From contig NZ_RBIN01000004.1 in NCBI RefSeq assembly GCF_003633775.1, forward strand, positions 362,636-426,635: a DNA stretch of 64,000 bases, written 5' to 3'. The position numbers were made by a program, and so were the translations under genes. Origin of the DNA: Kushneria sinocarnis. GTDB lineage: Bacteria; Pseudomonadota; Gammaproteobacteria; Pseudomonadales; Halomonadaceae. The notes beneath the pieces were generated by a model. It had not been told where the DNA came from, did not search any database, and saw only the letters and a list, made by a program, of their open reading frames with translations. This document shows, one piece after another, positions 1 to 64,000 of the stretch; the first letter of the stretch is position 1, and each line of letters begins with the position of its first letter.

Positions 1-1
1 G

Positions 2-115
2 CTGATTCCGCTGCTCTATTACGTGTCACGCAACCTGGTCAATCCGCAGCTCGAGGGCTGGCAGGACAACATCGAGGACAACCACCCCTCCCGCTGGGTG
101 AAGTTCTCGCCGTAA
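2..115 (+). CDS. Oligopeptide ABC transporter substrate-binding protein, C-terminal end (partial)
   Basis: Only the last 37 codons lie in the window; the frame opens at base 2 and ends with TAA at 113-115. The peptide contains NLVNPQLEGWQDN followed by a SRWVKFSP tail, the usual C-terminus of the SBP_bac_5 (OppA/DppA) family. The next gene carries the same NLVNPQLEGWQDN stretch and is nearly identical to it at DNA level, so this is a third tandem paralogue. It probably binds peptides in the periplasm for the OppBC permease encoded downstream. The family call rests on this similarity to complete neighbours; specificity cannot be read from the fragment. Confidence 0.85.
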   Translation: MIPLLYYVSRNLVNPQLEGWQDNIEDNHPSRWVKFSP

Positions 116-124
116 CCTTCCCCG

Positions 125-144
125 TGACCCACCCCGGTGGGTCA
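125..144. other. Perfect inverted repeat between tandem oppA genes
   Basis: TGACCCACC (125-133) and GGTGGGTCA (136-144) are exact reverse complements separated by CC. No T-run follows, so it is not a classical intrinsic terminator. It sits 10 bases after the stop of the first substrate-binding gene and could protect the upstream mRNA end or attenuate read-through, which is common after highly expressed binding-protein genes. That role is inferred. Confidence 0.55.
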
Positions 145-240
145 TTCACACGGACTCTCCCGCTACCGGCGACGCCTGTACCGGACGGATGAGAGCATGG
201 CGCCAGTGGCTTCACGGCAGACCAGGGGAAGAGGAACATC

Positions 241-1845
241 ATGGTGAAACATCGACTGGCGGCAATCGCCACCACCGCCGCATGGCTGACTGTCACCAGT
301 CTGACCGGGCAGGCGGCGACGCTGGACATCGGCACCCAGGGCGAGCCGGCCTCGCTCGACCCGGCCCGGGTCAACGGTACGGTCTTCGAGAACACCGTGC
401 TCGGCGATCTCTACGAGGGCCTGATCACGCTGGGCCCGGGCGGTGATTACCTGCCGGGGGTGGCGACCCGCTGGGAGACTTCCCCGGACGGGCGTCGCTG
501 GACCTTTCAGCTGCGCGACGATGCCCGCTGGTCCGATGGCGCGCCGGTCACGGCGCGGGATTTCGTGGTGGCCTTTCGCCGCGTGCTCGACCCGGCGACC
601 GCCTCGGTCTATGCCAGCCTGCTCTACCCGCTGCACAACGCCGAAGCCATCAGCCGCGGCGAGGCGCCGGTCGACTCGCTGGGGGTCACCGCACCCGATC
701 CGCATACGCTGGTCATCGAGCTCGACGACAACACCCCCTGGCTGCCCTCGCTGCTCGCCCACATCGTCACCTCGCCGGTGCCGGCCCATCTGATTGACCG
801 ATACGGCAGCCACTGGAACCGGATCGATCACATCGCCACCAACGGAGCCTTCACTCCCGAAAGCTGGCGCTCGCACGATCATATCGCCGCGGTGCGCAAC
901 CCGCACTTTCACGATGCCGACAGTGTCGCCCTCGACGGGGTCAACTACTACCCCGCCGAGGATCTGCAGGCCGGGCTGTCGCGCTTTCGTGCCGGCGAGC
1001 TCGATATCATGCGCGACTTCGATCCGCAGCGTTACCAGTGGCTGCAGGAGCATCTGGGCGATGCCGTGCATCTGCGCAACCAGCTGGCGACCTACTATTA
1101 CGCGCTGAATTCACGCCAGGGGCACCCCACCGCGGATCCCCGGGTGCGCGAAGCCCTCAATCTCGCCCTGCGCCGCCGGGTGATCACCGGGCAGATTCTC
1201 GAGGGCGCGGTCGAGCCCACCACCTCACTGGTCCCCGAAGGCATCAGTCACTACCGGCCCGAAGCGATGCCCGGGCTCGATCAGCCGATGGCGCAGCGCC
1301 TGGCCCGGGCACGCGAGCTGCTCGACGAGGCCGGCTACGGCCCCGACCATCCCCTCGAGCTGCGCCTGCGCTACAACTCGCGCGATGATCATCGCCGCAT
1401 TGCGGTGGCCGCCGCAGCCATGTGGCGCCCGCTCGGCATCAATGTCGAGCTGATCAACGCCGAATCCAGCGTGCACTACTCGAGCCTTGCCCAGGGGGAT
1501 TTCGATGTCGGCCGGGCCAGCTGGGTGGCCGACTTCGACGATGCCAGCAACTTTCTCGGCATCCTGCAAAGCGGCAATCCGAAGAATTACGGGGGGTATC
1601 ACAACCCACGCTTCGACCGGCTGATGCAGCAGGCCGCCGAAGAAACCTCGACCGAGCGACGCCAGACCCTGCTGGCGCAGGCCGAACAGGTGGCCATGAG
1701 CGACTACGCCATGGCCCCGATCTACTCCGACGCGTCGCGCAACCTGGTCAACCCGCAGCTCGAAGGCTGGCAGGACAACGCCATCAACCGTCATCTGGCA
1801 CGCTGGTTGCGTTTCCGGGAAGACGCGGACGCCGGACAGCCCTAA
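241..1845 (+). CDS. Oligopeptide ABC transporter substrate-binding protein (OppA-like)
   Basis: A 534-residue SBP_bac_5 protein that should capture peptides in the periplasm and deliver them to the OppB-OppC permease encoded downstream. The N-terminus is a cleavable signal peptide (positive start, hydrophobic core at about residues 6-20, GQA|A cleavage region) with no lipobox. The mature protein begins with the family pattern GTQGEPASLDPARV and has the signature region RDDARWSDGAPVTARDFV at about residues 90-107. ATG follows GGGGAAGAGG, a good ribosome site. It is the second of at least three tandem binding proteins, and its C-terminal NLVNPQLEGWQDN block is almost the same DNA as in the upstream copy. 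Peptide rather than nickel or sugar specificity is inferred from the Opp-type context. Confidence 0.93.
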   Translation: MVKHRLAAIATTAAWLTVTSLTGQAATLDIGTQGEPASLDPARVNGTVFENTVLGDLYEGLITLGPGGDYLPGVATRWETSPDGRRWTFQLRDDARWSDGAPVTARDFVVAFRRVLDPATASVYASLLYPLHNAEAISRGEAPVDSLGVTAPDPHTLVIELDDNTPWLPSLLAHIVTSPVPAHLIDRYGSHWNRIDHIATNGAFTPESWRSHDHIAAVRNPHFHDADSVALDGVNYYPAEDLQAGLSRFRAGELDIMRDFDPQRYQWLQEHLGDAVHLRNQLATYYYALNSRQGHPTADPRVREALNLALRRRVITGQILEGAVEPTTSLVPEGISHYRPEAMPGLDQPMAQRLARARELLDEAGYGPDHPLELRLRYNSRDDHRRIAVAAAAMWRPLGINVELINAESSVHYSSLAQGDFDVGRASWVADFDDASNFLGILQSGNPKNYGGYHNPRFDRLMQQAAEETSTERRQTLLAQAEQVAMSDYAMAPIYSDASRNLVNPQLEGWQDNAINRHLARWLRFREDADAGQP

Positions 1846-1894
1846 CAACAATCATGGCCCGGCCTCAGGCCAGGAGCCATCACGGGACAATGAC

Positions 1895-3505
1895 ATGAGA
1901 CTGACAACGCTGATGGGGGTGGGCGCCCTGTGCGCCCTGCTCGCCACGGGGCCGCTCCCGGCCGGTGCTGGCGAACCCGATGAAGCCGCCGTGCTGCATC
2001 GGGCCAACGGGGCGGAGCCCTCGTCTCTGGACCCGCAGCTCGGCACCGGGAGCTGGGAATCCAACATCACCGGTGATCTGTTCGAGGGACTGCTGGCACG
2101 CGATGCCGCCGGAGAGCTCATCCCGGGCGTGGCGCAGCGCTGGGACGTCTCGGCTGACGGGCTGACCTATACCTTCCATCTGCGGGAGAATGCCCGCTGG
2201 TCGGATGGCACGCCGGTCACGGCCGGAGATTTCGTCTACGCCTGGCGGCGCCTGCTCTCCCCCGAACTGGGCGCCGCCTACGCCTACCTGCTGTTCCCGG
2301 TCGCCAACGCACGCGCCATCAATCACGGCGAGCAGGCGGCGGAGACGCTCGGCGTGCAGGCCGTCGACGAGCACACGCTGACGGTCACTCTGACGCGACC
2401 GACCGGCTACTTTCCCGAGCTGCTGGCGCATCCCTCGACCTTCCCGGTACCCGAGCAGGCCATTCGTGCCCATGGCAGCCGCTGGACCCAGCCGGGCAAC
2501 ATGGTCTCCAACGGCGCCTTCGAGCTCACCGAGTGGGTCTCGCACGGCCACATCACGGCCCGGCGCAATGCCGATTTCCATGATGCCGCCGGCGTCTCCC
2601 TGCAGGCAGTGACGTACTATCCGATCGACGACGCCCGGGCCGCGCTCAACCGCTTTCGCACCGGCGAGATGGACATGATCGACTCCGTGCCCACCGACCG
2701 GCTCGACTGGGCAAGACGGAGCATGCCCCGGGCGCTGCATGTCAGCCCGATGCTCGGCACCTTCTACTTCGCCTTCAATCAACGCGAGGGCAGCGTGCTC
2801 ACCGACCGCCGCATCCGCGAAGCGCTCAATCTGGCCACCCGGCGGCGCATCATCACCGAAAGGATCACCCGGCTCGATCAACCCCCCGCCTGGTCGCTCG
2901 TCCCGGACGCCATCGATCATTACGACGGCCCCCGCTTCGACTTTGCCGACAGCCCCCTGGAAGAGCGGATGGCCCGCGCCCGGCAGCTGATGCAGGACGC
3001 CGGCTACAGCCCGGCGCATCCCCTGAAGCTGACCATCGACTACATCACCAACCCGGAAACCCGGCGCATTCCGGTGGCACTGGCCGCCATGTGGCAACCG
3101 CTCGGGGTGGACGTCACGCTCATCAACAGCGATGCCGCGGTCTACTACGCCAAACTGCGTCAGGGAGACTTCCAGATCGGCATGGCGCCCTGGGTTGCCG
3201 ACTACAACGATGCCAGCAACTTCCTCGATCTGTTCCGAAGCGGCGTGCCCAACAACCATTCCGGCTATCACCATCCGGCCTATGACCGGCTGATGGCCGA
3301 GGCCGGCGAAACGCTCGATCCCGGCAAGCGGGCCCGGCTCATGGCCGATGCCGAGCAGCGGCTGCTCGATGACGCGGCCCTGCTGCCACTGTATTTTTAT
3401 GTCAGGGCCGTCATGGTATCGCCCCGCCTGACCGGCTGGCAGGAGAACCCGCTGGATATCCATCCGAGCCGCTGGATCCGCTTCCGATCCGGCACCGGCC
3501 AGTGA
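1895..3505 (+). CDS. Oligopeptide ABC transporter substrate-binding protein (OppA-like)
   Basis: A 536-residue periplasmic binding protein of the SBP_bac_5 family and paralogue of the preceding gene (shared order ARWSDGTPVTAGDFVYAWRR, GVPNNHSGYHHPAYDRLM). It has a Sec signal peptide (MRLTTLMGVGALCALLATG, cleavage near GAG|EP). GGGA lies 7 bases before ATG. The C-terminus ends in SRWIRFRSG, the usual last strand. Because the permease and ATPase genes follow directly, it is the most likely binding partner of this OppBCDF unit; the tandem paralogues may extend the range of peptides accepted. The spacing of 49 bases from the previous gene suggests one transcript. Confidence 0.93.
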   Translation: MRLTTLMGVGALCALLATGPLPAGAGEPDEAAVLHRANGAEPSSLDPQLGTGSWESNITGDLFEGLLARDAAGELIPGVAQRWDVSADGLTYTFHLRENARWSDGTPVTAGDFVYAWRRLLSPELGAAYAYLLFPVANARAINHGEQAAETLGVQAVDEHTLTVTLTRPTGYFPELLAHPSTFPVPEQAIRAHGSRWTQPGNMVSNGAFELTEWVSHGHITARRNADFHDAAGVSLQAVTYYPIDDARAALNRFRTGEMDMIDSVPTDRLDWARRSMPRALHVSPMLGTFYFAFNQREGSVLTDRRIREALNLATRRRIITERITRLDQPPAWSLVPDAIDHYDGPRFDFADSPLEERMARARQLMQDAGYSPAHPLKLTIDYITNPETRRIPVALAAMWQPLGVDVTLINSDAAVYYAKLRQGDFQIGMAPWVADYNDASNFLDLFRSGVPNNHSGYHHPAYDRLMAEAGETLDPGKRARLMADAEQRLLDDAALLPLYFYVRAVMVSPRLTGWQENPLDIHPSRWIRFRSGTGQ

Positions 3506-3556
3506 GCCCGCCTCCATGACCCCGACTGCTGCACCATCGCAAAGAGAGCACCACGC

Positions 3557-4483
3557 ATGCTGACCTATACCGCCAAACGGCTGGCCATGGCGATCCCGAC
3601 CCTGCTGATCGTCATCACCGTATCGTTCTTCCTGATGCGCGTGGCCCCCGGCGGGCCTTTCGACGGCGAACGCCAGCTGCCGCCCGAGATCGAAAACAAC
3701 CTGCGTGCGGCCTACCACCTCGATGAACCGCTGCCGATGCAGTATCTGCGCTACATGGGCAATCTGCTGCAGGGCGATTTCGGTCCGTCGTTCAAGTACA
3801 AGGATTTCTCGGTCACCCAGCTGATCCTGCAGGGGTTTCCGGTCAGCCTCGAACTCGGCGGGCTGGCCATCGGGCTGGCGCTGATCATCGGCCTGCCGCT
3901 GGGGGTGATCGCCGCACTCCGGCGCAACTCCACCGTCGACTACATGGTGATGGGCATCGCGCTGGGCGGCATTGCCGTTCCCAACTTCGTGATCGCGCCG
4001 ATTCTGGCACTGGTTTTCGGCGTACTGCTCGCCTGGCTGCCGGCAGGCGGCTGGAATGGCGGCGCACTGCCCAACCTGGTGCTGCCGGTGATCGCGCTGG
4101 CGATCCAGCAGATTGCCTATATCGCGCGCATGATGCGGGCCTCGATGATCGAGACCCTCGGCAGCCACTTCATTCGTACCGCCCGTGCCAAGGGGCTCTC
4201 CGAGCGCCAGGTGATCTGGCGTCACGCCCTGCGCCCGTCGATGCTGCCGGTCATCTCCTATCTCGGCCCGGCGATCGCCGGCATCATCACCGGCTCGGTG
4301 GTGATCGAACAGATCTTCGGGCTGCCCGGCATCGGCCGCTACTTCGTGCAGGGCGCGCTCAATCGCGACTACACCCTGGTGATGGGCACGGTCGTGTTCT
4401 ATGGCGTGCTGATCGTGCTGATGAATCTGGTGGTCGACCTGCTCTACTCCGCGCTCGACCCGCAAATCCGCTATGACGACTGA
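3557..4483 (+). CDS. oppB: Oligopeptide ABC transporter permease OppB
   Basis: A 308-residue inner-membrane permease of the binding-protein-dependent transport family, DppB/OppB branch. It starts MLTYTAKRLAMAIPTLL, the typical N-terminal helix, followed by VTVSFFLMRVAPGGPFDGER. The cytoplasmic EAA loop that contacts the ATPase is seen as HFIRTARAKGLSERQVIWRH (about residues 209-228). Five to six hydrophobic segments are visible. The length matches E. coli OppB (306). It is the first permease gene after the binding proteins and is followed 18 bases later by oppC. Confidence 0.93.
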   Translation: MLTYTAKRLAMAIPTLLIVITVSFFLMRVAPGGPFDGERQLPPEIENNLRAAYHLDEPLPMQYLRYMGNLLQGDFGPSFKYKDFSVTQLILQGFPVSLELGGLAIGLALIIGLPLGVIAALRRNSTVDYMVMGIALGGIAVPNFVIAPILALVFGVLLAWLPAGGWNGGALPNLVLPVIALAIQQIAYIARMMRASMIETLGSHFIRTARAKGLSERQVIWRHALRPSMLPVISYLGPAIAGIITGSVVIEQIFGLPGIGRYFVQGALNRDYTLVMGTVVFYGVLIVLMNLVVDLLYSALDPQIRYDD

Positions 4484-4501
4484 CCTTCGGACCCTCTGCT
4501 C

Positions 4502-5443
4502 ATGACCAGTCACACTTCTACCCATGACGGTTTCGAAGACCGCCACGACCGGCCGGCCGGCAATCCCAACCCGCCCCCGGAACCCGATCCGGGGCCCGGC
4601 GAGAGCCTGGGTCGCGAAGCCTGGCGCCGGCTGAGGCAGAACCACGCGGCCATGTTCAGCCTCGGGCTGCTGGTCGTGATCACCATCGCCTGCGTGGCCG
4701 GCCCCTGGCTCTCCCCGTGGGGGCTGGCTGACGTCGACTGGAATGCCTTCGGCGTGCCACCGACGCTGGAAGGCATGCACCTGCTCGGCACCGATGCCAA
4801 CGGCCGCGATCTGCTCACCCGTACGCTCTATGGCGGCCGCGTATCGCTGTCGGTGGCACTGGTCGCGACCGTGGTCAGCCTGGTGATCGGCGTGCTCTAT
4901 GGCGCCATCTCAGGGTATGTCGGCGGGCGCACCGACAATCTGATGATGCGGTTTGTCGACATCATGTACTCGCTGCCATTCATGTTCCTGGTGATCCTGC
5001 TGATGGTGGTATTCGGTCGCAATATCTTCCTGATCTATGCCGCCATCGGGGCCGTGGAGTGGCTCGACATGGCGCGCATCGTGCGCGGCCAGACGCTGGC
5101 GCTCAAGCGGCGCGAGTTCATCGAGGCCGCCCACGCGCTGGGCGTGAAGGACAGCCGCATCATCACCCGCCACCTGATTCCCAACACCCTCGGCCCGGTG
5201 ATCATCTACGTCACGCTGACCGTGCCCAAGGTGATCCTGCTGGAGAGTTTCCTCTCCTTCCTCGGTCTCGGCGTGCAGGAACCGCTGACCAGCTGGGGCG
5301 TGCTGATCAGCGAAGGCACCGATCAGATGCAGAGTGCGCCCTGGATGCTGCTGGTGCCGGCGGTATGCCTCGCCCTCACCCTCTTCTGTCTCAACTTCCT
5401 CGGCGATGGGCTGCGTGACGCCCTCGATCCGCGGACGCGCTAG
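4502..5443 (+). CDS. oppC: Oligopeptide ABC transporter permease OppC
   Basis: A 313-residue permease that pairs with OppB. A polar, proline-rich N-terminal tail of about 40 residues precedes the first membrane segment (MFSLGLLVVITIACVAG). The OppC N-domain motif LLGTDANGRDLLTRTLYGGR and the EAA loop EFIEAAHALGVKDSRIITRH are clear, followed by LLESFLSFLGLGVQEPLTSW. No convincing ribosome site is seen before ATG 4502, so translation may be coupled to oppB 18 bases upstream. The next gene starts 10 bases after its stop. Confidence 0.93.
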   Translation: MTSHTSTHDGFEDRHDRPAGNPNPPPEPDPGPGESLGREAWRRLRQNHAAMFSLGLLVVITIACVAGPWLSPWGLADVDWNAFGVPPTLEGMHLLGTDANGRDLLTRTLYGGRVSLSVALVATVVSLVIGVLYGAISGYVGGRTDNLMMRFVDIMYSLPFMFLVILLMVVFGRNIFLIYAAIGAVEWLDMARIVRGQTLALKRREFIEAAHALGVKDSRIITRHLIPNTLGPVIIYVTLTVPKVILLESFLSFLGLGVQEPLTSWGVLISEGTDQMQSAPWMLLVPAVCLALTLFCLNFLGDGLRDALDPRTR

Positions 5444-5453
5444 GAGCACGACC

Positions 5454-7058
5454 ATGTCGACACCGCTACTTGAAATCGACAACCTGCAGGTCGACTTCCG
5501 GCTGCCCACCGGCACCGTCAGCGCCGTTCGGGGCGTCAGCTTCTCGATCCACGAGGGCGAGACCATGGCGCTGGTGGGTGAATCCGGCTCCGGCAAGTCG
5601 GTGACCTCGACCGCGCTGATGCGGCTGCTGCCGGAAATGACCCATATCAGCGGCAGCGCCCGGCTGGGCGAGCAGGAGCTGCTGAAGATCTCCCCGCGCC
5701 AGATGCGCCGGGTGCGCGGCGACGAGATGTCGATGATCTTCCAGGAGCCGATGACCTCGCTCAACCCCCTGCACCGCATCGGCCGGCAGATTGCCGAGGT
5801 GCTCGAACGCCATCGCGGCATGACCGGGCAGAAGGCGCAGCAGCGGGTGCTGGAGCTGCTGCGCCAGGTGGGCATTCCCGAGCCCGAGCGACGCGTGCGC
5901 AGCTATCCCCATGAACTCTCCGGCGGCCAGCGCCAGCGCGTGATGATCGCCATCGCGCTGGCGTGCGAGCCGAAGCTCTTGATCGCCGACGAGCCCACCA
6001 CGGCGCTCGATGTCACCGTCCAGGCGCAGATTCTGGCGCTGCTGAAGGATCTGCAGCAGCGCTACGGCATGGCGATCCTGTTCATCACCCATGACCTGAC
6101 CCTGGTGCGCCACTTCGCCGAGCGCGTGTGCGTGATGCGCCATGGCGAAATCGTCGAGTCGGGCGACACCGCCACCGTCTTTGAACGGCCGCAGCACGAC
6201 TACACCCGCATGCTGCTCGATGCCGAGCCCAGCGGCACCAAGGCCGCCGTCGACACGCAGGCGCCGATGCTGCTTGAAGCCAGCGATATCCGGGTCCGCT
6301 TTCCGATCAGAAAGCGTCTGTTCGGCAGGAGCGAGTATTTCGAAGCGGTACGCGGTATCACGCTGAACATTCGGCGCGGCCAGACGGTCGGCATCGTCGG
6401 CGAATCCGGTTCCGGCAAGTCCACCCTGGGCCGGGCGCTGCTGCGGCTGCTCGAAAGCCAGGGCTCGATCACCTTCGACAACACCGATATCACCCACCTC
6501 GACAAGTCCGCCATGCGACCGCTGCGCTCGCGCATGCAGGTCGTCTTCCAGGACCCGTTCGGCTCGCTCTCGCCACGCCAGACGGTCGGCGAGATCATCA
6601 GCGAGGGGCTGCGGGTGCACTATCCGGAGCTCGGTCGCCGCGAGCGCGAAGCCCGCATCATCGAAGCGCTGCAGGAAGTCTCGCTCGATCCGGCCATGCG
6701 CCGGCGCTACCCGCACGAGTTCTCCGGTGGCCAGCGCCAGCGGATTGCCATCGCCCGGGCGCTGGTGCTCAAGCCCCGCTTTCTGCTGCTCGACGAGCCC
6801 ACCTCCGCACTTGATCGCTCGGTGCAGATGACGGTCATCAGGCTGCTGCGCGAAATTCAGCGCCGCCATGACCTGACCTATCTGTTCATCAGCCACGACC
6901 TGGCGGTGGTGCGCGCGCTCTCCGATACCGTGCTGGTGATGAAGGAGGGCCAGGTCGTCGAGCACGGTACTTCCGAAACCATTTTCACCCGGCCGCGCGA
7001 GACGTACACGAAGACACTGCTGAAAGCCGCGTTCATGAGCAGCGAGCACGCTGCCTGA
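5454..7058 (+). CDS. oppDF: Fused OppD-OppF peptide ABC transporter ATPase
   Basis: A 534-residue protein with two complete ABC ATPase domains in one chain. Domain 1 has Walker A GESGSGKS (residues 42-49), signature LSGGQRQR and Walker B LLIADEP. Domain 2 repeats [16 protein letters not shown] and FLLLDEP, each with an OppD/OppF-type C-terminal extension. It powers peptide import through OppBC. The frame is open further upstream, but ATG 5454 is chosen because AGGAG sits just before it and [15 protein letters not shown] is the standard start. Fusion of OppD and OppF into one gene is known in several proteobacteria (YejF and GsiA types), so it is not unique. Confidence 0.93.
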
Positions 7059-7104
7059 CCAACACCGGATACCAACCGCACAACAACAAGAGGTCTACCT
7101 TGCG

Positions 7105-8970
7105 ATGCATTACAGAACAGCTCGTCTCCTGCCGACCACCACCCTGCTGCTGGCGCTGCTGCCGGGAGTGACCAGCCCGGTCATGGCCGCGCAGGCGAGT
7201 CGCGGTACTTCGAACGACGGCGCTTCTGCCGGAACATGGCAGCTTGAGGATCTCTACGCCTCGCCCGCCGCCTGGCAGCAGTCCTACGAACAGGTTTCGC
7301 AGGCCATCGACGGGCTGGATCGCTTCCGGGGGCACCTGACCGACAGTCCGCAGGCCCTGGCCGAAGCGCTGGACGCCGTGCGGCTGAACGCCTATGCCAG
7401 CCTCCGGGCGGACGAGGATCTGCGCAACAGTACCGCCCAGGAGCGCAACAACCGGGCCACGCGCCTGATGGCGCACTACGGCGAAGTGACCGGCTATATT
7501 CGTCCCGAACTGACCGGCATGGACCAGTCGACACTGGCCGAGTGGGCGGCCCGGCCGGTGCTGAAGGTCCACCGCCGGTTTCTGGAAAACGTGATGCGCG
7601 AGGCCCCGCATACCCTGGCGCGCCCCACGGAGTCGGCACTGGCGGCGCTTGCACCGGTCACGACCACGGGCAACACCTATTCGCTGCTGACCAATTCCGA
7701 CATCGCCTGGCCGAGCCTTGCCATCGACGGCAAGTCGCGCACCCTGGATCAGGCCGGCTATTCCCGCTGGCGGGAGTCGGAAGATCGCGATGTGCGCCGC
7801 CGGGTGTTCGAAACCTTCTGGCCGGTCTGGCAGCAGTACGAAACCACCTTCGGCGCCCTGCTGGGCAATCAGGTGCTCGAGCATGTCATCGAGGCACGCC
7901 TGCGCCACTACGACAGCGCCCTGGCGGCCGCCGTCAGCAGTAACGACATCCCGGCGGCGGTCTATCACCAGCTGATCCGCTCCGCCAATCAACACCTGCC
8001 GACCCTGCATCGCTACCTGAAGCTGCGTCAGCGCATGCTCGGCGTTGAACAGCTGCACTACTACGACATCTATCCGCCACTGGTCACGAGTGAACGCCGG
8101 TTTACCATCGACGATGCCCGCCGCCTGACCCGGGCGGCAACCCGCCCGCTGGGGGCGCACTACTCGAAACTGCTCGAACGGGCGACCGACTCGCCCTGGA
8201 CCAGCGTCTACCCGCAACGCGGCAAGCGCTCCGGCGCCTACATGAATGGTTCGGCCTACGATGTCCATCCCTATGTACTGATGAACTTCAATGGCGCCTA
8301 CGGGGATGTCTCCACCTACGCCCACGAATGGGGCCATGGCATTCACTCCATGCTGGCCGATGAGTCGCAGCCCTACGCAACCTCGGATTACCCCATCTTC
8401 ACCGCGGAAGTGGCCTCCACCACCAATGAAGAGCTGCTGATCGATGACATGATCCGTCAGGCCGACAATGACCGGGAGAAACTCTTCTATATCGGCCAGG
8501 CGCTGGAATCACTGCGCGGCACCTTCTTCCGTCAGACCCAGTTTGCCGAATTCGAGCTGGCCATCCATGAAGCCGCCGAACAGGGTACCCCGCTCTCCGG
8601 CAAGCGCATGACGCAGATGTATGGCGACATCCTGAAGAAATACTACGGTGTCGAGCAGGGCGTTACCGCGATCAACCCGGACTTCTTCATCGAGTGGGCC
8701 TACATTCCGCATTTCTATTACAACTTTTACGTCTACCAGTACGCTACCTCGATCACGGCAGCCCACCACTTTGCCAGTGCCCTGAAACGGGATCCCGAAA
8801 AGGTACGCGCTACCTATCTGAACGTATTGTCGAGCGGCGGCAGTGACAGCGGCTACCGGTTGCTGAAACAGGCAGGTGTCGATCTGGCCACTCCTCAGCC
8901 CTATGACGCGCTGATGGACTACATGAACGAGCTGATGGATCAGGCCGAAACCCTGCTCGAGCGTTCCTGA
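7105..8970 (+). CDS. pepF: Exported M3-family oligoendopeptidase (PepF-like)
   Basis: A 621-residue zinc metallopeptidase of family M3, PepF branch, which cleaves short peptides inside the chain. The zinc site is AHEWGHGIHSM (H407, E408, H411) with the third ligand E435 in FTAEVASTTNEELL. Unlike most PepF proteins, which are cytoplasmic, it begins with a Sec-type signal (polar start, hydrophobic TTTLLLALLPGV, cleavage near VMA|AQA), so periplasmic action is likely. It lies 46 bases after the peptide-transport ATPase and is followed by a terminator, so it probably ends the opp transcript. Trimming imported oligopeptides before binding by OppA is inferred from this position. Confidence 0.92.
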   Translation: MHYRTARLLPTTTLLLALLPGVTSPVMAAQASRGTSNDGASAGTWQLEDLYASPAAWQQSYEQVSQAIDGLDRFRGHLTDSPQALAEALDAVRLNAYASLRADEDLRNSTAQERNNRATRLMAHYGEVTGYIRPELTGMDQSTLAEWAARPVLKVHRRFLENVMREAPHTLARPTESALAALAPVTTTGNTYSLLTNSDIAWPSLAIDGKSRTLDQAGYSRWRESEDRDVRRRVFETFWPVWQQYETTFGALLGNQVLEHVIEARLRHYDSALAAAVSSNDIPAAVYHQLIRSANQHLPTLHRYLKLRQRMLGVEQLHYYDIYPPLVTSERRFTIDDARRLTRAATRPLGAHYSKLLERATDSPWTSVYPQRGKRSGAYMNGSAYDVHPYVLMNFNGAYGDVSTYAHEWGHGIHSMLADESQPYATSDYPIFTAEVASTTNEELLIDDMIRQADNDREKLFYIGQALESLRGTFFRQTQFAEFELAIHEAAEQGTPLSGKRMTQMYGDILKKYYGVEQGVTAINPDFFIEWAYIPHFYYNFYVYQYATSITAAHHFASALKRDPEKVRATYLNVLSSGGSDSGYRLLKQAGVDLATPQPYDALMDYMNELMDQAETLLERS

Positions 8971-8995
8971 GCGACGACTGTCCCCCTCCCTGCAG

Positions 8996-9023
8996 GAGCC
9001 GCCGGCAATCTGGCGGCTCTTTT
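8996..9023 (+). terminator. Rho-independent terminator after pepF
   Basis: GAGCCGCC (8996-9003) pairs with GGCGGCTC (9012-9019), an 8-bp stem with an 8-base loop followed by TTTT. It begins 25 bases after the pepF stop and closes the opp-pepF unit. Confidence 0.88.
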
Positions 9024-9542
9024 GTTCGACACGCCCCTCAATGGCGCCAAAACAGTGCAGCCCTCCAAAAGCGCCTTTTTTTGGTTCATTTCCTGATAAA
9101 GGCCTCGTCATGAGGCATTCCTGCAAATATCAATCTTTAATTAAATTCGTCCTTTTCCTGCTTCAGACGCTCCCATCAATGCCTTCAACCCTGCCCTCCT
9201 GCCAGGTCATCATTAGAAATTTTCATTATTGAATATTCAGCTGATCAAACGCCGCACCCTCTCTCCCACTCATGGCGTAATGCCACCTTTTCCGAATCTT
9301 ATCCGCACGATTGGGCCTCTCCCGGCTGCCGGAACAAGGCAGATTCCGACGCTTCATCACGACGGCATCGCCCGCCCACAACCTGATTTTAATTCAGCAT
9401 CAGTGGCCCGGGCCGAGAGTGGCATTTCAATGGCACACTAATTGCTTACCTGAATAAATATCGCCCGCTGAGCGGGGATCAGTCACGCCCCGGCTGACCA
9501 TCCGGGGGTCGCTCGCAATGACCTGCCAATAAAAGAGACAAC
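9024..9542. other. AT-rich intergenic region before tonB
   Basis: About 500 bases without a credible gene; the short open frames here have no ribosome site or family look. The part from about 9060 to 9240 is much richer in A and T than the rest of the window (for example CAATCTTTAATTAAATTCG). It contains a small hairpin GCCTC-GTCAT-GAGGC (9102-9116) and another, CCCGC-TGA-GCGGG (9464-9476). The promoter of the tonB cluster must lie here, but I could not pick a -35/-10 pair with confidence; TGAATAAATA at 9451-9460 is the most -10-like stretch. No clear Fur box was seen. Confidence 0.6.
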
Positions 9543-10313
9543 ATGAGTGACAGTGTCAGGGGAACGGTCGATCAGGGAATCGGCACACAATCGCAACGAC
9601 GCTCCATTGCCAAGGCGGAAATCATTACGCTGCTGCTGGTATCGGCCGCCGTCCACGGGCTGCTCTGGTGGGCACTGAACCGTCAGCCGGATGTACTGGC
9701 CGAAGCCATGCCGACCCAGGCCTCCCGGGCATCGGAGGTGACGGTGTCGCTGACCAGCGCACCTCCGCCTACTCCCGAACCACCTCCTCCTCCACCTCAA
9801 CCACAGGTGGAAGAGGCGCCGGTGGTCGATGAAAACGCGGTCATGCCGGCAGAAGAAGAGGTGGCAGAGCAACCCGAGCCCGAACCCGAGCCCGAACCAC
9901 AGCCGGAACCCGAACCCGAACCCGAACCCGAACCCGAGCCTCGCCCGGCACAGCAGTCGAGTCAGCCGACACGGACCTCGAATCCATCGGCGCAGCGCGC
10001 CTCGAGCAGCAACAGCAGCGCCAACCAGGTGACCCCGGCAGTGTCGGGCATGCAGAGCCTGGGCAATCCGCCGCCCCGTTATCCTTCGCTGGCCCTGCGT
10101 CGCGGTTACGAAGGCAACGTCAGGCTGAAGATCCTGGTGCTGCCCGACGGGACCGCCGGTCAGGTGGAGGTCATCTCCTCCAGCGGTCATCGCGAACTGG
10201 ACGAGGCCGCCGTGGAAACCGTGAAAGGCTGGAAGTTCAAGCCGGCCCGACGAGGCGACACCCCCATCAGGGGCTGGGCGATCCAGACGATTGCCTTCAA
10301 TCTGCCGCGCTGA
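9543..10313 (+). CDS. tonB: TonB energy-transducing protein
   Basis: A 256-residue TonB. One N-terminal membrane anchor lies at about residues 24-42 (EIITLLLVSAAVHGLLWW, including the conserved Ser-His pattern of TonB anchors). A periplasm-spanning Pro/Glu region follows, with a pure Glu-Pro repeat at about residues 113-137. The C-terminal TonB domain has NPPPRYPSLALRRGYEGNV and ends in FNLPR. It transmits proton-motive energy from ExbB-ExbD to outer-membrane receptors. A ribosome site is weak (AAAAGAG). The next genes are exbB, exbD and one receptor, so this is probably a dedicated transducer for that receptor. Confidence 0.93.
   Translation: MSDSVRGTVDQGIGTQSQRRSIAKAEIITLLLVSAAVHGLLWWALNRQPDVLAEAMPTQASRASEVTVSLTSAPPPTPEPPPPPPQPQVEEAPVVDENAVMPAEEEVAEQPEPEPEPEPQPEPEPEPEPEPEPRPAQQSSQPTRTSNPSAQRASSSNSSANQVTPAVSGMQSLGNPPPRYPSLALRRGYEGNVRLKILVLPDGTAGQVEVISSSGHRELDEAAVETVKGWKFKPARRGDTPIRGWAIQTIAFNLPR
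9873..9946 (+). repeat. In-frame hexanucleotide repeat coding for (Glu-Pro)n in tonB
   Basis: Repeated GAACCC/GAGCCC units code for alternating Glu-Pro. The purest run is five consecutive CCCGAA-type units at about 9908-9938. The unit is six bases, so slippage would lengthen or shorten the rigid spacer without shifting the frame. Confidence 0.75.
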
Positions 10314-10360
10314 TGTAAATCACAACCACAAGACAGGACCCTGCAAGGAGCCATGACATC

Positions 10361-11089
10361 ATGATGAACAGCAGTATTACGCCAATGATCGTGCCCGCGG
10401 TGCTCTGGACCCTGATCGCCTTTTCGGTGGTGACCTGGGCGGTGCTGCTGATCAAGGGGCTGCAGTTTGCCCGCAACCGTACCGAGAACAAGCGGTTTCG
10501 CAAGGCCTTCTGGGAAGCCCGCAGCCTGGAGGAAGGCGAGTCCGTGGCCGAGCAGCGCCCCGGCACCATGGCCTCGATTGCACGCGCCGGGTTTGCGGTC
10601 ATTACCGGCAGCGACATCTCGCCCGACAACCGGGAACTGGCTCAGCGAATCAACCGTTCCGACCGTCTGGAACGCAGCCTGCGTCAGCAGATTCAGCGGG
10701 AACGACGTTCGCTGGAAGGCGGCCTGGCCATTCTGGCCAGTATCGGCAGCACCTCGCCCTTCATCGGCCTGTTCGGCACCGTCTGGGGCATCATGGAAGC
10801 ACTGGTCACCATCGGCGAGACCGGTGAAGCCGGGCTGGACACCGTGGCCGGCCCCATCGGCCACGCCCTGATTGCCACCGGCGTCGGTATTGCCGTCGCC
10901 GTGCCCGCCGTGCTGGTTTACAACTACTTCACCCGTCGCCTCAAGCTCAACGTATCGCTGATGGATGATTTTGCGCACGACTTTTACAGCCTGGCGCAAC
11001 AGAACGAGTTTCATGTTCGCTCTTCGGTCGATACCGGCCATGCAGCACATGGCAACCCCGCTCCCCGGCATCAGCCGATGGGTGCCTGA
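10361..11089 (+). CDS. exbB: ExbB proton-channel protein
   Basis: A 242-residue MotA/TolQ/ExbB-family inner-membrane protein that forms the proton channel with ExbD and drives TonB. Three membrane segments are visible: residues 9-30 (VPAVLWTLIAFSVVTWAVLL), about 120-145 (ILASIGSTSPFIGLFGTVWG) and about 165-190 (GHALIATGVGIAVAVPAVLV). The family motif GLFGTVWGIM is intact. AAGGAG lies 10 bases before ATG. The gene is 47 bases downstream of tonB and 41 bases upstream of exbD. Confidence 0.94.
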   Translation: MMNSSITPMIVPAVLWTLIAFSVVTWAVLLIKGLQFARNRTENKRFRKAFWEARSLEEGESVAEQRPGTMASIARAGFAVITGSDISPDNRELAQRINRSDRLERSLRQQIQRERRSLEGGLAILASIGSTSPFIGLFGTVWGIMEALVTIGETGEAGLDTVAGPIGHALIATGVGIAVAVPAVLVYNYFTRRLKLNVSLMDDFAHDFYSLAQQNEFHVRSSVDTGHAAHGNPAPRHQPMGA

Positions 11090-11130
11090 ATCCGCCCCCT
11101 GCCACCCTTCAGATTCCGGGAGACATGACC

Positions 11131-11532
11131 ATGGCCTTTTCCAATCAGGACGATGATGAAGTACTCAGCGAAATGAATGTCACACCGCTGGTGGATGTCA
11201 TGCTGGTGCTGCTGGTGGTCTTCATTGTAACAGCCCCGCTGATGACCAATGCCGTGCACGTCAATCTGCCCAGGACCGGCGCAGTAGCGCCGCCCGAATC
11301 CAGTGAACCGATGGTAGTGAGCGTGGATGCCGAGGGGCACTATTTCATTGGCAAGCAGGAGTACGCGTTCGAACAGCTGGAAACCCGGCTGCAGCAGGCT
11401 CACGAGGAGAATCCGCAGCAGGCGGTCCAGCTTCAGGCCGATGAAGGCGTCAATTACGGCCAGGTCGCCAAGGCCATGGCGGCCCTTGAACGCTCGGGCA
11501 TTCAGAAGGTCGCCGTACTCACCCAGCAGTAG
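11131..11532 (+). CDS. exbD: ExbD biopolymer transport protein
   Basis: A 133-residue ExbD/TolR-family protein, the partner of ExbB. The start MAFSNQDDDEVLSEMNVTPL and the single membrane segment VDVMLVLLVVFIVTAPLM carry the functional aspartate (D25 in PLVDVMLV). The periplasmic domain ends in KVAVLTQQ. ATG 11131 is preferred over the ATG two codons earlier because GGGAG is 8 bases before it and the family starts with MAF. Length is typical. Confidence 0.93.
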   Translation: MAFSNQDDDEVLSEMNVTPLVDVMLVLLVVFIVTAPLMTNAVHVNLPRTGAVAPPESSEPMVVSVDAEGHYFIGKQEYAFEQLETRLQQAHEENPQQAVQLQADEGVNYGQVAKAMAALERSGIQKVAVLTQQ

Positions 11533-11673
11533 CGGCTCAGGACACTCATCGTGGCAACAGGGAGGGAGAGACCACCGTTTCGGGTGGAATCATGACGCGG
11601 GAAGAAACACTTTCGGACACCCCTGACCGTGTTCGGAACAACAACAAAGAATACTGCAAGGAACAACCCAACA

Positions 11674-14505
11674 ATGATAATGCGACCCGAACGGGGGCGT
11701 TGCGCATCCAGTGCGCCCCTGCGTACCACTTCATCTTCTGCTGCAACCACGGCCGACCGTCACGCTGACTGGCGTCGGACGACGCTTGCCTCAGCCTGGA
11801 TACTGCTGATGGCCTGCTCGCCCCTCTCCCTGGCCGAAGGGGATGATTATGTCGCCCCGCCTGCCGAAGAGAGCGATAACGGCCGCGATGCCGTGGCCCC
11901 GGCTGCAGCGGCCCCGAGCGGCGACACCAATGAGGAGATCGCCGCCCCGGCAGCCCCTGCCGCGGTCGCCGCCGATGGCGACACGCCCACCCGGGATCTG
12001 GGGCGCGTGGAAGTGACCGGCTCGGCCATTGCCCGCACCGATGCCGAAACCGCAGTCCCCGTGACCATCATCCAGGCCGATGAAATCAAGCAGCAGGGGA
12101 TCACCTCGACCGAGGAGCTGGTTTCGCAGCTGAGTTCCAATGACACCAGCTTCGGCCCCGGACTGAGCACCGGCACCGCCATTACCGCAGGGGCAAGCTT
12201 TGCCAACCTGCGCGGGATCGGCACCGACAAGACGCTGGTGCTGCTCAACGGCCGCCGGCTGGCCAACAACTCGCTGGATGGCGGCGCGGTCGATCTCAAT
12301 ACCATTCCGTTCGGTGCCATCGAACGGGTCGAGGTGCTGCGCGACGGCGCCTCCGCCATCTATGGCACCGACGCCATCGGGGGTGTGATCAACTTCATCA
12401 CCAAGAAGAATCTCAGCGGCGGCGACATCGAGTTCGGCTATGAAACGCCGACCCAGGGCGGCGGCGGTGACAGCAACGACATCAGTGCCACCTGGGGGAA
12501 CGGCGATCTCGAGGAAGATGGCTTCAACATCATGGGGTCGCTGAGCTACCGCAAGCAGAATCACCTCGACTATACCGACCGCGACAGCATCCGCGAGATC
12601 TATGATCCGGCCAGCGGCATCTACTCGGTGTCGTCCTACGCCTACCCCGCCAACTACTACCAGGGGGATATCTCGGGCAATCCGCTGGCTGCCAGCGGCT
12701 GTAACGGCACGGGGCTGGTTGATACGGGCGGCGGCACCTGCTCCTACGACTATGGCCGCTACGGTCAGGTACAGCAGGACAGCGAAAAGACCTCCCTCTA
12801 CACCCGGGCCAGCGCCCGACTGGCCGAGAACCACAGCGCCTCGCTCTCTTATCTGTGGTCGCGCAGCAAGAACACCTCCCTCAGCGCGCCCTCACCCACC
12901 TCGTCGGCGCCCGAAATCCAGCCCGGCACCCCCTTCTACCCGGATGATCCGGCACTGGACCCGACCCAGCCGGTGTCGGTGCGCTGGCGCGGCATTCCGG
13001 CGGGCGCCCGGGAAACCTACAACACCATCGACGCCAAGCGACTGGTGCTGGATTTCACCGGTGACTTTTCCGGCTTCAACTACGACAGTGCCGTCTCCTG
13101 GAACCGCAGCACAACCGATCTCGACTACCGCGGCGGCTATCTCTCCGATGACGACCTCGAGAATGCCTTCAATGACGGGCTGATCGACCCGTTCTCGACC
13201 GACCCGCTGACCGAAGCCGGGCAGCAGGCGCTGGCCGATGCCGAGGCCAGTGGTCTAGTATGGACGGCACAGACCGACGTCTATGCGTGGGATGGCAAGC
13301 TCAGTCGCGAGATCGGCGACTGGTTCGGTGCCGGCTCATCGGCGATTGCCGTGGGGGGCGACTACCGGCATGAACGGCTCAAGCTGGACACCGATGCGGA
13401 CGTCGCCTCACGGGCCACCAGTGGCGGCCTGTCGCCGGACGCTTCGGTCAACGAGGACCGCGACGTCAAGGGCGTCTACAGCGAACTGAACGTGCCACTG
13501 ATTGACGGCCTCGAGATCACCGCCGCCGTTCGCTACGACGATTACAGCGATGTCGGCGATACCACCAATCCCAAGATCTCGTTTCGTTATCAGCCGGTCC
13601 GCCAGCTGCTGATCCGTGGCGCCTACAGCGAGGGCTTTCGCGCGCCCACGCTGTATGAACTCTACGATCCGCAGGCTCTGACCTTCTCTCCCAGCGGTCT
13701 GAGCGATCCGCAGCTCTGCCCCGGCGGCACGCCCGCCAACGGCGGCGTGGCGACGCGCGACTGCAACACCCAGTTCCAGGAACAGCAGGGCGGCAACGAG
13801 GATCTCGAGCCGGAAGAGGCCAGGAACTGGACGCTCGGTTTCGTCTTCCAGCCCTTTGACAGCTTCTCCGCCGGGCTCGACTTCTGGTGGGTCGAGATCG
13901 AGAACGAGGTGTCCGCGCCGACCTCGGCCTACGTCATCGCCAACGACCCCGGGTCGATTGCCCGCAACGATGACGGCTCGATCGACTACATCCCGGTGCA
14001 GAACCAGAACCTGGGCAAGACCAAGACCAACGGGGTCGACATCTCCGCCAACTATCGCAAACCCACCACCTACGGCCTGTTCACCATCGGCTATTCCGGC
14101 ACCTATGTGGACCGCTATGACTTCCAGGAGTCGCCCGACAGCAGCTATGTCAGCAATGTGGGCCACTACCGCAGCGGCTACGGCACCATCTTCCGCTGGA
14201 AGCACAAGGTGACCTTCAACTGGGCCAGGGGGCAGTGGGCGGCCGGTCTGATCAACCACTACCAGTCCGGTTATGATGACTACGATACCGAGACCCACGA
14301 CGAGGTCGGGTCCTACACCACCTGGGATGCGCTGGCCTCCTACATGTTCATGGCCGGGCCGCGGATCACGCTCGGCGTGAAGAACATGTTCGACCGCGAT
14401 CCGCCCTTCTCCAATCAGCCGGAAGTGGGTCAGAGCGGCTACGACGCGCGTTACGCCGATGCCCTCGGCCGCACCGTCTATGCCCGCCTGAATTATACCT
14501 TCTGA
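11674..14505 (+). CDS. TonB-dependent outer-membrane receptor
   Basis: A 943-residue receptor. The plug domain shows the TonB-box-like LGRVEVTGS, then FANLRGIGTDKTLVLLNGRR and VEVLRDGASAIYGTDAIGGV (about residues 170-245); a barrel follows and ends with the C-terminal aromatic YARLNYTF. It belongs to the 'NLRGIG/LLNGRR' receptor group rather than to classical siderophore receptors. The frame is open up to a GTG at 11629, but ATG 11674 follows AAGGA. The N-terminus is long, with a hydrophobic segment LASAWILLMACSPLSLA about 50 residues in, then an Ala/Pro/Asp-rich linker of about 60 residues. It lies just after tonB-exbBD and before a secreted peptidase, so a peptide substrate is plausible but inferred. 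Confidence 0.9.
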   Translation: MIMRPERGRCASSAPLRTTSSSAATTADRHADWRRTTLASAWILLMACSPLSLAEGDDYVAPPAEESDNGRDAVAPAAAAPSGDTNEEIAAPAAPAAVAADGDTPTRDLGRVEVTGSAIARTDAETAVPVTIIQADEIKQQGITSTEELVSQLSSNDTSFGPGLSTGTAITAGASFANLRGIGTDKTLVLLNGRRLANNSLDGGAVDLNTIPFGAIERVEVLRDGASAIYGTDAIGGVINFITKKNLSGGDIEFGYETPTQGGGGDSNDISATWGNGDLEEDGFNIMGSLSYRKQNHLDYTDRDSIREIYDPASGIYSVSSYAYPANYYQGDISGNPLAASGCNGTGLVDTGGGTCSYDYGRYGQVQQDSEKTSLYTRASARLAENHSASLSYLWSRSKNTSLSAPSPTSSAPEIQPGTPFYPDDPALDPTQPVSVRWRGIPAGARETYNTIDAKRLVLDFTGDFSGFNYDSAVSWNRSTTDLDYRGGYLSDDDLENAFNDGLIDPFSTDPLTEAGQQALADAEASGLVWTAQTDVYAWDGKLSREIGDWFGAGSSAIAVGGDYRHERLKLDTDADVASRATSGGLSPDASVNEDRDVKGVYSELNVPLIDGLEITAAVRYDDYSDVGDTTNPKISFRYQPVRQLLIRGAYSEGFRAPTLYELYDPQALTFSPSGLSDPQLCPGGTPANGGVATRDCNTQFQEQQGGNEDLEPEEARNWTLGFVFQPFDSFSAGLDFWWVEIENEVSAPTSAYVIANDPGSIARNDDGSIDYIPVQNQNLGKTKTNGVDISANYRKPTTYGLFTIGYSGTYVDRYDFQESPDSSYVSNVGHYRSGYGTIFRWKHKVTFNWARGQWAAGLINHYQSGYDDYDTETHDEVGSYTTWDALASYMFMAGPRITLGVKNMFDRDPPFSNQPEVGQSGYDARYADALGRTVYARLNYTF

Positions 14506-14526
14506 ACCCCTGCCCCCCCCTGTACG

Positions 14527-14555
14527 GTCGCTGCCAATCTGGCAGCGACTTTTTT
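14527..14555 (+). terminator. Rho-independent terminator after the receptor gene
   Basis: GTCGCTGCC (14527-14535) pairs with GGCAGCGAC (14541-14549), a 9-bp stem with a 5-base loop followed by six T. It starts 22 bases after the receptor stop and separates it from the M13 peptidase gene, which therefore has its own promoter or depends on read-through. Confidence 0.9.
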
Positions 14556-14598
14556 ATCCTGCATTTCGTACGCTCTCTTTCGACTTCACCGGGACTGG

Positions 14599-16680
14599 AT
14601 GTTGATGATGCGCAAACCGATATCTCCCCCCGCTCCGCTGCGCGCGGCCGGCCTGCTGACGCTGGGACTGCTGCTGTGGCAGCCTCCGGCGCTGGGGGCC
14701 AAGGCTCCCGACGAGGGCCGGGCCGCCATGGGTGACTGGGGAGTACAGCTTGATGCCCTGGATCGCAGCGTCGATCCGGGTGACGACTTCTACCACTACG
14801 TCAACGGCAGCTGGCTCGCCCGCGCCTCGATTCCACCGGATCGCAGCAATTACGGCGCCTTCACCGAGCTTGCCGATACCGCCGAGCAGCAGGTGCATGA
14901 CATCCTCCAGCAGCTGGATGGTGCCGATACACCGCCCAACTCGCCCCAGCAGCGCCTGGGCGATCTCTATCACGCCTGGATGGACCGGAGCGCCATCGAG
15001 CAGCGCGGCCTCTCCCCCATTCGGCCGGATCTCGAGCGCATCCGGCAGGCAGACGACAAGACGGTACTTGCCCGCCTGATGGGCGAGGCCGGAATGGGGC
15101 TGAGCTCGCTGGCCGAGCCCTCGATCGACATCGATGTCCGCGATACCGACCGCTACGTCACCTATCTCTCCCAGATGTCGCTGGGCCTGCCGACCCGGGA
15201 CTACTACCTCGAGCAGCAGCCCCGCTTCAGGGAGATCCGGCACGCCTATGTCGACTATATTGCCCGGCTGCTGCGCCTGGCCGACCAGCCCCATCCCGAA
15301 GGCAGTGCCCGGCGCATCCTCGCGCTGGAAACCGAAATGGCCCGGGCGGAGTGGCCCCCCGCGAAGCAGCGCAATCGTTCACTGACCTACAATCCGATTC
15401 AGCCCGATCAGCTGGCGCTCTATGCCCCGGGCTTCCCGTGGCAGAGCTGGCTCGAGGCCAGCGGTCTGGCGGGACAGGACAAGCTGGTACTGCGGGAAAA
15501 CGACGCCATCCGCGGACTGGCCCGGATCTACGCCACCACTCCGCTCTCGACGCTCAAGGCGTATCTGAGCTTCCGGCTGCTGTCGGCCAACAGCGATTAC
15601 CTGCCCAGCGCGATCGACCAGGCCAGCTTTGACTTCTATGGCAGCACCCTCTCCGGGCAGCCGGAACAGCGCGAGCGCTGGAAGCGCGGGGTCAGCCTGA
15701 TCAACAGCCAGCTGGGCAAGGCCGCCGGCAAGCTCTATGTGATGCTGCATTTCTCTCCCGAGGCCAAGCAGCAGATGCAGCAGCTGGTGGCCAATCTCAA
15801 GGCGGCCTATCGCGATCGACTCACGCACGAGGTGAGCTGGATGACGCCCGAGACCCGTCAGCGGGCGCTGGACAAGCTCGATGCCTTCACCGCCAAAATC
15901 GCCTATCCCGATCACTGGGAAGACTATGAGGGCATGACCATCCGGCCCGATACGCTCTATGCCGATATCCGGGAGGCACGCCGCTGGCACTGGCAGGATG
16001 AACTCGCCAAGCTCGGCGGACCGATCGATCGTGACGAGTGGTTCATGAACCCGCAGACGGTCAATGCCTACTACGCTCCGAACCGCAACGAGATCGTGTT
16101 CCCGGCCGCCATCCTGCAACCGCCCTTCTTCGATCCCAACGCCGATCCGGCCGTCAATTATGGCGGAATCGGTGCCGTCATCGGCCATGAAATGAGTCAC
16201 GGCTTCGACGACCAGGGCCGCAAGTCGGACGGTCAGGGGCGTCTGGTCGACTGGTGGACCAGCGCCGACACCGAGCACTTCGATCGGCTGGCCGACGAGC
16301 TGGGGCAGCAGTATGCCCGATACGAGCCGGTGAAGGGCTATCACCTCGACCCCGAGCTGACCATGGGCGAGAACATCGGCGACCTGGGCGGGCTCAACAT
16401 CGCCCTGAGCGCCTATCACCGCTCGCTGGAGGGTCAACCGGCCCCGATCATTGATGGCTTTACCGGCAACCAGCGCTTCTTCATGGGCTGGGCACAGGTG
16501 TGGCGCCGGCTGTTCCGGGAGCAGGCGCTGATCAATCGCATCAAGAGCGACCCCCACTCGCCCTCGCAATACCGGGCCAATGGCGTGGTACGCAACATGG
16601 ATGCCTGGTACGAGGCCTTTGATGTCACACCGCAGGATCAGCTCTATCTGCCGCCGGATCAGCGAGTCGTGATCTGGTAA
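14599..16680 (+). CDS. pepO: Exported M13-family metallopeptidase (neprilysin/PepO-like)
   Basis: A 693-residue zinc endopeptidase of family M13. The signal peptide is hydrophobic (AAGLLTLGLLLWQPPALGA). The N-terminal domain starts at LDRSVDPGDDFYHYVNGSW, the standard M13 beginning. The catalytic domain has NAYYAPNRNEIVFPAAILQ, VIGHEMSHGFDDQGR (zinc ligands H530, H534) and ENIGDLGGLNIA (third ligand E591). It ends in VVIW, the usual M13 C-terminus. These enzymes cleave peptides up to about 40 residues; here it would act in the periplasm. Several ATGs are clustered at the start (14599, 14605, 14608). It is the last gene of the peptide-acquisition block. Confidence 0.92.
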   Translation: MLMMRKPISPPAPLRAAGLLTLGLLLWQPPALGAKAPDEGRAAMGDWGVQLDALDRSVDPGDDFYHYVNGSWLARASIPPDRSNYGAFTELADTAEQQVHDILQQLDGADTPPNSPQQRLGDLYHAWMDRSAIEQRGLSPIRPDLERIRQADDKTVLARLMGEAGMGLSSLAEPSIDIDVRDTDRYVTYLSQMSLGLPTRDYYLEQQPRFREIRHAYVDYIARLLRLADQPHPEGSARRILALETEMARAEWPPAKQRNRSLTYNPIQPDQLALYAPGFPWQSWLEASGLAGQDKLVLRENDAIRGLARIYATTPLSTLKAYLSFRLLSANSDYLPSAIDQASFDFYGSTLSGQPEQRERWKRGVSLINSQLGKAAGKLYVMLHFSPEAKQQMQQLVANLKAAYRDRLTHEVSWMTPETRQRALDKLDAFTAKIAYPDHWEDYEGMTIRPDTLYADIREARRWHWQDELAKLGGPIDRDEWFMNPQTVNAYYAPNRNEIVFPAAILQPPFFDPNADPAVNYGGIGAVIGHEMSHGFDDQGRKSDGQGRLVDWWTSADTEHFDRLADELGQQYARYEPVKGYHLDPELTMGENIGDLGGLNIALSAYHRSLEGQPAPIIDGFTGNQRFFMGWAQVWRRLFREQALINRIKSDPHSPSQYRANGVVRNMDAWYEAFDVTPQDQLYLPPDQRVVIW

Positions 16681-16762
16681 TGCCCGCGCCGGTCGGTCAA
16701 GGGGCCGACCGGCGCTCACCTCTTCTCGTCATCTCTCGCCGATACGACATCCCTTCGGCAGC

Positions 16763-16794
16763 TTGACCCAGGTCCTACCCCAGGGTTTTAGGCT
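16763..16794 (+). promoter_or_regulatory. MerR-type promoter and operator of the copper operon
   Basis: TTGACC (16763-16768) and TAGGCT (16789-16794) are separated by 20 bases, the long spacer typical of MerR-activated promoters. Inside it an imperfect dyad ACCCAGG (16766-16772) and CCAGGGT (16780-16786) forms a 21-bp operator centred at 16776, resembling CueR sites in layout. It lies 38 bases before the regulator's ATG, so the regulator would control its own operon including copA. Confidence 0.72.
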
Positions 16795-16831
16795 AATGCC
16801 ATCTTCAGTCGAATTCCCGAGAGGTGCGCCC

Positions 16832-17287
16832 ATGAAAGTCAGCCAACTGGCCCATCAGGCCGGTGTCACGGCAGAAACCGTGCGTCACTACACCCGGCTC
16901 GGGCTGCTGACCCCACAGCGCAATCCCAACAACGGCTATCAGCTCTATGACGAGGAGGCCCTGCGCCGGCTGCGCTTCATCCAGCGCGCTCGCACCCTGG
17001 GCTTCAGCCTCGGCGAGATCGGCGAGATCTTCGAACATACCGATCATGGCGACTCGCCCTGCCCGCTGGTGCGCGATCTGCTGGCCGAGCGACTGCCGCA
17101 GGTGCGTCAGCAGATCTCCGAACTGCAGGCACTGGCCAATCGCATGGAGCAGGCACTGGAAACCTGGTCGCACATGCCCGACGGCGCCCCCGACGGCCAC
17201 ACCCTGTGCCGGCTGATCGAACACTGGGAGCAACCTGCTGCAGCAGAGACGACTTCGCCTTCAGACGGAGTCAGGGAGGATGCATGA
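16832..17287 (+). CDS. cueR: MerR-family metal-responsive regulator (CueR-like)
   Basis: A 151-residue regulator. The N-terminal MerR helix-turn-helix reads [20 protein letters not shown] followed by [21 protein letters not shown] dimerisation helix follows (residues 80-115). Cysteines occur in DSPCPLVRD and in [10 protein letters not shown]; the first is at the position where Cu(I) or Zn-type MerR proteins have a ligand, but the exact CueR C-terminal CxGC-type loop is not obvious, so metal identity comes from the neighbouring copA. The start at 16832 is chosen because it gives the standard MKVS beginning. Its last four bases overlap the copA start (ATGA), showing translational coupling. Confidence 0.85.
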
Positions 17288-20091
17288 CCGCACGCCGGAG
17301 CCATCATCTCGAACTGGAAGGCCTCGCCTGTGACGGCTGCATCAGCAGGACACGACAGGCGCTGGGCGAACTGGACCCTCAGGCGGAGATCGAACTCGAC
17401 CGCCATCAAGCCCGGATCACGAGCTCGCATGAACCGCACGAGCTGATTGCCGCCGTCGAACGTGCCGGGTTTGCTGCGCGACCCGTGACGCGTGAGCGCA
17501 CCATCCCCGGCATGAGCTGTCAGGGCTGTGTCGCCAATATGCGCCGCGCCGTGCAGGCCCGGGACGCACAGGCCGAGATTGAAGGTGATCCCGAGAGCCA
17601 GCGCCTGACAGTGGCCACCACACTTGATGACGATACGCTCGATCAGGGGCTCACCGACGCCGGCTATCCCCCGGGTGATCCGGGTGCCTCTTCCGGCGAC
17701 AGCGAGACCGACGCCCGGTCTTCGAATGCGTCGGCGGCCGACACCTCGACCGCCGCATCGTCTGCCTCCAGCGAAGCTGACAGGGGCGGGGAGACGATCG
17801 AGCTGGCCCTGACCGGCATCACCTGCGCCGGCTGCGTGCAGACCATTTCCAATGCGCTCAACGGCGTGGCTGGCGTCGACGATGCCCAGGTCAACCTTGC
17901 CAGCCGCAATGCCCTGGTGACCGGCAGCGCCACATCGCAACAGCTGATCGAAGCGGTCCGGAATGTCGGCTATGGCGCCGAAGTGGTGGAGAATGCCGAA
18001 GAAGGCGATGCCCGACGCGAGGAGCATTCGCGCCGGGAGTATCGTGCCAAGTGGCGGGACAGTCTGCTGGCACTGATTCCCGGTCTTCTGCTGATGCTGG
18101 GCATGTTCTTCCATGCCCCCCGGCTGACCGGTGTGGAACGCTGGCTCTGGCTGGCCATCGGGTTCGGTGTGCTGGGCATCATGGTCACCGCCGGACGCGG
18201 TTTCTTCTCCGCTGCCGGCAAGGCATTGCGCCATCATCAGGCCAACATGGACCTGCTGGTCGCGACCGGCTCGCTCGCCGCCTGGGTCTACTCCATGGCC
18301 GTGGTACTGGCCCCGGCCCTGTTTCCGGATGCCGCCCGCGCGCTCTACTTCGAATCACCACTGATGATCATCGGTCTGATCAGCATCGGCCAGGCACTGG
18401 AGGTCCGCGCTCGCGGACGCACCTCCAGTGCCCTGCGCCAGCTGCTGGAGATGCGCGCCACCACCGCTCGGGTGATTCGTGATGGCGAGGAAGTCGACGT
18501 CGATATCGACGAGGTCGAGGAAGGCGAGCGGCTGCGTGTCCGCCCCGGCGAGCGCATCGCCGTGGATGGCGAGGTCCTCGAGGGCGACAGCTTCGTCGAT
18601 GAGTCGATGCTGACCGGCGAGCCCGATCCGGTACGCAAGGAGCACAGCGCCCGGGTCTCGGCCGGTACCGTCAACGGCCGCGGCACCCTGATCTACCGCG
18701 CCACCGGCGTCGGCAGCGACACCCGGCTGTCCCGCATCATCGAGCAGGTACGCAGCGCACAGAATTCGCGCCCGCCGATCAGTGCGCTGGCCGACCGGGT
18801 GTCGAGCATCTTCGTGCCCGCGGTGATGATCGTGGCTGTGCTGACGGCGCTGGTCTGGTTCAATGTCGGCCCCGAGCCGCGTATCACCCACATGCTGATC
18901 GCCGCCACCACGGTGCTGATCATCGCCTGCCCCTGTTCACTCGGGCTGGCGACCCCGATTTCAACCATGATCGGTGTCGGCCGTGCCGCCGAACGGGGAG
19001 TTCTGATTCGTCATGGCGAAGCGCTGCAGCGGGCCGGTGATCTTGATGCACTGGTGGTCGACAAGACCGGCACCCTCACCGAGGGGCGACCGCGCGTGAC
19101 CGAGAGTGAAGCGCCGGCCAGCAGCGCGCCGCTCTCCCGGGAAACGCTCGGTCTGCTGGCCGGTATCGAGACCGGTTCCGAGCACCCGCTGGCTACCGCC
19201 ATCACCCAATGGTGTCAGGAGCAGGGCGCCACGGCCACGGAAGTCTCCGACTTTCAGGCGCACTCCGGTCGCGGCGTGACCGCCACGACGCACGATGGCA
19301 CCCGGCTGGCACTCGGCAATCCCGCCCTGATGGCAGATCACGGGGTTGATATCAGCGCCGTGCGAGAACGAATCGAAACGCTGGAGTCGCAGGCCCGTAC
19401 GGTGATGCTGCTGGCCGTGGGCGATGAGTTGCGCGCCCTGCTGGCAGTACATGATCCGCTGCGCGAGGATGCCCGCGAGGCCATCACCCGCCTCAAAAGC
19501 GCCGGTCTGACTCCGATCATGCTGACCGGCGATGCCCCGGCGACGGCTCGTGCCATCGCCCGGGAAGCCGGTATCGACGAGGTCGAGGCCGGGCTGATGC
19601 CGGAAGACAAGCACGCCCATATCGAACGCCTGCAGCAGGCCGGCCGGGTAGTCGGCATGGTGGGCGACGGCATCAACGACGCCCCGGCGCTGGCGCGTGC
19701 CGATGTCGGCTTTGCCATCGGCGCCGGCACCTCGGTAGCCATCGAATCCGCCGGTGTGGCGCTGATGCGCAATTCGCTGCATGGCGTAGCCGATGCCATC
19801 GAAATCAGTCGTGCCACCATGCACAATATCCGCCAGAACCTGTGGGGCGCCTTTGGCTACAACGTGCTGGGCATCCCGGTCGCCGCCGGGGTGTTCTATC
19901 CGCTGACCGGTGCCCTGCTGTCACCGGTGATTGCCGCACTGGCGATGGCGGCGTCCTCGGTGACGGTGGTCGGCAATGCCAGCCGTCTGCGCCATTTCAC
20001 GCCGGGCGGGCCGACCCATGCCGCGCCGGACAGCGCGTCACGCGGCGAGGTCACGGCCCGGGCAGAGACATCGAAGGAGGTACGGGGATGA
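17284..20091 (+). CDS. copA: Copper-exporting P1B-type ATPase CopA
   Basis: A 935-residue heavy-metal ATPase that pumps Cu(I) from the cytoplasm. Three N-terminal metal-binding domains are present: C16-D-G-C19, C79-Q-G-C82 and C181-A-G-C184. A Ser/Ala/Asp-rich linker (about 130-170) separates the second and third. The membrane metal site is CPC at 549-551 ([13 protein letters not shown]). Catalytic motifs are LTGEPDP, DKTGTLT (D593 phosphorylated), SEHPLA and [10 protein letters not shown]. The start ATG 17284 overlaps the regulator's stop. The stop overlaps the start of a 33-residue peptide gene. It is longer than E. coli CopA (834) because of the third metal-binding domain and linker. Confidence 0.95.
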
Positions 20092-20189
20092 GCTGGCTGA
20101 TCAATCTGACCGGCGTGCTGCTGATCGCGGTCATCGTCTGCTGGTTCCGTCTGTTGCGCCTGCCGGGTCGACGCGCGCGCGGGCATTGA
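20088..20189 (+). CDS. Small membrane protein coupled to copA (33 residues)
   Basis: A 33-codon gene starting ATG at 20088, which overlaps the copA stop (ATGA), with a near-perfect ribosome site AAGGAGG nine to ten bases before it. The product begins [20 protein letters not shown]: one membrane helix of about 18 residues with a single Cys, then an Arg-rich tail (RRARGH) that should lie in the cytoplasm. I do not recognise the family. A CopA accessory subunit or a small protein for copper enzyme assembly (CcoS-like in size) are possible; the strong ribosome site and overlap argue that it is real. Confidence 0.7.
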
Positions 20190-20214
20190 CGCCTGCCCGG
20201 GGCGTCAGTAGTCT
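20186..20214 (+). promoter_or_regulatory. Candidate promoter with internal dyad for emrAB
   Basis: TTGACG (20186-20191), 17 bases, TAGTCT (20209-20214). The spacer holds the perfect dyad GACGCC (20188-20193) and GGCGTC (20201-20206), placed where a repressor would block RNA polymerase. The -35 overlaps the stop of the preceding small gene. No regulator gene is adjacent to emrAB here. Confidence 0.5.
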
Positions 20215-20270
20215 CTTAAGCTCCGTTTCAGCGCCCTGCTGCCCCGGCAGGGCCGCCTGAGGAGCACGCA

Positions 20271-21515
20271 GTGAGCGATTCCGGGCAATCTGCCTCCCCC
20301 GATGACCCCTCAACCGACCGCCACCGCAAACGCCGTCTGCGCATCCGGCTGCTGCTGGCGCTGACCGTTCTGTTCCTGCTGATCGGCGTCGCCTGGGGCG
20401 CATGGTGGTACTTCGTGGCGCAGTACCGGGTGGCGACCGATGACGCCTATGTGCACGGCAATCAGCTCTCGATCATGCCGCGAGTGTCGGGCACGGTGAC
20501 CACCATCGAGGCGGAGGATACCGATCGGGTGCGTCAGGGCCAGACGCTGGTTCGGCTGGATAACAGTGACTATCGTGTGGCGCTGGATCAGACCCTGGCC
20601 GAACTCGGCCAGACGGTCCGCCAGGTCGGCCAGCTCTATGCCCGGCTCGATGAGCAGCAGGCGATCATCGACCAGCGTCAGGCCACCCTGCGCCAGCGTC
20701 GTGACGACTATCAGCGCGCCCACTCCCTCTATCAGCGTCACGCGATCTCTCAGGCGGACGAGGAACAGGCACTTACCAGCTATCAGGCAGCGCAGGCCGA
20801 TCTGGCCGCCGCCCGCGGCCAGCTCGGCGCGCTCGAGACCCAGACCCGGGGGACCCGGCCGGCCGACCATCCCCGGATTCAGGCGGCGGCCCAGCAGGCG
20901 CGTCAGGCCTGGCTGGATCTTCAGCGCACCACCCTGCAGGCGCCGGTCAGCGGCCAGATCGCCCAGCGCAGCGTTCAGCTGGGTCAGCAGGTCTCCCCCG
21001 ACTCACCGCTGATGGCGATCGTGCCACTCGATCAACTGTGGGTAGAGGCCAACTACAAGGAGACAGAGCTTGCGAAGGTGCGCATCGGCCAGCCGGTACG
21101 TATCGTTGCCGATTTCTACGGCGATGACGTGGTCTATCACGGGCGGGTGCAGGGTATCTCCGCCGGTACCGGCAGTGCCTTCGAGCTGCTGCCGCCGCAG
21201 AATGCCACCGGCAACTGGATCAAGGTCGTGCAGCGGGTGCCGGTACGCATCAGCCTGCAGGCCGATGAACTGCAGGCGCATCCGCTGCGCATCGGCCTGT
21301 CGATGACCGCCACCATCGACGTACACGACACCAGCGGGCGGGCGGTGACGGAGCACTCCATCACCTCGCCCCGCTTTGCCACCCCGGCCTATGACAGCGA
21401 CCTGCAGCCGATCAATCAGCGCATCGAGGCCATCATCGAAAGCAATCTCGATCGTTCGCTGATACCAACCGATGCGCCGGCGGCGGATGTCGTGAGCTCG
21501 CAGGGCCATGAGTGA
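20271..21515 (+). CDS. emrA: EmrA-like membrane fusion protein of an efflux pump
   Basis: A 414-residue HlyD/EmrA periplasmic adaptor. A cytoplasmic N-terminal tail is followed by one membrane helix (about residues 24-45, LLLALTVLFLLIGVAWGAWW), then the family motif RVATDDAYVHGNQLSIMPRV, a long coiled-coil region (about 90-190) and LQAPVSGQIAQRSVQLGQ. The start is GTG with GAGGAG upstream. It links EmrB to an outer-membrane TolC-type channel, which is not encoded here. Its 3' end overlaps emrB by 8 bases. Confidence 0.92.
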   Translation: MSDSGQSASPDDPSTDRHRKRRLRIRLLLALTVLFLLIGVAWGAWWYFVAQYRVATDDAYVHGNQLSIMPRVSGTVTTIEAEDTDRVRQGQTLVRLDNSDYRVALDQTLAELGQTVRQVGQLYARLDEQQAIIDQRQATLRQRRDDYQRAHSLYQRHAISQADEEQALTSYQAAQADLAAARGQLGALETQTRGTRPADHPRIQAAAQQARQAWLDLQRTTLQAPVSGQIAQRSVQLGQQVSPDSPLMAIVPLDQLWVEANYKETELAKVRIGQPVRIVADFYGDDVVYHGRVQGISAGTGSAFELLPPQNATGNWIKVVQRVPVRISLQADELQAHPLRIGLSMTATIDVHDTSGRAVTEHSITSPRFATPAYDSDLQPINQRIEAIIESNLDRSLIPTDAPAADVVSSQGHE

Positions 21516-23037
21516 CGCTGCCGTCCAGCAGTCACTCCCGCCGCTGAGCGGTGTCCGCCTGGCGGTCGCCTCGATCTCGCTGGCACTGGCCGTGTTCATG
21601 AACGTGCTGGATGTCTCGATCGCCAACGTCTCGATCCCCACCCTGGCCGGCGATCTCGGCGTCAGTGCCAATCAGGGCACCTGGGTGATTACGGTATTTG
21701 CCGTCTGCAACGCGGTCACGGTCCCCATTTCCGGCTGGCTGTCGCGGCGCTTCGGCCAGGTCCGGCTGTTCGTGATCTGTACGCTGCTGTTCACCTTCGC
21801 CTCGTGGCTCTGCGGCTTTGCCCGGAGCTTTCCCATGCTGCTGGCCTTTCGCGGTTTTCAGGGCGCGGTAGCGGGGCCGATGATCCCGCTGTCCCAGAGC
21901 CTGCTGCTGGCCTGCTATCCGCGCGACAGGCGAGGCACCGCCAACGGCATCTTCGGCATGACCGCGGTGGTCGGCCCGGTGGCCGGCCCCATCCTGGGCG
22001 GCTGGATCACCGATAACATCAGCTGGCCGTGGATCTTCTACATCAACGTGCCGATCGGTCTGATCGTCGCTCCGCTGTGCTGGGCACTGCTGAAGGATCG
22101 GGAGACGCCGACCCGGCGCGATCCACTCGACGTGACCGGACTGGTACTGCTGATCATCGGCGTCGGCAGTCTGCAGATCATGCTTGATCAGGGTAACGAC
22201 AAGGCCTGGTTCCAGTCGGGCTACATCATCGCGCTGGCGATCATCGCCACCATCTTTCTGTGCGTCTTCGTGGTCTGGGAGCTGACTGCCGAGCGGCCGG
22301 TGGTCGACCTGACGCTGTTTCGCGATCGCAACTTCACCATCGCCACCACCGTGCTCTGTCTGGGCTACATGGCGTTTTTCAGTGCCATCGTGATCCTGCC
22401 GCTGTGGCTGCAGACCGGGCTCGGCTACACGCCGAGCTGGGCAGGACTGGCCACCGCCTCGCTGGGCATGATGGGGGTGGTCGCCTCGCCCATCGCCGGT
22501 CGGCTGAGCGATAGAATGGATGCCCGCATTCTGGTGACGATCGGCTTTACCGTGTTTGCCGGGATCTCGTTTTTCACCAGCAATTCCAGCACGCAGATGA
22601 GCTTTGCCGAGATATTTCTGCCCCGCCTGCCGTGGGGGATCGGCACGGCCCTGTTCTTCATTCCGCTTTTGAGCATCGCCTTCTCGCGGCTGCCACAGGA
22701 CGAGGTCGCCAGTGCCTCCGGGGTGCTCAACTTCCTGCGCCAGCTGTCGCTCGGGTTCGGTACTTCCCTTGCCACCACCCTCTGGGACAACCGCACCAGC
22801 TTCCACGATCATCGCCTCAACAGCCACGTCACGTCCTTCGAGCCCGCGACGCAACAGTGGCTGGAACAGGCGCGCTCACTCGGTCTGACCGATGATCAGG
22901 TCCATCGCCAGCTGGCGGATATCATCAGCAACCAGGCGCTGATGATGGCCACCAACGATCTCTTCTACCTGTCCGGCTGGGTCTTTCTGGCACTGATGCT
23001 GCTGATCTGGTTCGCGCGCCCCGCCCATCGCCACTGA
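21508..23037 (+). CDS. emrB: EmrB-like drug:H+ antiporter (MFS, DHA2)
   Basis: A 509-residue 14-helix MFS transporter of the DHA2 family that exports lipophilic or amphipathic compounds together with EmrA. Typical motifs: ASISLALAVFMNVLDVSIAN (first helix with the acidic D), GWLSRRFGQVR (motif A) and GPVAGPILGGWITD (motif C of antiporters). Start ATG 21508 overlaps the emrA end, so the two are translationally coupled. Substrate cannot be predicted from the sequence. Confidence 0.92.
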   Translation: MSDAAVQQSLPPLSGVRLAVASISLALAVFMNVLDVSIANVSIPTLAGDLGVSANQGTWVITVFAVCNAVTVPISGWLSRRFGQVRLFVICTLLFTFASWLCGFARSFPMLLAFRGFQGAVAGPMIPLSQSLLLACYPRDRRGTANGIFGMTAVVGPVAGPILGGWITDNISWPWIFYINVPIGLIVAPLCWALLKDRETPTRRDPLDVTGLVLLIIGVGSLQIMLDQGNDKAWFQSGYIIALAIIATIFLCVFVVWELTAERPVVDLTLFRDRNFTIATTVLCLGYMAFFSAIVILPLWLQTGLGYTPSWAGLATASLGMMGVVASPIAGRLSDRMDARILVTIGFTVFAGISFFTSNSSTQMSFAEIFLPRLPWGIGTALFFIPLLSIAFSRLPQDEVASASGVLNFLRQLSLGFGTSLATTLWDNRTSFHDHRLNSHVTSFEPATQQWLEQARSLGLTDDQVHRQLADIISNQALMMATNDLFYLSGWVFLALMLLIWFARPAHRH

Positions 23038-23083
23038 ATGAAACTGCTACGCTTGAAGGCAGATTCCCAGCGCAGAGTGTCTC

Positions 23084-23497
23084 ATGCAGCCGGATGGCAT
23101 CATCGAAACCGTGCTCTACACCCGCGACATGGCCGCCAGTCGCACCTTCTTCGAGGGCGTGCTGGGGCTGACGCCCCACAACAGTGACGAGCGCTTCACG
23201 GCCTACCCGGTAGGGCCATCGATGCTGCTGATCTTTCAGCAGGGACAGACCGACGAGACGGTCCGGCTGCCCGACGGCATGGGGACCATTCCGCCCCACA
23301 ACGGTGGCGGTGAGCAGCATATTGCGCTGGCCATCGGCGCGGACATGCTGCAGGCCTGGGAGACCCGGCTGGCCGAGCACGGCATCGCCATCGAGGGGCG
23401 CACCCACTGGCCGCCGGGGGGCGAGAGTGTCTATTTCCGTGACCCGGATCGCCACCTGATCGAACTGGTCACCCCCGGGCTGTGGCCGAACTACTGA
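23084..23497 (+). CDS. VOC-family (glyoxalase/dioxygenase fold) protein
   Basis: A 137-residue protein with the two beta-alpha-beta-beta-beta modules of the vicinal oxygen chelate fold: IIETVLYTRDMAASRTFFE at the start and SVYFRDPDRHLIELVTPG at the end. E in HLIELV and H in EQHIAL are the likely metal ligands. The length is typical of single-domain lyase or resistance-type members. The reaction is not predictable. It follows emrB by 46 bases in the same direction and may share its transcript; the ribosome site is weak. Confidence 0.85.
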   Translation: MQPDGIIETVLYTRDMAASRTFFEGVLGLTPHNSDERFTAYPVGPSMLLIFQQGQTDETVRLPDGMGTIPPHNGGGEQHIALAIGADMLQAWETRLAEHGIAIEGRTHWPPGGESVYFRDPDRHLIELVTPGLWPNY

Positions 23498-23503
23498 GCC
23501 GGC

Positions 23504-24127
23504 TCAGTTGCTGCTCACCCCGGTATAGCGTCCGGGTCGGTGATTGAAGGTCAGGATTACCGCCAGCACCACCGCGCCCAGGATCGAGTAGAGCACGTTG
23601 CCGGCCGGCAGCACGAAGAAGGCCGCCAGCATCACCAGGCCGTCGAGCCCCATCTGCACGTTGCCGGCACGCCAGCCATGGCGATCCTGTACGTAGAGCG
23701 CGAGGATGTTGAAGCCTCCCAGACTGCCCCGGTGGCGAAACAGTGCCAGCGCGCCCAGACCGATCAGTGCGCCGCCCATCAGCGCGGCGAACAATGGCGC
23801 CACCTCGCCGATCTCGATCCAGTCGGAGAGATACCAGCTGATCCAGGACAGCAGGGCAATGGCGGCGAAGGTCTTGAAGGTGAACTGGTGCCCCACGCGC
23901 TGCCAGGCCAGCCAGTAGAACGGCAGGTTGACGACGAAGAAGACCGGCCCGAAGGACCAGCCGGTGGCGTAGCTGATCAGCAGGGCAATGCCGGCGGTAC
24001 TGCCGATCAGGATATGAGCGTGTTCGTAGAGCCCCAGCCCCAGCGCGGCACAGGCCGAGCCGAGCAGGATGGCCATGCCATCCTCCCAGGGGCGATGGCG
24101 CTGACTGGCGGCATCGGTGGTTGTCAT
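23504..24127 (-). CDS. YitT-family inner-membrane protein
   Basis: A 207-residue membrane protein with five to six hydrophobic segments (for example DGMAILLGSACAALGLGLYE, GSTAGIALLISYATGW, LMGGALIGLGALALF). The pattern AHILIGSTAGIALL and RHRGSLGGFNILALY fits the YitT/DUF161-type family, whose role is unknown. The frame runs upstream, but ATG 24127 is chosen because GGAG is about 9 bases before it and the longer N-terminus has no membrane character. It converges with the VOC gene, whose stop is only 7 bases away. Confidence 0.8.
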   Translation of the reverse strand: MTTTDAASQRHRPWEDGMAILLGSACAALGLGLYEHAHILIGSTAGIALLISYATGWSFGPVFFVVNLPFYWLAWQRVGHQFTFKTFAAIALLSWISWYLSDWIEIGEVAPLFAALMGGALIGLGALALFRHRGSLGGFNILALYVQDRHGWRAGNVQMGLDGLVMLAAFFVLPAGNVLYSILGAVVLAVILTFNHRPGRYTGVSSN

Positions 24128-24251
24128 GGCAGGACACTCCTGGCTTGTTGTTATCGTCATCATGGATCGCACGATGTTGACCGGGGCGGCACTTGTGGCG
24201 CCGGACCGTTCTGCCACGGAGATTACCCGGCCCCCTGCCGGGTGTCGAGTT

Positions 24252-26060
24252 TCAGGCGTCGGCCATCTCGGCATGCTCGATCATCAGCTGCAGGCTCTCG
24301 CGGCCGCGCCAGCGATTGCGGGAGAGCCGGTAGGCGCAGCGGATCGTCTCGCCCAGCCCGAAGGGAGGCAGCTCACCCGGGGACACCGCACGAAACCAGA
24401 TGGCGCGCAGTGTGACCGCGCCACTGGAGAGATCCATCATCAGATGATTGCCCTCGGCCCCCACCAGGCGGGTCTTTTCCACCAGAAAGCGCCCTTCGAA
24501 CAGCGGCGCCTCGAACTCGCGACCGAACGGTGCCAGTGCCTCGAGCTCGTCGAGAATGGCCAGCTGCAGCTGTGTCTCATCCAGCGCGCCATCGGAGAGG
24601 ATCTGCGGGTAGAGCTCACGCTCGCCCAGCTGCTCATCCACCGCCCGGGTCAGCGCCTCGCGAAATGCCGCGAGGTGCTCGACCGGCACACCGATCCCGG
24701 CAGCACCACTGTGCCCGCCGAACCGCGGCAGCGCTTCGGGGGCCAGCTCGAAGGCCCGCTGCAGCGCGTTGCGTAGATGCACCCCTTCCACCGAACGACC
24801 CGACCCGGTCAGCATGCCGGGCTGGGCCGCCGGGGTCAGCACGAAGGTGGGGCGCCCCCAGCTCTGCACCAGCCGGGAAGCCACAATGCCCTGCACACCG
24901 GGGTGGCCATCCTCCAGATGGACCGCCAGCACCCGGGCGCCCGCTTCCAGCTGCGCCCGCGCCAGCGCCCGGGCACTCTCCACCATGTCGGCCTCGATCG
25001 ACTTGCGCGACTGGTTGTCCTCGTCCAGCACGGCGAGGTGACGCCGGGCGGTCGCATCGTCACGGGCAAGCATGAAGTGCAGCGCGGCGTAGGGGTCGTC
25101 GAGCCGGGAGCGCGCATTGATCCGCGGCCCCATCTGGAAGGCCAGCGTCTCGGCATCAAAGGGAGTGCTGTCCTCGCCCAGCCACTCGGCCATGGCCCGC
25201 CAGCAGGGCTCATCCATGCGATTGATCAGGGTCAGTCCGAGCGTCACCACCGCCCGGTTGATCGCACTGTCGCCCAGCGAAACGCAGTCCGCCACCGTAC
25301 CCAGCGCCACGTAGGAGAGCCAGGGCGAGAGCTTGGGCGTATCCGGCGACAGCAGCCCCAGTTCGATCAGTACCGCGCGGGTCAGCGACATCAGCAGCCA
25401 CGACACCATGCAGCCGGCGATGGTGTTGTCGGGATAGCCGCAGTCGCTGCGCGACGGATTGACCACCGCATGCGCCGAAGGCGGCGGCCCCTCCGCCGGC
25501 AGGGCGTGATGATCGGTGACCACCACGTCAATGCCCGCCTCGCGCAGCCGGGCGAGGCGCGGCTCATCGCTGGAACCGCAGTCGGCGCTGATGATCAGGC
25601 TCGGGCGCGGCGCCAGCGCCAGGGTGCGCTCGACCAGCGGCAGGCTGATGCCGTAGCCATCATGAATGCGATGGCCGATCAGGCTGTGGACGTGACCGGC
25701 GGGCACCCCGAACAGCTCGGTCAGGGTCCGCAGGATCACCACATGCGAGGTGATGCCGTCGACGTCATAGTCGGTCAGCACCCCGATGTGTTCCCCCTCG
25801 GCCACCGCCCGGGCGATACGCTCGGCCGCGCGGCGGCTGTCACACAGCTTGCCGGGATGCTCGATGTACTTCAGGGCCGGCCGAATCAGGGCTTCCAGCG
25901 GCGCCCGGGGAGCATCGAGGCGCCCGGCCACGATCCGGGCCTGCAGCTCGGTCAGGCCGGCATCGAGCGCCTCGCGGTAGAGCCCCTCATGGCGCGCTCG
26001 GGGCCGGATGCGTCGGCGCAGCGAATCGACGATGCGCGTGGGCGCGGCATCAGCTGGCAT
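24252..26060 (-). CDS. recJ: RecJ-like single-strand-specific 5'-3' exonuclease (DHH/DHHA1)
   Basis: A 602-residue DHH phosphoesterase. The DHH domain has LTDYDVDGITS, SADCGSSDEPRL and VVTDHHALPAEG followed by VVNPSRSDCGYPD; the DHHA1 domain has the glycine motif RFGGHSGAAGIGV; the C-terminal OB domain ends in RLSRNRWRGRESLQLMIE. The gene order with thrC, hom, dsbC and xerD fits recJ. The DHH motifs differ from the common DADG and DNG forms, so it could be a RecJ paralogue. ATG 26060 has GAGGT six bases upstream, better than the TTG at 26075. Confidence 0.82.
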   Translation of the reverse strand: MPADAAPTRIVDSLRRRIRPRARHEGLYREALDAGLTELQARIVAGRLDAPRAPLEALIRPALKYIEHPGKLCDSRRAAERIARAVAEGEHIGVLTDYDVDGITSHVVILRTLTELFGVPAGHVHSLIGHRIHDGYGISLPLVERTLALAPRPSLIISADCGSSDEPRLARLREAGIDVVVTDHHALPAEGPPPSAHAVVNPSRSDCGYPDNTIAGCMVSWLLMSLTRAVLIELGLLSPDTPKLSPWLSYVALGTVADCVSLGDSAINRAVVTLGLTLINRMDEPCWRAMAEWLGEDSTPFDAETLAFQMGPRINARSRLDDPYAALHFMLARDDATARRHLAVLDEDNQSRKSIEADMVESARALARAQLEAGARVLAVHLEDGHPGVQGIVASRLVQSWGRPTFVLTPAAQPGMLTGSGRSVEGVHLRNALQRAFELAPEALPRFGGHSGAAGIGVPVEHLAAFREALTRAVDEQLGERELYPQILSDGALDETQLQLAILDELEALAPFGREFEAPLFEGRFLVEKTRLVGAEGNHLMMDLSSGAVTLRAIWFRAVSPGELPPFGLGETIRCAYRLSRNRWRGRESLQLMIEHAEMADA

Positions 26061-26085
26061 CGGAAGACCTCGCAATCGGGGCAGC

Positions 26086-26110
26086 GACCGGGGCCGGACC
26101 GGCCCCGGTC
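26086..26110. other. Strong hairpin between thrC and recJ
   Basis: GACCGGGGCCGG (26086-26097) and CCGGCCCCGGTC (26099-26110) are exact reverse complements around one base. On the minus-strand transcript it lies just after the thrC stop and before the recJ ribosome site. No U-run follows, so it may be an RNA-processing or attenuation structure. Confidence 0.6.
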
Positions 26111-26118
26111 AGGGAGAT

Positions 26119-27507
26119 TCAGTGGCGGTGCTCGGCCACGAAGCGCTGAACCGCCGCCAGCTCGGCCGGCAGCACGTCATAGCGCTCCTCGCGCGCCATC
26201 AGATCCTGCATCGCCTCGGGCAGCGGCGCGCCCTCGAAGCCGGCACGCACCACCGCCTCCTCGAACTTGGCCGGATGAGCGGTGGCCAGCGTGATCATCG
26301 GCGTGGTGTCGTCCGAGCGAGCACGCTGTGCTGCGCGGTAACCGATCGCGGTATGCGGGTCGAGCAGCTCGCCGGTGGCGCCAAAGGCCTCGCGGATCAC
26401 CTCGAGAATGGTGTCATCATCAACCCGATGGCTGGCAAACAGCCGGCGCAGCTCGGCCAGCGGCGCATCGGCCAGCGCGGCGGGTTCGCGCTGGAAGCGC
26501 TCGAGCACCTCGCGGACCGCGGTACTGTTGCGGCCATAGGCCTCGAACAGCAGTCGCTCGAAGTTCGACGACACCACGATGTCCATCGACGGTGCCAGCG
26601 TCGCCTGCAGCTCGCGTTTCGAGAAGTCATTCTCGGTCAGGGTGCGGTGCAGGATGTCGTTGGCGTTGGTGGCAATCACGAACTGCTTCACCGGCAGCCC
26701 CATCCGGCGCGCCATGTAGCCGGCAAAGAGGTTGCCGAAGTTGGCCGAAGGCACGGTAAAGCTGACCTCGCGATGGGGCGCACCCAGCGCCACCCCGGCG
26801 GCCACGTAGTAGACGATCTGGGCCATGATGCGCGCCCAGTTGATCGAGTTGACCGCGATCAGCCGAGTGCCGCGCAGGAAGGCCTGATCGGCGAAGCTGC
26901 CCTTGACGATCGCCTGGGCGTCGTCGAAGTTGCCCTCGATGGCGATGTTGTGCACGTTCTCCGCCAGCACCGTCGTCATCTGCCGGCGCTGCACCGGCGA
27001 TACCCGGTTGTGCGGATGGAGGATGAAGATGTCGAGATTGTCGCAGTGCCGGCAGCCCTCGATCGCGGCGGAGCCGGTATCGCCCGAGGTCGCGCCCATG
27101 ATCACGCCCTTCTCGCCGCGACGGGCGAGAAAGTGATCGAGCAGGCGGCCGAGCAGCTGCAGCGCCACGTCCTTGAACGCCAGCGTCGGGCCGTGAAACA
27201 GCTCGAGCAGCCAGTGGTTGTGATCGAGCTGATTGAGCGGCGTGACGGCCGCATGCTTGAAGGTGCCGTAGGTCTCCTCGATCAGCCGACGGAAGGTGGC
27301 ATCATCGATCTCGTCGCCGACGAACGGCTTCATCACGCGAAAGGCCACCTCGGTATAGGGCAGCCCCGCCATGGCCTCGAGTTCATCGTGCGAGAACTGC
27401 GGCAGCTCCTCGGGCACGTAGAGACCGCCGTCCTCGGCCAGGCCGGTCAGCACCACTTCCTCGAAGTTCAGTGCCGGCGCCTGACCACGGGTACTGATAT
27501 AGCGCAT
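26119..27507 (-). CDS. thrC: Threonine synthase
   Basis: A 462-residue PLP enzyme that converts O-phosphohomoserine to threonine, the last step of the threonine pathway. It starts MRYISTRGQAPALNFEEVVL, the standard beginning. The PLP lysine lies in HGPTLAFKDVALQLL, and MGATSGDTGSAAIEG and VNSINWARIMAQ are typical motifs. The length matches the proteobacterial long form. It is downstream of hom in the same direction, separated by 85 bases that contain a strong hairpin. Confidence 0.96.
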   Translation of the reverse strand: MRYISTRGQAPALNFEEVVLTGLAEDGGLYVPEELPQFSHDELEAMAGLPYTEVAFRVMKPFVGDEIDDATFRRLIEETYGTFKHAAVTPLNQLDHNHWLLELFHGPTLAFKDVALQLLGRLLDHFLARRGEKGVIMGATSGDTGSAAIEGCRHCDNLDIFILHPHNRVSPVQRRQMTTVLAENVHNIAIEGNFDDAQAIVKGSFADQAFLRGTRLIAVNSINWARIMAQIVYYVAAGVALGAPHREVSFTVPSANFGNLFAGYMARRMGLPVKQFVIATNANDILHRTLTENDFSKRELQATLAPSMDIVVSSNFERLLFEAYGRNSTAVREVLERFQREPAALADAPLAELRRLFASHRVDDDTILEVIREAFGATGELLDPHTAIGYRAAQRARSDDTTPMITLATAHPAKFEEAVVRAGFEGAPLPEAMQDLMAREERYDVLPAELAAVQRFVAEHRH

Positions 27508-27536
27508 CTTTCACTCCATGAGTGACGAGCGGCGAA

Positions 27537-27571
27537 CCCCGGGCGGCGAGCCGGTTGTACTCGCCCCCGGG
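27537..27571. other. Strong hairpin between hom and thrC
   Basis: CCCGGGCGGCGAG (27538-27550) pairs with CTCGCCCCCGGG (27560-27571) with a single bulged base and a 9-base loop. It sits in the 85-base gap of the hom-thrC transcript, about 30 bases before the thrC start, without a U-run. Confidence 0.6.
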
Positions 27572-27592
27572 CCAGGCCGCCCGAAGCGGGAA

Positions 27593-28909
27593 TCATGCCT
27601 GCTCGTCGAGATTCTCGACCCGGATGCGGGTCACCGCACCGGCAATGTCGGCCAGCGACTCGAGCTGACGAATCGCCTCGTTCATGTTGGCCTCACGGGT
27701 ACGGTGCGTGAGGATGATGATCGGCACCAGCTCACCCTCGGTCGCCTCCTTCTGGGTCAGCGCCTCGATGCTCACGCCCTGCTCGGCAAGAATGGTCGCC
27801 ACCCGGGCCAGCACGCCGGGGCGGTCCACCGCCAGCAGCCGCAGATAGTAGGCGGTAACGATGCTGTCCATCGGCAGGATCGGCGGATGCTGACTGTCAC
27901 GGTCGATCCCGCTGAAGGCCAGGTAGGGAGTGCGGTAGTCGTGATGGGTGGCGATGTCGCGTGCCACGTCGAGCAGGTCGGCGACCACCGCCGAAGCGGT
28001 CGGCTCGGCGCCGGCGCCGGCGCCATAGTAGAGGGTCGGGCCGACCGCATCGCCCATCACCTCGATGGCATTCTTGACGCCGTGCACATTGGCCAGCATC
28101 CGCTCCTTCGGAATCAGGGTGGGATGCACGCGCAGCTCCACCCCTTCATCGGTACGCCGGGAGATCCCCAGATGCTTGATGATGTAGCCGAGCTGATCGG
28201 CCTGCTCGACGTCCTCGGCGGTGATCCGCGAGATGCCCTCGGTATAGGCGCGCTCGAACTGCAGCGGCACCCCGAAGGCGATCGAGGCCAGGATGGTCAG
28301 CTTGTGGGCGGCATCAATGCCTTCGACATCGAAGGTCGGATCGGACTCGGCATAGCCCAGCCCCTGGGCTTCGGCGAGCACATCGTCAAAGGTGCGCCCC
28401 TCGTCACGCATGTGCGTGAGGATGTAGTTGCCGGTGCCGTTGATGATGCCGGCCAGCCACTGGATGCGGTTGGCGCCGAGCCCCTCGCGCAGCGACTTGA
28501 TCACCGGGATGCCGCCGGCCACGGCCGCTTCGAAGGCAACGATCACCCCCTGCTCGGCCGCGGCGCGAAAGAGCTCGTTGCCGTGCACCGCGATCAGCGC
28601 CTTGTTGGCGGTCACCACATGCTTGCCGTGGCGGATCGCCTCCAGCACCAGCTCGCGGGCCACGTCATACCCGCCGATCAGCTCGACCACGACGTCGATG
28701 TCGGGGTTGCGCGCCACCTCGAAGACATCATGGGTCATGCGAATACCGGTGAGGTCGCATTCCGGGTTGTCGCGACGGGCACCCACCTGCTCGATCACGA
28801 TCGGCCGACCGGCACGGCGTGCAATTTCATCGGCATTGCGCGTCAGCACATTGAAGGTGCCGCTGCCTACCGTACCCAGTCCACAGATGCCTACTCTCAC
28901 CGGTTCCAC
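27593..28909 (-). CDS. hom: Homoserine dehydrogenase
   Basis: A 438-residue NAD(P)-dependent enzyme that reduces aspartate semialdehyde to homoserine. The start is GTG with AGGGGA upstream and gives MEPVRVGICGLGTVGSGTFN, the nucleotide-binding motif GxGxxG. The catalytic domain has AAVAGGIPVIKSLREGL and GIINGTGNYILTHM. A C-terminal ACT domain (AVDRPGVLARVATILAEQGV, about residues 350-430) should allow threonine feedback inhibition. It lies between dsbC and thrC, as in Pseudomonas. Confidence 0.96.
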   Translation of the reverse strand: MEPVRVGICGLGTVGSGTFNVLTRNADEIARRAGRPIVIEQVGARRDNPECDLTGIRMTHDVFEVARNPDIDVVVELIGGYDVARELVLEAIRHGKHVVTANKALIAVHGNELFRAAAEQGVIVAFEAAVAGGIPVIKSLREGLGANRIQWLAGIINGTGNYILTHMRDEGRTFDDVLAEAQGLGYAESDPTFDVEGIDAAHKLTILASIAFGVPLQFERAYTEGISRITAEDVEQADQLGYIIKHLGISRRTDEGVELRVHPTLIPKERMLANVHGVKNAIEVMGDAVGPTLYYGAGAGAEPTASAVVADLLDVARDIATHHDYRTPYLAFSGIDRDSQHPPILPMDSIVTAYYLRLLAVDRPGVLARVATILAEQGVSIEALTQKEATEGELVPIIILTHRTREANMNEAIRQLESLADIAGAVTRIRVENLDEQA

Positions 28910-28930
28910 ACTCTATCCCCTGTCGGCTGA

Positions 28931-28955
28931 GGCAGGGGCCGCTTGCGGCCCTGCC
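28931..28955. other. Hairpin in the hom 5' region
   Basis: GGCAGGGGCCGC (28931-28942) pairs with GCGGCCCTGCC (28945-28955) with one bulge and a two-base loop. On the minus strand it lies between the dsbC stop and the hom start, with no U-run. A candidate promoter (TTCATT, 17 bases, TACACT, on the minus strand around 28980-29010) would put it in the hom leader, but that promoter is weak. Confidence 0.5.
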
Positions 28956-29011
28956 GGAAGATTCATCAAGTCGATGTAGTGTAACGTCTCAGGACGCCGC
29001 AATGAACGCCG

Positions 29012-29803
29012 CTAGCCGTTATCGGCGTCTGCTTGCTGCTGCTGATCGATCATGCCGATCAGCCGATCGACGGGCAGGTAGCCGGGCACCATGCGACCGT
29101 CGGGGAAGATGATCGCCGGTGTGCCCTGGATGCCCAGCTGCTGCCCCAGCCGGTACTGCTTCGCGACCGGCGAATCGCAGCTGGCGCTGCCCTGCCCGGT
29201 ATCGCCATCGATCGCTGCGGTAAAGGCCTCGCTGCGGTTGTCGCTGCACCATACCCGGCGCAGTTCGCGCGCCCCCTCGCCCTGCAGGCCGGCCCGCGGG
29301 AAGGCGAGATAGCGCACTTCGATGCCGCGCCGGTTGAGCTCCGGCACTTCATGATGCAGCTTCTGACAGTAGGGGCAGGTGGTATCGGTAAACACCGTGA
29401 GCACCGCCCTGACCTCGCCGGCCGGTCTGAACACCACCGTCTCGCTGTCCGGGATGGCGCTGACGGCCTCGTGGCGCTGCTGGTTCTGTGCCTGCTCGGT
29501 GAGATTGACCAGCCGCTTGCCGTTGTTGTGATAAAGGCTGCCGACCAGCAGATACTCGCCGCTGCGATCGGTGTAGAAGGTCTCGCCGCTGTCCAGCTGC
29601 ACCTCGTAGATGCCCGCCATGGGGGTGCTGCCAACCGACTGCACCGGCATCGGCCGGCCGTCGACGACCAGCTTGTCGGCCAGTGCATCGGGAGACGGGG
29701 CGCCACCGCTGTCAGCGGCGGCCAGCGCAGGCGTCAGACTGCAGGCACCGAGCGCCAGGGCGGCGGTCAGGCGGCGAACAAGGGCGACAGGCGTCGAACT
29801 CAT
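29012..29803 (-). CDS. dsbC: Thiol:disulfide isomerase DsbC
   Basis: A 263-residue periplasmic protein that corrects wrong disulfide bonds. A signal peptide (LTAALALGACSLTPALA) is followed by the N-terminal dimerisation domain (about 35-95) and a thioredoxin domain with the active site TTCPYC (C143, C146) and the cis-proline motif IQGTPAIIFPDG. Two more cysteines (VWC, ASC) match the structural pair. The active site is CPYC rather than the CGYC of E. coli. It lies 6 bases after xerD. Confidence 0.95.
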   Translation of the reverse strand: MSSTPVALVRRLTAALALGACSLTPALAAADSGGAPSPDALADKLVVDGRPMPVQSVGSTPMAGIYEVQLDSGETFYTDRSGEYLLVGSLYHNNGKRLVNLTEQAQNQQRHEAVSAIPDSETVVFRPAGEVRAVLTVFTDTTCPYCQKLHHEVPELNRRGIEVRYLAFPRAGLQGEGARELRRVWCSDNRSEAFTAAIDGDTGQGSASCDSPVAKQYRLGQQLGIQGTPAIIFPDGRMVPGYLPVDRLIGMIDQQQQADADNG

Positions 29804-29809
29804 GACGAT

Positions 29810-30700
29810 TCAACCTCGTGGATGGTGTTGCGCATGAATGGCTTCCAGCCGGGCCTGGGCGACATGGGTGTAGATCTGGGTGGTGGACAGGTCGCGATGG
29901 CCCAGCAGTTCCTGTACGACACGCAGATGGGCCCCATGATTCAACAGGTGGGTGGCAAAGGCGTGGCGCAGGGTATGGGGTGACAGGGGCGCGGTGATGC
30001 TGGCGCTGATGGCGTGGCGCTTGATGCGATGCCAGAAGGTCTGGCGGGTCATGAAACCGTCGTTGCGCCCGGGGAAGAGCGGCGCCCGGCTGATATCGCT
30101 CATCAGCTCGCTGCGCGCCTGACGCAGATAGCGCTCGAGCCAGTCGAGCGCCTCCTCCCCCATCGGTACCAGACGCTCGGCATCCCCCTTGCCGAGCACC
30201 CGCAGCACCCCCTGACGCTGATTGACGCTGTCGATGCGCAGCGTCACCAGCTCTGAGACCCGCAGCCCGCAGGCATAGAGCACCTCCAGCATGGCGCGGT
30301 CACGCAGGCCCAGTGGGGTGGCAACATCGGGGGCCGCCAGCAGGCGCTCGACCTCGGTTTCATCCAGGGTCGCCGGCAGATCCGGGCGAACCCGGGGCGA
30401 GACGGCCTCGCTGAGCGGATCACGCGCCAGCTGCCCCTCCAGCAGTGCCCAGCGATAGAAGCGGCGCAGGCTCGACGTGAGCCGGGCGTCGGAGCGCGCC
30501 TGGTAACCGGCCGCCTGGCGATCATCCAGAAAGCGCTCGAAGCATTCGGGGCTTGCCGTCAGCAGCGAACGGTCGCGCTCGGCCAGCCAGCGCTGCCAGT
30601 GCGCCAGATCGCGCCGGTAGGCCGCCAGCGTGTTGTCACTGGCGCCACGCTCCAGCCACAGCGCATCCAGGAAGGCATCGCGCAACTCATCGTCGGTCAT
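29810..30700 (-). CDS. xerD: Site-specific tyrosine recombinase XerD
   Basis: A 296-residue recombinase that, with XerC, resolves chromosome dimers at dif during division. The N-terminal SAM-like domain spans about residues 1-100. The catalytic residues are all present: R147 (ACGLRVSELV), K171 (LGKGDAERLVP), H242 and R245 (SPHTLRHAFATHL), H268 (ELLGHRDLSTTQ) and nucleophile Y277 (IYTHV). Length equals the E. coli protein closely (298). Its position before dsbC is conserved in gammaproteobacteria. Confidence 0.96.
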   Translation of the reverse strand: MTDDELRDAFLDALWLERGASDNTLAAYRRDLAHWQRWLAERDRSLLTASPECFERFLDDRQAAGYQARSDARLTSSLRRFYRWALLEGQLARDPLSEAVSPRVRPDLPATLDETEVERLLAAPDVATPLGLRDRAMLEVLYACGLRVSELVTLRIDSVNQRQGVLRVLGKGDAERLVPMGEEALDWLERYLRQARSELMSDISRAPLFPGRNDGFMTRQTFWHRIKRHAISASITAPLSPHTLRHAFATHLLNHGAHLRVVQELLGHRDLSTTQIYTHVAQARLEAIHAQHHPRG

Positions 30701-30769
30701 GACGCTCCTCGTTCAGCACAATTGCGGTCTGCCTGGGCCGACTGCAGCCATCGACGCCACACGGACATG

Positions 30770-30802
30770 AAAAACCCCGCACCATCGGTGATGATACGGG
30801 GT
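30770..30802 (-). terminator. Rho-independent terminator of the rpsP-rimM-trmD-rplS operon
   Basis: On the minus strand CCCCG (complement of 30797-30801) pairs with CGGGG (complement of 30775-30779), with a further CACC/GGTG stem inside, followed by five T (30770-30774). It lies 31 bases after the rplS stop. Confidence 0.88.
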
Positions 30803-30832
30803 AGCGGACATCGCACACACGGCGTCCGGGGC

Positions 30833-31198
30833 TTACCGCTTGGTGGTAACCCTTTCCTTGATGCGCGCAGCCTTGCCACTGCGCTCGCGCAGATAGTAGA
30901 GCTTGGCCTGGCGCACATCACCGCGCCGCTTGACGTCGATGGACGCGATCAGCGGGCTGTAGGTCTGGAAGGTACGCTCGACTCCCACACCGCTGGACAC
31001 CTTGCGTACGGTAAAGGCGGAGTTCAGCCCCCGGTTGCGCTTGCCGATGACCACGCCTTCGAAGGCCTGCAGGCGCTCGCGATTGCCTTCCACGACCTTG
31101 ACCTGGACGGAAACGGTATCACCGGCACCGAATTCCGGGATTTCGCGATTGACCTGCTCGTCTTCAATCGCCTGGATGATCTTGTTACGACTGCTCAT
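30833..31198 (-). CDS. rplS: 50S ribosomal protein L19
   Basis: A 121-residue protein at the interface of the ribosomal subunits. It starts [15 protein letters not shown] and contains [20 protein letters not shown] and the family signature [20 protein letters not shown], ending in the basic [14 protein letters not shown] tail. AAGGAG precedes the ATG. It is the last gene of the conserved four-gene operon; 93 bases separate it from trmD. Confidence 0.98.
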
Positions 31199-31291
31199 GT
31201 GCTGCTCCTTGTTGCGGCCCGCCGGCGTGAATGACCGGAGCGGACGCTGATCCCGGCGTTAAAACGCGGAACCGATGATGGGTGACGCGGG

Positions 31292-32143
31292 TCATCCGTG
31301 CGGTGGCTCACCGTCACGCTCCCGCACCGCCGGCGAGGATGGCCCGGAGCCGTCATCGCCGTCTTCCGGAGTACCCGGGGAGGACGCCGCCTGTTCGGCG
31401 ATGTACTCCTCGAGCAGCTGGCGCTGTTCTTCGTTCAGCGTTCTGCCGGCCAGCAGCTCCGGTCGTCGTGACCAGGTCCGGCCCAGTGACTGCTTGAGCC
31501 GCCAGCGCCGGATATGGTCGTGATTGCCGCCGAGCAGTACCGCCGGCACCTGCCGCCCGTCGATGATCTCGGGACGGGTGTAGTGCGGGCAGTCCAGCAG
31601 CCCGTCGGCAAAGGAGTCGGCATCGGCCGAGCCGCTGTGGCCGAGCACCTCGGGCACCATGCGCGCCACGGCGTCACAGACCACCATGGCCGGCAGCTCG
31701 CCGCCGCTGAGCACGTAGTCCCCGATCGACCACTCCTCGTCGATATCGGCCTCGACCACGCGCTCATCGATCCCCTCGTAGCGCCCGGCCACCAGAATCA
31801 GCCGACGATGGCCGGCCAGTTCGCGTACCCCGGCCTGATCCAGCACCCGCCCCTGGGGCGAGAGATAGATCACGTGCGTCTGCGAGGTATCGCCGCCATC
31901 GAGCTCGGCGGCGCGACGGCGGGCGGCGTGGATGGCACCACGCAGCGTATCCACCTTCATCAGCATGCCCGGCCCGCCCCCGTAGGGTCGATCGTCAACG
32001 CTGCGATGACGATCGCTGGCGTGGTCGCGGGGATTGAAGAACTCGATGTCCACCAGCCCGCGATCCACCGCCCGTCCGGTCACGCCGTGGCGGGTGATCG
32101 CCTCGAACATGCCGGGAAACAGTGACACGACACCCATCCACAT
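31292..32143 (-). CDS. trmD: tRNA (guanine37-N1)-methyltransferase
   Basis: A 283-residue SPOUT-class enzyme that methylates G37 next to the anticodon using S-adenosylmethionine, preventing frameshifts. It starts [16 protein letters not shown] and has [25 protein letters not shown] and the knot motifs [14 protein letters not shown] and [15 protein letters not shown]. The ATG at 32143 is preferred over a GTG two codons upstream because GGAG is 8 bases before it and it gives the standard MW start. The C-terminus carries an acidic, Pro/Ser-rich tail of about 25 residues beyond the E. coli protein. Confidence 0.96.
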
Positions 32144-32158
32144 GGTCACTGCTCCACC

Positions 32159-32683
32159 TCAGAAATCGGGATCCCAGTCCACCGTCATGGTCCCGGCATC
32201 CAGATCGATCTCCCGGATCACCTCATCGGGCAGAAACGGGATCAGCCGTTCACGGTCGCCCTTCACCACCAGCACATCATTGGCGCCGGTTTCAAACAGC
32301 CAGGCGACCCGGCCCAGCGACACGCCATCGCCCGTTGACACCGCCAGCCCCTCGAGCTGATACCAGTAGTACTCGCCCGGATCGAGGGCCGGCAGGGCAT
32401 CGGTCGGCAGCAGGATGCGCGCGTTGGTCAACTCCTCGGCCGCCGAGCGCGAATCGATGCCCTCGAGACGGGCGATCAGCCCCTTGCCGTGACGCTGCCC
32501 CTCGAGCACATTCAGGGTGCGATACTCGTCGCCCACCTCGACCGACCAGCTCGGATAGTCGAAGATGCCCTCGATGGGCGTGGTCCAGGAGTAGACCCGG
32601 ACCCAGCCGCGCACGCCGTGCGGGCTGTTGAGCTTGCCCAGCAACACGAACTCATCGCTGCCTGCAGCGGCTGCCGTCTGCAT
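32159..32683 (-). CDS. rimM: 16S rRNA processing protein RimM
   Basis: A 174-residue assembly factor for the head of the 30S subunit. The N-terminal RimM domain has VLLGKLNSPHGVRGWVRV, and the C-terminal PRC-barrel domain has YYWYQLEGLAVST and the loop ETGANDVLVVKGDRERLIPF. It is the second gene of the rpsP operon: 38 bases after rpsP and 15 bases before trmD. Length is typical (E. coli 182). Confidence 0.96.
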   Translation of the reverse strand: MQTAAAAGSDEFVLLGKLNSPHGVRGWVRVYSWTTPIEGIFDYPSWSVEVGDEYRTLNVLEGQRHGKGLIARLEGIDSRSAAEELTNARILLPTDALPALDPGEYYWYQLEGLAVSTGDGVSLGRVAWLFETGANDVLVVKGDRERLIPFLPDEVIREIDLDAGTMTVDWDPDF

Positions 32684-32721
32684 CGACCTCTCCGGGCTCG
32701 TGAATCCGTGCGTGGCTGGAC

Positions 32722-32979
32722 TCAGGCCGCGTCCTGATGCTTGCGCGCATAACGCACAAGTTCGGCAACGCGATCGGAGAGCTGCGCACCCTGGCTCTGC
32801 CAGTAGTCGATGCGCTCGAGATCGATGCGCATGCGCTGCTGCTGGCCGCGAGCGACCGGGTTGAAGAAGCCGACCTGCTCGATGAAGCGACCGTCACGCT
32901 TGACGCGCGAATCGGTCACGTGCAGGTGATAGAAGGGACGCTTGCGAGCGCCGCCGCGTGCCAGACGAATGGTTACCAT
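32722..32979 (-). CDS. rpsP: 30S ribosomal protein S16
   Basis: An 85-residue ribosomal protein. It starts [20 protein letters not shown] and continues with [20 protein letters not shown], the family signature. The frame is open for another 17 codons upstream, but ATG 32979 gives the universal MVTIRL start. It is the first gene of the rpsP-rimM-trmD-rplS operon; a candidate promoter is at 33133-33161. Confidence 0.98.
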
Positions 32980-33132
32980 GGCCTTGACTGTCCTTTGATT
33001 CACGGGTCCTTGCGCCCGGATCGGGATCACAACGGACCGAGGATTCGTATCGAGCGCGCTTGCGTCTCATCGGCGAGACCCGGGCTGCGACCTGTCGATC
33101 GCCGAATAAACGCGCTGCCCGGAAGGAGCGGC

Positions 33133-33161
33133 ATTTTACGTGATAATTGCCGCGTTGGAAA
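33133..33161 (-). promoter_or_regulatory. Candidate sigma70 promoter of the rpsP operon
   Basis: Read on the minus strand: TTTCCA (33161-33156), 17 bases, TAAAAT (33138-33133). The -10 matches the consensus at five of six positions. It lies just after the ffh stop and 154 bases before the rpsP ATG, the expected place for a separate ribosomal-protein promoter. Confidence 0.6.
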
Positions 33162-33191
33162 CCACCGGCGGCGGGAAGCGGCCTGTCCGGC

Positions 33192-34658
<1,467 letters not shown>

Positions 34659-34717
34659 GGGCGTCTCCGACGATAAAGGGTTCGGCGACCGGCACGCGGC
34701 CGGCGCTGATGGCGCCC

Positions 34718-34723
34718 AGTATA
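34718..34723 (-). promoter_or_regulatory. -10-like element before ffh
   Basis: TATACT on the minus strand, 60 bases before the ffh ATG, in the otherwise very GC-rich ffh-lutC gap. No good -35 is seen at 16-18 bases, so the promoter call is tentative. Confidence 0.35.
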
Positions 34724-34783
34724 ACCGGGCTGTCGAGCCGGATGCATCCGCACCGGCGCTGCAATCGCTCTCACGGTTTCCGC

Positions 34784-35476
34784 TCAGCCGCCGAGCAGGA
34801 TCACCTCCAGCCGCCGCGGTCCGTGTACACCTGCCACCCGGCTGAGTTCGATGTCAGCGGTCGCCGAGGGCCCGGTAATGAAGGTGATCGGCGCGCAGGT
34901 ACGCTGCGTCTCCACCAGCTGCGTCATCGCCTCGGGGACCAGCCCGACCACCTGAGCGGCATCGATCACGCAGAGATGGTAATCCGGCATCAGCGTCAAC
35001 AGCCGCCGCCCCTGCGCCGGTCCGGCATCGAGCACGATCGAACCGGTCTCGGCAATCGCCAGCCGGCAGCCGGTGATCACCCCGTCGATGTCATTGATCG
35101 CCGCCGCCGGGTGCCCGTCATCCGTGATCAGCGAGACCCCCTCGTCACCGGGACACCATGCCCCGGGCAGATCCGGCGGCACGATCACCGAACCGATCGC
35201 ACTCGCCTTCAGCCGCTGGTCAATGATGCCCCGCACCTCGGCCTCCCCGGCGGCCTCCAGCACCCGGACCCCGAGCCCTTCGAGCCGCTGTCGGAAGCGA
35301 TCCGTGATTGCCTCGCGCGTGGCATCATCCTGCCGGCGATAGCGGCGTTCGATGGCGTCATGATCGGCCTGCCGCGGACGCCTGCCGGCGTCGACCGTGT
35401 GCGCCGACGCCTCCCGACCCAGCGCCCGGCGGATATCGCCGAGCATGGCATCACGTCCATCAGCCGGTTGAGTCAT
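34784..35476 (-). CDS. lutC: Lactate utilization protein LutC
   Basis: A 230-residue LUD-domain (LutC/YkgG) protein, the third subunit of the LutABC system that oxidises L-lactate to pyruvate. Visible motifs are GVSLITDDGHPAAAINDIDG, AIAETGSIVLDAGPAQGRRL and TFITGPSATADIELSRVAGV followed by HGPRRLEVILLG, the conserved C-terminus. ATG 35476 has GGAGG five bases upstream and overlaps the lutB end by 17 bases. Confidence 0.9.
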   Translation of the reverse strand: MTQPADGRDAMLGDIRRALGREASAHTVDAGRRPRQADHDAIERRYRRQDDATREAITDRFRQRLEGLGVRVLEAAGEAEVRGIIDQRLKASAIGSVIVPPDLPGAWCPGDEGVSLITDDGHPAAAINDIDGVITGCRLAIAETGSIVLDAGPAQGRRLLTLMPDYHLCVIDAAQVVGLVPEAMTQLVETQRTCAPITFITGPSATADIELSRVAGVHGPRRLEVILLGG

Positions 35477-36950
35477 CACTGCCTCCATGATTGCCGCGGC
35501 CACGCTGCGCTCCGGCCTGCCCCGGCTGCTGGCGCGCGGCCCACCATTCGCGAAAGGACTGCTCCGGCAGCGCCGGCATGTCGCGGGTACGGGTCCAGCC
35601 GCCGAGCGCCCCCGGCAGGCGATCGATCCGGCCCTCCCGGGCGATCAGCTTCTGCCCCTGCCGGGCCAGACGCTGCAGACCATGCAGCCGTTCACTGCGC
35701 TCGAACATCCAGCGCGCGGTCTGCATCGCCAGCGACTCCGGGGCCAGCCGGCCGGCGGGACGGCGACGCTGCTGCGCCACCTTCTCGCCACGCAACTGCA
35801 CCAGAATCGAGGGAATGTCGATCTTCACCGGACACGCCTCCTGACAGGCACCACACAAGGTGGAGGCCTCGGCCAGCGTGCCGGCCTGCTCCACGCCGCG
35901 CAGCTGCGGGGTGAGAATGGCGCCGATCGGCCCCTGGTACATCGAGTCATAGGCATGACCGCCGGTGCGCTCGTAGACCGGGCAGACATTGAGACAGCGC
36001 GAGCAGCGGATGCAGTGCAGCGTCTGGCGCTTCTGCTCGTCGGCGAGAATCCGGCTGCGACCGTTGTCGAGCAGCACCAGATGAAAGGTCTGCGGCCCGT
36101 CCCCCTCGTGCACCCCGGTCCACAGCGAGGTATAGGGATTCATCCGTTCGCCGGTCGAGGCTCGCGGCAGCAGCTGCAGGAAGACTTCCAGATCCTGCCA
36201 GCGGGGGATCAGCTTCTCGATCCCCATCAGCGAGATCATCACATCCGGCACCGTCAGGCACATGCGCCCATTGCCCTCGGACTCCACCACACTCACCGAG
36301 CCGGTTTCGGCGACGGCGAAGTTGGCGCCCGAGATCGCCACCCGGGTATCGAGGAACCGGCTGCGCAGGTAGCGACGCGCAGTCGCCGTCAGCTCGGGGG
36401 GATCATCGGAGAGGGTCTCGAAGCTCAGGTCCTTCATGTCGCGCATCTCGCGCACGAACAGCTCGCGGATCTCGGCACGATTGCGGTGGATGGCGGGCAC
36501 CAGGATGTGCGAGGGCCGATCACCGCCGAGCTGGACGATCATGTCGGCCAGGTCGGTTTCGACCGGCTCGATGCCGGCTTCCGAGAGCGCCGGATTGAGC
36601 TCGACCTCATCGGTGGTCATGGACTTGATCTTGATCGCCCGATCGGTCTCGTGCTCGCGGGTCAGCCCGACCACGATGCGTCGCGCCTCCTCGGCATCCC
36701 GCGCCCAGTGCACCTGACCGCCGGCCGCCTGCACCCGCTCCTCGAGCTCGAGCAGATACTCGTCGAGATACGCCATGGTGTGGGCCTTGAGCGCACTGCC
36801 GGCGTCACGCAGCGCCTCCCAGTCGGGCAGCTCGCCGGCCATCCGGGCCGTCCGCTCGCGAATGGTGGTGGTCGCCTTTTTCACGTTGCGGCGCATCTGG
36901 GTATCGTGCAGCGCCTGATGGGCCCGTTCGGGAAAGGTGGTCTCGCTCAT
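35460..36950 (-). CDS. lutB: Iron-sulfur lactate utilization protein LutB
   Basis: A 496-residue LUD-domain protein with two 4Fe-4S clusters: CIRCSRCLNVCPVYERTGGH and CGACQEACPVKIDIPSILV (about residues 305-390). The N-terminal LUD domain has TIRERTARMAGELPDWEALR and VAISGANFAVAETGSVSVVE. It carries electrons in the LutABC lactate dehydrogenase complex. Its ATG overlaps the lutA stop by four bases, showing coupling. The Arg-rich C-terminal end of about 90 residues is typical of proteobacterial LutB. Confidence 0.93.
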   Translation of the reverse strand: MSETTFPERAHQALHDTQMRRNVKKATTTIRERTARMAGELPDWEALRDAGSALKAHTMAYLDEYLLELEERVQAAGGQVHWARDAEEARRIVVGLTREHETDRAIKIKSMTTDEVELNPALSEAGIEPVETDLADMIVQLGGDRPSHILVPAIHRNRAEIRELFVREMRDMKDLSFETLSDDPPELTATARRYLRSRFLDTRVAISGANFAVAETGSVSVVESEGNGRMCLTVPDVMISLMGIEKLIPRWQDLEVFLQLLPRASTGERMNPYTSLWTGVHEGDGPQTFHLVLLDNGRSRILADEQKRQTLHCIRCSRCLNVCPVYERTGGHAYDSMYQGPIGAILTPQLRGVEQAGTLAEASTLCGACQEACPVKIDIPSILVQLRGEKVAQQRRRPAGRLAPESLAMQTARWMFERSERLHGLQRLARQGQKLIAREGRIDRLPGALGGWTRTRDMPALPEQSFREWWAARQQPGQAGAQRGRGNHGGSDDSTG

Positions 36951-37708
36951 GATCGTACTCCGCCCGCGGCCTGCGAACCCGGTTCGGTAGAGGCCAGAAT
37001 TTCCGCCAGATGCACGGTTCGCACGCCGGTCTGCTGACGCGACAGCCCTCCGCCGATATGCATCAGACAGGAGTTGTCACCGGCGGTGCAGACTTCGGCA
37101 CCGGTTGCCAGGATGGCCGCCATCTTGTCACTCAGCATCGCCGTGGAAACATCGGCATTCTTGATCGCGAAGGTACCGCCGAAGCCGCAGCACTCCTCGA
37201 TCCGGGGCAGCTCCACGAACTCCAGTCCGGCCACGTTTTCGAGCAGCCGCCGGGGAGCCTCACCGAGCCCCAGCGCCCGCAGGGAGGTACAGGAGGCATG
37301 ATAGGTCACCCGATGCGGATAGTAGGCCCCGACATCGGTGACACCGAGCCTTCCGGTCAGGAATTCGGCGAACTCGTACACCCGGGGCAGCAGCGCCTCG
37401 AGCCGGGCCACCAGCGACTCATCCCCGGCCTCCCGGGCCAGTCGGGGGTAGTGCTGGCGCACCATCGCGGTACAGGAGGTCGAGGGGATCACGACCACTT
37501 CGGCCGACTCGAACTGCTCGACGAAGCGGCGCACCAGTCCCAGGGCCTCATCCCGGTAGCCGCTGTTGTGGTGCATCTGGCCACAGCAGGTCTGGGCCAT
37601 AGGAAAATCGACCTCGTGGCCGAGCCGCTCGAGCACCGTCACCACGGCCCGGCCGGTATCGGGAAACAGGGTATCGTTGAAACAGGTAATGAACAGGGCA
37701 ACGCGCAT
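36947..37708 (-). CDS. lutA: Lactate utilization protein LutA (CCG-domain subunit)
   Basis: A 253-residue protein with two cysteine-rich CCG domains: CFNDTLFPDTGRA with QTCCGQMHHNSGY, and YHASCTSLRALGL with EECCGFGGTFAIKN. It is the first gene of the lutABC operon. ATG 37708 is chosen because it gives MRVALFITCFND and has GAGG upstream; the open frame upstream is not family-like. The operon sits between ffh and ypjD, two genes that are neighbours in Pseudomonas. No lactate permease or GntR regulator is adjacent. Confidence 0.92.
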   Translation of the reverse strand: MRVALFITCFNDTLFPDTGRAVVTVLERLGHEVDFPMAQTCCGQMHHNSGYRDEALGLVRRFVEQFESAEVVVIPSTSCTAMVRQHYPRLAREAGDESLVARLEALLPRVYEFAEFLTGRLGVTDVGAYYPHRVTYHASCTSLRALGLGEAPRRLLENVAGLEFVELPRIEECCGFGGTFAIKNADVSTAMLSDKMAAILATGAEVCTAGDNSCLMHIGGGLSRQQTGVRTVHLAEILASTEPGSQAAGGVRS

Positions 37709-37785
37709 TCCGACCTCGGCTCCCGCATGACATGAGTAATCACCGGTCGACGCCACGCTGTCCGCCAGCGACAGCGCCCGCCAGG

Positions 37786-37814
37786 TTTCGATCCACCCGC
37801 GGCACCGGTATAGT
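37786..37814 (+). promoter_or_regulatory. Candidate promoter of ypjD
   Basis: TTTCGA (37786-37791), 17 bases, TATAGT (37809-37814). The -10 matches five of six consensus positions; the -35 is weak. It lies about 90 bases before the ypjD ATG in the divergent gap with lutA. Confidence 0.42.
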
Positions 37815-37902
37815 AGTCCCTCCTGAAGACTGGCACCCCGAGCGCGGTCGTGCGAGTCCTGTTCGATCATCACGCGACGCTTCGAGACCGAATCTGCCAC
37901 CG

Positions 37903-38706
37903 ATGCCCACGCTGCTCCTCGCCCTGCTGGCGGTGATGTCCTATGCCAGTGCCGCCCTGCACCAGGCGCTTGCCCTCAACCGGCTGGTGCCGATGCGCCC
38001 GCGCCTGATCCAGGCCGTGGGGACACTGGCGGTACTCTGTCATGCGGTCATTGTCTATACCAGCCTCAGTGCGCGCGACGGGCTGCATGTCGGCCTGTTC
38101 GAGAGCGCCTCGCTGATCGCCTGGCTGATCGCCCTCACCCTGCTGGCGGTCAGCCTGTTCCGACCGGTGCTGGCGGCGGCGGCCGGGCTGTTTCCGCTCG
38201 CCGCGCTGTCGCTCCTGGGCGTGCTCGGACTGCCCAGCCCGCTGGTCGAATCCAGCTTTCCGCCGGGGCTGATCGTGCATATCGTGACCTCGACCCTGGC
38301 CTACGCCTTTCTGATCATCGCCGCCGGGCAGGCGGTGCTGATCGCGCTGCAGACCCAGGCCCTCAAGCGCCATCGCATCCGCGGCATCATCCAGGTGCTG
38401 CCACCGCTGACCAGCATGGAACGCCTCATGTTTCAGCTGATCATCTGTGGCATGGTACTGCTGACCGCCTCGCTGATCAGCGGCACGATCACGCTCGACC
38501 ACCTGATGGCCCGCCATCTGGCGCACAAGACGGGACTTTCGATTCTCGCCTGGCTGATCTTCGGCGGACTGCTGTGGGGTCGCTACCAGCGCGGCTGGCG
38601 CGGACCGCGCGCCATCCGCTGGACGCTGGGTGGCGTGGCGGTACTGCTGCTGGCCTATTTCGGCAGCAAGTTCGTACTCGAAATCGTGCTCGATCGCAGC
38701 TGGTAG
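37903..38706 (+). CDS. ypjD: YpjD/CcsA-family cytochrome c assembly-like membrane protein
   Basis: A 267-residue inner-membrane protein with about eight hydrophobic helices and the CcsA/HemX-type core (HIVTSTLAYAFLIIAAGQAV, and histidines in LMARHLAHKTGLSILAW). Members are related to haem-handling proteins, but YpjD itself has no established function. ATG 37903 gives the family start MPTLLLALLAVMSYASAALH; the frame is open for 57 codons upstream without family character. It is followed by the CorB-type gene, the same order as in Pseudomonas. Confidence 0.88.
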   Translation: MPTLLLALLAVMSYASAALHQALALNRLVPMRPRLIQAVGTLAVLCHAVIVYTSLSARDGLHVGLFESASLIAWLIALTLLAVSLFRPVLAAAAGLFPLAALSLLGVLGLPSPLVESSFPPGLIVHIVTSTLAYAFLIIAAGQAVLIALQTQALKRHRIRGIIQVLPPLTSMERLMFQLIICGMVLLTASLISGTITLDHLMARHLAHKTGLSILAWLIFGGLLWGRYQRGWRGPRAIRWTLGGVAVLLLAYFGSKFVLEIVLDRSW

Positions 38707-38727
38707 CGCCGCATGGCCGGGCGCTGC

Positions 38728-38757
38728 TTGACACCTGTCACAGGGCTTTCCAAGAAT
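38728..38757 (+). promoter_or_regulatory. Candidate promoter of the CNNM/CorB gene
   Basis: A perfect -35 TTGACA (38728-38733) and AAGAAT (38752-38757) at 18 bases. It lies in the 85-base gap after ypjD, 35 bases before the start codon, so the gene can be transcribed independently. Confidence 0.5.
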
Positions 38758-38791
38758 ACGATGATCGCCCCCATCCGAGGATCCGCCAGCC

Positions 38792-40078
38792 TTGAGCGAT
38801 GACACTCCCCTGACGCTCATGTTCGTGATGCTGTTTGCACTGGTGCTGCTTTCGGCATTCTTTTCCAGTTCGGAAACCAGCATGATGTCGATCAACCGCT
38901 ACCGGCTGACCCACCGGGCCAATGGCGGGGATCGCGGTGCCCGCCGGGTGCTGAGGCTGCTCGCCCGGCCCGACCGGCTGCTGGGCGTGATCCTGATCGG
39001 CAACAACATGGTCAACAACCTGGCCGCCTCCATCGCCACGCTGATCGCGATCCACTTTCTCGGCGAGGTATCAGGCCCCGCGGTGGCCACGGCGGGCCTG
39101 ACGCTGGTGATCCTGATCTTCGGCGAGGTTACCCCCAAGACCTTCGCCGCGGTACGCCCGGACGCCATCGCCCTGCCGGCCACCTGGATCCTGCAGCCGC
39201 TGCTCAAGGTGCTCTATCCGCTGGTCTGGCTGGTCAACGGCATTTCCAATTCGCTGCTGCGCCTGATGGGGCTGAAACAGATCGATGGCGGCACCGAAAA
39301 GCTGACCCGGGAAGAGCTGCGCACCGTGGTGCATGAAGCGGGCTCGATGATCCCGCACCGCCACCAGGCGATGCTGATTTCGATCCTCGATCTGGAAAAC
39401 GTCACCGTCAACGACATCATGGTGCCACGCCACGAGATCGCCGGGCTCGATCTCGAGGACGACGAGGAAACCCTGCTGGCCCAGCTGCGGGCCAGTCAGC
39501 ACACCCGGCTGCCGGTCTATCGCGGCCACATCAACGACATCATCGGCATCCTCCATCTGCGCAACGCCGCACGGGTGCTGTCGGCACCGGAGTTCACCAA
39601 GGCCGCCATCGTGCAGGAGGCCCGCGAACCCTACTTCATTCCGGAGTCGACTCCGCTGCACACCCAGCTGCTCAACTTCCAGCAGCAGAAGCGGCGCATC
39701 GGCATCGTGGTCGACGAGTACGGCGATGTTCAGGGGCTGGCCACCCTGGAGGATATCCTCGAAGAGATCGTCGGTGAATTCACCTCCGATGTGGCCGGCA
39801 CGCACAAGGAGATTCATCCACGAGACGACGGCAGCTACATCATCGAGGGCACTGCCAATATCCGCGAGATCAACAAGGCGCTGGGATGGCAGCTGCCCAC
39901 CGACGGCCCCAAGACGCTCAACGGGCTGATCCTGGAGTACCTCGAATCCTTTCCCTCGGCACCGGCCTGTCTGGAGATCGGCAACATCCGCCTCGAGATC
40001 GTCGATATCCGCGACAACCTGATCACCTCGGTGCGCTGCTGGCAGCAGCTGCGCCGGGTGCGCCAGGAGGCCGAATGA
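38792..40078 (+). CDS. corB: CNNM/CBS-domain magnesium-transport-type protein (CorB-like)
   Basis: A 428-residue membrane protein: an N-terminal DUF21/CNNM domain with about four helices (ALVLLSAFFSSSETSMMSIN, IGNNMVNNLAASIATL), two CBS domains (MVPRHEIAGLDLEDDEETL through RRIGIVVDEYGDVQGLATLE) and a C-terminal CorC/HlyC domain (DGSYIIEGTANIREINKALG). Such proteins are linked to Mg2+/Co2+ export or sensing. The start is TTG (MSDDTPLTL); this matches the family start before the first helix, whereas the next ATG at 38819 would cut it off. Confidence 0.9.
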   Translation: MSDDTPLTLMFVMLFALVLLSAFFSSSETSMMSINRYRLTHRANGGDRGARRVLRLLARPDRLLGVILIGNNMVNNLAASIATLIAIHFLGEVSGPAVATAGLTLVILIFGEVTPKTFAAVRPDAIALPATWILQPLLKVLYPLVWLVNGISNSLLRLMGLKQIDGGTEKLTREELRTVVHEAGSMIPHRHQAMLISILDLENVTVNDIMVPRHEIAGLDLEDDEETLLAQLRASQHTRLPVYRGHINDIIGILHLRNAARVLSAPEFTKAAIVQEAREPYFIPESTPLHTQLLNFQQQKRRIGIVVDEYGDVQGLATLEDILEEIVGEFTSDVAGTHKEIHPRDDGSYIIEGTANIREINKALGWQLPTDGPKTLNGLILEYLESFPSAPACLEIGNIRLEIVDIRDNLITSVRCWQQLRRVRQEAE

Positions 40079-40153
40079 TCGTCCTGGGCTTGAATTAAGC
40101 CTGCTCTGCTAGCTTGGGGACGCTCTGGCTGCTTCCTCGGATGACCTCGTCCC

Positions 40154-40531
40154 ATGCCACCAACCTTCACCGCCGTTGACAGGATGCCCCGATCCCGGCG
40201 TCGCACCCCCCTGCAGTGCGGCCTGCCGGTGGCCTTCGCCCTGCTGCTGGCCTGCCAGCCGGTCATCGGCTGTCCGGCGGGTGTTCAGGCAAATAGCGAA
40301 ATCTCCCAGGATGAGGTCCTCAGACTGACCGAATCGGGTTACATTCGCCCCTTCGGCGAAATACTCGATCAGGCCCGTCGTCATCGCAGCGGCAAGCTGC
40401 TGGAAGCTGACCTGGAGTGTCTCGGGAAACACTATGTTTACGAAGTGGAGATACTCGATCATGATGGCAGGATCTGGGAACTGAGATTCGATGCCAGAAC
40501 GGGTGATTATCTCTCCGCACAAAAGGATTGA
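40154..40531 (+). CDS. PepSY-domain periplasmic protein
   Basis: A 125-residue exported protein. A basic start is followed by a hydrophobic signal (GLPVAFALLLACQPVIGC); the Cys at its end could be a lipobox but the spacing is imperfect. The mature part is one PepSY domain: LLEADLECLGKHYVYEVEIL and WELRFDARTGDYLSAQKD. PepSY proteins often sit in front of OmpR-type two-component systems and may modulate the sensor, as the gene order here suggests (response regulator starts 6 bases downstream). ATG 40154 has a weak ribosome site; ATG 40184 is an alternative. Confidence 0.82.
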   Translation: MPPTFTAVDRMPRSRRRTPLQCGLPVAFALLLACQPVIGCPAGVQANSEISQDEVLRLTESGYIRPFGEILDQARRHRSGKLLEADLECLGKHYVYEVEILDHDGRIWELRFDARTGDYLSAQKD

Positions 40532-40537
40532 TCGGTT

Positions 40538-41218
40538 ATGCGGCTGCTTCTGGTCGAGGATAATGTCCCGCTTGCGGACGAACTCAAAGCCCTGTTCACC
40601 CAGCACGGCTACGCCGTCGACTGGTGCACGGATGGCCGTGATGCGGCCGTCATGGCCACCAGCGAGCCGTTCGATGTCATCGTGCTGGATCTCGGCCTGC
40701 CGGGGCGTCCGGGGCTGACCCTGCTGGAACAGTGGCGTGAAGCCGGGCTGGATATCCCGGTGCTGATCCTGACCGCCCGTTCGAGCTGGAGCGAGCGGGT
40801 GACCGGCCTGCGTGCCGGTGCCGACGACTATCTGCCCAAGCCCTTCCATCCGGATGAGCTGATCCTGCGCCTGCAGGCGCTGGTACGCCGCCGGCACGGG
40901 CAGCGCCCCTCACCCACGCTGGAAGTCGCCGACGTCACCCTGGACGAAAACGGCCAGAGTGCCTGGCGCGCATCCACACCCACGCCGGTCAACCTGACCC
41001 GGGCGGAATTCGCCATCCTGCGTTATCTGATGCTGCATCCCGATCATGTGATTCCCAAGGATCGCCTGCTCGATCATCTCTATGACAGCGAACACGATCG
41101 CAATCCCAATGTGGTCGAGGTGCACATCAACCATCTGCGTCAGAAGCTCGGACGCGGCATCATCATCACCCAGCGCGGGCAGGGCTACAGATTCGGCGGC
41201 GATACGGTTACCCCCTGA
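40538..41218 (+). CDS. OmpR/PhoP-family response regulator
   Basis: A 226-residue regulator. The receiver domain has the acidic pair in [14 protein letters not shown], phosphoacceptor D51 ([10 protein letters not shown]), T79/A80 and K101 (DDYLPKPF). The winged-helix DNA-binding domain includes [20 protein letters not shown] and [20 protein letters not shown]. The stop TGA shares a base with the kinase ATG, so both are translated together. Its close relatives include PhoP, QseB and BqsR types that sense cations or peptides; the signal here is unknown. Confidence 0.92.
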
Positions 41219-42570
41219 TGTCGCTGACGCGGCGTCTCGATCTCGGACTGCTTTCGGCCAGCCTCGTGGTCATGCTGATGCTGGCCCACGGCAGCGTGGT
41301 GCTGTTCGATCACGTGACCCGTGACTATCTCACCGATCGGCTGCGCGAGGATGCCGAAAGCCTGGCTGCACTGCCGATGTCGCACGATGCGGCGGATGAC
41401 GAGAACAGCGAGCTCGATCCGTCACGACTGCGCTCCGCCTACAATCAGGTCTATTCCGGGTACTACTTCATCATCGATATCGATGACAGCATTCATATCC
41501 GCTCGCGCTCGCTGTGGGATCATCGGCTGAAATCGGTCTCCGGAGAGACCGCCCAGCTGCGGCCCGGCCCGGAGGGGCAGACCCTGCTGGTGTGGACCGG
41601 CCAGTACCAGCGCGGCAATCACCAGTACCGGATCACCACTGCGCTCGACTACACCCCGGTCACCCAGCGGCTGGACTGGCTGCGATTGTGGATCTGGGGG
41701 CTGGGTGGCGTGCTGGCGCTGCTGCTGGTCTTCATCCAGCGGCGCGTGATCCGGCTCGGGCTGCGGCCGCTGGAGCGACTGCGCCAGGAGCTGGCACTGA
41801 TGCACAAGGGGCAGCGCATGGCGCTGGAGACCCGGGTGCCCGACGAGATCGCGCCGGTGGTGGATGAACTCAACCATCAGCTCGGGCGCATCGAACAGGT
41901 ACTCAACCGCTCACGGGATGGCATCGCCAACCTCGGTCACGCCCTCAAGACACCGCTGTCGGTGATGGAAACCCAGCTGGCGCGCCGCGAATTCGATGAC
42001 TTCCCGGAACTGAAACGCGCCCTGCACGAGCGACTCGACGAGATTCACCGGCTGGTCGAACGCGAGCTGCAACGCGCCCGGCTGGATACCGGTGAGGCCT
42101 CCCCCGCTGCCCGTTTCCAGCCCGATCAGGATCTGGTCGGACTGCTGGAGACGCTGCGCGAGATTCACTCCGATATCAGCTTCTTCGACGACAGCACTCC
42201 CCTGCCGGCACTGCCGTGGGATCGTGACGAGCTGCTGGAGGTGCTCGGCAACCTGCTCGACAATGCCGGCAAGTGGGCCGCATCCGAGGTCCGCCTCTGC
42301 CTGACCCTGCAGCCACAGGCGCTGCACATGCAGGTTGACGACGATGGCCCGGGCATTCCGCAGGAGCAGCGCGAACGCGTACTGGGACGGGGCACCCGAC
42401 TCGACGAGCAGGTCAGCGGTCACGGGCTGGGGCTGGGCATCGTCGAGCAGATCGTCACGCATCATGGCGGCAGCTTCCAGCTCGACACCAGCCGCCTCGG
42501 CGGGCTGGCAGCGATCGTCACCCTGCCGATGCCGGCGGCAGGCGGCCAGGGCGCTCACTCGCGCGGCTGA
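41218..42570 (+). CDS. Sensor histidine kinase of a two-component system
   Basis: A 450-residue inner-membrane kinase. Helix 1 spans about residues 11-30 and helix 2 about 155-175, enclosing a periplasmic sensor of about 125 residues (acidic DDENSELDPSR, SGYYFIIDIDDS). The H-box is IANLGHALKTPLSVM (H241); the ATPase has NLLDNAGKWA (N box), DDDGPGIP and GHGLGLGIVEQ (G boxes). It phosphorylates the regulator encoded just before it. Its last 16 bases overlap the 3' end of the convergent acyltransferase fusion gene. Confidence 0.92.
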   Translation: MSLTRRLDLGLLSASLVVMLMLAHGSVVLFDHVTRDYLTDRLREDAESLAALPMSHDAADDENSELDPSRLRSAYNQVYSGYYFIIDIDDSIHIRSRSLWDHRLKSVSGETAQLRPGPEGQTLLVWTGQYQRGNHQYRITTALDYTPVTQRLDWLRLWIWGLGGVLALLLVFIQRRVIRLGLRPLERLRQELALMHKGQRMALETRVPDEIAPVVDELNHQLGRIEQVLNRSRDGIANLGHALKTPLSVMETQLARREFDDFPELKRALHERLDEIHRLVERELQRARLDTGEASPAARFQPDQDLVGLLETLREIHSDISFFDDSTPLPALPWDRDELLEVLGNLLDNAGKWAASEVRLCLTLQPQALHMQVDDDGPGIPQEQRERVLGRGTRLDEQVSGHGLGLGIVEQIVTHHGGSFQLDTSRLGGLAAIVTLPMPAAGGQGAHSRG

Positions 42571-44465
42571 GTCACTCCCCAACCGCCCTGCTCGGCCGAC
42601 GTCGATGCCGCCAGCAGGGCGCGCACCGAGGCTTCCAGATTCGCCCGCGAGGCCTCTTGCGGCTGAATCGGCTCGGCAAAGGTCAGCGAGACGCGGGCCC
42701 GGAAGCGGCGGGGCATGCTGGTAAAGGGCGCACCGAAGCGGCGTGACGACCATGCCCCCCACAGACCGGACAGCGCCGCCGGCACCACCGGTACCGGATT
42801 GCGTGCCAGAATCAGTTCGATGCCGCGCCGGAACTGCTGCACATCACCATTCGGCGTCAACCGCCCTTCGGGGAAGATCATCACCACTTCGTTGTTGGCC
42901 AGCGCCTCGCTGACCATTTCCAGCGCCCGGCGCATGCCGCCCGGATCGCGCCGCTCCGACTCCACCGGAATGGCACCGGCCATCCGGAAGAACCAGTTCA
43001 GCCAGGGCGATTCATAGATCGGCTTGTCCATCAGAAAGCGCAGCGGCCGGGGGCTGGCGCCGCCCAGGATCAGCGCATCCATGAAACTGACATGGTTGCA
43101 GACCACGACTGCCGGCCCTTCGTCGGGAATGTGCTCCCGGCCCCGCAGGCGCAGGCGGTACCAGATGTGCACCAGCACGAAGATGGTAATGCGCATCAGT
43201 GGCCGCGGCCGGGCCAGCGCCGCGCCCAGCGCGATCATCAGAGCCAGGCTCGCCAGCAGGGCAAAGAACAGCGACAGTGGCGCCGCCAGAATGCCCAGCA
43301 CCAAGATACCGAACAGTGCCGCGGCCACCATGAACAGGGCGTTGAGCACATTGTTGGCGGCGATCATGCGCGCCCGCTGCCCTTCCGGACTGCGCAGCTG
43401 GATGAACGTATACAGCGGGATGATATAAAGACCACCGCCAATGCCGATCAGGGTCAGATCGGCCAGCATCCACCATAGCCGGGGCTGAGCCAGCAGTTCG
43501 GTCAGCGCCATGGGGTGGGCGCTGAGGGCATCGTGATGAGCGAAATCCAGCCCTGCCAGGCCGATGATGGCAGCCCCCATCGGGATCAGTCCGATCTCCA
43601 GGCGCCCGGCCGACAGCCGGGCACAGATCAGCGACCCCAGCCCCACACCGATGGCGAATGCCGCCAGCAGCAGCGTTACGGCGCCGGGGCCGCCACCGAC
43701 AACGCTGCGGGTCCACTGCGGCAGCTGGGTCAGGTAGCAGGTACCGAGAAACCAGAATGCACTGATCCCCAGCAGCGCCGGCACCAGCCGCTGGTGCTGC
43801 CATGCACTGCGCAGCACGGCCACGGTTTCCTTCAGCGGCCGCCAGCCGATACGGCCGTGGGCGACCGGTGGCGCGGCCGGAATGGCATGGCTGATCACGA
43901 GTCCGGCCAGCGCGATCGCCACCAGTACCAGGGCTATCACGCCACGCCAGGGCCCGCCGGCCAGAATTGCCAGCGGTCCTGCCACCAGGGTCCCCAGCAG
44001 GATCGCCAGGAAAGTGCCCAGCTCCACCCACGCATTGGCATGCACCAGCGACCCGCGAGACAGGTGCTGGGGCAGGATGGCGTACTTGACCGGTCCGAAC
44101 AGGGCCGACTGCACGCCCATCATGAACAGCAGTGCCAGCAGCACGGCATAGGCCTGCCACCAGATGGCCAGCCCCGCCGCCGTCATGGTGACCAGCTCAA
44201 GCCACTTGAGATTGCGGATCAGGCGCTGCTTGTCGAGCCGATCAGCCAGCACGCCGCCCCATGCCGAGAACAGCAGAAACGGCAGGATGAATAGCCCGGC
44301 GGCGAGATTGTTGACCAGTCCGGGATTCCAGCCGTAACGCGGAACCGCCACGAAGGTCACCAGCAGCAGCAGGACATTCTTGAAGACGTTATCGTTGAAG
44401 GCCCCCAGCGCCTGCACCCAGAAGAACGGCGCAAAGTGCCGACCTCGCATCAACCGCTCATTCAC
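42555..44465 (-). CDS. Fused LplT-like MFS transporter and PlsC-like acyltransferase
   Basis: A 636-residue two-part membrane protein. Residues 1 to about 415 form an MFS domain of LplT type (FFWVQALGAFNDNVFKN, GPVKYAILPQHL), the lysophospholipid flippase family. Residues 425-636 form an acyltransferase with the catalytic NHVSFMD (H458, D463), GAIPVESERR and FPEGRLT (531-537). This would import lysophospholipids and re-acylate them, or acylate glycerol phosphate. The E. coli counterpart is split into LplT and Aas; the acyl-ACP synthetase part of Aas is missing here. Its ATG overlaps the stop of a TetR gene, its likely regulator. Similar fusions occur in Pseudomonas. Confidence 0.88.
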   Translation of the reverse strand: MNERLMRGRHFAPFFWVQALGAFNDNVFKNVLLLLVTFVAVPRYGWNPGLVNNLAAGLFILPFLLFSAWGGVLADRLDKQRLIRNLKWLELVTMTAAGLAIWWQAYAVLLALLFMMGVQSALFGPVKYAILPQHLSRGSLVHANAWVELGTFLAILLGTLVAGPLAILAGGPWRGVIALVLVAIALAGLVISHAIPAAPPVAHGRIGWRPLKETVAVLRSAWQHQRLVPALLGISAFWFLGTCYLTQLPQWTRSVVGGGPGAVTLLLAAFAIGVGLGSLICARLSAGRLEIGLIPMGAAIIGLAGLDFAHHDALSAHPMALTELLAQPRLWWMLADLTLIGIGGGLYIIPLYTFIQLRSPEGQRARMIAANNVLNALFMVAAALFGILVLGILAAPLSLFFALLASLALMIALGAALARPRPLMRITIFVLVHIWYRLRLRGREHIPDEGPAVVVCNHVSFMDALILGGASPRPLRFLMDKPIYESPWLNWFFRMAGAIPVESERRDPGGMRRALEMVSEALANNEVVMIFPEGRLTPNGDVQQFRRGIELILARNPVPVVPAALSGLWGAWSSRRFGAPFTSMPRRFRARVSLTFAEPIQPQEASRANLEASVRALLAASTSAEQGGWGVTQPRE

Positions 44466-45082
44466 TTCGATAACGGCCTCGCCCGCAGTCCGGCCAGCGT
44501 GGTCAGCAGCAGCTGATCGAGCAGTTCCTCGACCACCAGCGCCTCGCCCTGCCAGTAGCCGAGGCGCTCGTTGAGCCCCAGCTGTACCAGCCCGTGAACA
44601 CTGCCCCAGAGGGTACGGGCCAGCCGGCTGGCCTCGGCATCACCGAGCTCCGGGCGAATCTCCTTGAGCGTGGATTCGACCCGGATGAACAGGGCCTCGA
44701 TCATCTGCCCCTGTCGGGTATCGAGCTCCCCCTCCTGGGCGAGCGGATAATCGAACAGCAGCTGCCAGCGATAGGGGTAGCGCCGAGCGAAACGCCAGTA
44801 GTTGCGGGCCAGCGCCTCGAGACGCTGATCGGGAGTGCCGGTGCCATCGGTGATCTCGTCAATGCTGGCCCGCAGGCCGTCGAGGGTTTCCAGATTGACG
44901 TACTGCAGAAGATTGTTGAAGCTGCTGTAGAGCTTGAGCAGGGTACTGGGAGCGCAGCCCACGTCCCGTGCAATCGAGCGCAGTGACAGCGAATGCACCG
45001 GGCGACTCTGCAGCCAGCTGTCACAGGCGGCCATGACGCTGGCATGCAGCTCTTCGGGGGCATGTTGTCTCGGACGTGCCAT
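44462..45082 (-). CDS. TetR-family transcriptional regulator
   Basis: A 206-residue repressor-type protein. The N-terminal helix-turn-helix reads SLSLRSIARDVGCAPSTLLK with the C-terminal ligand domain after it (WRFARRYPYRWQLLFDYPLA). It is coupled to the downstream transporter-acyltransferase gene (ATGA overlap), so it probably controls that gene and itself in response to a lipid or fatty-acid signal; this is inferred from context. The palindrome at 45169-45179 upstream is a candidate operator. Confidence 0.88.
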   Translation of the reverse strand: MARPRQHAPEELHASVMAACDSWLQSRPVHSLSLRSIARDVGCAPSTLLKLYSSFNNLLQYVNLETLDGLRASIDEITDGTGTPDQRLEALARNYWRFARRYPYRWQLLFDYPLAQEGELDTRQGQMIEALFIRVESTLKEIRPELGDAEASRLARTLWGSVHGLVQLGLNERLGYWQGEALVVEELLDQLLLTTLAGLRARPLSK

Positions 45083-45168
45083 TGTAGTTCCCCGCGTCTA
45101 TTGTGATCGAACACTGTTTTCGCACAGCATATCGACCCGGGCCCCAAACGCAAGCGCATTTGTCATGG

Positions 45169-45179
45169 TTTGGACCAAA
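45169..45179. promoter_or_regulatory. Palindrome TTTGG-A-CCAAA, candidate TetR operator
   Basis: TTTGG (45169-45173) and CCAAA (45175-45179) are perfect complements around one base, flanked by CATGG and TG. It lies 87 bases upstream of the tetR start and 5 bases before a consensus TTGACA (45184-45189) on the plus strand, which faces the SRAP gene. It could serve one or both divergent genes. Confidence 0.42.
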
Positions 45180-45266
45180 TGAATTGACACGATCGATCGC
45201 GCACAGGATGTTACACGTTACGGCCGATGCGGCGGTCACCATTCAACCAGCTGTCTTCGGAGGCCC

Positions 45267-45947
45267 ATGGCCGGCCGACTCCATATCGATCAGTTCGACC
45301 CTGCCACCCTGCTGCCACGGCTGAAGGGAAGCGAGACCCTGATCACTTCGCCCAACATGGCACCCCGGCGCCATCTCACCGCGATCAGGCTCGAGCATGG
45401 CACCCTGCAGGCAGTGCCGATGTTCTGGGGGATGACGCCGGGCTGGCTCGAGGTACTCGATCACGCCCCGCACAATGCCCGGGCGGAGTCTCTCGATGAG
45501 CGGCGCATGTTCCGCGAGGCCTTCGCGGCCCGGCGCTGCCTGGTGCCCGTGTCCGGGGTCTATGTGTGGAAGGAACAGCTGCGCATGAAACAGCCCTTCC
45601 TGGTCACCACGGCCAGCAGGGCGCCCTTCCTGCTGGCCGCCATCTGGTGTCGGTACTTCACCGATGCCACCACCGCCTTCGACTCGCTGGCACTGGTAAC
45701 GGTCGAAGCCAACGCCTTTCTCGCCCCGGTAACGGACCGCTTTCCGACGCTGATCGCACCCGACGAGGCACAGGCGTGGCTCGATCCCCGAACGCCGCTG
45801 ACGCAGGCGCGCAGCCTGCTGGCCCCGGCTCCGAACGAACAGCTGGGGCTGTTTCCGGTTTCCCGCCGGGTCAACAACCCGGCCCACCAGGGGCGCGAGT
45901 GCGCCTGGCCGACCGGCCCCATGCATCTCGTAACCGACATGCCGTAG
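45267..45947 (+). CDS. SRAP-family (YedK/HMCES) protein lacking the catalytic residues
   Basis: A 226-residue SRAP-fold protein. Family landmarks are kept: NMAPRRHL (N30), PMFWGMTPGW, HNARAES (N70), RCLVPVSG, EANAFLAPV and VSRRVNN. Active YedK uses Cys2, Glu105 and His160 to trap abasic sites in single-stranded DNA. Here the start is MAGR (Ala2), the GFYEW-type motif is GVYVWKE (Val100) and IHDR is VTDR (Thr156). Only the Asn stays. The frame is intact, so this is a diverged family member rather than a broken gene. GGAGG precedes the ATG. DNA binding may persist. Confidence 0.85.
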   Translation: MAGRLHIDQFDPATLLPRLKGSETLITSPNMAPRRHLTAIRLEHGTLQAVPMFWGMTPGWLEVLDHAPHNARAESLDERRMFREAFAARRCLVPVSGVYVWKEQLRMKQPFLVTTASRAPFLLAAIWCRYFTDATTAFDSLALVTVEANAFLAPVTDRFPTLIAPDEAQAWLDPRTPLTQARSLLAPAPNEQLGLFPVSRRVNNPAHQGRECAWPTGPMHLVTDMP

Positions 45948-45963
45948 CCACCGCCAGGGCCGG

Positions 45964-47406
45964 CTACTCGAAGGCCTGGGCCGGCATCATCGCCTCGACG
46001 AACATCACCAGCTCCTCCAGCCGCTGCCGATCGCCTTCGTCGAGATCGCTCTGGTTGAGCCGTTCGATCTCGCGGGCAAAGCCGGTCAGGGTCAGCGAGC
46101 TGCCGGTTGCGGAGTTCATCCGCTCCCAGCGGAACTGATCCCAGCGCTCCCGCTCATCGCTGGTCAGCGTTTCGGGGTAGCTGCGCGCCCGGTAGCGGAA
46201 CAGCATCTCTTCGAGCCGCCCGTCCTGGAAGGCCGGCTGCAGCGCCGCCAGGGCCTCGGGATCGGTGTCGCGGACCCGTGCCATTTCGCGCTTGTCACTG
46301 GTGGAGAAGAAACCGCCCGAATAGAGCATCAGATCGGGATCATCGGCCTGCGCCGCGGGCTCGCTGTCGAACACCGCCGCGGCCCGGGTCGCCACCTCGT
46401 CGTGCCCGGCCAGCCACTGCCAGTGCGACTCGGCGGTCGAGCGATCCAGCGAGAGACGTTCGGCCACCCGGCTGTCCACCGTACTGATCGGCAGTACCAC
46501 CGGGCTGCGATTGAGATGAATCACCTTGAGCGGAATACGGGTCTCGCCCTCGGCCAGCTCATCGCTGCTGGCGAACACCCGCGCCCGGATGGCCTCGACA
46601 TCCAGCTCGAACAGCGGGGTCGGATCGACCGACAGATCGTAGACGATCACCCCGTTGGGATTTCTCGGATGGCGTGCCAGCGGCACGATCAGGGCACTGC
46701 AGCCCCGGGATGCGGGATAGCGACGCGAGATGTGCAGCATCGGCTTGCGCGCCTCGACATCCAGCAGGCCTGCCACCCGGTGCTTGTCGCGCAGCGACAG
46801 CAGGTGATCGAACAGCTTCTCGTTGCAGCGGCGCAGCAGCTTCGCCATGGCGATGGTCGCACGCACATCGGCCAGCGCATCATGGGCATCACCGTGCTCG
46901 ATGCCGTTGGCCGCGGTGAGATCCTCGAGCCGGAAGCTGGGGGCCTTGTCGGCCCGTTTCGGCCATTCGATCCCCTCGGGGCGCAGGGCATAAAAGGTGC
47001 GCACGGCATCGATCAGGTCCCAGCGCGAATTGCCGTTCTGCCACTCGCGGGCATAGGGATCGATCAGGTTGCGATAGAACAGATGCCGGGTGACTTCATC
47101 GTCGAAGCGCAGGGTATTGTAGCCCAGCGCGCAGGTGCCCGGCTGCTGCATCAGTGCCTGGATGCGACCGGCAAACTCGGCTTCGGGCAGCCCCCGACGG
47201 GCGGCCTGCTGGGGGGTGATCCCGGTCAGCAGACAGGCTACCGGATGCGGCAGATAGTCATCCGCCGGCCGACAGTAGAGGACTTCCGGCTCACCGATTT
47301 CGTTGAACGCCTCATCGGTGCGGATCGCCGCGAACTGGGACGGCCGATCGCGCCGCGGATCGGCACCGAAGGTTTCGTAATCGTGAAAGAGAAAGGTGGC
47401 TGACAA
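45964..47406 (-). CDS. sbcB: Exodeoxyribonuclease I
   Basis: A 480-residue 3'-5' exonuclease acting on single-stranded DNA. The DEDD exonuclease motifs are FLFHDYETFG (DYE), CALGYNTLRFDDEVTR and EHGDAHDALADVRATIAMAK. The ExoI SH3-like and C-terminal domains follow (DDPDLMLYSGGFFSTSDK, RARSYPETLTSDERERW). The length is close to E. coli ExoI (475). It converges with the SRAP gene, with 16 bases between the stops. Confidence 0.95.
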   Translation of the reverse strand: MSATFLFHDYETFGADPRRDRPSQFAAIRTDEAFNEIGEPEVLYCRPADDYLPHPVACLLTGITPQQAARRGLPEAEFAGRIQALMQQPGTCALGYNTLRFDDEVTRHLFYRNLIDPYAREWQNGNSRWDLIDAVRTFYALRPEGIEWPKRADKAPSFRLEDLTAANGIEHGDAHDALADVRATIAMAKLLRRCNEKLFDHLLSLRDKHRVAGLLDVEARKPMLHISRRYPASRGCSALIVPLARHPRNPNGVIVYDLSVDPTPLFELDVEAIRARVFASSDELAEGETRIPLKVIHLNRSPVVLPISTVDSRVAERLSLDRSTAESHWQWLAGHDEVATRAAAVFDSEPAAQADDPDLMLYSGGFFSTSDKREMARVRDTDPEALAALQPAFQDGRLEEMLFRYRARSYPETLTSDERERWDQFRWERMNSATGSSLTLTGFAREIERLNQSDLDEGDRQRLEELVMFVEAMMPAQAFE

Positions 47407-47471
47407 CGGCAGTTATCCGTCAGACGGTCGACAGGCAGACCCCGGCCGCTCCGGGCCCGGCATGGCCGGAC

Positions 47472-47726
47472 TCAGGAGCGGTTGGGCAGGGTCACGTTGA
47501 GTTCGAGGATCGAGCAGTTGTCCTCGCTGTCGAGGCTGATGTTGATGGCATCCTGATCCACCTCGACATAACGCCGGATCACCTCCAGCAGCTCGCGCTC
47601 CAGCATCGGCATGTAGTCCGGCTGATCCCGCTGGCTGCGCTGGTGGGCCACGATGATCTGCAGACGCTCCTTGGCGACCGAAGCGGACTTCTTGCGCTCA
47701 CCCTTGAGAAAATCGAGTAGTTTCAC
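47472..47726 (-). CDS. minE: Cell division topological specificity factor MinE
   Basis: An 84-residue protein that displaces MinC-MinD from the cell centre. It starts MKLLDFLKGERKKSASVAKE, followed by the MinD-binding RLQIIVAHQRSQR and the dimerisation domain (LEVIRRYVEVDQDAINISL). Its ATG overlaps the minD stop. It is the last gene of minCDE; no clear U-run terminator is seen in the 65 bases before sbcB. Confidence 0.97.
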   Translation of the reverse strand: MKLLDFLKGERKKSASVAKERLQIIVAHQRSQRDQPDYMPMLERELLEVIRRYVEVDQDAINISLDSEDNCSILELNVTLPNRS

Positions 47727-48541
47727 CGACGACCTCCCCCGAACACTCGGCTCAGGAAACCGCGTTTCTGTGCCTGATGGAACCGCAGCGGAATCTCTTC
47801 GCCCATCAGGCGGGAGACAGTATCCGCATAGGCCTGGCCGGCATCGCTCTGCTGATCGTGCGTCACCGGTACCCCTTGGTTGGACGCCCGCAGTACCGCT
47901 TCGGATTCGGGAATCAGTCCCACCAGCTTGATCGCCAGAATCTCCTGGATGTCCTCCAGGTTGAGCATGTCGCCGGTGTCCACCCGATTGGGATCATAGC
48001 GGGTGATCAGCAGCCGCTCGCGGACCGGATCCATGTTCTGCTCGGCACGCCGGGTCTTGGACGCCAGCAGCCCGAGAATGCGGTCGGAGTCGCGCACCGA
48101 GGAGACCTCGGGGTTGGTGACCACGATCGCCTCGTCGGCATAATACATGGCCAGCTGCGCACCGCGCTCGATGCCGGCAGGCGAGTCACAGACGATATAG
48201 TCATACTCCTCCGACAGCGAGTCCAGCACCCGCTCCACGCCCTCCATGGTCAGGGCATCCTTGTCACGGGTCTGGGACGCCGGAAGGATGTGCAGGTTCT
48301 CGGTGCGCTTGTCGCGGATCAGGGCCTGGTTGAGGCCGGCCTCGCCCTGGATGACATTGACCAGGTCGTAGACCACGCGACGCTCGCAGCCCATGATCAG
48401 ATCGAGATTGCGCAGCCCCACATCAAAATCGATGACAACGGTCTTGTTGCCACGAAGCGCCAGTCCCGTGGCGATGGCTGCTGCACTGGTGGTCTTGCCG
48501 ACTCCGCCCTTGCCGGAGGTCACTACAATGATCTTGGCCAA
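47723..48541 (-). CDS. minD: Septum site-determining ATPase MinD
   Basis: A 272-residue deviant Walker ATPase that oscillates between the poles and recruits MinC. The motif VVTSGKGGVGKTTSAAAIAT is the deviant P-loop; VIDFDVGLRNLDLIMGCERR and VVTNPEVSSVRDSDRILGLL are typical. The C-terminal amphipathic membrane helix includes KRGFLSRVFGG. It lies 66 bases after minC. Confidence 0.98.
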   Translation of the reverse strand: MAKIIVVTSGKGGVGKTTSAAAIATGLALRGNKTVVIDFDVGLRNLDLIMGCERRVVYDLVNVIQGEAGLNQALIRDKRTENLHILPASQTRDKDALTMEGVERVLDSLSEEYDYIVCDSPAGIERGAQLAMYYADEAIVVTNPEVSSVRDSDRILGLLASKTRRAEQNMDPVRERLLITRYDPNRVDTGDMLNLEDIQEILAIKLVGLIPESEAVLRASNQGVPVTHDQQSDAGQAYADTVSRLMGEEIPLRFHQAQKRGFLSRVFGGGRR

Positions 48542-48607
48542 AATGCGTTTCCTGTTGTCACGGTTTGAACATGAGCCACGGGTGCAGAGCGCGCCGAATG
48601 GCGAAAG

Positions 48608-49354
48608 TCAGACCAGCGTGCGGATATTGAGCTGATCCTCGGACAGGCGCACCTCCACATTGGCGCCCAGCAGTTCGACATCGATATCCTCGAGTCGCTT
48701 GTAGTTGCCGGCAATCGACAACAGCTCGGCATGCAGTTCCTGACAGAAGATGCCAACCTCGCGACTGCCGTGGATGCCCGCCAGGGCACGGCCACGCAGC
48801 GGGCCGTAGACATGAACGCTGCCTGCCGCGAGGATCTCCGCGCCGGCGTTGACCGCACCGACGATCACCAGATCCCCGTGGGGAGCGCTGAGCTGCTGCC
48901 CCGAACGCACCGTCCCCCGGAAGATGCGACCACCCTCCAGGGCCGGCGCCTCGGAGTTTTCGCGCGCCTCGGCGGCCGCTTCGGCGCCGGTGTCGTGCGC
49001 CTCCCCGCTCGCCGGTGCCGCGGCACGGATTTCCTGGGGCGGAAACCAGCCCAGTCCCAGTGCCCAGGCAGACTGCTTGATGCCATCACCGCCACCGCGC
49101 ACCGCTACCGGCAACAGCTTGTGCTCACGGCAGACCGCACACAGTCGCTCCAGCGCCAGATGCGGCGCATCCAGCTTCTCCACGCTCAGTACCACCGGCG
49201 TATGCTGAAAGAAGGCCGGTGACTGGTTGAGCTTGCCGGCCAGCTGAGTGGCTACCCGCTCGGGGTCGGCCGTGGCCAGCTCCATGACCGTCATCGGCAG
49301 CATGCCACCCTTGAACGTGAAGGCGACCTCGGCCCTGTCCACCTTGAGACTCAT
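48608..49354 (-). CDS. minC: Septum formation inhibitor MinC
   Basis: A 248-residue FtsZ inhibitor. The N-terminal domain (about 1-105) precedes a linker rich in Ala and Glu (about 108-130). The C-terminal beta-helix has IFRGTVRSGQQLSAPHGDLV and VHVYGPLRGRALAGIHGSRE followed by GIFCQELHAELLSIAGNYK, the family signature that binds MinD. It is the first gene of the min operon. Confidence 0.95.
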   Translation of the reverse strand: MSLKVDRAEVAFTFKGGMLPMTVMELATADPERVATQLAGKLNQSPAFFQHTPVVLSVEKLDAPHLALERLCAVCREHKLLPVAVRGGGDGIKQSAWALGLGWFPPQEIRAAAPASGEAHDTGAEAAAEARENSEAPALEGGRIFRGTVRSGQQLSAPHGDLVIVGAVNAGAEILAAGSVHVYGPLRGRALAGIHGSREVGIFCQELHAELLSIAGNYKRLEDIDVELLGANVEVRLSEDQLNIRTLV

Positions 49355-49592
49355 GCCCGGCTCCCATCGGTAAAGATTGTCATGAATGCTAAAGCGAGGG
49401 TGGCTTCAGATGCCATTGATCATACGGCCTGTAACGCTCGCTGTCAGGTGTCGGCAAGCTGCGACGCTGCCCTTTCACGACGACGGCTGACATGATTAGA
49501 TGATGGGGTTTCGGAGCACCACGACACCGCTTTTCGCCTGCTGCGACCAGCGGTGTGCTCCATCGCCTGCATTTCGGAAGAACGCCTCCTTC
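49355..49592. other. Divergent intergenic region between minC and the DUF349 gene
   Basis: 238 bases separate the two divergent genes. Promoters for both must lie here. I see no convincing -35/-10 pair; TTACAG and TAGCAT on the minus strand around 49400-49435 are weak candidates for minC. Confidence 0.4.
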
Positions 49593-52400
49593 ATGTCCGG
49601 ATTTCTGCAACGCCTGTTTGCGCCGCGCTGGCGTCATCCCGACCCCCGGGTACGTCGCACGGCGGTTGATCGGCTCGATCCCGAGCGCGATCGTGATACG
49701 CTTCGCCAGCTGCTCGATGATCCCGACCGGGATGTCCGCCGGGCAGCCATGGCCCGGCTGGATGACCCCCGCCTTTTGCTCGAAGGCAGCACCCCGCTCG
49801 AAGATCCCGAACTGCGCCGGCAGCTGATCGCGCTGATCAGCGGGCAGCAGTCCGGCGCTCCCTCGCTCGAGGAACGCCTGCCGCTGATCGAAAGGATCGA
49901 TGACCCCGAGCTGCTGGAAGCGCTTGCCTACAGGGGTGACAACCAGCAGCTGCGGCTGGCCGCCCTGGCCCACCTGAAAAGCGAAGAGCGGCTGATCGAG
50001 CAGGCCTGCCACAACAGCATTGCTGCGGTCCGTCGGGCAGCGGCAGCCCGCATCGACAGTGATAACGGGCTCGAGAGACTGACCCGCGAGTCCCGCCGGG
50101 ATCGCCATGTGGCCCGCCATGCCCGCGAACGGCTCAACGAGCGGCGCAATCGGCTGCGTGAACGCGACGAGCGGCATCAGCGTCGCGAAACCCTGATCGA
50201 ACAGCTCAATCAGCTGGTGCGCGCCCGCTGGGAGCCGATGTATGCCGCCCGGCTGCGCCATCTGCAGCGCGAATGGTCACCGCTGGCCGAGGGTGCCGAA
50301 GAGGCCCAGCTCCAGCGCTTTCGCGACCTCGAGGCCCGGGCCGGTGAGCGCATCGAGGCCGAGCAGACCCAGCACCGCGCCGAACAGGCCCGCGAACAGG
50401 CCGAAACCGAAGCCCGCTCGATTGTCGATGCACTCGACGAGACGCTCGAACGTTTCGCCCAGCTGACTGCGGTTACCGCTCAGGAGGTCGACTGGCTGCG
50501 CGCCCAGCGCCAGCTCCACGACGAACGCTGGCGCGAACTGACCGATCGCCATTCGCCGGAAGCCGACCTGCAACAGCGCTTCGAGCACAGTCAGCGCCGC
50601 TACAGTGAAATCATCCAGGCCTGGCAGCACTACCGCGATCATGCCGAAGCACTGGACCGGGCGCTTGCCGAACCGGATCACGCGACCCTGACCACGCTCT
50701 GCGAGAGCATCGCCTGGCCCGCCGAGCTGCCATCCCCGGCACCGCTGCAGGAAGCCCGACAGCGTCTTGCACGCGAGCAGGAGACGGTCGCCGCCGGGCC
50801 CGCACAGGAAGAAGCCGACCCGCCCGCCAGAAGCGACGAACGCTTTGCCGCCGATCTGGATCAGCTCGAACACTGTCTGGAACAGGGCGATCTGAACCGG
50901 GCGATGCGCCTGCACGACAGTCTGCAGCAGCGTCAGCAGCGCCTGCCGGCGGAGGAGTACCGCGCGCATGCGGCCCGGTTGCGTCAGCTGGGCGCACGCG
51001 TACTCGAGCTGCGTGACTGGCGCAACTTCGCTGCCACCCCCAAGCGTGAACAGCTCTGCGAGGCGATGGAGGCGCTGGCCGACACCGAACTCGATGACCG
51101 GACCCGCGATCAGCGCCATCGGCGCCTGGTCAACGAATGGAAGGCGCTGGGCAGTGCCGCCGCCACCCGCGAACTGGCCCAGCGCTTTCGCACCGCCTCG
51201 GATCGGGTACGCGAACAGCTCAGCGATTTTCATGCCGCCCGCGACCGGCTGCGTCAGGACAACCGCGCCCGGCGTCAGACGCTTTGCGAGCAGATCGAAA
51301 CCCTGCTCGAACAGCCCGACGCCATCAGCGACCCCGACGAGCTGCGCACCATTCGCGACCGTGCCCGCGAGGAGTGGCGACAGTATACGCCCGTGCCCCG
51401 CGAGGAGGGCGAGGATCTCAAGCGTCGTTTCTCGAAGGCCATGCGTACCCTGCAGGGCGTGATCGATCAGCAGGCGCGCGCCATCGGCGATGCCAAGCGC
51501 GAACTGATCGACCAGGCCCGTGCGCTCGAGCAGGGCGACATGAAGGCCGGTGAGCGGGCCGAACAGGCCAAGACACTGCAGCGCCGCTGGCGTGAGCTCG
51601 GCCGTGCGCCACGCGGTGATGAACAGGCCCTCTGGAAGGAGTTCCGGGGCATCTGTGACAGCATCTTCGCCCTGCGTGACGAGCAGCGTCAGCAGCATCG
51701 TCGTCAGCAGGACGCCAGGCTGGATGCCATGCAGTCACTGATCGAACGACTCGACAGCTGGCAGCCCGAGCGGGCCGAAGAGCGTCACGTGCTGGAGGAG
51801 GCACTCGAAGAAGCGCGACAGCTTACGCCGCTGCCGACCGGCAATCGTGCCAGTGGCATGCAGAAGCGCTGGAACGGCATCGTGCGCGACCGTGAAACCA
51901 GGCTGGAAATGCTCGAGCTGCAGAATCTGCACACCCGCTGGCAGCAGTGGGCACCGCTGCTGCAGGATCACGTGGATGCCGACGCGCAGCAGCTCTCGGG
52001 CGACGCACCGGAACCGATCGAACTCCCCGCCACGCCGAAACTCTCCGTCCGGGCACGCCAGGCACATGCCGATCGCAACACCGCACGGACCACCACCACG
52101 GCAGAGCACGCCGAGGAGTGGCTGGCACATCTGCGGGTCTATCTGACCGTGCTCGCCGGTGCCCCGGTCGAGCCGGCCGATGCCTCCCGCCGGCTGGATG
52201 TCCAGGTCGCCCGTCTCAATGATGGCATGGGATCGGATCTGACCCTGCATGACGAGCTGGATCAGCTGCAGTGCCAGCTGCTGGCCAACGGACCGATCTC
52301 CCCGGCGAGCTGGCAGCACACCGCGCCCCGGCTCGAGGCCCTGATGGAGCGCATCTGCCATTCGGCAATCCGGGAAGCCGATGAGGACGAAAGTGGTTGA
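49593..52400 (+). CDS. DUF349 coiled-coil protein with N-terminal HEAT-like repeats
   Basis: A 935-residue, very charged protein without signal or membrane segment. The first 180 residues contain HEAT-like pairs such as DPRVRRTAVDRLDPERDRD and DPDRDVRRAAMARLDDP. The rest is mostly alpha-helical coil, Arg/Glu/Gln-rich, with repeated DUF349-type units (RRLVNEWKALGSAAATREL, AKTLQRRWRELGRAPRGDEQ, SGMQKRWNGIVRDRE). Function is unknown. ATG 49593 (MSGFLQRLFAPRW) is chosen because upstream codons have no family character. The stop overlaps the -35 of the following tRNA promoter. Confidence 0.85.
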   Translation: MSGFLQRLFAPRWRHPDPRVRRTAVDRLDPERDRDTLRQLLDDPDRDVRRAAMARLDDPRLLLEGSTPLEDPELRRQLIALISGQQSGAPSLEERLPLIERIDDPELLEALAYRGDNQQLRLAALAHLKSEERLIEQACHNSIAAVRRAAAARIDSDNGLERLTRESRRDRHVARHARERLNERRNRLRERDERHQRRETLIEQLNQLVRARWEPMYAARLRHLQREWSPLAEGAEEAQLQRFRDLEARAGERIEAEQTQHRAEQAREQAETEARSIVDALDETLERFAQLTAVTAQEVDWLRAQRQLHDERWRELTDRHSPEADLQQRFEHSQRRYSEIIQAWQHYRDHAEALDRALAEPDHATLTTLCESIAWPAELPSPAPLQEARQRLAREQETVAAGPAQEEADPPARSDERFAADLDQLEHCLEQGDLNRAMRLHDSLQQRQQRLPAEEYRAHAARLRQLGARVLELRDWRNFAATPKREQLCEAMEALADTELDDRTRDQRHRRLVNEWKALGSAAATRELAQRFRTASDRVREQLSDFHAARDRLRQDNRARRQTLCEQIETLLEQPDAISDPDELRTIRDRAREEWRQYTPVPREEGEDLKRRFSKAMRTLQGVIDQQARAIGDAKRELIDQARALEQGDMKAGERAEQAKTLQRRWRELGRAPRGDEQALWKEFRGICDSIFALRDEQRQQHRRQQDARLDAMQSLIERLDSWQPERAEERHVLEEALEEARQLTPLPTGNRASGMQKRWNGIVRDRETRLEMLELQNLHTRWQQWAPLLQDHVDADAQQLSGDAPEPIELPATPKLSVRARQAHADRNTARTTTTAEHAEEWLAHLRVYLTVLAGAPVEPADASRRLDVQVARLNDGMGSDLTLHDELDQLQCQLLANGPISPASWQHTAPRLEALMERICHSAIREADEDESG

Positions 52401-52424
52401 CGCAGCGTCAGAAAAGCGTAATAT
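52397..52424 (+). promoter_or_regulatory. Promoter of initiator tRNA gene
   Basis: TTGACG (52397-52402), 16 bases, TAATAT (52419-52424), followed by a GC-rich discriminator GGCGC, the usual feature of stable-RNA promoters under growth-rate control. The -35 overlaps the stop codon of the upstream gene. Confidence 0.65.
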
Positions 52425-52437
52425 AGGCGCACGTCGA

Positions 52438-52514
<77 letters not shown>

Positions 52515-52524
52515 AGATTCGATC

Positions 52525-52556
52525 AAACCGGTACTCAAACAGGGTACCGGTTTTTT
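52525..52556 (+). terminator. Rho-independent terminator of the tRNA gene
   Basis: AAACCGGTAC (52525-52534) pairs with GTACCGGTTT (52544-52553), a 10-bp stem with a 9-base loop, ending in six T (52551-52556). It starts 11 bases after the tRNA CCA end. Confidence 0.9.
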
Positions 52557-52621
52557 CATGTCCGGCCCCCGGGTCTTGTCACGGATGGTGTCTCCGGCAG
52601 TCGTCGACTCCCCTTTCATGC

Positions 52622-52685
52622 AGCCCCGGCGACCGGGATGCGATCGCACCGGCACTCGAGCGAGTGCCGGTGTTGCATGTCCGGC
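52622..52685 (+). repeat. Decayed second copy of the tRNA 3' end and its terminator
   Basis: GATGCGATC...CATGTCCGGC (52637-52685) aligns by hand with 52516-52566 after the tRNA at about 38 of 49 positions, including the hairpin stem and the CATGTCCGGC flank. The preceding bases GCCCCGGCGACC resemble the tRNA acceptor end and CCA. The hairpin CACCGGCACTCG (52647-52658)/CGAGTGCCGGTG (52661-52672) is perfect but the T-run has become GTTG. This looks like the relic of a tandem tRNA-fMet copy. Confidence 0.6.
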
Positions 52686-52779
52686 AGCCAGCACCGCACA
52701 CCGCAGCAGACGCTCTCGCGCCTCGTCGCTTTGCCCCTTTTGACCTGCACGCCATGCCGCTTGCAAGCCGATGCTGCAG

Positions 52780-53586
52780 CTAGCCGCGCTGTTCCGGCGT
52801 CACCCCTGCATGTTCGGCCAGCGCCGGAATCAGCGTGACCCTCCCCCAGCCGGGCAGCTTGATGGCGCCATCGAGCGGGTCGATGCCGAAGACCAGTCCC
52901 AGCAGGTTGAACTCCAGCCCCTCCTCGCGGGCCAGCAACACGCCGGCCAGTCCGAACAGCGACAGCTGATAGCCGGTGTTGCTGGGAGCTGGCGCCACGA
53001 ACCGCGCGGCCTGATCGCGCCCGTCCACCAGGTAATCCTTGCCCAGCGCCAGCGCCGGCATTTCAACGCTCAGCTGTGGCGCCTGGCGCAGCATCCAGGC
53101 CGTGAAGCTGTTGCTGTTGGGCCCGGGCCAGATGCGGTAGGTCTGCGCCCAGGGATAGCGGCGCGCCGCACGCTGCAATTCATCAATCGCCTGTCGGGCC
53201 CGCTCGCCGCGCACCTCACCCAGCAGCTGAGGCGGCTGGCCGTACCACTCCCGATCGGGATAACCCTGACGCTCGCGCACCGTGGGACGTCGCCATCCCT
53301 GCACCTCATAGCTGGTCCAGTGCCCGCCATGGCGCGGTTTCACCGCAATCCAGGTGTGCATCGCAAAGGCCCCCCGCCATTCGAACGCCCGAGCGCCATA
53401 GACCTGCACCACCGCCTCGGGGGTGGCAGCCGGATCCGGTGCCAGATGCCGTGCCCGGGCATGGCTGGCGGTCGACCAGTTGCCCTCGAAGGCTATCTGC
53501 CCGGTCAACAGCAGCGTCACCGGGCCCAGCAGCAAAACCATTACCAGTGCCAGCAGCCCCGCCAGCACTCTCGTGAACCATCGCAC
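52780..53586 (-). CDS. DUF3750-type membrane-anchored protein
   Basis: A 268-residue protein with one N-terminal membrane anchor (VLAGLLALVMVLLLGPVTLL) and a soluble periplasmic part containing AFAMHTWIAVKPRHGGHW, RIWPGPNSNSFTAWMLRQ and the AREEGLEFNLLGLVFGIDP region. These match the DUF3750 family, whose function is unknown. The NSNSF motif and His residues suggest an enzyme, possibly an acyl or peptide hydrolase fold, but I cannot support a reaction. Confidence 0.75.
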   Translation of the reverse strand: MRWFTRVLAGLLALVMVLLLGPVTLLLTGQIAFEGNWSTASHARARHLAPDPAATPEAVVQVYGARAFEWRGAFAMHTWIAVKPRHGGHWTSYEVQGWRRPTVRERQGYPDREWYGQPPQLLGEVRGERARQAIDELQRAARRYPWAQTYRIWPGPNSNSFTAWMLRQAPQLSVEMPALALGKDYLVDGRDQAARFVAPAPSNTGYQLSLFGLAGVLLAREEGLEFNLLGLVFGIDPLDGAIKLPGWGRVTLIPALAEHAGVTPEQRG

Positions 53587-53796
53587 CTGATTCAGGCTCC
53601 CTTTCGATCATGACTGAAACTCCGATGCCGCTGCCCGGGGCAGCATTACCCTCCTTCGACTGCCGATCGTCGGCTGCGCCTTGAATTTCTCCCCTTTCAC
53701 CATTATTACCCGATACATGATCCGGGCGATGGCCTCCGGCCGTGCCGGGCTCACCGCCTCCACCCACATGAATCCGCTGACAAGGGTTTGCACATC

Positions 53797-54738
53797 ATGC
53801 AGATCGTCGACCCCCGGACCGGCTCCCCCATGGCGCCGCCCGACAACTCGTCCCAGCGCCAGAGTGGTACTACCGCCAGCGTCGATGACAGTCAGATCAT
53901 CGTGAATGTCGACATGTCGAACTTCCAGCAGGTGGTGCTGGAAGGCTCGCTGTCGACACCGGTACTGCTGGCCAGCTGGGGACCGAGTTCGGAAGAGAGC
54001 CGCAATCTCGCGCCGGTGCTGGAAAAACTGGCCCGCGAGTATGCCGGCGCCTTCATCCTCGCCCATTTCAATGCCGAGGAACATACCCAGATCGCCGGCC
54101 AGCTGGGCATCCGCTCGGTCCCCGATGTCAAGCTGATCATGCAGGGCCAGCTCTACGATCACTTCCAGGGCGCCCTGCCCGAGCGGCAGATCCGCGAATG
54201 GCTGGGACGCTATCTCGAAGCACCCGAAGCCGCCGGCGAGACTACCGAAGAGCAGGCGAAGGCCGCTCTGGAAGCCGGCGACACGGCGACCGCGAAGGCG
54301 CTCTATCAGCAGCTGATCGAGGAGCAGCCCAGCGATCACGAGTATCGCATCGATCTGGCCAATGTGCTGGCGGCGGAAATGGATCGTCAGCAGGCGCTGG
54401 AGATTCTCGACAATCTGCCCCCCGAGCATCGTGACGGCCATCGCGCCCGCGGGGTCCGGGCCCGGCTCGACTTCGTGCAGGAGGCGCCGAGCGCCGAAGA
54501 GGTCGAAGCGCTGGGCGACCGGGATGACAGCGAGGCCCGCTTCAAGCGCGCCATGCGGACCATCGCCGATGGCGATTACGAGTCCGGTCTGGAACAGCTG
54601 ATCGAGCTGATGAAGCGTGATCGCAACTACAACGATGACGCTCCGCGCAAGACCCTGCTGCGGGTCTTCGATGCGCTGGGCAACGATCATCCGCTGACCG
54701 TCAGCTACCGGCGCCGGATGTTTACCCTGCTCTACTGA
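53797..54738 (+). CDS. cnoX: Thioredoxin-fold co-chaperone CnoX (YbbN-like), cysteine-free
   Basis: A 313-residue protein with an N-terminal thioredoxin domain (about residues 38-140: TPVLLASWGPSSEESRNLAP, GIRSVPDVKLIMQGQ) and C-terminal TPR helices (EEQAKAALEAGDTATAKALY, RTIADGDYESGLEQLIELM). In E. coli CnoX protects proteins from chlorine stress and hands them to GroEL and DnaK. The usual active-site position reads WGPSSEESR, and the protein has no cysteine at all, so redox activity is excluded and a holdase role is likely. ATG 53797 follows AAGGG at 10 bases. Confidence 0.87.
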   Translation: MQIVDPRTGSPMAPPDNSSQRQSGTTASVDDSQIIVNVDMSNFQQVVLEGSLSTPVLLASWGPSSEESRNLAPVLEKLAREYAGAFILAHFNAEEHTQIAGQLGIRSVPDVKLIMQGQLYDHFQGALPERQIREWLGRYLEAPEAAGETTEEQAKAALEAGDTATAKALYQQLIEEQPSDHEYRIDLANVLAAEMDRQQALEILDNLPPEHRDGHRARGVRARLDFVQEAPSAEEVEALGDRDDSEARFKRAMRTIADGDYESGLEQLIELMKRDRNYNDDAPRKTLLRVFDALGNDHPLTVSYRRRMFTLLY

Positions 54739-54760
54739 TCCTTTCGCAGGTACAGGCCAT

Positions 54761-54792
54761 CACGGGCCCCGCTCATCAGGGCGGGGCCCGTG
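54761..54792. terminator. Strong hairpin between convergent genes cnoX and the aminotransferase
   Basis: CACGGGCCCCGC (54761-54772) and GCGGGGCCCGTG (54781-54792) form a perfect 12-bp stem with an 8-base loop. There is no proper T-run on either side, so it would act as a bidirectional barrier or RNA end rather than a classical terminator. Confidence 0.6.
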
Positions 54793-54798
54793 TCGTGG

Positions 54799-55953
54799 TT
54801 ACCCCGCCTTCAGCAACTCATCCATGCGCTCCAGTGCCCGGGAGAGACGGCTGTACTCGGTACCGAAATTGAGCCTGGCAAAGCCCGGCCAGCCGAAGTC
54901 GGCGCCGTCGGAAAGCGCTACCCGCGCCTGCTCCAGCAAGGTGCGCTGGGGCGACTCGCCCAGACCTGCCCGGCGCAGATCAAGCCAGGCCAGATAGGTC
55001 GCCTCGGGCGGTGCCATGACCACGCCCGGCCAGCGCGCAACGAACGATTCAAGCAGCGCCCGATTGTCACGCAGCTGTGCCAGCAGCGCCTGCCGCCAGG
55101 GTTCCCCATCGCGAAAGGCCGCCTCCGCCGCGGTTTCTCCCATCACGTTGTCCGAGGGCATCAGCCCCAGACAGCCCCGCCGGAACCGTGCTCGCAGCCT
55201 GTCATCACTGATGATGGCACAGGCACTGGTCAGTCCGGCCACGTTGAACGTCTTTGACGGCGCCCACAGCGTGATCAGACGCGGGGCCAGGCGCGGTACC
55301 ACACGCCCCAGCGGCCGGTGCGGGGTATCGGCATCGAGAATCAGATCGCAGTGCAGCTCATCCGAGCAGACCAGCAGGTCATGGCGCTCGACGAACTCCG
55401 CCAGCTGCTCGAGCTCCTCGACCGTGAAGTTGCGACCGGTCGGATTGTGGGGATGACACCACAGCAGCAGTCGCGTCTCCGGCGTCACCGCGGCCTCCAT
55501 CGCCGCGAAATCGAGCGTCCAGTGCGGCGATGTCTCGCCAGGCGGCTGCATCGGCGCCGTCTGGGTCGTCCGGCCGGTATTGTCGCCCACCTTCAGAAAG
55601 GGAGGATAGATCGGCGTGACCGTCAGCACCCCGTCGCCCGGTTCGGTCAGCGTCAGCGCCGCCACATGCAGGGCCGGTACGACGCCCGGCAGCCAGTGCT
55701 GCCAGTGCGGTTCGATCGGCCAGTCATAGTGCGAGGCACTCCACTGGCAGAGCACCTCGCGCAGCGCATCACTCGGCTGGGTGTAACCGAACACGGGATG
55801 CTCGAGCCGCGCCGCCAGCGCCGAACGAATGGCCGGCGCTACGGCAAAGTCCATGTCGGCCACCCACAGGGGCAGCACATCCTCGTCATAGCGCTGCCAT
55901 TTGGTAGTGGCAAAGCGGCGGCGATCCAGCGGGGTGGTGAAATCGAAACTCAT
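54799..55953 (-). CDS. PatB/MalY-type PLP aminotransferase-fold C-S lyase
   Basis: A 384-residue fold-type I PLP enzyme. It starts MSFDFTTPLDRRRFATTKWQ and has the MalY/PatB patterns LPLWVADMDFAVAPAI, WCHPHNPTGRNFT, LVCSDELHCDLIL and the PLP lysine in LWAPSKTFNVAGL. It probably splits cystathionine or similar C-S bonds, giving homocysteine, pyruvate and ammonia; a true aminotransferase is less likely. ATG 55953 gives the family start; the longer frame adds residues without similarity. Confidence 0.88.
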   Translation of the reverse strand: MSFDFTTPLDRRRFATTKWQRYDEDVLPLWVADMDFAVAPAIRSALAARLEHPVFGYTQPSDALREVLCQWSASHYDWPIEPHWQHWLPGVVPALHVAALTLTEPGDGVLTVTPIYPPFLKVGDNTGRTTQTAPMQPPGETSPHWTLDFAAMEAAVTPETRLLLWCHPHNPTGRNFTVEELEQLAEFVERHDLLVCSDELHCDLILDADTPHRPLGRVVPRLAPRLITLWAPSKTFNVAGLTSACAIISDDRLRARFRRGCLGLMPSDNVMGETAAEAAFRDGEPWRQALLAQLRDNRALLESFVARWPGVVMAPPEATYLAWLDLRRAGLGESPQRTLLEQARVALSDGADFGWPGFARLNFGTEYSRLSRALERMDELLKAG

Positions 55954-56022
55954 GGTCGGACTTGCTCCGGTACGGACGTTCCCCACATCCTATCAGGGCG
56001 TGTGAAATCATGAGGACCTTGC

Positions 56023-56448
56023 ATGTCGGACAGCGGTTTCTATGCCACGGCCATGCGCGGGCTGCCGGGGGTAATCGACCACTGGCTGACGCTGGGCGAT
56101 GCCCCCGTCGCCAGGCTGGGGATCATTCTCGCGGATACCGCCCGGGTGGCGAAACTGGGTGAACCGGAAGGCGATCCCGACCGGGCGACACTCGAGCAGT
56201 GGCGAACGGATACGCCGCCCTCGCTCTGGGCGGCGCGGGCAGCCATCTTCCTGCTGGTGCAGATGCCGGCCCGGCCTGCTCCCCGCAGCCCCGACGAGTG
56301 CGCCGCCTGGGCGTATGTCTGGATACGGCTGCGCGAACACGAATCGCCGGACCAGGCCCGGGCGGCCCTGCCCGGGCACCTGCAGGAAGCGCTGACCCTG
56401 GCCATCGATCACGCCTGGCAGGATCGGGAGGCACTGCGACTGCTGTAG
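56023..56448 (+). CDS. Hypothetical protein, 141 residues
   Basis: A 141-residue cytoplasmic protein, helix-rich and with many Ala, Arg and Trp (DHAWQDREALRLL at the end, AAWAYVWIRLREHESPDQAR in the middle). No signal, membrane segment or metal site. The repeated Trp/Ala helices could pack as a small all-alpha domain. I do not recognise the family. The codon use looks like that of the neighbours and the gene starts with a normal ATG, so it is likely real. It converges with the HNH gene. Confidence 0.6.
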   Translation: MSDSGFYATAMRGLPGVIDHWLTLGDAPVARLGIILADTARVAKLGEPEGDPDRATLEQWRTDTPPSLWAARAAIFLLVQMPARPAPRSPDECAAWAYVWIRLREHESPDQARAALPGHLQEALTLAIDHAWQDREALRLL

Positions 56449-56463
56449 CTCGCGCGCCGGCCG

Positions 56464-56802
56464 TCAGCGGGGGCGGCGCGGGGGTGACCTGGGCTTGAAG
56501 CCGGCCGGCTTGTCGGCCAGCCACTCGGCGAAGCGGTGGATTTCGGGCGCGCTCAGCAGCGCCTCGTACGTGTTGTAGCTGTCGGCCAGCTCACGCTCAC
56601 CGAAGACGCGATGGACATGACTGTGACAGGGGCGGCACAGCCACAGCACCGCGGTTCGCATGGTCTCCCGCGAGAAGCGCCGGCGGAAACGACGACGGCC
56701 ATGCTGGGAGCGCGGAATCAGATGATGCCGGGTCAGCGGCGCGGCGCGGCCGCACAGCGCGCAGACGGGCGACGCGGCGTCATCGCGCTGCCGATCAGTC
56801 AT
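56464..56802 (-). CDS. HNH endonuclease-domain protein
   Basis: A 112-residue protein with a zinc-bound HNH nuclease fold: VCALCGRAAPLTRHHLIPRS and WLCRPCHSHVHRVFGERELA. The cysteine pairs (CALC, CRPC) hold zinc; HH in RHHLIPR supplies the catalytic histidine and H in HSHVH the metal ligand. Stand-alone small HNH proteins of this kind are widespread and mostly uncharacterised. It starts MTDRQRDDAA. The C-terminus is basic (KPRSPPRRPR), consistent with nucleic acid binding. Confidence 0.82.
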   Translation of the reverse strand: MTDRQRDDAASPVCALCGRAAPLTRHHLIPRSQHGRRRFRRRFSRETMRTAVLWLCRPCHSHVHRVFGERELADSYNTYEALLSAPEIHRFAEWLADKPAGFKPRSPPRRPR

Positions 56803-56836
56803 GGGGCCGGTTCACCCTGCCGTTGCTGCGCCAACC

Positions 56837-56845
56837 TGGTATAAT
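56837..56845 (+). promoter_or_regulatory. Extended -10 promoter of the DUF501 gene
   Basis: A perfect TATAAT (56840-56845) preceded by TG one base upstream (56837-56838), the extended -10 form that needs no -35. It lies 48 bases before the ATG at 56893. Confidence 0.62.
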
Positions 56846-56892
56846 GGCCGGTTTCACCCTACTCCCCCGTCTTTCATGGAATCGTCGCCGTC

Positions 56893-57417
56893 ATGATTCA
56901 GCGTACCGATGATGCCCCCTCCGCGGCGCAGCTCGAGCTTGTTCGCCAGCAGCTGGGCCGGGCCCCCCGCGGTCTGCAGGCCATCACTGCCGTGGATGGT
57001 CGTGGTACTCCGCTGGCCGTGCGGGTTGCCTCGCTGGTCGATGGCAAGCCCTTTCCCACCCTGTACTGGCTCTCCAGCGAGACGCTGCGCATCGAGATTT
57101 CCCGGCTCGAAGCCGACGGTGTGATCAAGGCGCTGGAAGCGCAGCTGCGCGAGGATACGGCGCTGCGCGAGGCCTACCGACGCAGTCATGAAGCCTATAT
57201 CGCCCGGCGCTGGCAGTACATCGATGCCGCCACCCGCGCCGAGATCGAAGCCGCCGGCTTCACCCGCGCTCTCACCGAACGGGGGGTGGGCGGGATTGCC
57301 GACTGGCAGCAGGTGCGCTGCCTGCACACCCAGTATGCCCATCACATCAGCGACCACAACGCCATCGGCGAGTGGATCGATCACCATTACCCCCGGGTGG
57401 CCGCCAGCGTCGCCTGA
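56893..57417 (+). CDS. DUF501-family protein
   Basis: A 174-residue protein of the DUF501 type: GKPFPTLYWLSSETLRIEIS followed by RLEADGVIKALEAQL, and a C-terminal part with conserved His/Cys (CLHTQYAHHISDHNAIGEWI). No signal or membrane segment. Its function is unknown; the family is present in many bacteria and often near exopolyphosphatase or enolase genes. It has its own extended -10 promoter, and the LOG gene follows 29 bases downstream. Confidence 0.82.
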   Translation: MIQRTDDAPSAAQLELVRQQLGRAPRGLQAITAVDGRGTPLAVRVASLVDGKPFPTLYWLSSETLRIEISRLEADGVIKALEAQLREDTALREAYRRSHEAYIARRWQYIDAATRAEIEAAGFTRALTERGVGGIADWQQVRCLHTQYAHHISDHNAIGEWIDHHYPRVAASVA

Positions 57418-57446
57418 CGAGGCCCCTTTCGATTCGGAGTACCGGC

Positions 57447-57995
57447 ATGACGGCCATCTGTGTCTACATGGGCTCGCGGGACGGGCATCACGATTGCTGG
57501 CGCGAGCTGGCCGAAGCCATGGGTCGCGAGATCGGCCGCCGTGGCTGGCGCCTGGTCTACGGGGGCGGCAGCACCGGCCTGATGGGCCGCTGTGCCGATG
57601 CCACCCTGGCCGCCGGCGGACGCGTGACCGGCGTCATCCCCGGACAGCTGGTCGAGCGCGAGGTCGCCCATCCGGGGCTCAGCGAGCTGATCGAGGTCCC
57701 CGACATGCACACCCGCAAGGCACGGATGGCCAGTCGCGCCGACGCCTTCGTGGTCCTGCCGGGCGGTATCGGCACCCTGGAAGAGTTCTTTGAAACCTGG
57801 ACCTGGCAGTATCTCGGGCTGCACGACAAGCAGCTGGGCCTGCTGCAGGCCGGTGACTTCTTTACCCCGCTGCTGCAGTTTCTGGATACCACGGTGGCGG
57901 CCGGCTTCCTCGATCGCGATACCCGGAATCGGCTGATCGTCGAACACGATCCCGCCACCCTGCTCGATCGGCTTGCCCCATCCGGCCGGGCGTGA
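57447..57995 (+). CDS. LOG-family nucleotide 5'-monophosphate phosphoribohydrolase
   Basis: A 182-residue Rossmann-fold enzyme. It starts MTAICVYMGSRDGHHDCW and has LVYGGGSTGLMGRCADA and the catalytic PGGIGTLEEFFETWTW (PGGxGTxxE). Members release adenine-type bases from nucleoside 5'-monophosphates; plant-like cytokinin production is possible but not implied. ATG 57447 gives the family start, with GGAG upstream. Length is typical (about 180). Confidence 0.9.
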   Translation: MTAICVYMGSRDGHHDCWRELAEAMGREIGRRGWRLVYGGGSTGLMGRCADATLAAGGRVTGVIPGQLVEREVAHPGLSELIEVPDMHTRKARMASRADAFVVLPGGIGTLEEFFETWTWQYLGLHDKQLGLLQAGDFFTPLLQFLDTTVAAGFLDRDTRNRLIVEHDPATLLDRLAPSGRA

Positions 57996-58083
57996 CTGCA
58001 TGACGTGCCGAGTCTGCTGACCTACGCTGAAAAGCCCCTGGCGTGACGCCTTCTACCGTCACCACACAGTATCAGAGGAGTTC

Positions 58084-59058
58084 ATGGCCATGTATGCGAT
58101 TGCCGTCACGAATGGACGACTGGGCTGGCAGGAACAGCCCGATCCGCCCGCGCCGGGTTCCAGCGACATCCGGATCGAGGTCGCCTGGGCCGGCATGAAT
58201 CGCGCCGATGTGATGCAGCGCGATGGCGGCTACCCGCCGCCGCCGGGCGCTTCCGAGATTCTCGGCCTGGAAGTCAGCGGCATCGTGCAGGAGGTCGGCC
58301 CGCAGGTCGAACGCTTCCGGGTCGGTGATCGGGTCTGCGCCCTGCTCGCCGGCGGCGGCTATGCCGAGCAGGTCGTGGTCAGCGAAAACCAGGTGCTGCG
58401 CATCCCCGAGTCGCTGAGCCTGCAGCAGGCCGCAGCGCTGCCCGAGGTGTTCGCAACTGCCTGGCTCAATCTGTTCATGGAGGCCCGTCTGAGCGAAGGG
58501 GAGCGGGTACTGCTGCATGCCGGTGCCAGCGGCGTGGGCAGCGCTGCCATTCAGCTGTGTCACGCCTTCGGCCACCCCTGCTATGTCACTGCCGGCAGCC
58601 GGGAGAAGATCGACACCTGCCGCTCGCTGGGCGCCAGTGACGGCTGGAACCGTCATGACGGCAGCTTTGTCGAGGCGGTTCGGCAGTGGGGCGGCGTCGA
58701 TGTCATTCTCGATCCGGTGGGCGGCGACTATCTGGGCTGGAATCAGCAGGTGCTCAATACCGATGGTCGTATCGTGCTGATCGCCTTCATGGGCGGGCGT
58801 GAAGCCGAGATCGATCTGGGGCGCATGCTGATCGGGCGCCAGCGACTGATCGGCTCGACCCTGCGCTCGCGTTCACCGGCCGGCAAGGGCAGCGTCATGG
58901 ATGCCCTGCATACCCATGTCTGGCCGCTGATCGAAAGCGGTCGCGTCAGCCCGCTGGTGGATCGCAGCTGGCCGATACAGGAAGCCGATGAGGCCATGCG
59001 CTATCTGGAGAGCAACGATAGCACCGGAAAGGTGCTCCTGAGTGTTTCCGGCGCCTGA
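58084..59058 (+). CDS. NAD(P)H-dependent quinone oxidoreductase, zinc-free MDR family
   Basis: A 324-residue medium-chain dehydrogenase/reductase of the QOR/PIG3 group, which reduces quinones. It contains NRADVMQRDGGYPPPPGASE, the nucleotide-binding region LLHAGASGVGSAAIQLCHAF and LDPVGGDYLGWNQQ. No structural zinc cysteines are present, as expected for quinone reductases. AGGAG is only three bases before ATG 58084 but nine bases before ATG 58090, so the protein may start at the second Met. Confidence 0.87.
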   Translation: MAMYAIAVTNGRLGWQEQPDPPAPGSSDIRIEVAWAGMNRADVMQRDGGYPPPPGASEILGLEVSGIVQEVGPQVERFRVGDRVCALLAGGGYAEQVVVSENQVLRIPESLSLQQAAALPEVFATAWLNLFMEARLSEGERVLLHAGASGVGSAAIQLCHAFGHPCYVTAGSREKIDTCRSLGASDGWNRHDGSFVEAVRQWGGVDVILDPVGGDYLGWNQQVLNTDGRIVLIAFMGGREAEIDLGRMLIGRQRLIGSTLRSRSPAGKGSVMDALHTHVWPLIESGRVSPLVDRSWPIQEADEAMRYLESNDSTGKVLLSVSGA

Positions 59059-59125
59059 GCCTCGTCACACCGGCTTTCGGCCCGGCCGCGACGCCACGGT
59101 CGAAAGGCCATGACCGAAATCCAGT

Positions 59126-59155
59126 AAAAAGGGAGAAACGGTTGCCGTTTCTCCC
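59126..59155 (-). terminator. Rho-independent terminator of the Sel1-repeat gene
   Basis: GGGAGAAACGG (59131-59141) pairs with CCGTTTCTCCC (59145-59155), an 11-bp stem with a three-base loop, and is followed on the minus strand by five T (59126-59130). It lies 36 bases after the stop of the minus-strand Sel1 gene and also separates it from the convergent quinone oxidoreductase gene. Confidence 0.9.
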
Positions 59156-59191
59156 TGTCGTGCTGTTCGCTTGTCCGGCAGGCGGACGCCC

Positions 59192-59704
59192 TCAGTGCGT
59201 CATGGCTACCATGCCGTCCAGCTGAAAGGCGTGCGAATCGATGCGCTGCTCCCAGTCTCCGGCGCGCTCGATGTTCGTCGGCAGCCCCAGCTCACCGTGA
59301 CGATAGGCCCGCGCCAGACGGCGTACGGCCTCTTCATGACCGGCCTCGGCGGCACGCGCATACCAGGTCACGGCACGGTCCTCGCGCCGGACGAACTGGG
59401 CACAGCCGCGTTCGTAGATGCAGCCGGCCTGAAACTGGGCATGCGGGTCGCCGGCTTCAGCGGCCCGGATCACGAAACGGGCGCCGGCGGCCTTGTCCTG
59501 TGGTGAAGCCCCGCTGTGAAACAGCATGATCCCATAGCGGGACAGGGCATCTACATGACCGGCTCGAGCACAGCGGCGGAACAGATGCATGGTCAGGCGC
59601 TGCTTGCGCGGCGAACGCACAAACCAAGGCGCCTCGAGCAATCGCTCCGCCAGGCGATATTCGAACCGTGTCAACATGGAAGCGGTTCGCAGCATGACAA
59701 CCAC
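59192..59704 (-). CDS. Sel1-like repeat protein
   Basis: A 170-residue protein with about two to three Sel1/TPR-like helical repeats: DALSRYGIMLFHSG, GDPHAQFQAGCIYERG and RAVTWYARAAEAGHEEAVRR. Such repeats bind other proteins. No clear signal peptide is seen; the start is uncertain (GTG 59704, with AGGA upstream, or ATG at 59695 or 59677). It ends with its own terminator and is flanked by unrelated genes on the other strand. Confidence 0.75.
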   Translation of the reverse strand: MVVMLRTASMLTRFEYRLAERLLEAPWFVRSPRKQRLTMHLFRRCARAGHVDALSRYGIMLFHSGASPQDKAAGARFVIRAAEAGDPHAQFQAGCIYERGCAQFVRREDRAVTWYARAAEAGHEEAVRRLARAYRHGELGLPTNIERAGDWEQRIDSHAFQLDGMVAMTH

Positions 59705-59964
59705 CCGATCCTTTCTTTCGAAACGACAGTGCCGGGCAGCGCCTTCCCGGCGCGCCGGCCAATTGCCAGCACAATAGGTCCATGCCTCGGCGGTTCGTCA
59801 CTGAACGCCGGCGGGCCCGGTGCGGGGAGCGTTCAAAGTGCCGATCCCCGTCAGGCAGGCACGCAATATACGCCTCGTGAGAGGGCCATTCAACCCCTCC
59901 ATTTGCGGCCTCGGATGCCCCTGTCTACCATGGCGATTCTCCCCCTTCGGCAATGGAGCCCTCC

Positions 59965-61002
59965 ATGCAACGACGCCCTCTCGGCAACAGCGGCATCAGC
60001 GTCAGCCGTCTGTGCCTCGGCACCATGACCTTCGGTGAACAGAACAGCGAGCAGCAGGCCCATGAGCAGCTCGATCGCGCCATGGCGGCAGGCATCGACT
60101 TCATCGATACCGCCGAGATGTACCCTGTTCCACCACGGGCGGAGACCCAGGGACGAACCGAGGCCTTCATCGGCAGCTGGCTGAAAAAGCGCGGGCAGCG
60201 CGATGATCTCGTGCTCGCCAGCAAGGTGGCCGGTGCCGGTCGCAGCATCGACTACCTGCGTGGCGGTCCCCGACTGACCCGTGACCAGATCCATCAGGCG
60301 CTCGATGCCAGCCTGCAGCGGCTCAATACCGACTATCTCGATCTCTATCAGCTGCACTGGCCCGATCGCCCCGCGAACTACTTCGGCAAGCTCGGCTATC
60401 AGCACGAGGAGGACCCCGAAGCCACACCGCTGGAGGAGACCCTGAGCGCCCTGAAAGAGGCAGTCGATGCCGGCAAGGTGCGCACCATCGGCCTTTCCAA
60501 TGAAACCCCATGGGGCGTGATGACCTGTCTGCAGCTGGCCGATCGGCTCGGCCTGCCCCGGGTGGTCAGCATTCAGAATCCCTACAACCTGCTCAATCGC
60601 AGTTTCGAGATCGGCCTGGCTGAAATCAGTCATCGGGAAAACGTGGGGCTGCTGGCCTACTCGCCGCTGGCCTTCGGCGTCCTCTCCGGCAAGTACCTCG
60701 GTGGCAACCGCCCCGAAGGCGCACGGCTGTCGCTGTTCGAACGCTTTCAGCGCTACACCTCGACGCTGGCCGAAGAAGCCACCTGGGCCTATGTCGACAT
60801 TGCGCGGCGTTTCGAGCTCGATCCGGCCCGAATGGCACTGGCCTATGTCAATTCGCGCCCGTTTTTGACCAGCAATATCATCGGGGCCACCACCATGGAG
60901 CAGCTCGACAGCAATCTCGCCAGCGAGGAGCTGGTACTGGACGATGCCGTGATCGAAGCCATCGAGGATGTGCATCGGCGACTGCCCAATCCATCGCCCT
61001 GA
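59965..61002 (+). CDS. tas: Aldo/keto reductase Tas
   Basis: A 345-residue NADP(H)-linked oxidoreductase with the TIM-barrel AKR fold, close to E. coli Tas (346). Matching stretches include LCLGTMTFGEQNSEQQAHEQ, DTAEMYPVPPRAETQGRTEA, DYLDLYQLHWPDRP and IIGATTMEQLDSNL. Catalytic residues D, Y and K (DTAEMY..., ASKVAG) and the His in LHW are in place. ATG 59965 is preferred because GGAG is six bases before it and it gives MQRRPLGNSG; the ATG four codons upstream lacks a ribosome site. The physiological substrate is not known. Confidence 0.92.
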   Translation: MQRRPLGNSGISVSRLCLGTMTFGEQNSEQQAHEQLDRAMAAGIDFIDTAEMYPVPPRAETQGRTEAFIGSWLKKRGQRDDLVLASKVAGAGRSIDYLRGGPRLTRDQIHQALDASLQRLNTDYLDLYQLHWPDRPANYFGKLGYQHEEDPEATPLEETLSALKEAVDAGKVRTIGLSNETPWGVMTCLQLADRLGLPRVVSIQNPYNLLNRSFEIGLAEISHRENVGLLAYSPLAFGVLSGKYLGGNRPEGARLSLFERFQRYTSTLAEEATWAYVDIARRFELDPARMALAYVNSRPFLTSNIIGATTMEQLDSNLASEELVLDDAVIEAIEDVHRRLPNPSP

Positions 61003-61013
61003 CGGGAGCTGCC

Positions 61014-61457
61014 ATGCTGCTGTTATGGCTGGGCCTTGCCATCGTGGCGGGCATGCTGATGCCGGTACAGGCCGGGGTGAATGCCGCCCTGGCCCGGGTG
61101 GCTGACAGTGCGATCTGGGCGGCGATGATCTCGTTTGCGGTCGGCACCCTGACCCTGCTGGTCGCCTTTACCGTCACCCGCCCCCCGTGGCCGTCCCTCG
61201 AGACGCTGGGCCGGGCACCCTGGTGGAGCTGGGGAGGCGGCATGCTGGGTGCCTTCTTCGTGGCCAGCTCGGTAATGCTGGCCCCGAGGCTGGGGGCTGC
61301 CACCCTGATGGCCACCCTGCTGATCGGCCAGATGGTAGCGTCGGTCATGCTCGACCAGATCGGCTGGAGCACCTTCCCCCAGCATTCGCTCTCCTTCGGT
61401 CGTCTGGCCGGTATCGCCCTGCTGCTGGCCGGGCTCTATCTGATCCAGCGCTACTGA
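61014..61457 (+). CDS. DUF606/YdcZ-type DMT-superfamily membrane protein
   Basis: A 147-residue inner-membrane protein with five helices (LLLWLGLAIVAGMLMPVQAG, AAMISFAVGTLTLLVAFTV, MLGAFFVASSVMLAPRLG, and a last helix LAGIALLLAGLYLIQRY). The pattern GVNAALARV and GAATLMATLLIGQMVASV match the half-length DUF606 family of the drug/metabolite transporter superfamily, which works as dimers. It starts 12 bases after tas and probably shares its transcript. A 10-bp hairpin (61491-61500 / 61507-61516) follows without a T-run. Confidence 0.85.
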   Translation: MLLLWLGLAIVAGMLMPVQAGVNAALARVADSAIWAAMISFAVGTLTLLVAFTVTRPPWPSLETLGRAPWWSWGGGMLGAFFVASSVMLAPRLGAATLMATLLIGQMVASVMLDQIGWSTFPQHSLSFGRLAGIALLLAGLYLIQRY

Positions 61458-61490
61458 AACGGCAGTCGTGATAACCTGACCGCCTGCTTA

Positions 61491-61516
61491 ACGGCGTCGC
61501 TCAGCGGCGACGCCGT
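61491..61516. other. Hairpin after the DUF606 gene
   Basis: ACGGCGTCGC (61491-61500) pairs perfectly with GCGACGCCGT (61507-61516) around a six-base loop. No T-run follows. It sits between the DUF606 gene and yaaA. Confidence 0.5.
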
Positions 61517-61552
61517 CGCGTATCATCAGGTCATCGTCCAAGGAAGCGCCCC

Positions 61553-62326
61553 ATGCTGAGCGTACTCTCTCCGGCCAAGACGCTGGATTTCGAAACGCCT
61601 CCCACCACCCGGACCCATACCCTGCCGGATTATCTGGATGCCAGTCAGGCCCTGATCCGGCAGCTGCGCGACTATAGCCCGCAACAGCTGGCCGAGCTGA
61701 TGCAGATCAGTGACAAGCTGGCCGGTCTCAATGCCGCCCGCTTTGCCGAGTGGCACCCCGGCTTCACCCCGGAAAATGCCAAGCAGGCCGTGCAGGCCTT
61801 TCAGGGGGATGTCTATGTGGGCCTGGCAGCGGATCAGTGGAACGAAAACCAGCTGGCATGGTCTCAGGATCATCTGCGCATCCTGTCCGGACTCTATGGC
61901 CTGCTGCGGCCGCTGGACCTGATCCAGCCCTATCGGCTGGAGATGGGCACGAAGCTGGCCAACGAGGCCGGCCGCGATCTGTACGCCTTCTGGCGTGATA
62001 CCCTGACCCCGGCCCTGGCCGCCGACGTCGAGGCCAGTGGTTCACCGGTACTGGTCAACCTCGCTTCCAACGAGTATTTCAAGGCCATTGACGAACGGCG
62101 TTTTCCGCATCGGATCATCACGCCGGTCTTCAAGGATTACAAGAACGGTCGTTACAAGGTCATCAGCTTTCATGCCAAGAAGGCACGCGGCTGGATGAGC
62201 GCCTGGATGGTGCGCCAGCAGGCCGATGATCCTGAAACCCTCAAGCAGTTCGATACCGGCGGGTATCGCTTCAACCCGGATCTTTCCGAAGGCGATCAGT
62301 GGGTCTTTACCCGCGATGCGGCCTGA
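61553..62326 (+). CDS. yaaA: Peroxide stress protein YaaA
   Basis: A 257-residue DUF328 protein that in E. coli lowers free iron and DNA damage during hydrogen peroxide stress. It starts [17 protein letters not shown], the family signature, and has [40 protein letters not shown] and [23 protein letters not shown] precedes the ATG. Length equals the E. coli protein (258). Confidence 0.94.
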
Positions 62327-62369
62327 GACGATCCATTTCTGACGTTGCGATCTCTCGGAGAGCACTGAT

Positions 62370-63209
62370 ATGCGCAACCTGTTGATTACCCTGATGATCG
62401 GCCTGATGAGCTTCGGGCTCGCGGTCGAGCATGCCGAGGCCAAGCGCTTCGGTGGCGCCAAGAGCTTCGGCTCCTATTCGCGCTCGAGCAATTCCACCAG
62501 TCAGGCCGGCAACCGGGCAACCACGCCGCCACGTCAGGCTACCAATCCCGCACGCAGCAACATGCCGCGTTTCCTCGGGCCACTGGCCGGGGTACTGGCC
62601 GGCGGGCTGATTGCCTCGCTGCTGTTCGGGGGCGCCTTCGACGGTATCCGCTTCATGGATATCCTGCTGATTGCGCTGGTCGCCTTCATTGCCTTTCGCT
62701 TTCTGCGTCGGCGCACGGCATCGCCCCAGACCCAGGGCGGCGCCTTCGGCGCACCGCACCAGGCCCAGCATCGGGAGATGCACACCGAGGCCGGCAGCAG
62801 CCAGCGTCAGGAGAACGGCTCGGCGCCGCTGTCCGCCACCGCCACGCCCGAATGGTTCGATCGCGAGCAGTTTCTGGGCGGAGCCAAGGAGCATTTCATG
62901 ACCCTGCAGCGGGCCTGGGACAACAACGACCTGGAGAAGGTGCAGGAGTATGTGACGCCCGAGCTCTACAATCTGCTGCGTCAGGAGCGGGCGGAACAGC
63001 CGGCCAACAACCGGACCGATATCGTTCGGCTGTTTGCCGAGCTGGGTGATGTGCGTGAATTCGGCCAGCAGGCCGAAGCGACGGTCATCTTCCACGGTCT
63101 GCTCAACGAAAACGGCGAAGAGACCGAATTCAACGAGACCTGGCACCTGACCCGTCAGCTGAAAAGCGGTGCCCCCTGGTACATTCAGGGGATCGAACAG
63201 AACGCCTGA
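62370..63209 (+). CDS. Tim44-like domain protein
   Basis: A 279-residue exported or membrane-anchored protein. A signal-like N-terminus (LLITLMIGLMSFGLAVEHAE, then AKRFGGAKSFGSY) is followed by a Ser/Thr/Asn-rich region, two hydrophobic segments (about residues 70-92 and 92-110: LAGVLAGGLIASLLFGGAF, MDILLIALVAFIAFRFL) and a C-terminal Tim44 domain (about 150-279: LQRAWDNNDLEKVQEYVTPE, TWHLTRQLKSGAPWYIQGI). Bacterial Tim44 proteins are common in proteobacteria but their role is uncertain. It ends in a bidirectional terminator. Confidence 0.86.
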   Translation: MRNLLITLMIGLMSFGLAVEHAEAKRFGGAKSFGSYSRSSNSTSQAGNRATTPPRQATNPARSNMPRFLGPLAGVLAGGLIASLLFGGAFDGIRFMDILLIALVAFIAFRFLRRRTASPQTQGGAFGAPHQAQHREMHTEAGSSQRQENGSAPLSATATPEWFDREQFLGGAKEHFMTLQRAWDNNDLEKVQEYVTPELYNLLRQERAEQPANNRTDIVRLFAELGDVREFGQQAEATVIFHGLLNENGEETEFNETWHLTRQLKSGAPWYIQGIEQNA

Positions 63210-63234
63210 CGGCGCTGCCGTTACCCGGAAATGC

Positions 63235-63263
63235 AAAAGCCGGCTCGATGAGCCGGCTTTTTT
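63235..63263. terminator. Bidirectional rho-independent terminator
   Basis: AAAGCCGGCTC (63236-63246) and GAGCCGGCTTT (63250-63260) form an 11-bp stem with a three-base loop, flanked by A on the left and six T on the right. It can end both the Tim44-type gene (plus strand) and the lipoprotein gene (minus strand). Confidence 0.9.
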
Positions 63264-63304
63264 CATGCTGCAAGGGCTGTAAGCGGGCCCCGCAGGAGAG
63301 AGGA

Positions 63305-63640
63305 TCAGCGTTCCTCGTCGGACGCGTCCTCGGCAGCATTGCTCACGCTGTCACCGGCATTCTCGACGGCTTCGCCGGTTTCCTCGGCAGCGTTACCGGC
63401 CGCATCACTGGCACTGTCGGTCGCATCGTTCATGGCGTCGCCGGCATCATCAGCGGCGTCACCGGCGCTGTCAGCCGCGTTGTCCATGGCATCGCCTGCT
63501 TCATCAGTTGCGTTGTCAGCCGTGTCACTCGCCTGCTCCGCAGCCTGATCCACCTGCTCGCCCGCCCCATCATCACTGTCACAGCCGGCAATTCCCAGTA
63601 CCAGCAGGCTTGCAAATGCAATGCCCAGCAGATTTTTCAT
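63305..63640 (-). CDS. Acidic alanine-rich heptad-repeat lipoprotein
   Basis: A 111-residue protein. The lipoprotein signal is MKNLLGIAFASLLVLGIAGC with lipobox LGIAGC (Cys20). The mature part begins CDSDDGAGEQ; Asp at position +2 usually keeps lipoproteins in the inner membrane. The remaining 90 residues are a near-regular array of seven-residue units such as AADSAGD, AADDAGD, AMNDATD and SASDAAG: Ala- and Asp-rich amphipathic helix resembling LEA or Alanine-zipper proteins. ATG 63640 has GGAG five bases upstream; the GTG two codons before is less likely. No known function. Confidence 0.82.
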   Translation of the reverse strand: MKNLLGIAFASLLVLGIAGCDSDDGAGEQVDQAAEQASDTADNATDEAGDAMDNAADSAGDAADDAGDAMNDATDSASDAAGNAAEETGEAVENAGDSVSNAAEDASDEER

Positions 63641-63678
63641 GTGCACTCCGTTGTCCGGTATTTACACCCATGGGTGCG

Positions 63679-63684
63679 TTTATA
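63679..63684 (-). promoter_or_regulatory. -10-like element before the lipoprotein gene
   Basis: TATAAA on the minus strand 39 bases before the lipoprotein ATG, with ATGACA 15 bases upstream. A second candidate is TTGACA (63760-63755) with GATACA at 17 bases (63737-63732). Both are in an unusually AT-rich leader. Confidence 0.4.
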
Positions 63685-63699
63685 CGTTTTCCGAATGAA

Positions 63700-63715
63700 T
63701 GTCATGTGAATGACA
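63700..63715. promoter_or_regulatory. Inverted repeat TGTCAT-GTGA-ATGACA upstream of the lipoprotein
   Basis: TGTCAT (63700-63705) and ATGACA (63710-63715) are perfect complements around GTGA, located just upstream of the candidate -10 of the minus-strand lipoprotein gene. It may be a regulator binding site; the regulator is unknown. Confidence 0.35.
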
Positions 63716-63878
63716 CAATTCGGTGCATTCATGTATCACGAAAAGCGGTTTTGCTGTCAAATACCGCTATCAGCTGAAGTAATTATCTTAAGTACTGCAA
63801 AAGTTGGCATACGTAGACTGCAACCATTCGATTCCGCGGTAACTGCCATTGCCCCTGCCCCGCCATGGGCCGGACAGT

Positions 63879-63908
63879 AAAAAGCCCCGACCATGGGGCC
63901 GGGGCTTT
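63879..63908 (-). terminator. rRNA operon terminator
   Basis: AAAGCCCCG (63881-63889) pairs with CGGGGCTTT (63900-63908), followed on the minus strand by five T (63883-63879). It lies 10 bases after the 3' end of the 5S rRNA. Confidence 0.88.
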
Positions 63909-63917
63909 CGGAAGGGG

Positions 63918-64000
63918 TGCCTGACGATGACCTAGTCTCGCATGGGGAGTCCCCACACTACCCTCGGCGCTGAGCGGTTTCACTGCCGAGTTCGGCATGG
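63918..64000 (-). rRNA. rrf: 5S ribosomal RNA, 3' part (partial)
   Basis: The minus strand reads CCATGCCGAACTCGGCAGTG, GTAGTGTGGGGACTCCCCAT and GCGAGACTAGGTCATCGTCA, then GGCA, which are the conserved loop and helix parts of gammaproteobacterial 5S rRNA. The 3' end is at about 63918 (GTCAGGCA, the closing-stem strand). The 5' third of the molecule lies beyond the window, so the rRNA operon enters from the right on the minus strand. Confidence 0.95.

Follow-up and report, generated by a model that had tools for sequence, protein, structure and literature searches.

A putative TonB-powered oligopeptide gate with an RpoN-type promoter beside the resident Opp importer of Kushneria sinocarnis

The window, i.e., the whole 64-kb stretch of DNA analysed here, opens within a peptide-uptake locus whose named genes are all present, with intact open reading frames, on the + strand. 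Their order is SBP1-SBP2-SBP3-SBP4-OppB-OppC-OppDF-M3-TonB-ExbB-ExbD-TBDR-M13. The first two begin upstream of the window: SBP1 lies wholly outside it (L003:6723-8372, + strand), and SBP2 (L003:8448-10115) reaches it with its 3' end (1-115). Next come SBP3, an OppA-type peptide-binding protein (241-1845), and SBP4, a binding protein of subtype A (1895-3505); Pfam and NCBIfam find two whole SBP_bac_5 copies inside the window. That is, the tandem array of binding proteins given in the preliminary description stands, though with four genes in place of three, since two begin upstream. The permeases OppB (3557-4483; BPD_transp_1) and OppC (4502-5443; BPD_transp_1 and OppC_N) are followed by OppDF (5454-7058), whose fused ATPases comprise two ABC_tran stretches with oligo_HPY. 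The importer had rightly been called complete, with the amendment that OppD and OppF are one gene, starting with the ATG at 5454. The domain set of an Opp-type ABC importer is thus found, i.e., SBP_bac_5, two BPD_transp_1 permeases and two ABC_tran ATPases with oligo_HPY. The binding proteins match the OppA profile best (367-414 bits, NikA about 100) and miss the OppA equivalog cut-off of 947 bits, and OppDF comes near YejF with 697.3 bits, under the YejF cut-off of 834 bits. The gap between SBP2 and SBP3 spans 125 nt and holds no YkfC-like gene. On the left, the Opp cassette is flanked by prfB and lysS on the opposite strand; on the right, the locus is bordered by genes for a MerR regulator and a P-ATPase of copper type (CopA).

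Downstream of OppDF, and likewise on the + strand, lie an M3 peptidase of PepF type (7105-8970), a terminator-like hairpin (8995-9020), a match to the sigma-54 (RpoN) promoter, TGGCAC-N5-TTGCT (9431-9446, 96 nt before the tonB start), and the genes for TonB (9543-10313; TonB_C), ExbB (10361-11089; MotA_ExbB) and ExbD (11125-11532; ExbD domain). The TonB-dependent receptor (TBDR) occupies 11629-14505, its start codon being uncertain. It is followed by a further terminator-like hairpin with a T run (14526-14550) and an M13 peptidase (14599-16680; Peptidase_M13_N and Peptidase_M13). Pfam and NCBIfam confirm the families at this one locus as first described: a TBDR with TonB-ExbB-ExbD, M3 and M13 peptidases and an Opp importer.

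The receptor shows Plug and TonB_dep_Rec_b-barrel domains and has the same adjoining neighbours, TonB, ExbB and ExbD, in all 11 receptor loci. Its scores for the siderophore, haem and B12 receptor signatures (TIGR01783, TIGR01785, TIGR01779) are below cut-off, i.e., 84, 134.8 and 111.4 versus 223.5, 316.85 and 599.7 bits. The same holds for the SusC/RagA signature TIGR04057 (22.5 versus 46.2 bits), and no SusD-type lid domain occurs in the scanned proteins, which run from SBP3 to MerR; given both observations, we reject membership in the SusCD systems. A structure model (pLDDT 80.2, pTM 0.78) depicts a plugged barrel with residues 1-127 disordered. Among the matches listed by a structure search with it, all neighbours are receptors for siderophores, haem, colicins or B12, which are generic matches, and we thus rejected fold comparison as a source for the ligand. 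Several database entries of the receptor family carry the name 'iron complex outermembrane receptor'.

Both peptidases are predicted to be exported. M3 passes the NCBI PepF cut-off TIGR00181 (499.1 versus 490.55 bits) and is, with its signal-like N-terminus, unlike classical PepF. A hydrophobic N-terminus was found along with HEWGH in 15/15 M3 orthologues and along with HEMSH in 11/11 M13 orthologues, where the N-termini were read by hydropathy with the most favourable start chosen and no trained predictor. The signal peptides previously noted on both zinc peptidases thus find agreement in all orthologues examined. M13 belongs to its family by Pfam and is far off the PepO cut-off NF052391 (308.2 versus 1000 bits). 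M13 orthologues of at least 70% occur in exactly the 11 receptor genomes, with one further genome holding a 41% match, and M3 orthologues in these 11 plus four more.

Conservation was assessed in 151 genomes of the family. Since the sample was drawn evenly with few candidates scored per genome, the frequencies are those of the sample and the counts apply among the matches listed. TBDR orthologues with 73-81% identity are found in 11/151 genomes, namely the window's genome, nine of the 18 sampled Salinicola genomes and one genome of another genus. The gene order from the binding proteins to M13 is identical in all 11 loci (for G127, with SBP1 truncated at the edge of the stretch). The check proposed earlier, i.e., conservation of the whole gene set in relatives, therefore turned out in its favour, and the set is intact and not scattered in 11/11 receptor-bearing genomes. 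Around 20 control TBDRs of the same family, regions of 20 kb contain a peptide ABC importer in one case and matches to TonB, ExbB, ExbD, M3 or M13 in none.

Within the window's genus, OppDF is present in all 10 sampled genomes, and the receptor in none of the other nine. All nine have a cassette bounded on the right by the same MerR-CopA flank; in eight, its left end lies at prfB, and the stretch of G097 begins inside an SBP. The Opp importer is resident, and the TonB-ExbB-ExbD-TBDR(-M13) module is a lateral addition at the place of the porin in many relatives. The notion of a self-contained locus does not hold up, as the resident Opp exists without the receptor in nine genomes of the same genus and the module joined it laterally with its own sigma-54 promoter. 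Subtype A of SBP4 is found just 5' of oppB in 8/11 receptor loci versus 0/67 scored others, i.e., it looks as if this binding protein often travels with the receptor.

Phylogenetic trees tell the two parts apart. In the receptor tree, the window's TBDR is nested inside Salinicola (99/99), and a single Salinicola clade is rejected (AU p 0.0057). In the tree of OppB and OppDF, the 15 Salinicola rows group together (100/100) and the window's genome pairs with its congener G090 (100/100). For M13, a single Salinicola clade is not significantly rejected (p 0.085), and the window's M3 falls outside Salinicola. As judged from these trees, the receptor moved laterally while Opp stayed.

We also surveyed what fills the slot 3' of OppDF, i.e., between OppDF and the MerR-CopA flank. 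Two of 80 loci were dropped, G133 because of a contig end and G004 for an OppDF of less than 60% identity, and G136 (Salinicola group, broken OppB match) was left out of the survey. Of the remaining 78 genomes, 24 carry a porin-like gene on the strand of OppDF, 11 the TBDR block, none both and 43 neither; the last class includes G105 and G117 with less than 600 bases after OppDF and G051 with less than 3 kb. Since 43/78 loci have neither gate, Opp needs no adjoining one. Many of the 'neither' slots among those listed hold only a FadL-like gene on the opposite strand, one Salinicola copy of which is Toluene_X/FadL by Pfam. Porins were called with an HMM derived from five slot proteins and refined in one round of iteration; of three slot proteins compared with Pfam, two matched a porin family each (Porin_4, Porin_1) and that of G090 matched none at 1e-5. 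In Salinicola, a porin is found in 6/7 receptor-less readable loci versus 0/9 receptor loci (Fisher p 0.0009), and the absence of 'both' over the 78 genomes gives a hypergeometric p of 0.012, where both tests were applied post hoc and take no account of kinship. Among three g8 genomes, G031 has a slot porin, and G007 and G046 have none.

Supported branches of the Opp tree, a quick 78-row tree, provide five independent contrasts. M13 follows the receptor in 5/5 and M3 in 3-5/5, the porin goes the opposite way in 2-4/5, and YkfC goes the same way as the receptor in 0-1/5; with so few contrasts, sign tests do not reach 0.05. The YkfC-like gene, found inside the Opp cassette of 18/78 loci, matches the B. 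cereus structure 3h41 over its full length and also the YkfC SH3 model.

More remote relatives were inspected in three of 12 plasmid-record matches (H1, H4, H7) among the matches listed, in the class-level match G798 and in all seven matches of G798's family (six new, four new loci). A Pseudomonas aeruginosa plasmid encodes TldD, TldE, an exporter-form ABC protein, TonB, ExbB, ExbD and a receptor (48%), followed by one SBP, two permeases (the first annotated YejB) and an ATPase. In an Acinetobacter baumannii record, one strand carries two SBPs, M3 and two permeases, and the other the receptor (39%), TonB, ExbB and two ExbD. In G798, a POT carrier and M3 adjoin TonB-ExbB-ExbD-receptor (46%). 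The four other loci of G798's family, two with TonB-ExbB-ExbD and two with lone receptors, show no peptide genes within 20 kb, which at remote loci means none by the query set used. That is, peptide partners adjoin the module in 3/7 remote loci, compared to 1/20 for control TBDRs. At about 30% identity, where five of 48 order-level genomes and a Glaciecola plasmid were opened, a divergent peptide ABC importer is present in G285 and absent from G409, G325, G253, G187 and the Glaciecola plasmid.

The stretch between M3 and tonB shows a G+C content of 37-53% in the 11 loci, the window being at about 65%. It contains a conserved block with consensus TGGCA-N6-TTGCT, which has the -24/-12 form of sigma-54 promoters. 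Within the 64-kb window, TGGCAC-N5-TTGCW is matched perfectly at 9431-9446 alone; for one mismatch, five matches are observed versus 2.15 expected. Such a site precedes tonB in all 11 family loci (9 perfect, 2 with one mismatch). It also lies 5' of the module's first gene in all five remote loci that have TonB-ExbB-ExbD beside a receptor of 39-51% identity (L238, L239, L231 and L245 perfect, L243 with one mismatch). Of the two remote lone receptors, one has no such site and the other a one-mismatch site 181 nt upstream; G285, with its receptor of about 30% identity, has none, and neither has any of the 20 control TBDRs when scanned from -500 to +150 of the start. Two features of an RpoN-dependent operon are present: a -24/-12 promoter match precedes the first gene of the module, and the window's genome encodes rpoN. 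RpoN activator domains are encoded in this genome, none of them on contig C4. RpoN governs many nitrogen genes and serves other regulons too.

Other modes of control were considered as well. Fur-like sites are no better than shuffles at each of the 11 loci (the best ones are reached by 11-99 of 100 shuffles), given a Fur consensus that may miss weak sites, and iron control was rejected on this ground. With no Rfam match in window positions 1-22000, riboswitch control was rejected, too. In a search for a common activator site, exact dyads upstream of the module recurred in at most 3/16 upstream stretches, and a sigma-70 scan gave 0 sites versus 3.1 in shuffles. Terminator-like hairpins are found 3' of M3 in 11/11 loci (one per locus) and 3' of the TBDR in 10/11, counted with no shuffle control; a generic hairpin scan of the window yields 9 versus 8.1 in shuffles, i.e., no excess. 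Because of the hairpins and the separate sigma-54 site before tonB, a single operon was rejected by sequence, and opp-M3, tonB-exbB-exbD-TBDR and M13 probably form three transcription units.

Taken together, we consider it rather probable that a resident Opp importer has been joined by a laterally transferred, TonB-powered oligopeptide gate with an RpoN-type promoter, likely serving under nitrogen or amino-acid shortage. The receptor would take oligopeptides across the outer membrane, powered by the adjoining TonB-ExbB-ExbD, and the exported M13 and M3 (PepF) peptidases would shorten the cargo in the periplasm. The four OppA-type proteins would then hand the pieces to OppBC-DF, and RpoN may couple the outer gate to the nitrogen or amino-acid status of the cell. 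The one pathway suggested in the preliminary description is thus retained in part: the set is co-inherited, M13 and M3 follow the receptor and the module recurs beside peptide importers, but it is not a single self-contained unit, and a cargo of peptides too large for porins stays, like the periplasmic trimming, a prediction. Weighing against the gate are the remote loci, of which 3/7 have a peptide partner, the relatives near 30% identity, where G285 is the one of six with a peptide importer and has no sigma-54 site, the 43/78 loci with neither gate, the M13 tree, the sign tests and the generic structural neighbours. A wider reading is held more tentatively, at somewhat short of an even chance. 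Here, the module would be a portable, RpoN-switched and self-powered gammaproteobacterial gate that docks on the peptide importer present in the host's inner membrane, be it Opp, Yej, Dpp-like with M3, or POT, brings or recruits exported peptidases and replaces a porin, so that nitrogen-starved cells move from passive to active uptake.

Among the alternatives, we regard it as unlikely that the receptor imports a single specialised substance of peptide type, be it a peptide metallophore, a RiPP or some other peptide antibiotic, with the peptidases freeing or destroying the cargo. TldD/TldE and Yej are familiar from the biology of microcins, and the Pseudomonas module adjoins TldD/TldE, an exporter-like ABC protein and an importer of Yej type whose annotation reads microcin C transporter. 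On the other hand, domain scans of the window genes read brought up neither precursor nor maturation genes of RiPPs, four binding proteins with an OppA-like profile suit broad peptide use, and the sigma-54 site is common to loci with different importers.

Slightly less likely still are neighbours without a shared job, i.e., a receptor for iron, B12 or another non-peptide ligand that merely sits beside Opp. The nearest solved structures by sequence and fold, being siderophore, haem, colicin and B12 receptors, would fit, as would the 4/7 remote loci without a nearby peptide gene by the query set. The preliminary description had named a response to iron, cobalamin or sugars as evidence against a peptide role; neither Fur-like sites above shuffles nor a riboswitch was found, the receptor scores far below the siderophore, haem and B12 cut-offs, and the sigma-54 site is conserved. 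The block is furthermore kept in 11/11 loci, co-inherited with M13 and SBP4 of subtype A, and a peptide importer is near only 1/20 control TBDRs. Import of cell-wall (murein) peptides for recycling or scavenging we deem very improbable. No M3 or M13 enzyme is known to cut gamma-D-Glu-diamino acid bonds. The YkfC-like gene within the Opp cassette of 18/78 loci speaks for it, as YkfC cleaves such bonds (PMC2954226); this gene, however, tracks the Opp lineage and not the receptor (0-1/5 contrasts) and is missing from the window's cassette.

An oligopeptide gate beside a resident Opp would matter in several respects. Proteobacteria hold many TonB-dependent receptors that lack an assigned ligand, and the conserved sigma-54 promoter together with the repeated pairing with peptide importers offers a directly testable ligand class for this one. 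The receptor class is predicted to give cells a way to feed on peptides that porins pass poorly. With porin and receptor alternating at one address, sister species provide a ready-made comparison between passive and active uptake across the outer membrane, and peptide receptors may serve peptide antibiotics as entry routes.

Each part of the locus is already known; for the combination of receptor, Opp and exported peptidases in Proteobacteria, we found no published description in titles and abstracts of the open-licence literature. With the microcin C importer YejABEF it shares an OppDF near YejF and remote modules beside a Yej-type importer, whereas OppDF is under the YejF cut-off here and the binding proteins match OppA best. 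In the lactococcal opp-pepO arrangement, a peptide ABC importer is linked to an M13 (PepO-type) peptidase, and PepO and PepF are cytoplasmic enzymes of a one-membrane cell. The likeness lies in Opp linked to M13 and an M3 over the PepF cut-off; in contrast, both peptidases are predicted to be exported here and M13 is far under the PepO cut-off. RagAB of Bacteroidota is a TonB-dependent receptor thought to import peptides or protein fragments (PMC11817032). The likeness to this RagAB/SusCD type is a TonB-dependent receptor, there for peptides, with the peptide ligand being predicted here; the window differs by its adjoining motor genes and ABC peptide importer and by having no SusD-type gene among those scanned. 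Finally, in P. aeruginosa five binding proteins serve DppBCDF, and dppA4 shares a transcript with the porin gene opdP (PMC4206461). Both systems place several binding proteins on one ABC importer. Dpp comes with the passive porin OpdP and no TonB-dependent receptor, and thereby resembles the porin slot of 24/78 relatives.

In the Opp cassettes of Salinicola and Phytohalomonas, a YkfC-like NlpC/P60 gene is placed between the genes of two of the binding proteins, SBP2 and SBP3, as at two relatives' Opp loci (L042:4124-5059 and L052:4359-5378). A YkfC match is found in 18 of the 78 loci surveyed, while the window's own cassette carries no YkfC-like gene in the gap between SBP2 and SBP3 (L003:10115, on the stretch reaching upstream, to window position 241). 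The gene hints that murein peptides may also be cargo of Opp in Salinicola and Phytohalomonas.

On its right side, the Opp locus is bordered in many family genomes by a MerR-family regulator and a copper-type P-ATPase (window 16763-20091). In the g8 genus (L148, L149, L164), extra genes are inserted in the slot after OppDF, i.e., from OppDF to the peptidase M3, one of them putatively glutamine-synthetase-like; a porin in this slot is found in a single genome of the genus (G031). Another, shorter-range M3 peptidase of the window's genome is encoded away from the Opp locus (G000:C5:4542-5909), and its N-terminus is not signal-like.

With regard to the receptor (window 11629-14505), the cysteine pairs 358/371 and 697/712 are invariant across 56 aligned receptors and possibly form two disulphides in loops. 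Related receptors also occur in remote modules. In an A. baumannii record (L239:323-14151), the groups SBP-SBP-M3-permeases and TBDR-TonB-ExbB-ExbD-ExbD run in divergent directions, and the receptor is preceded by a sigma-54 site that matches perfectly. A P. aeruginosa plasmid carries a TldD-TldE-ABC-TonB-ExbB-ExbD-TBDR-SBP-Yej cluster (L238:1234-17268); here, a second sigma-54-like site with one mismatch lies upstream of tldD (L238:1077). In a Salinisphaera relative (G898:C22:171759-182148), one TonB-ExbB-ExbD set is followed by three tandem receptors of the family (46-50% identity).
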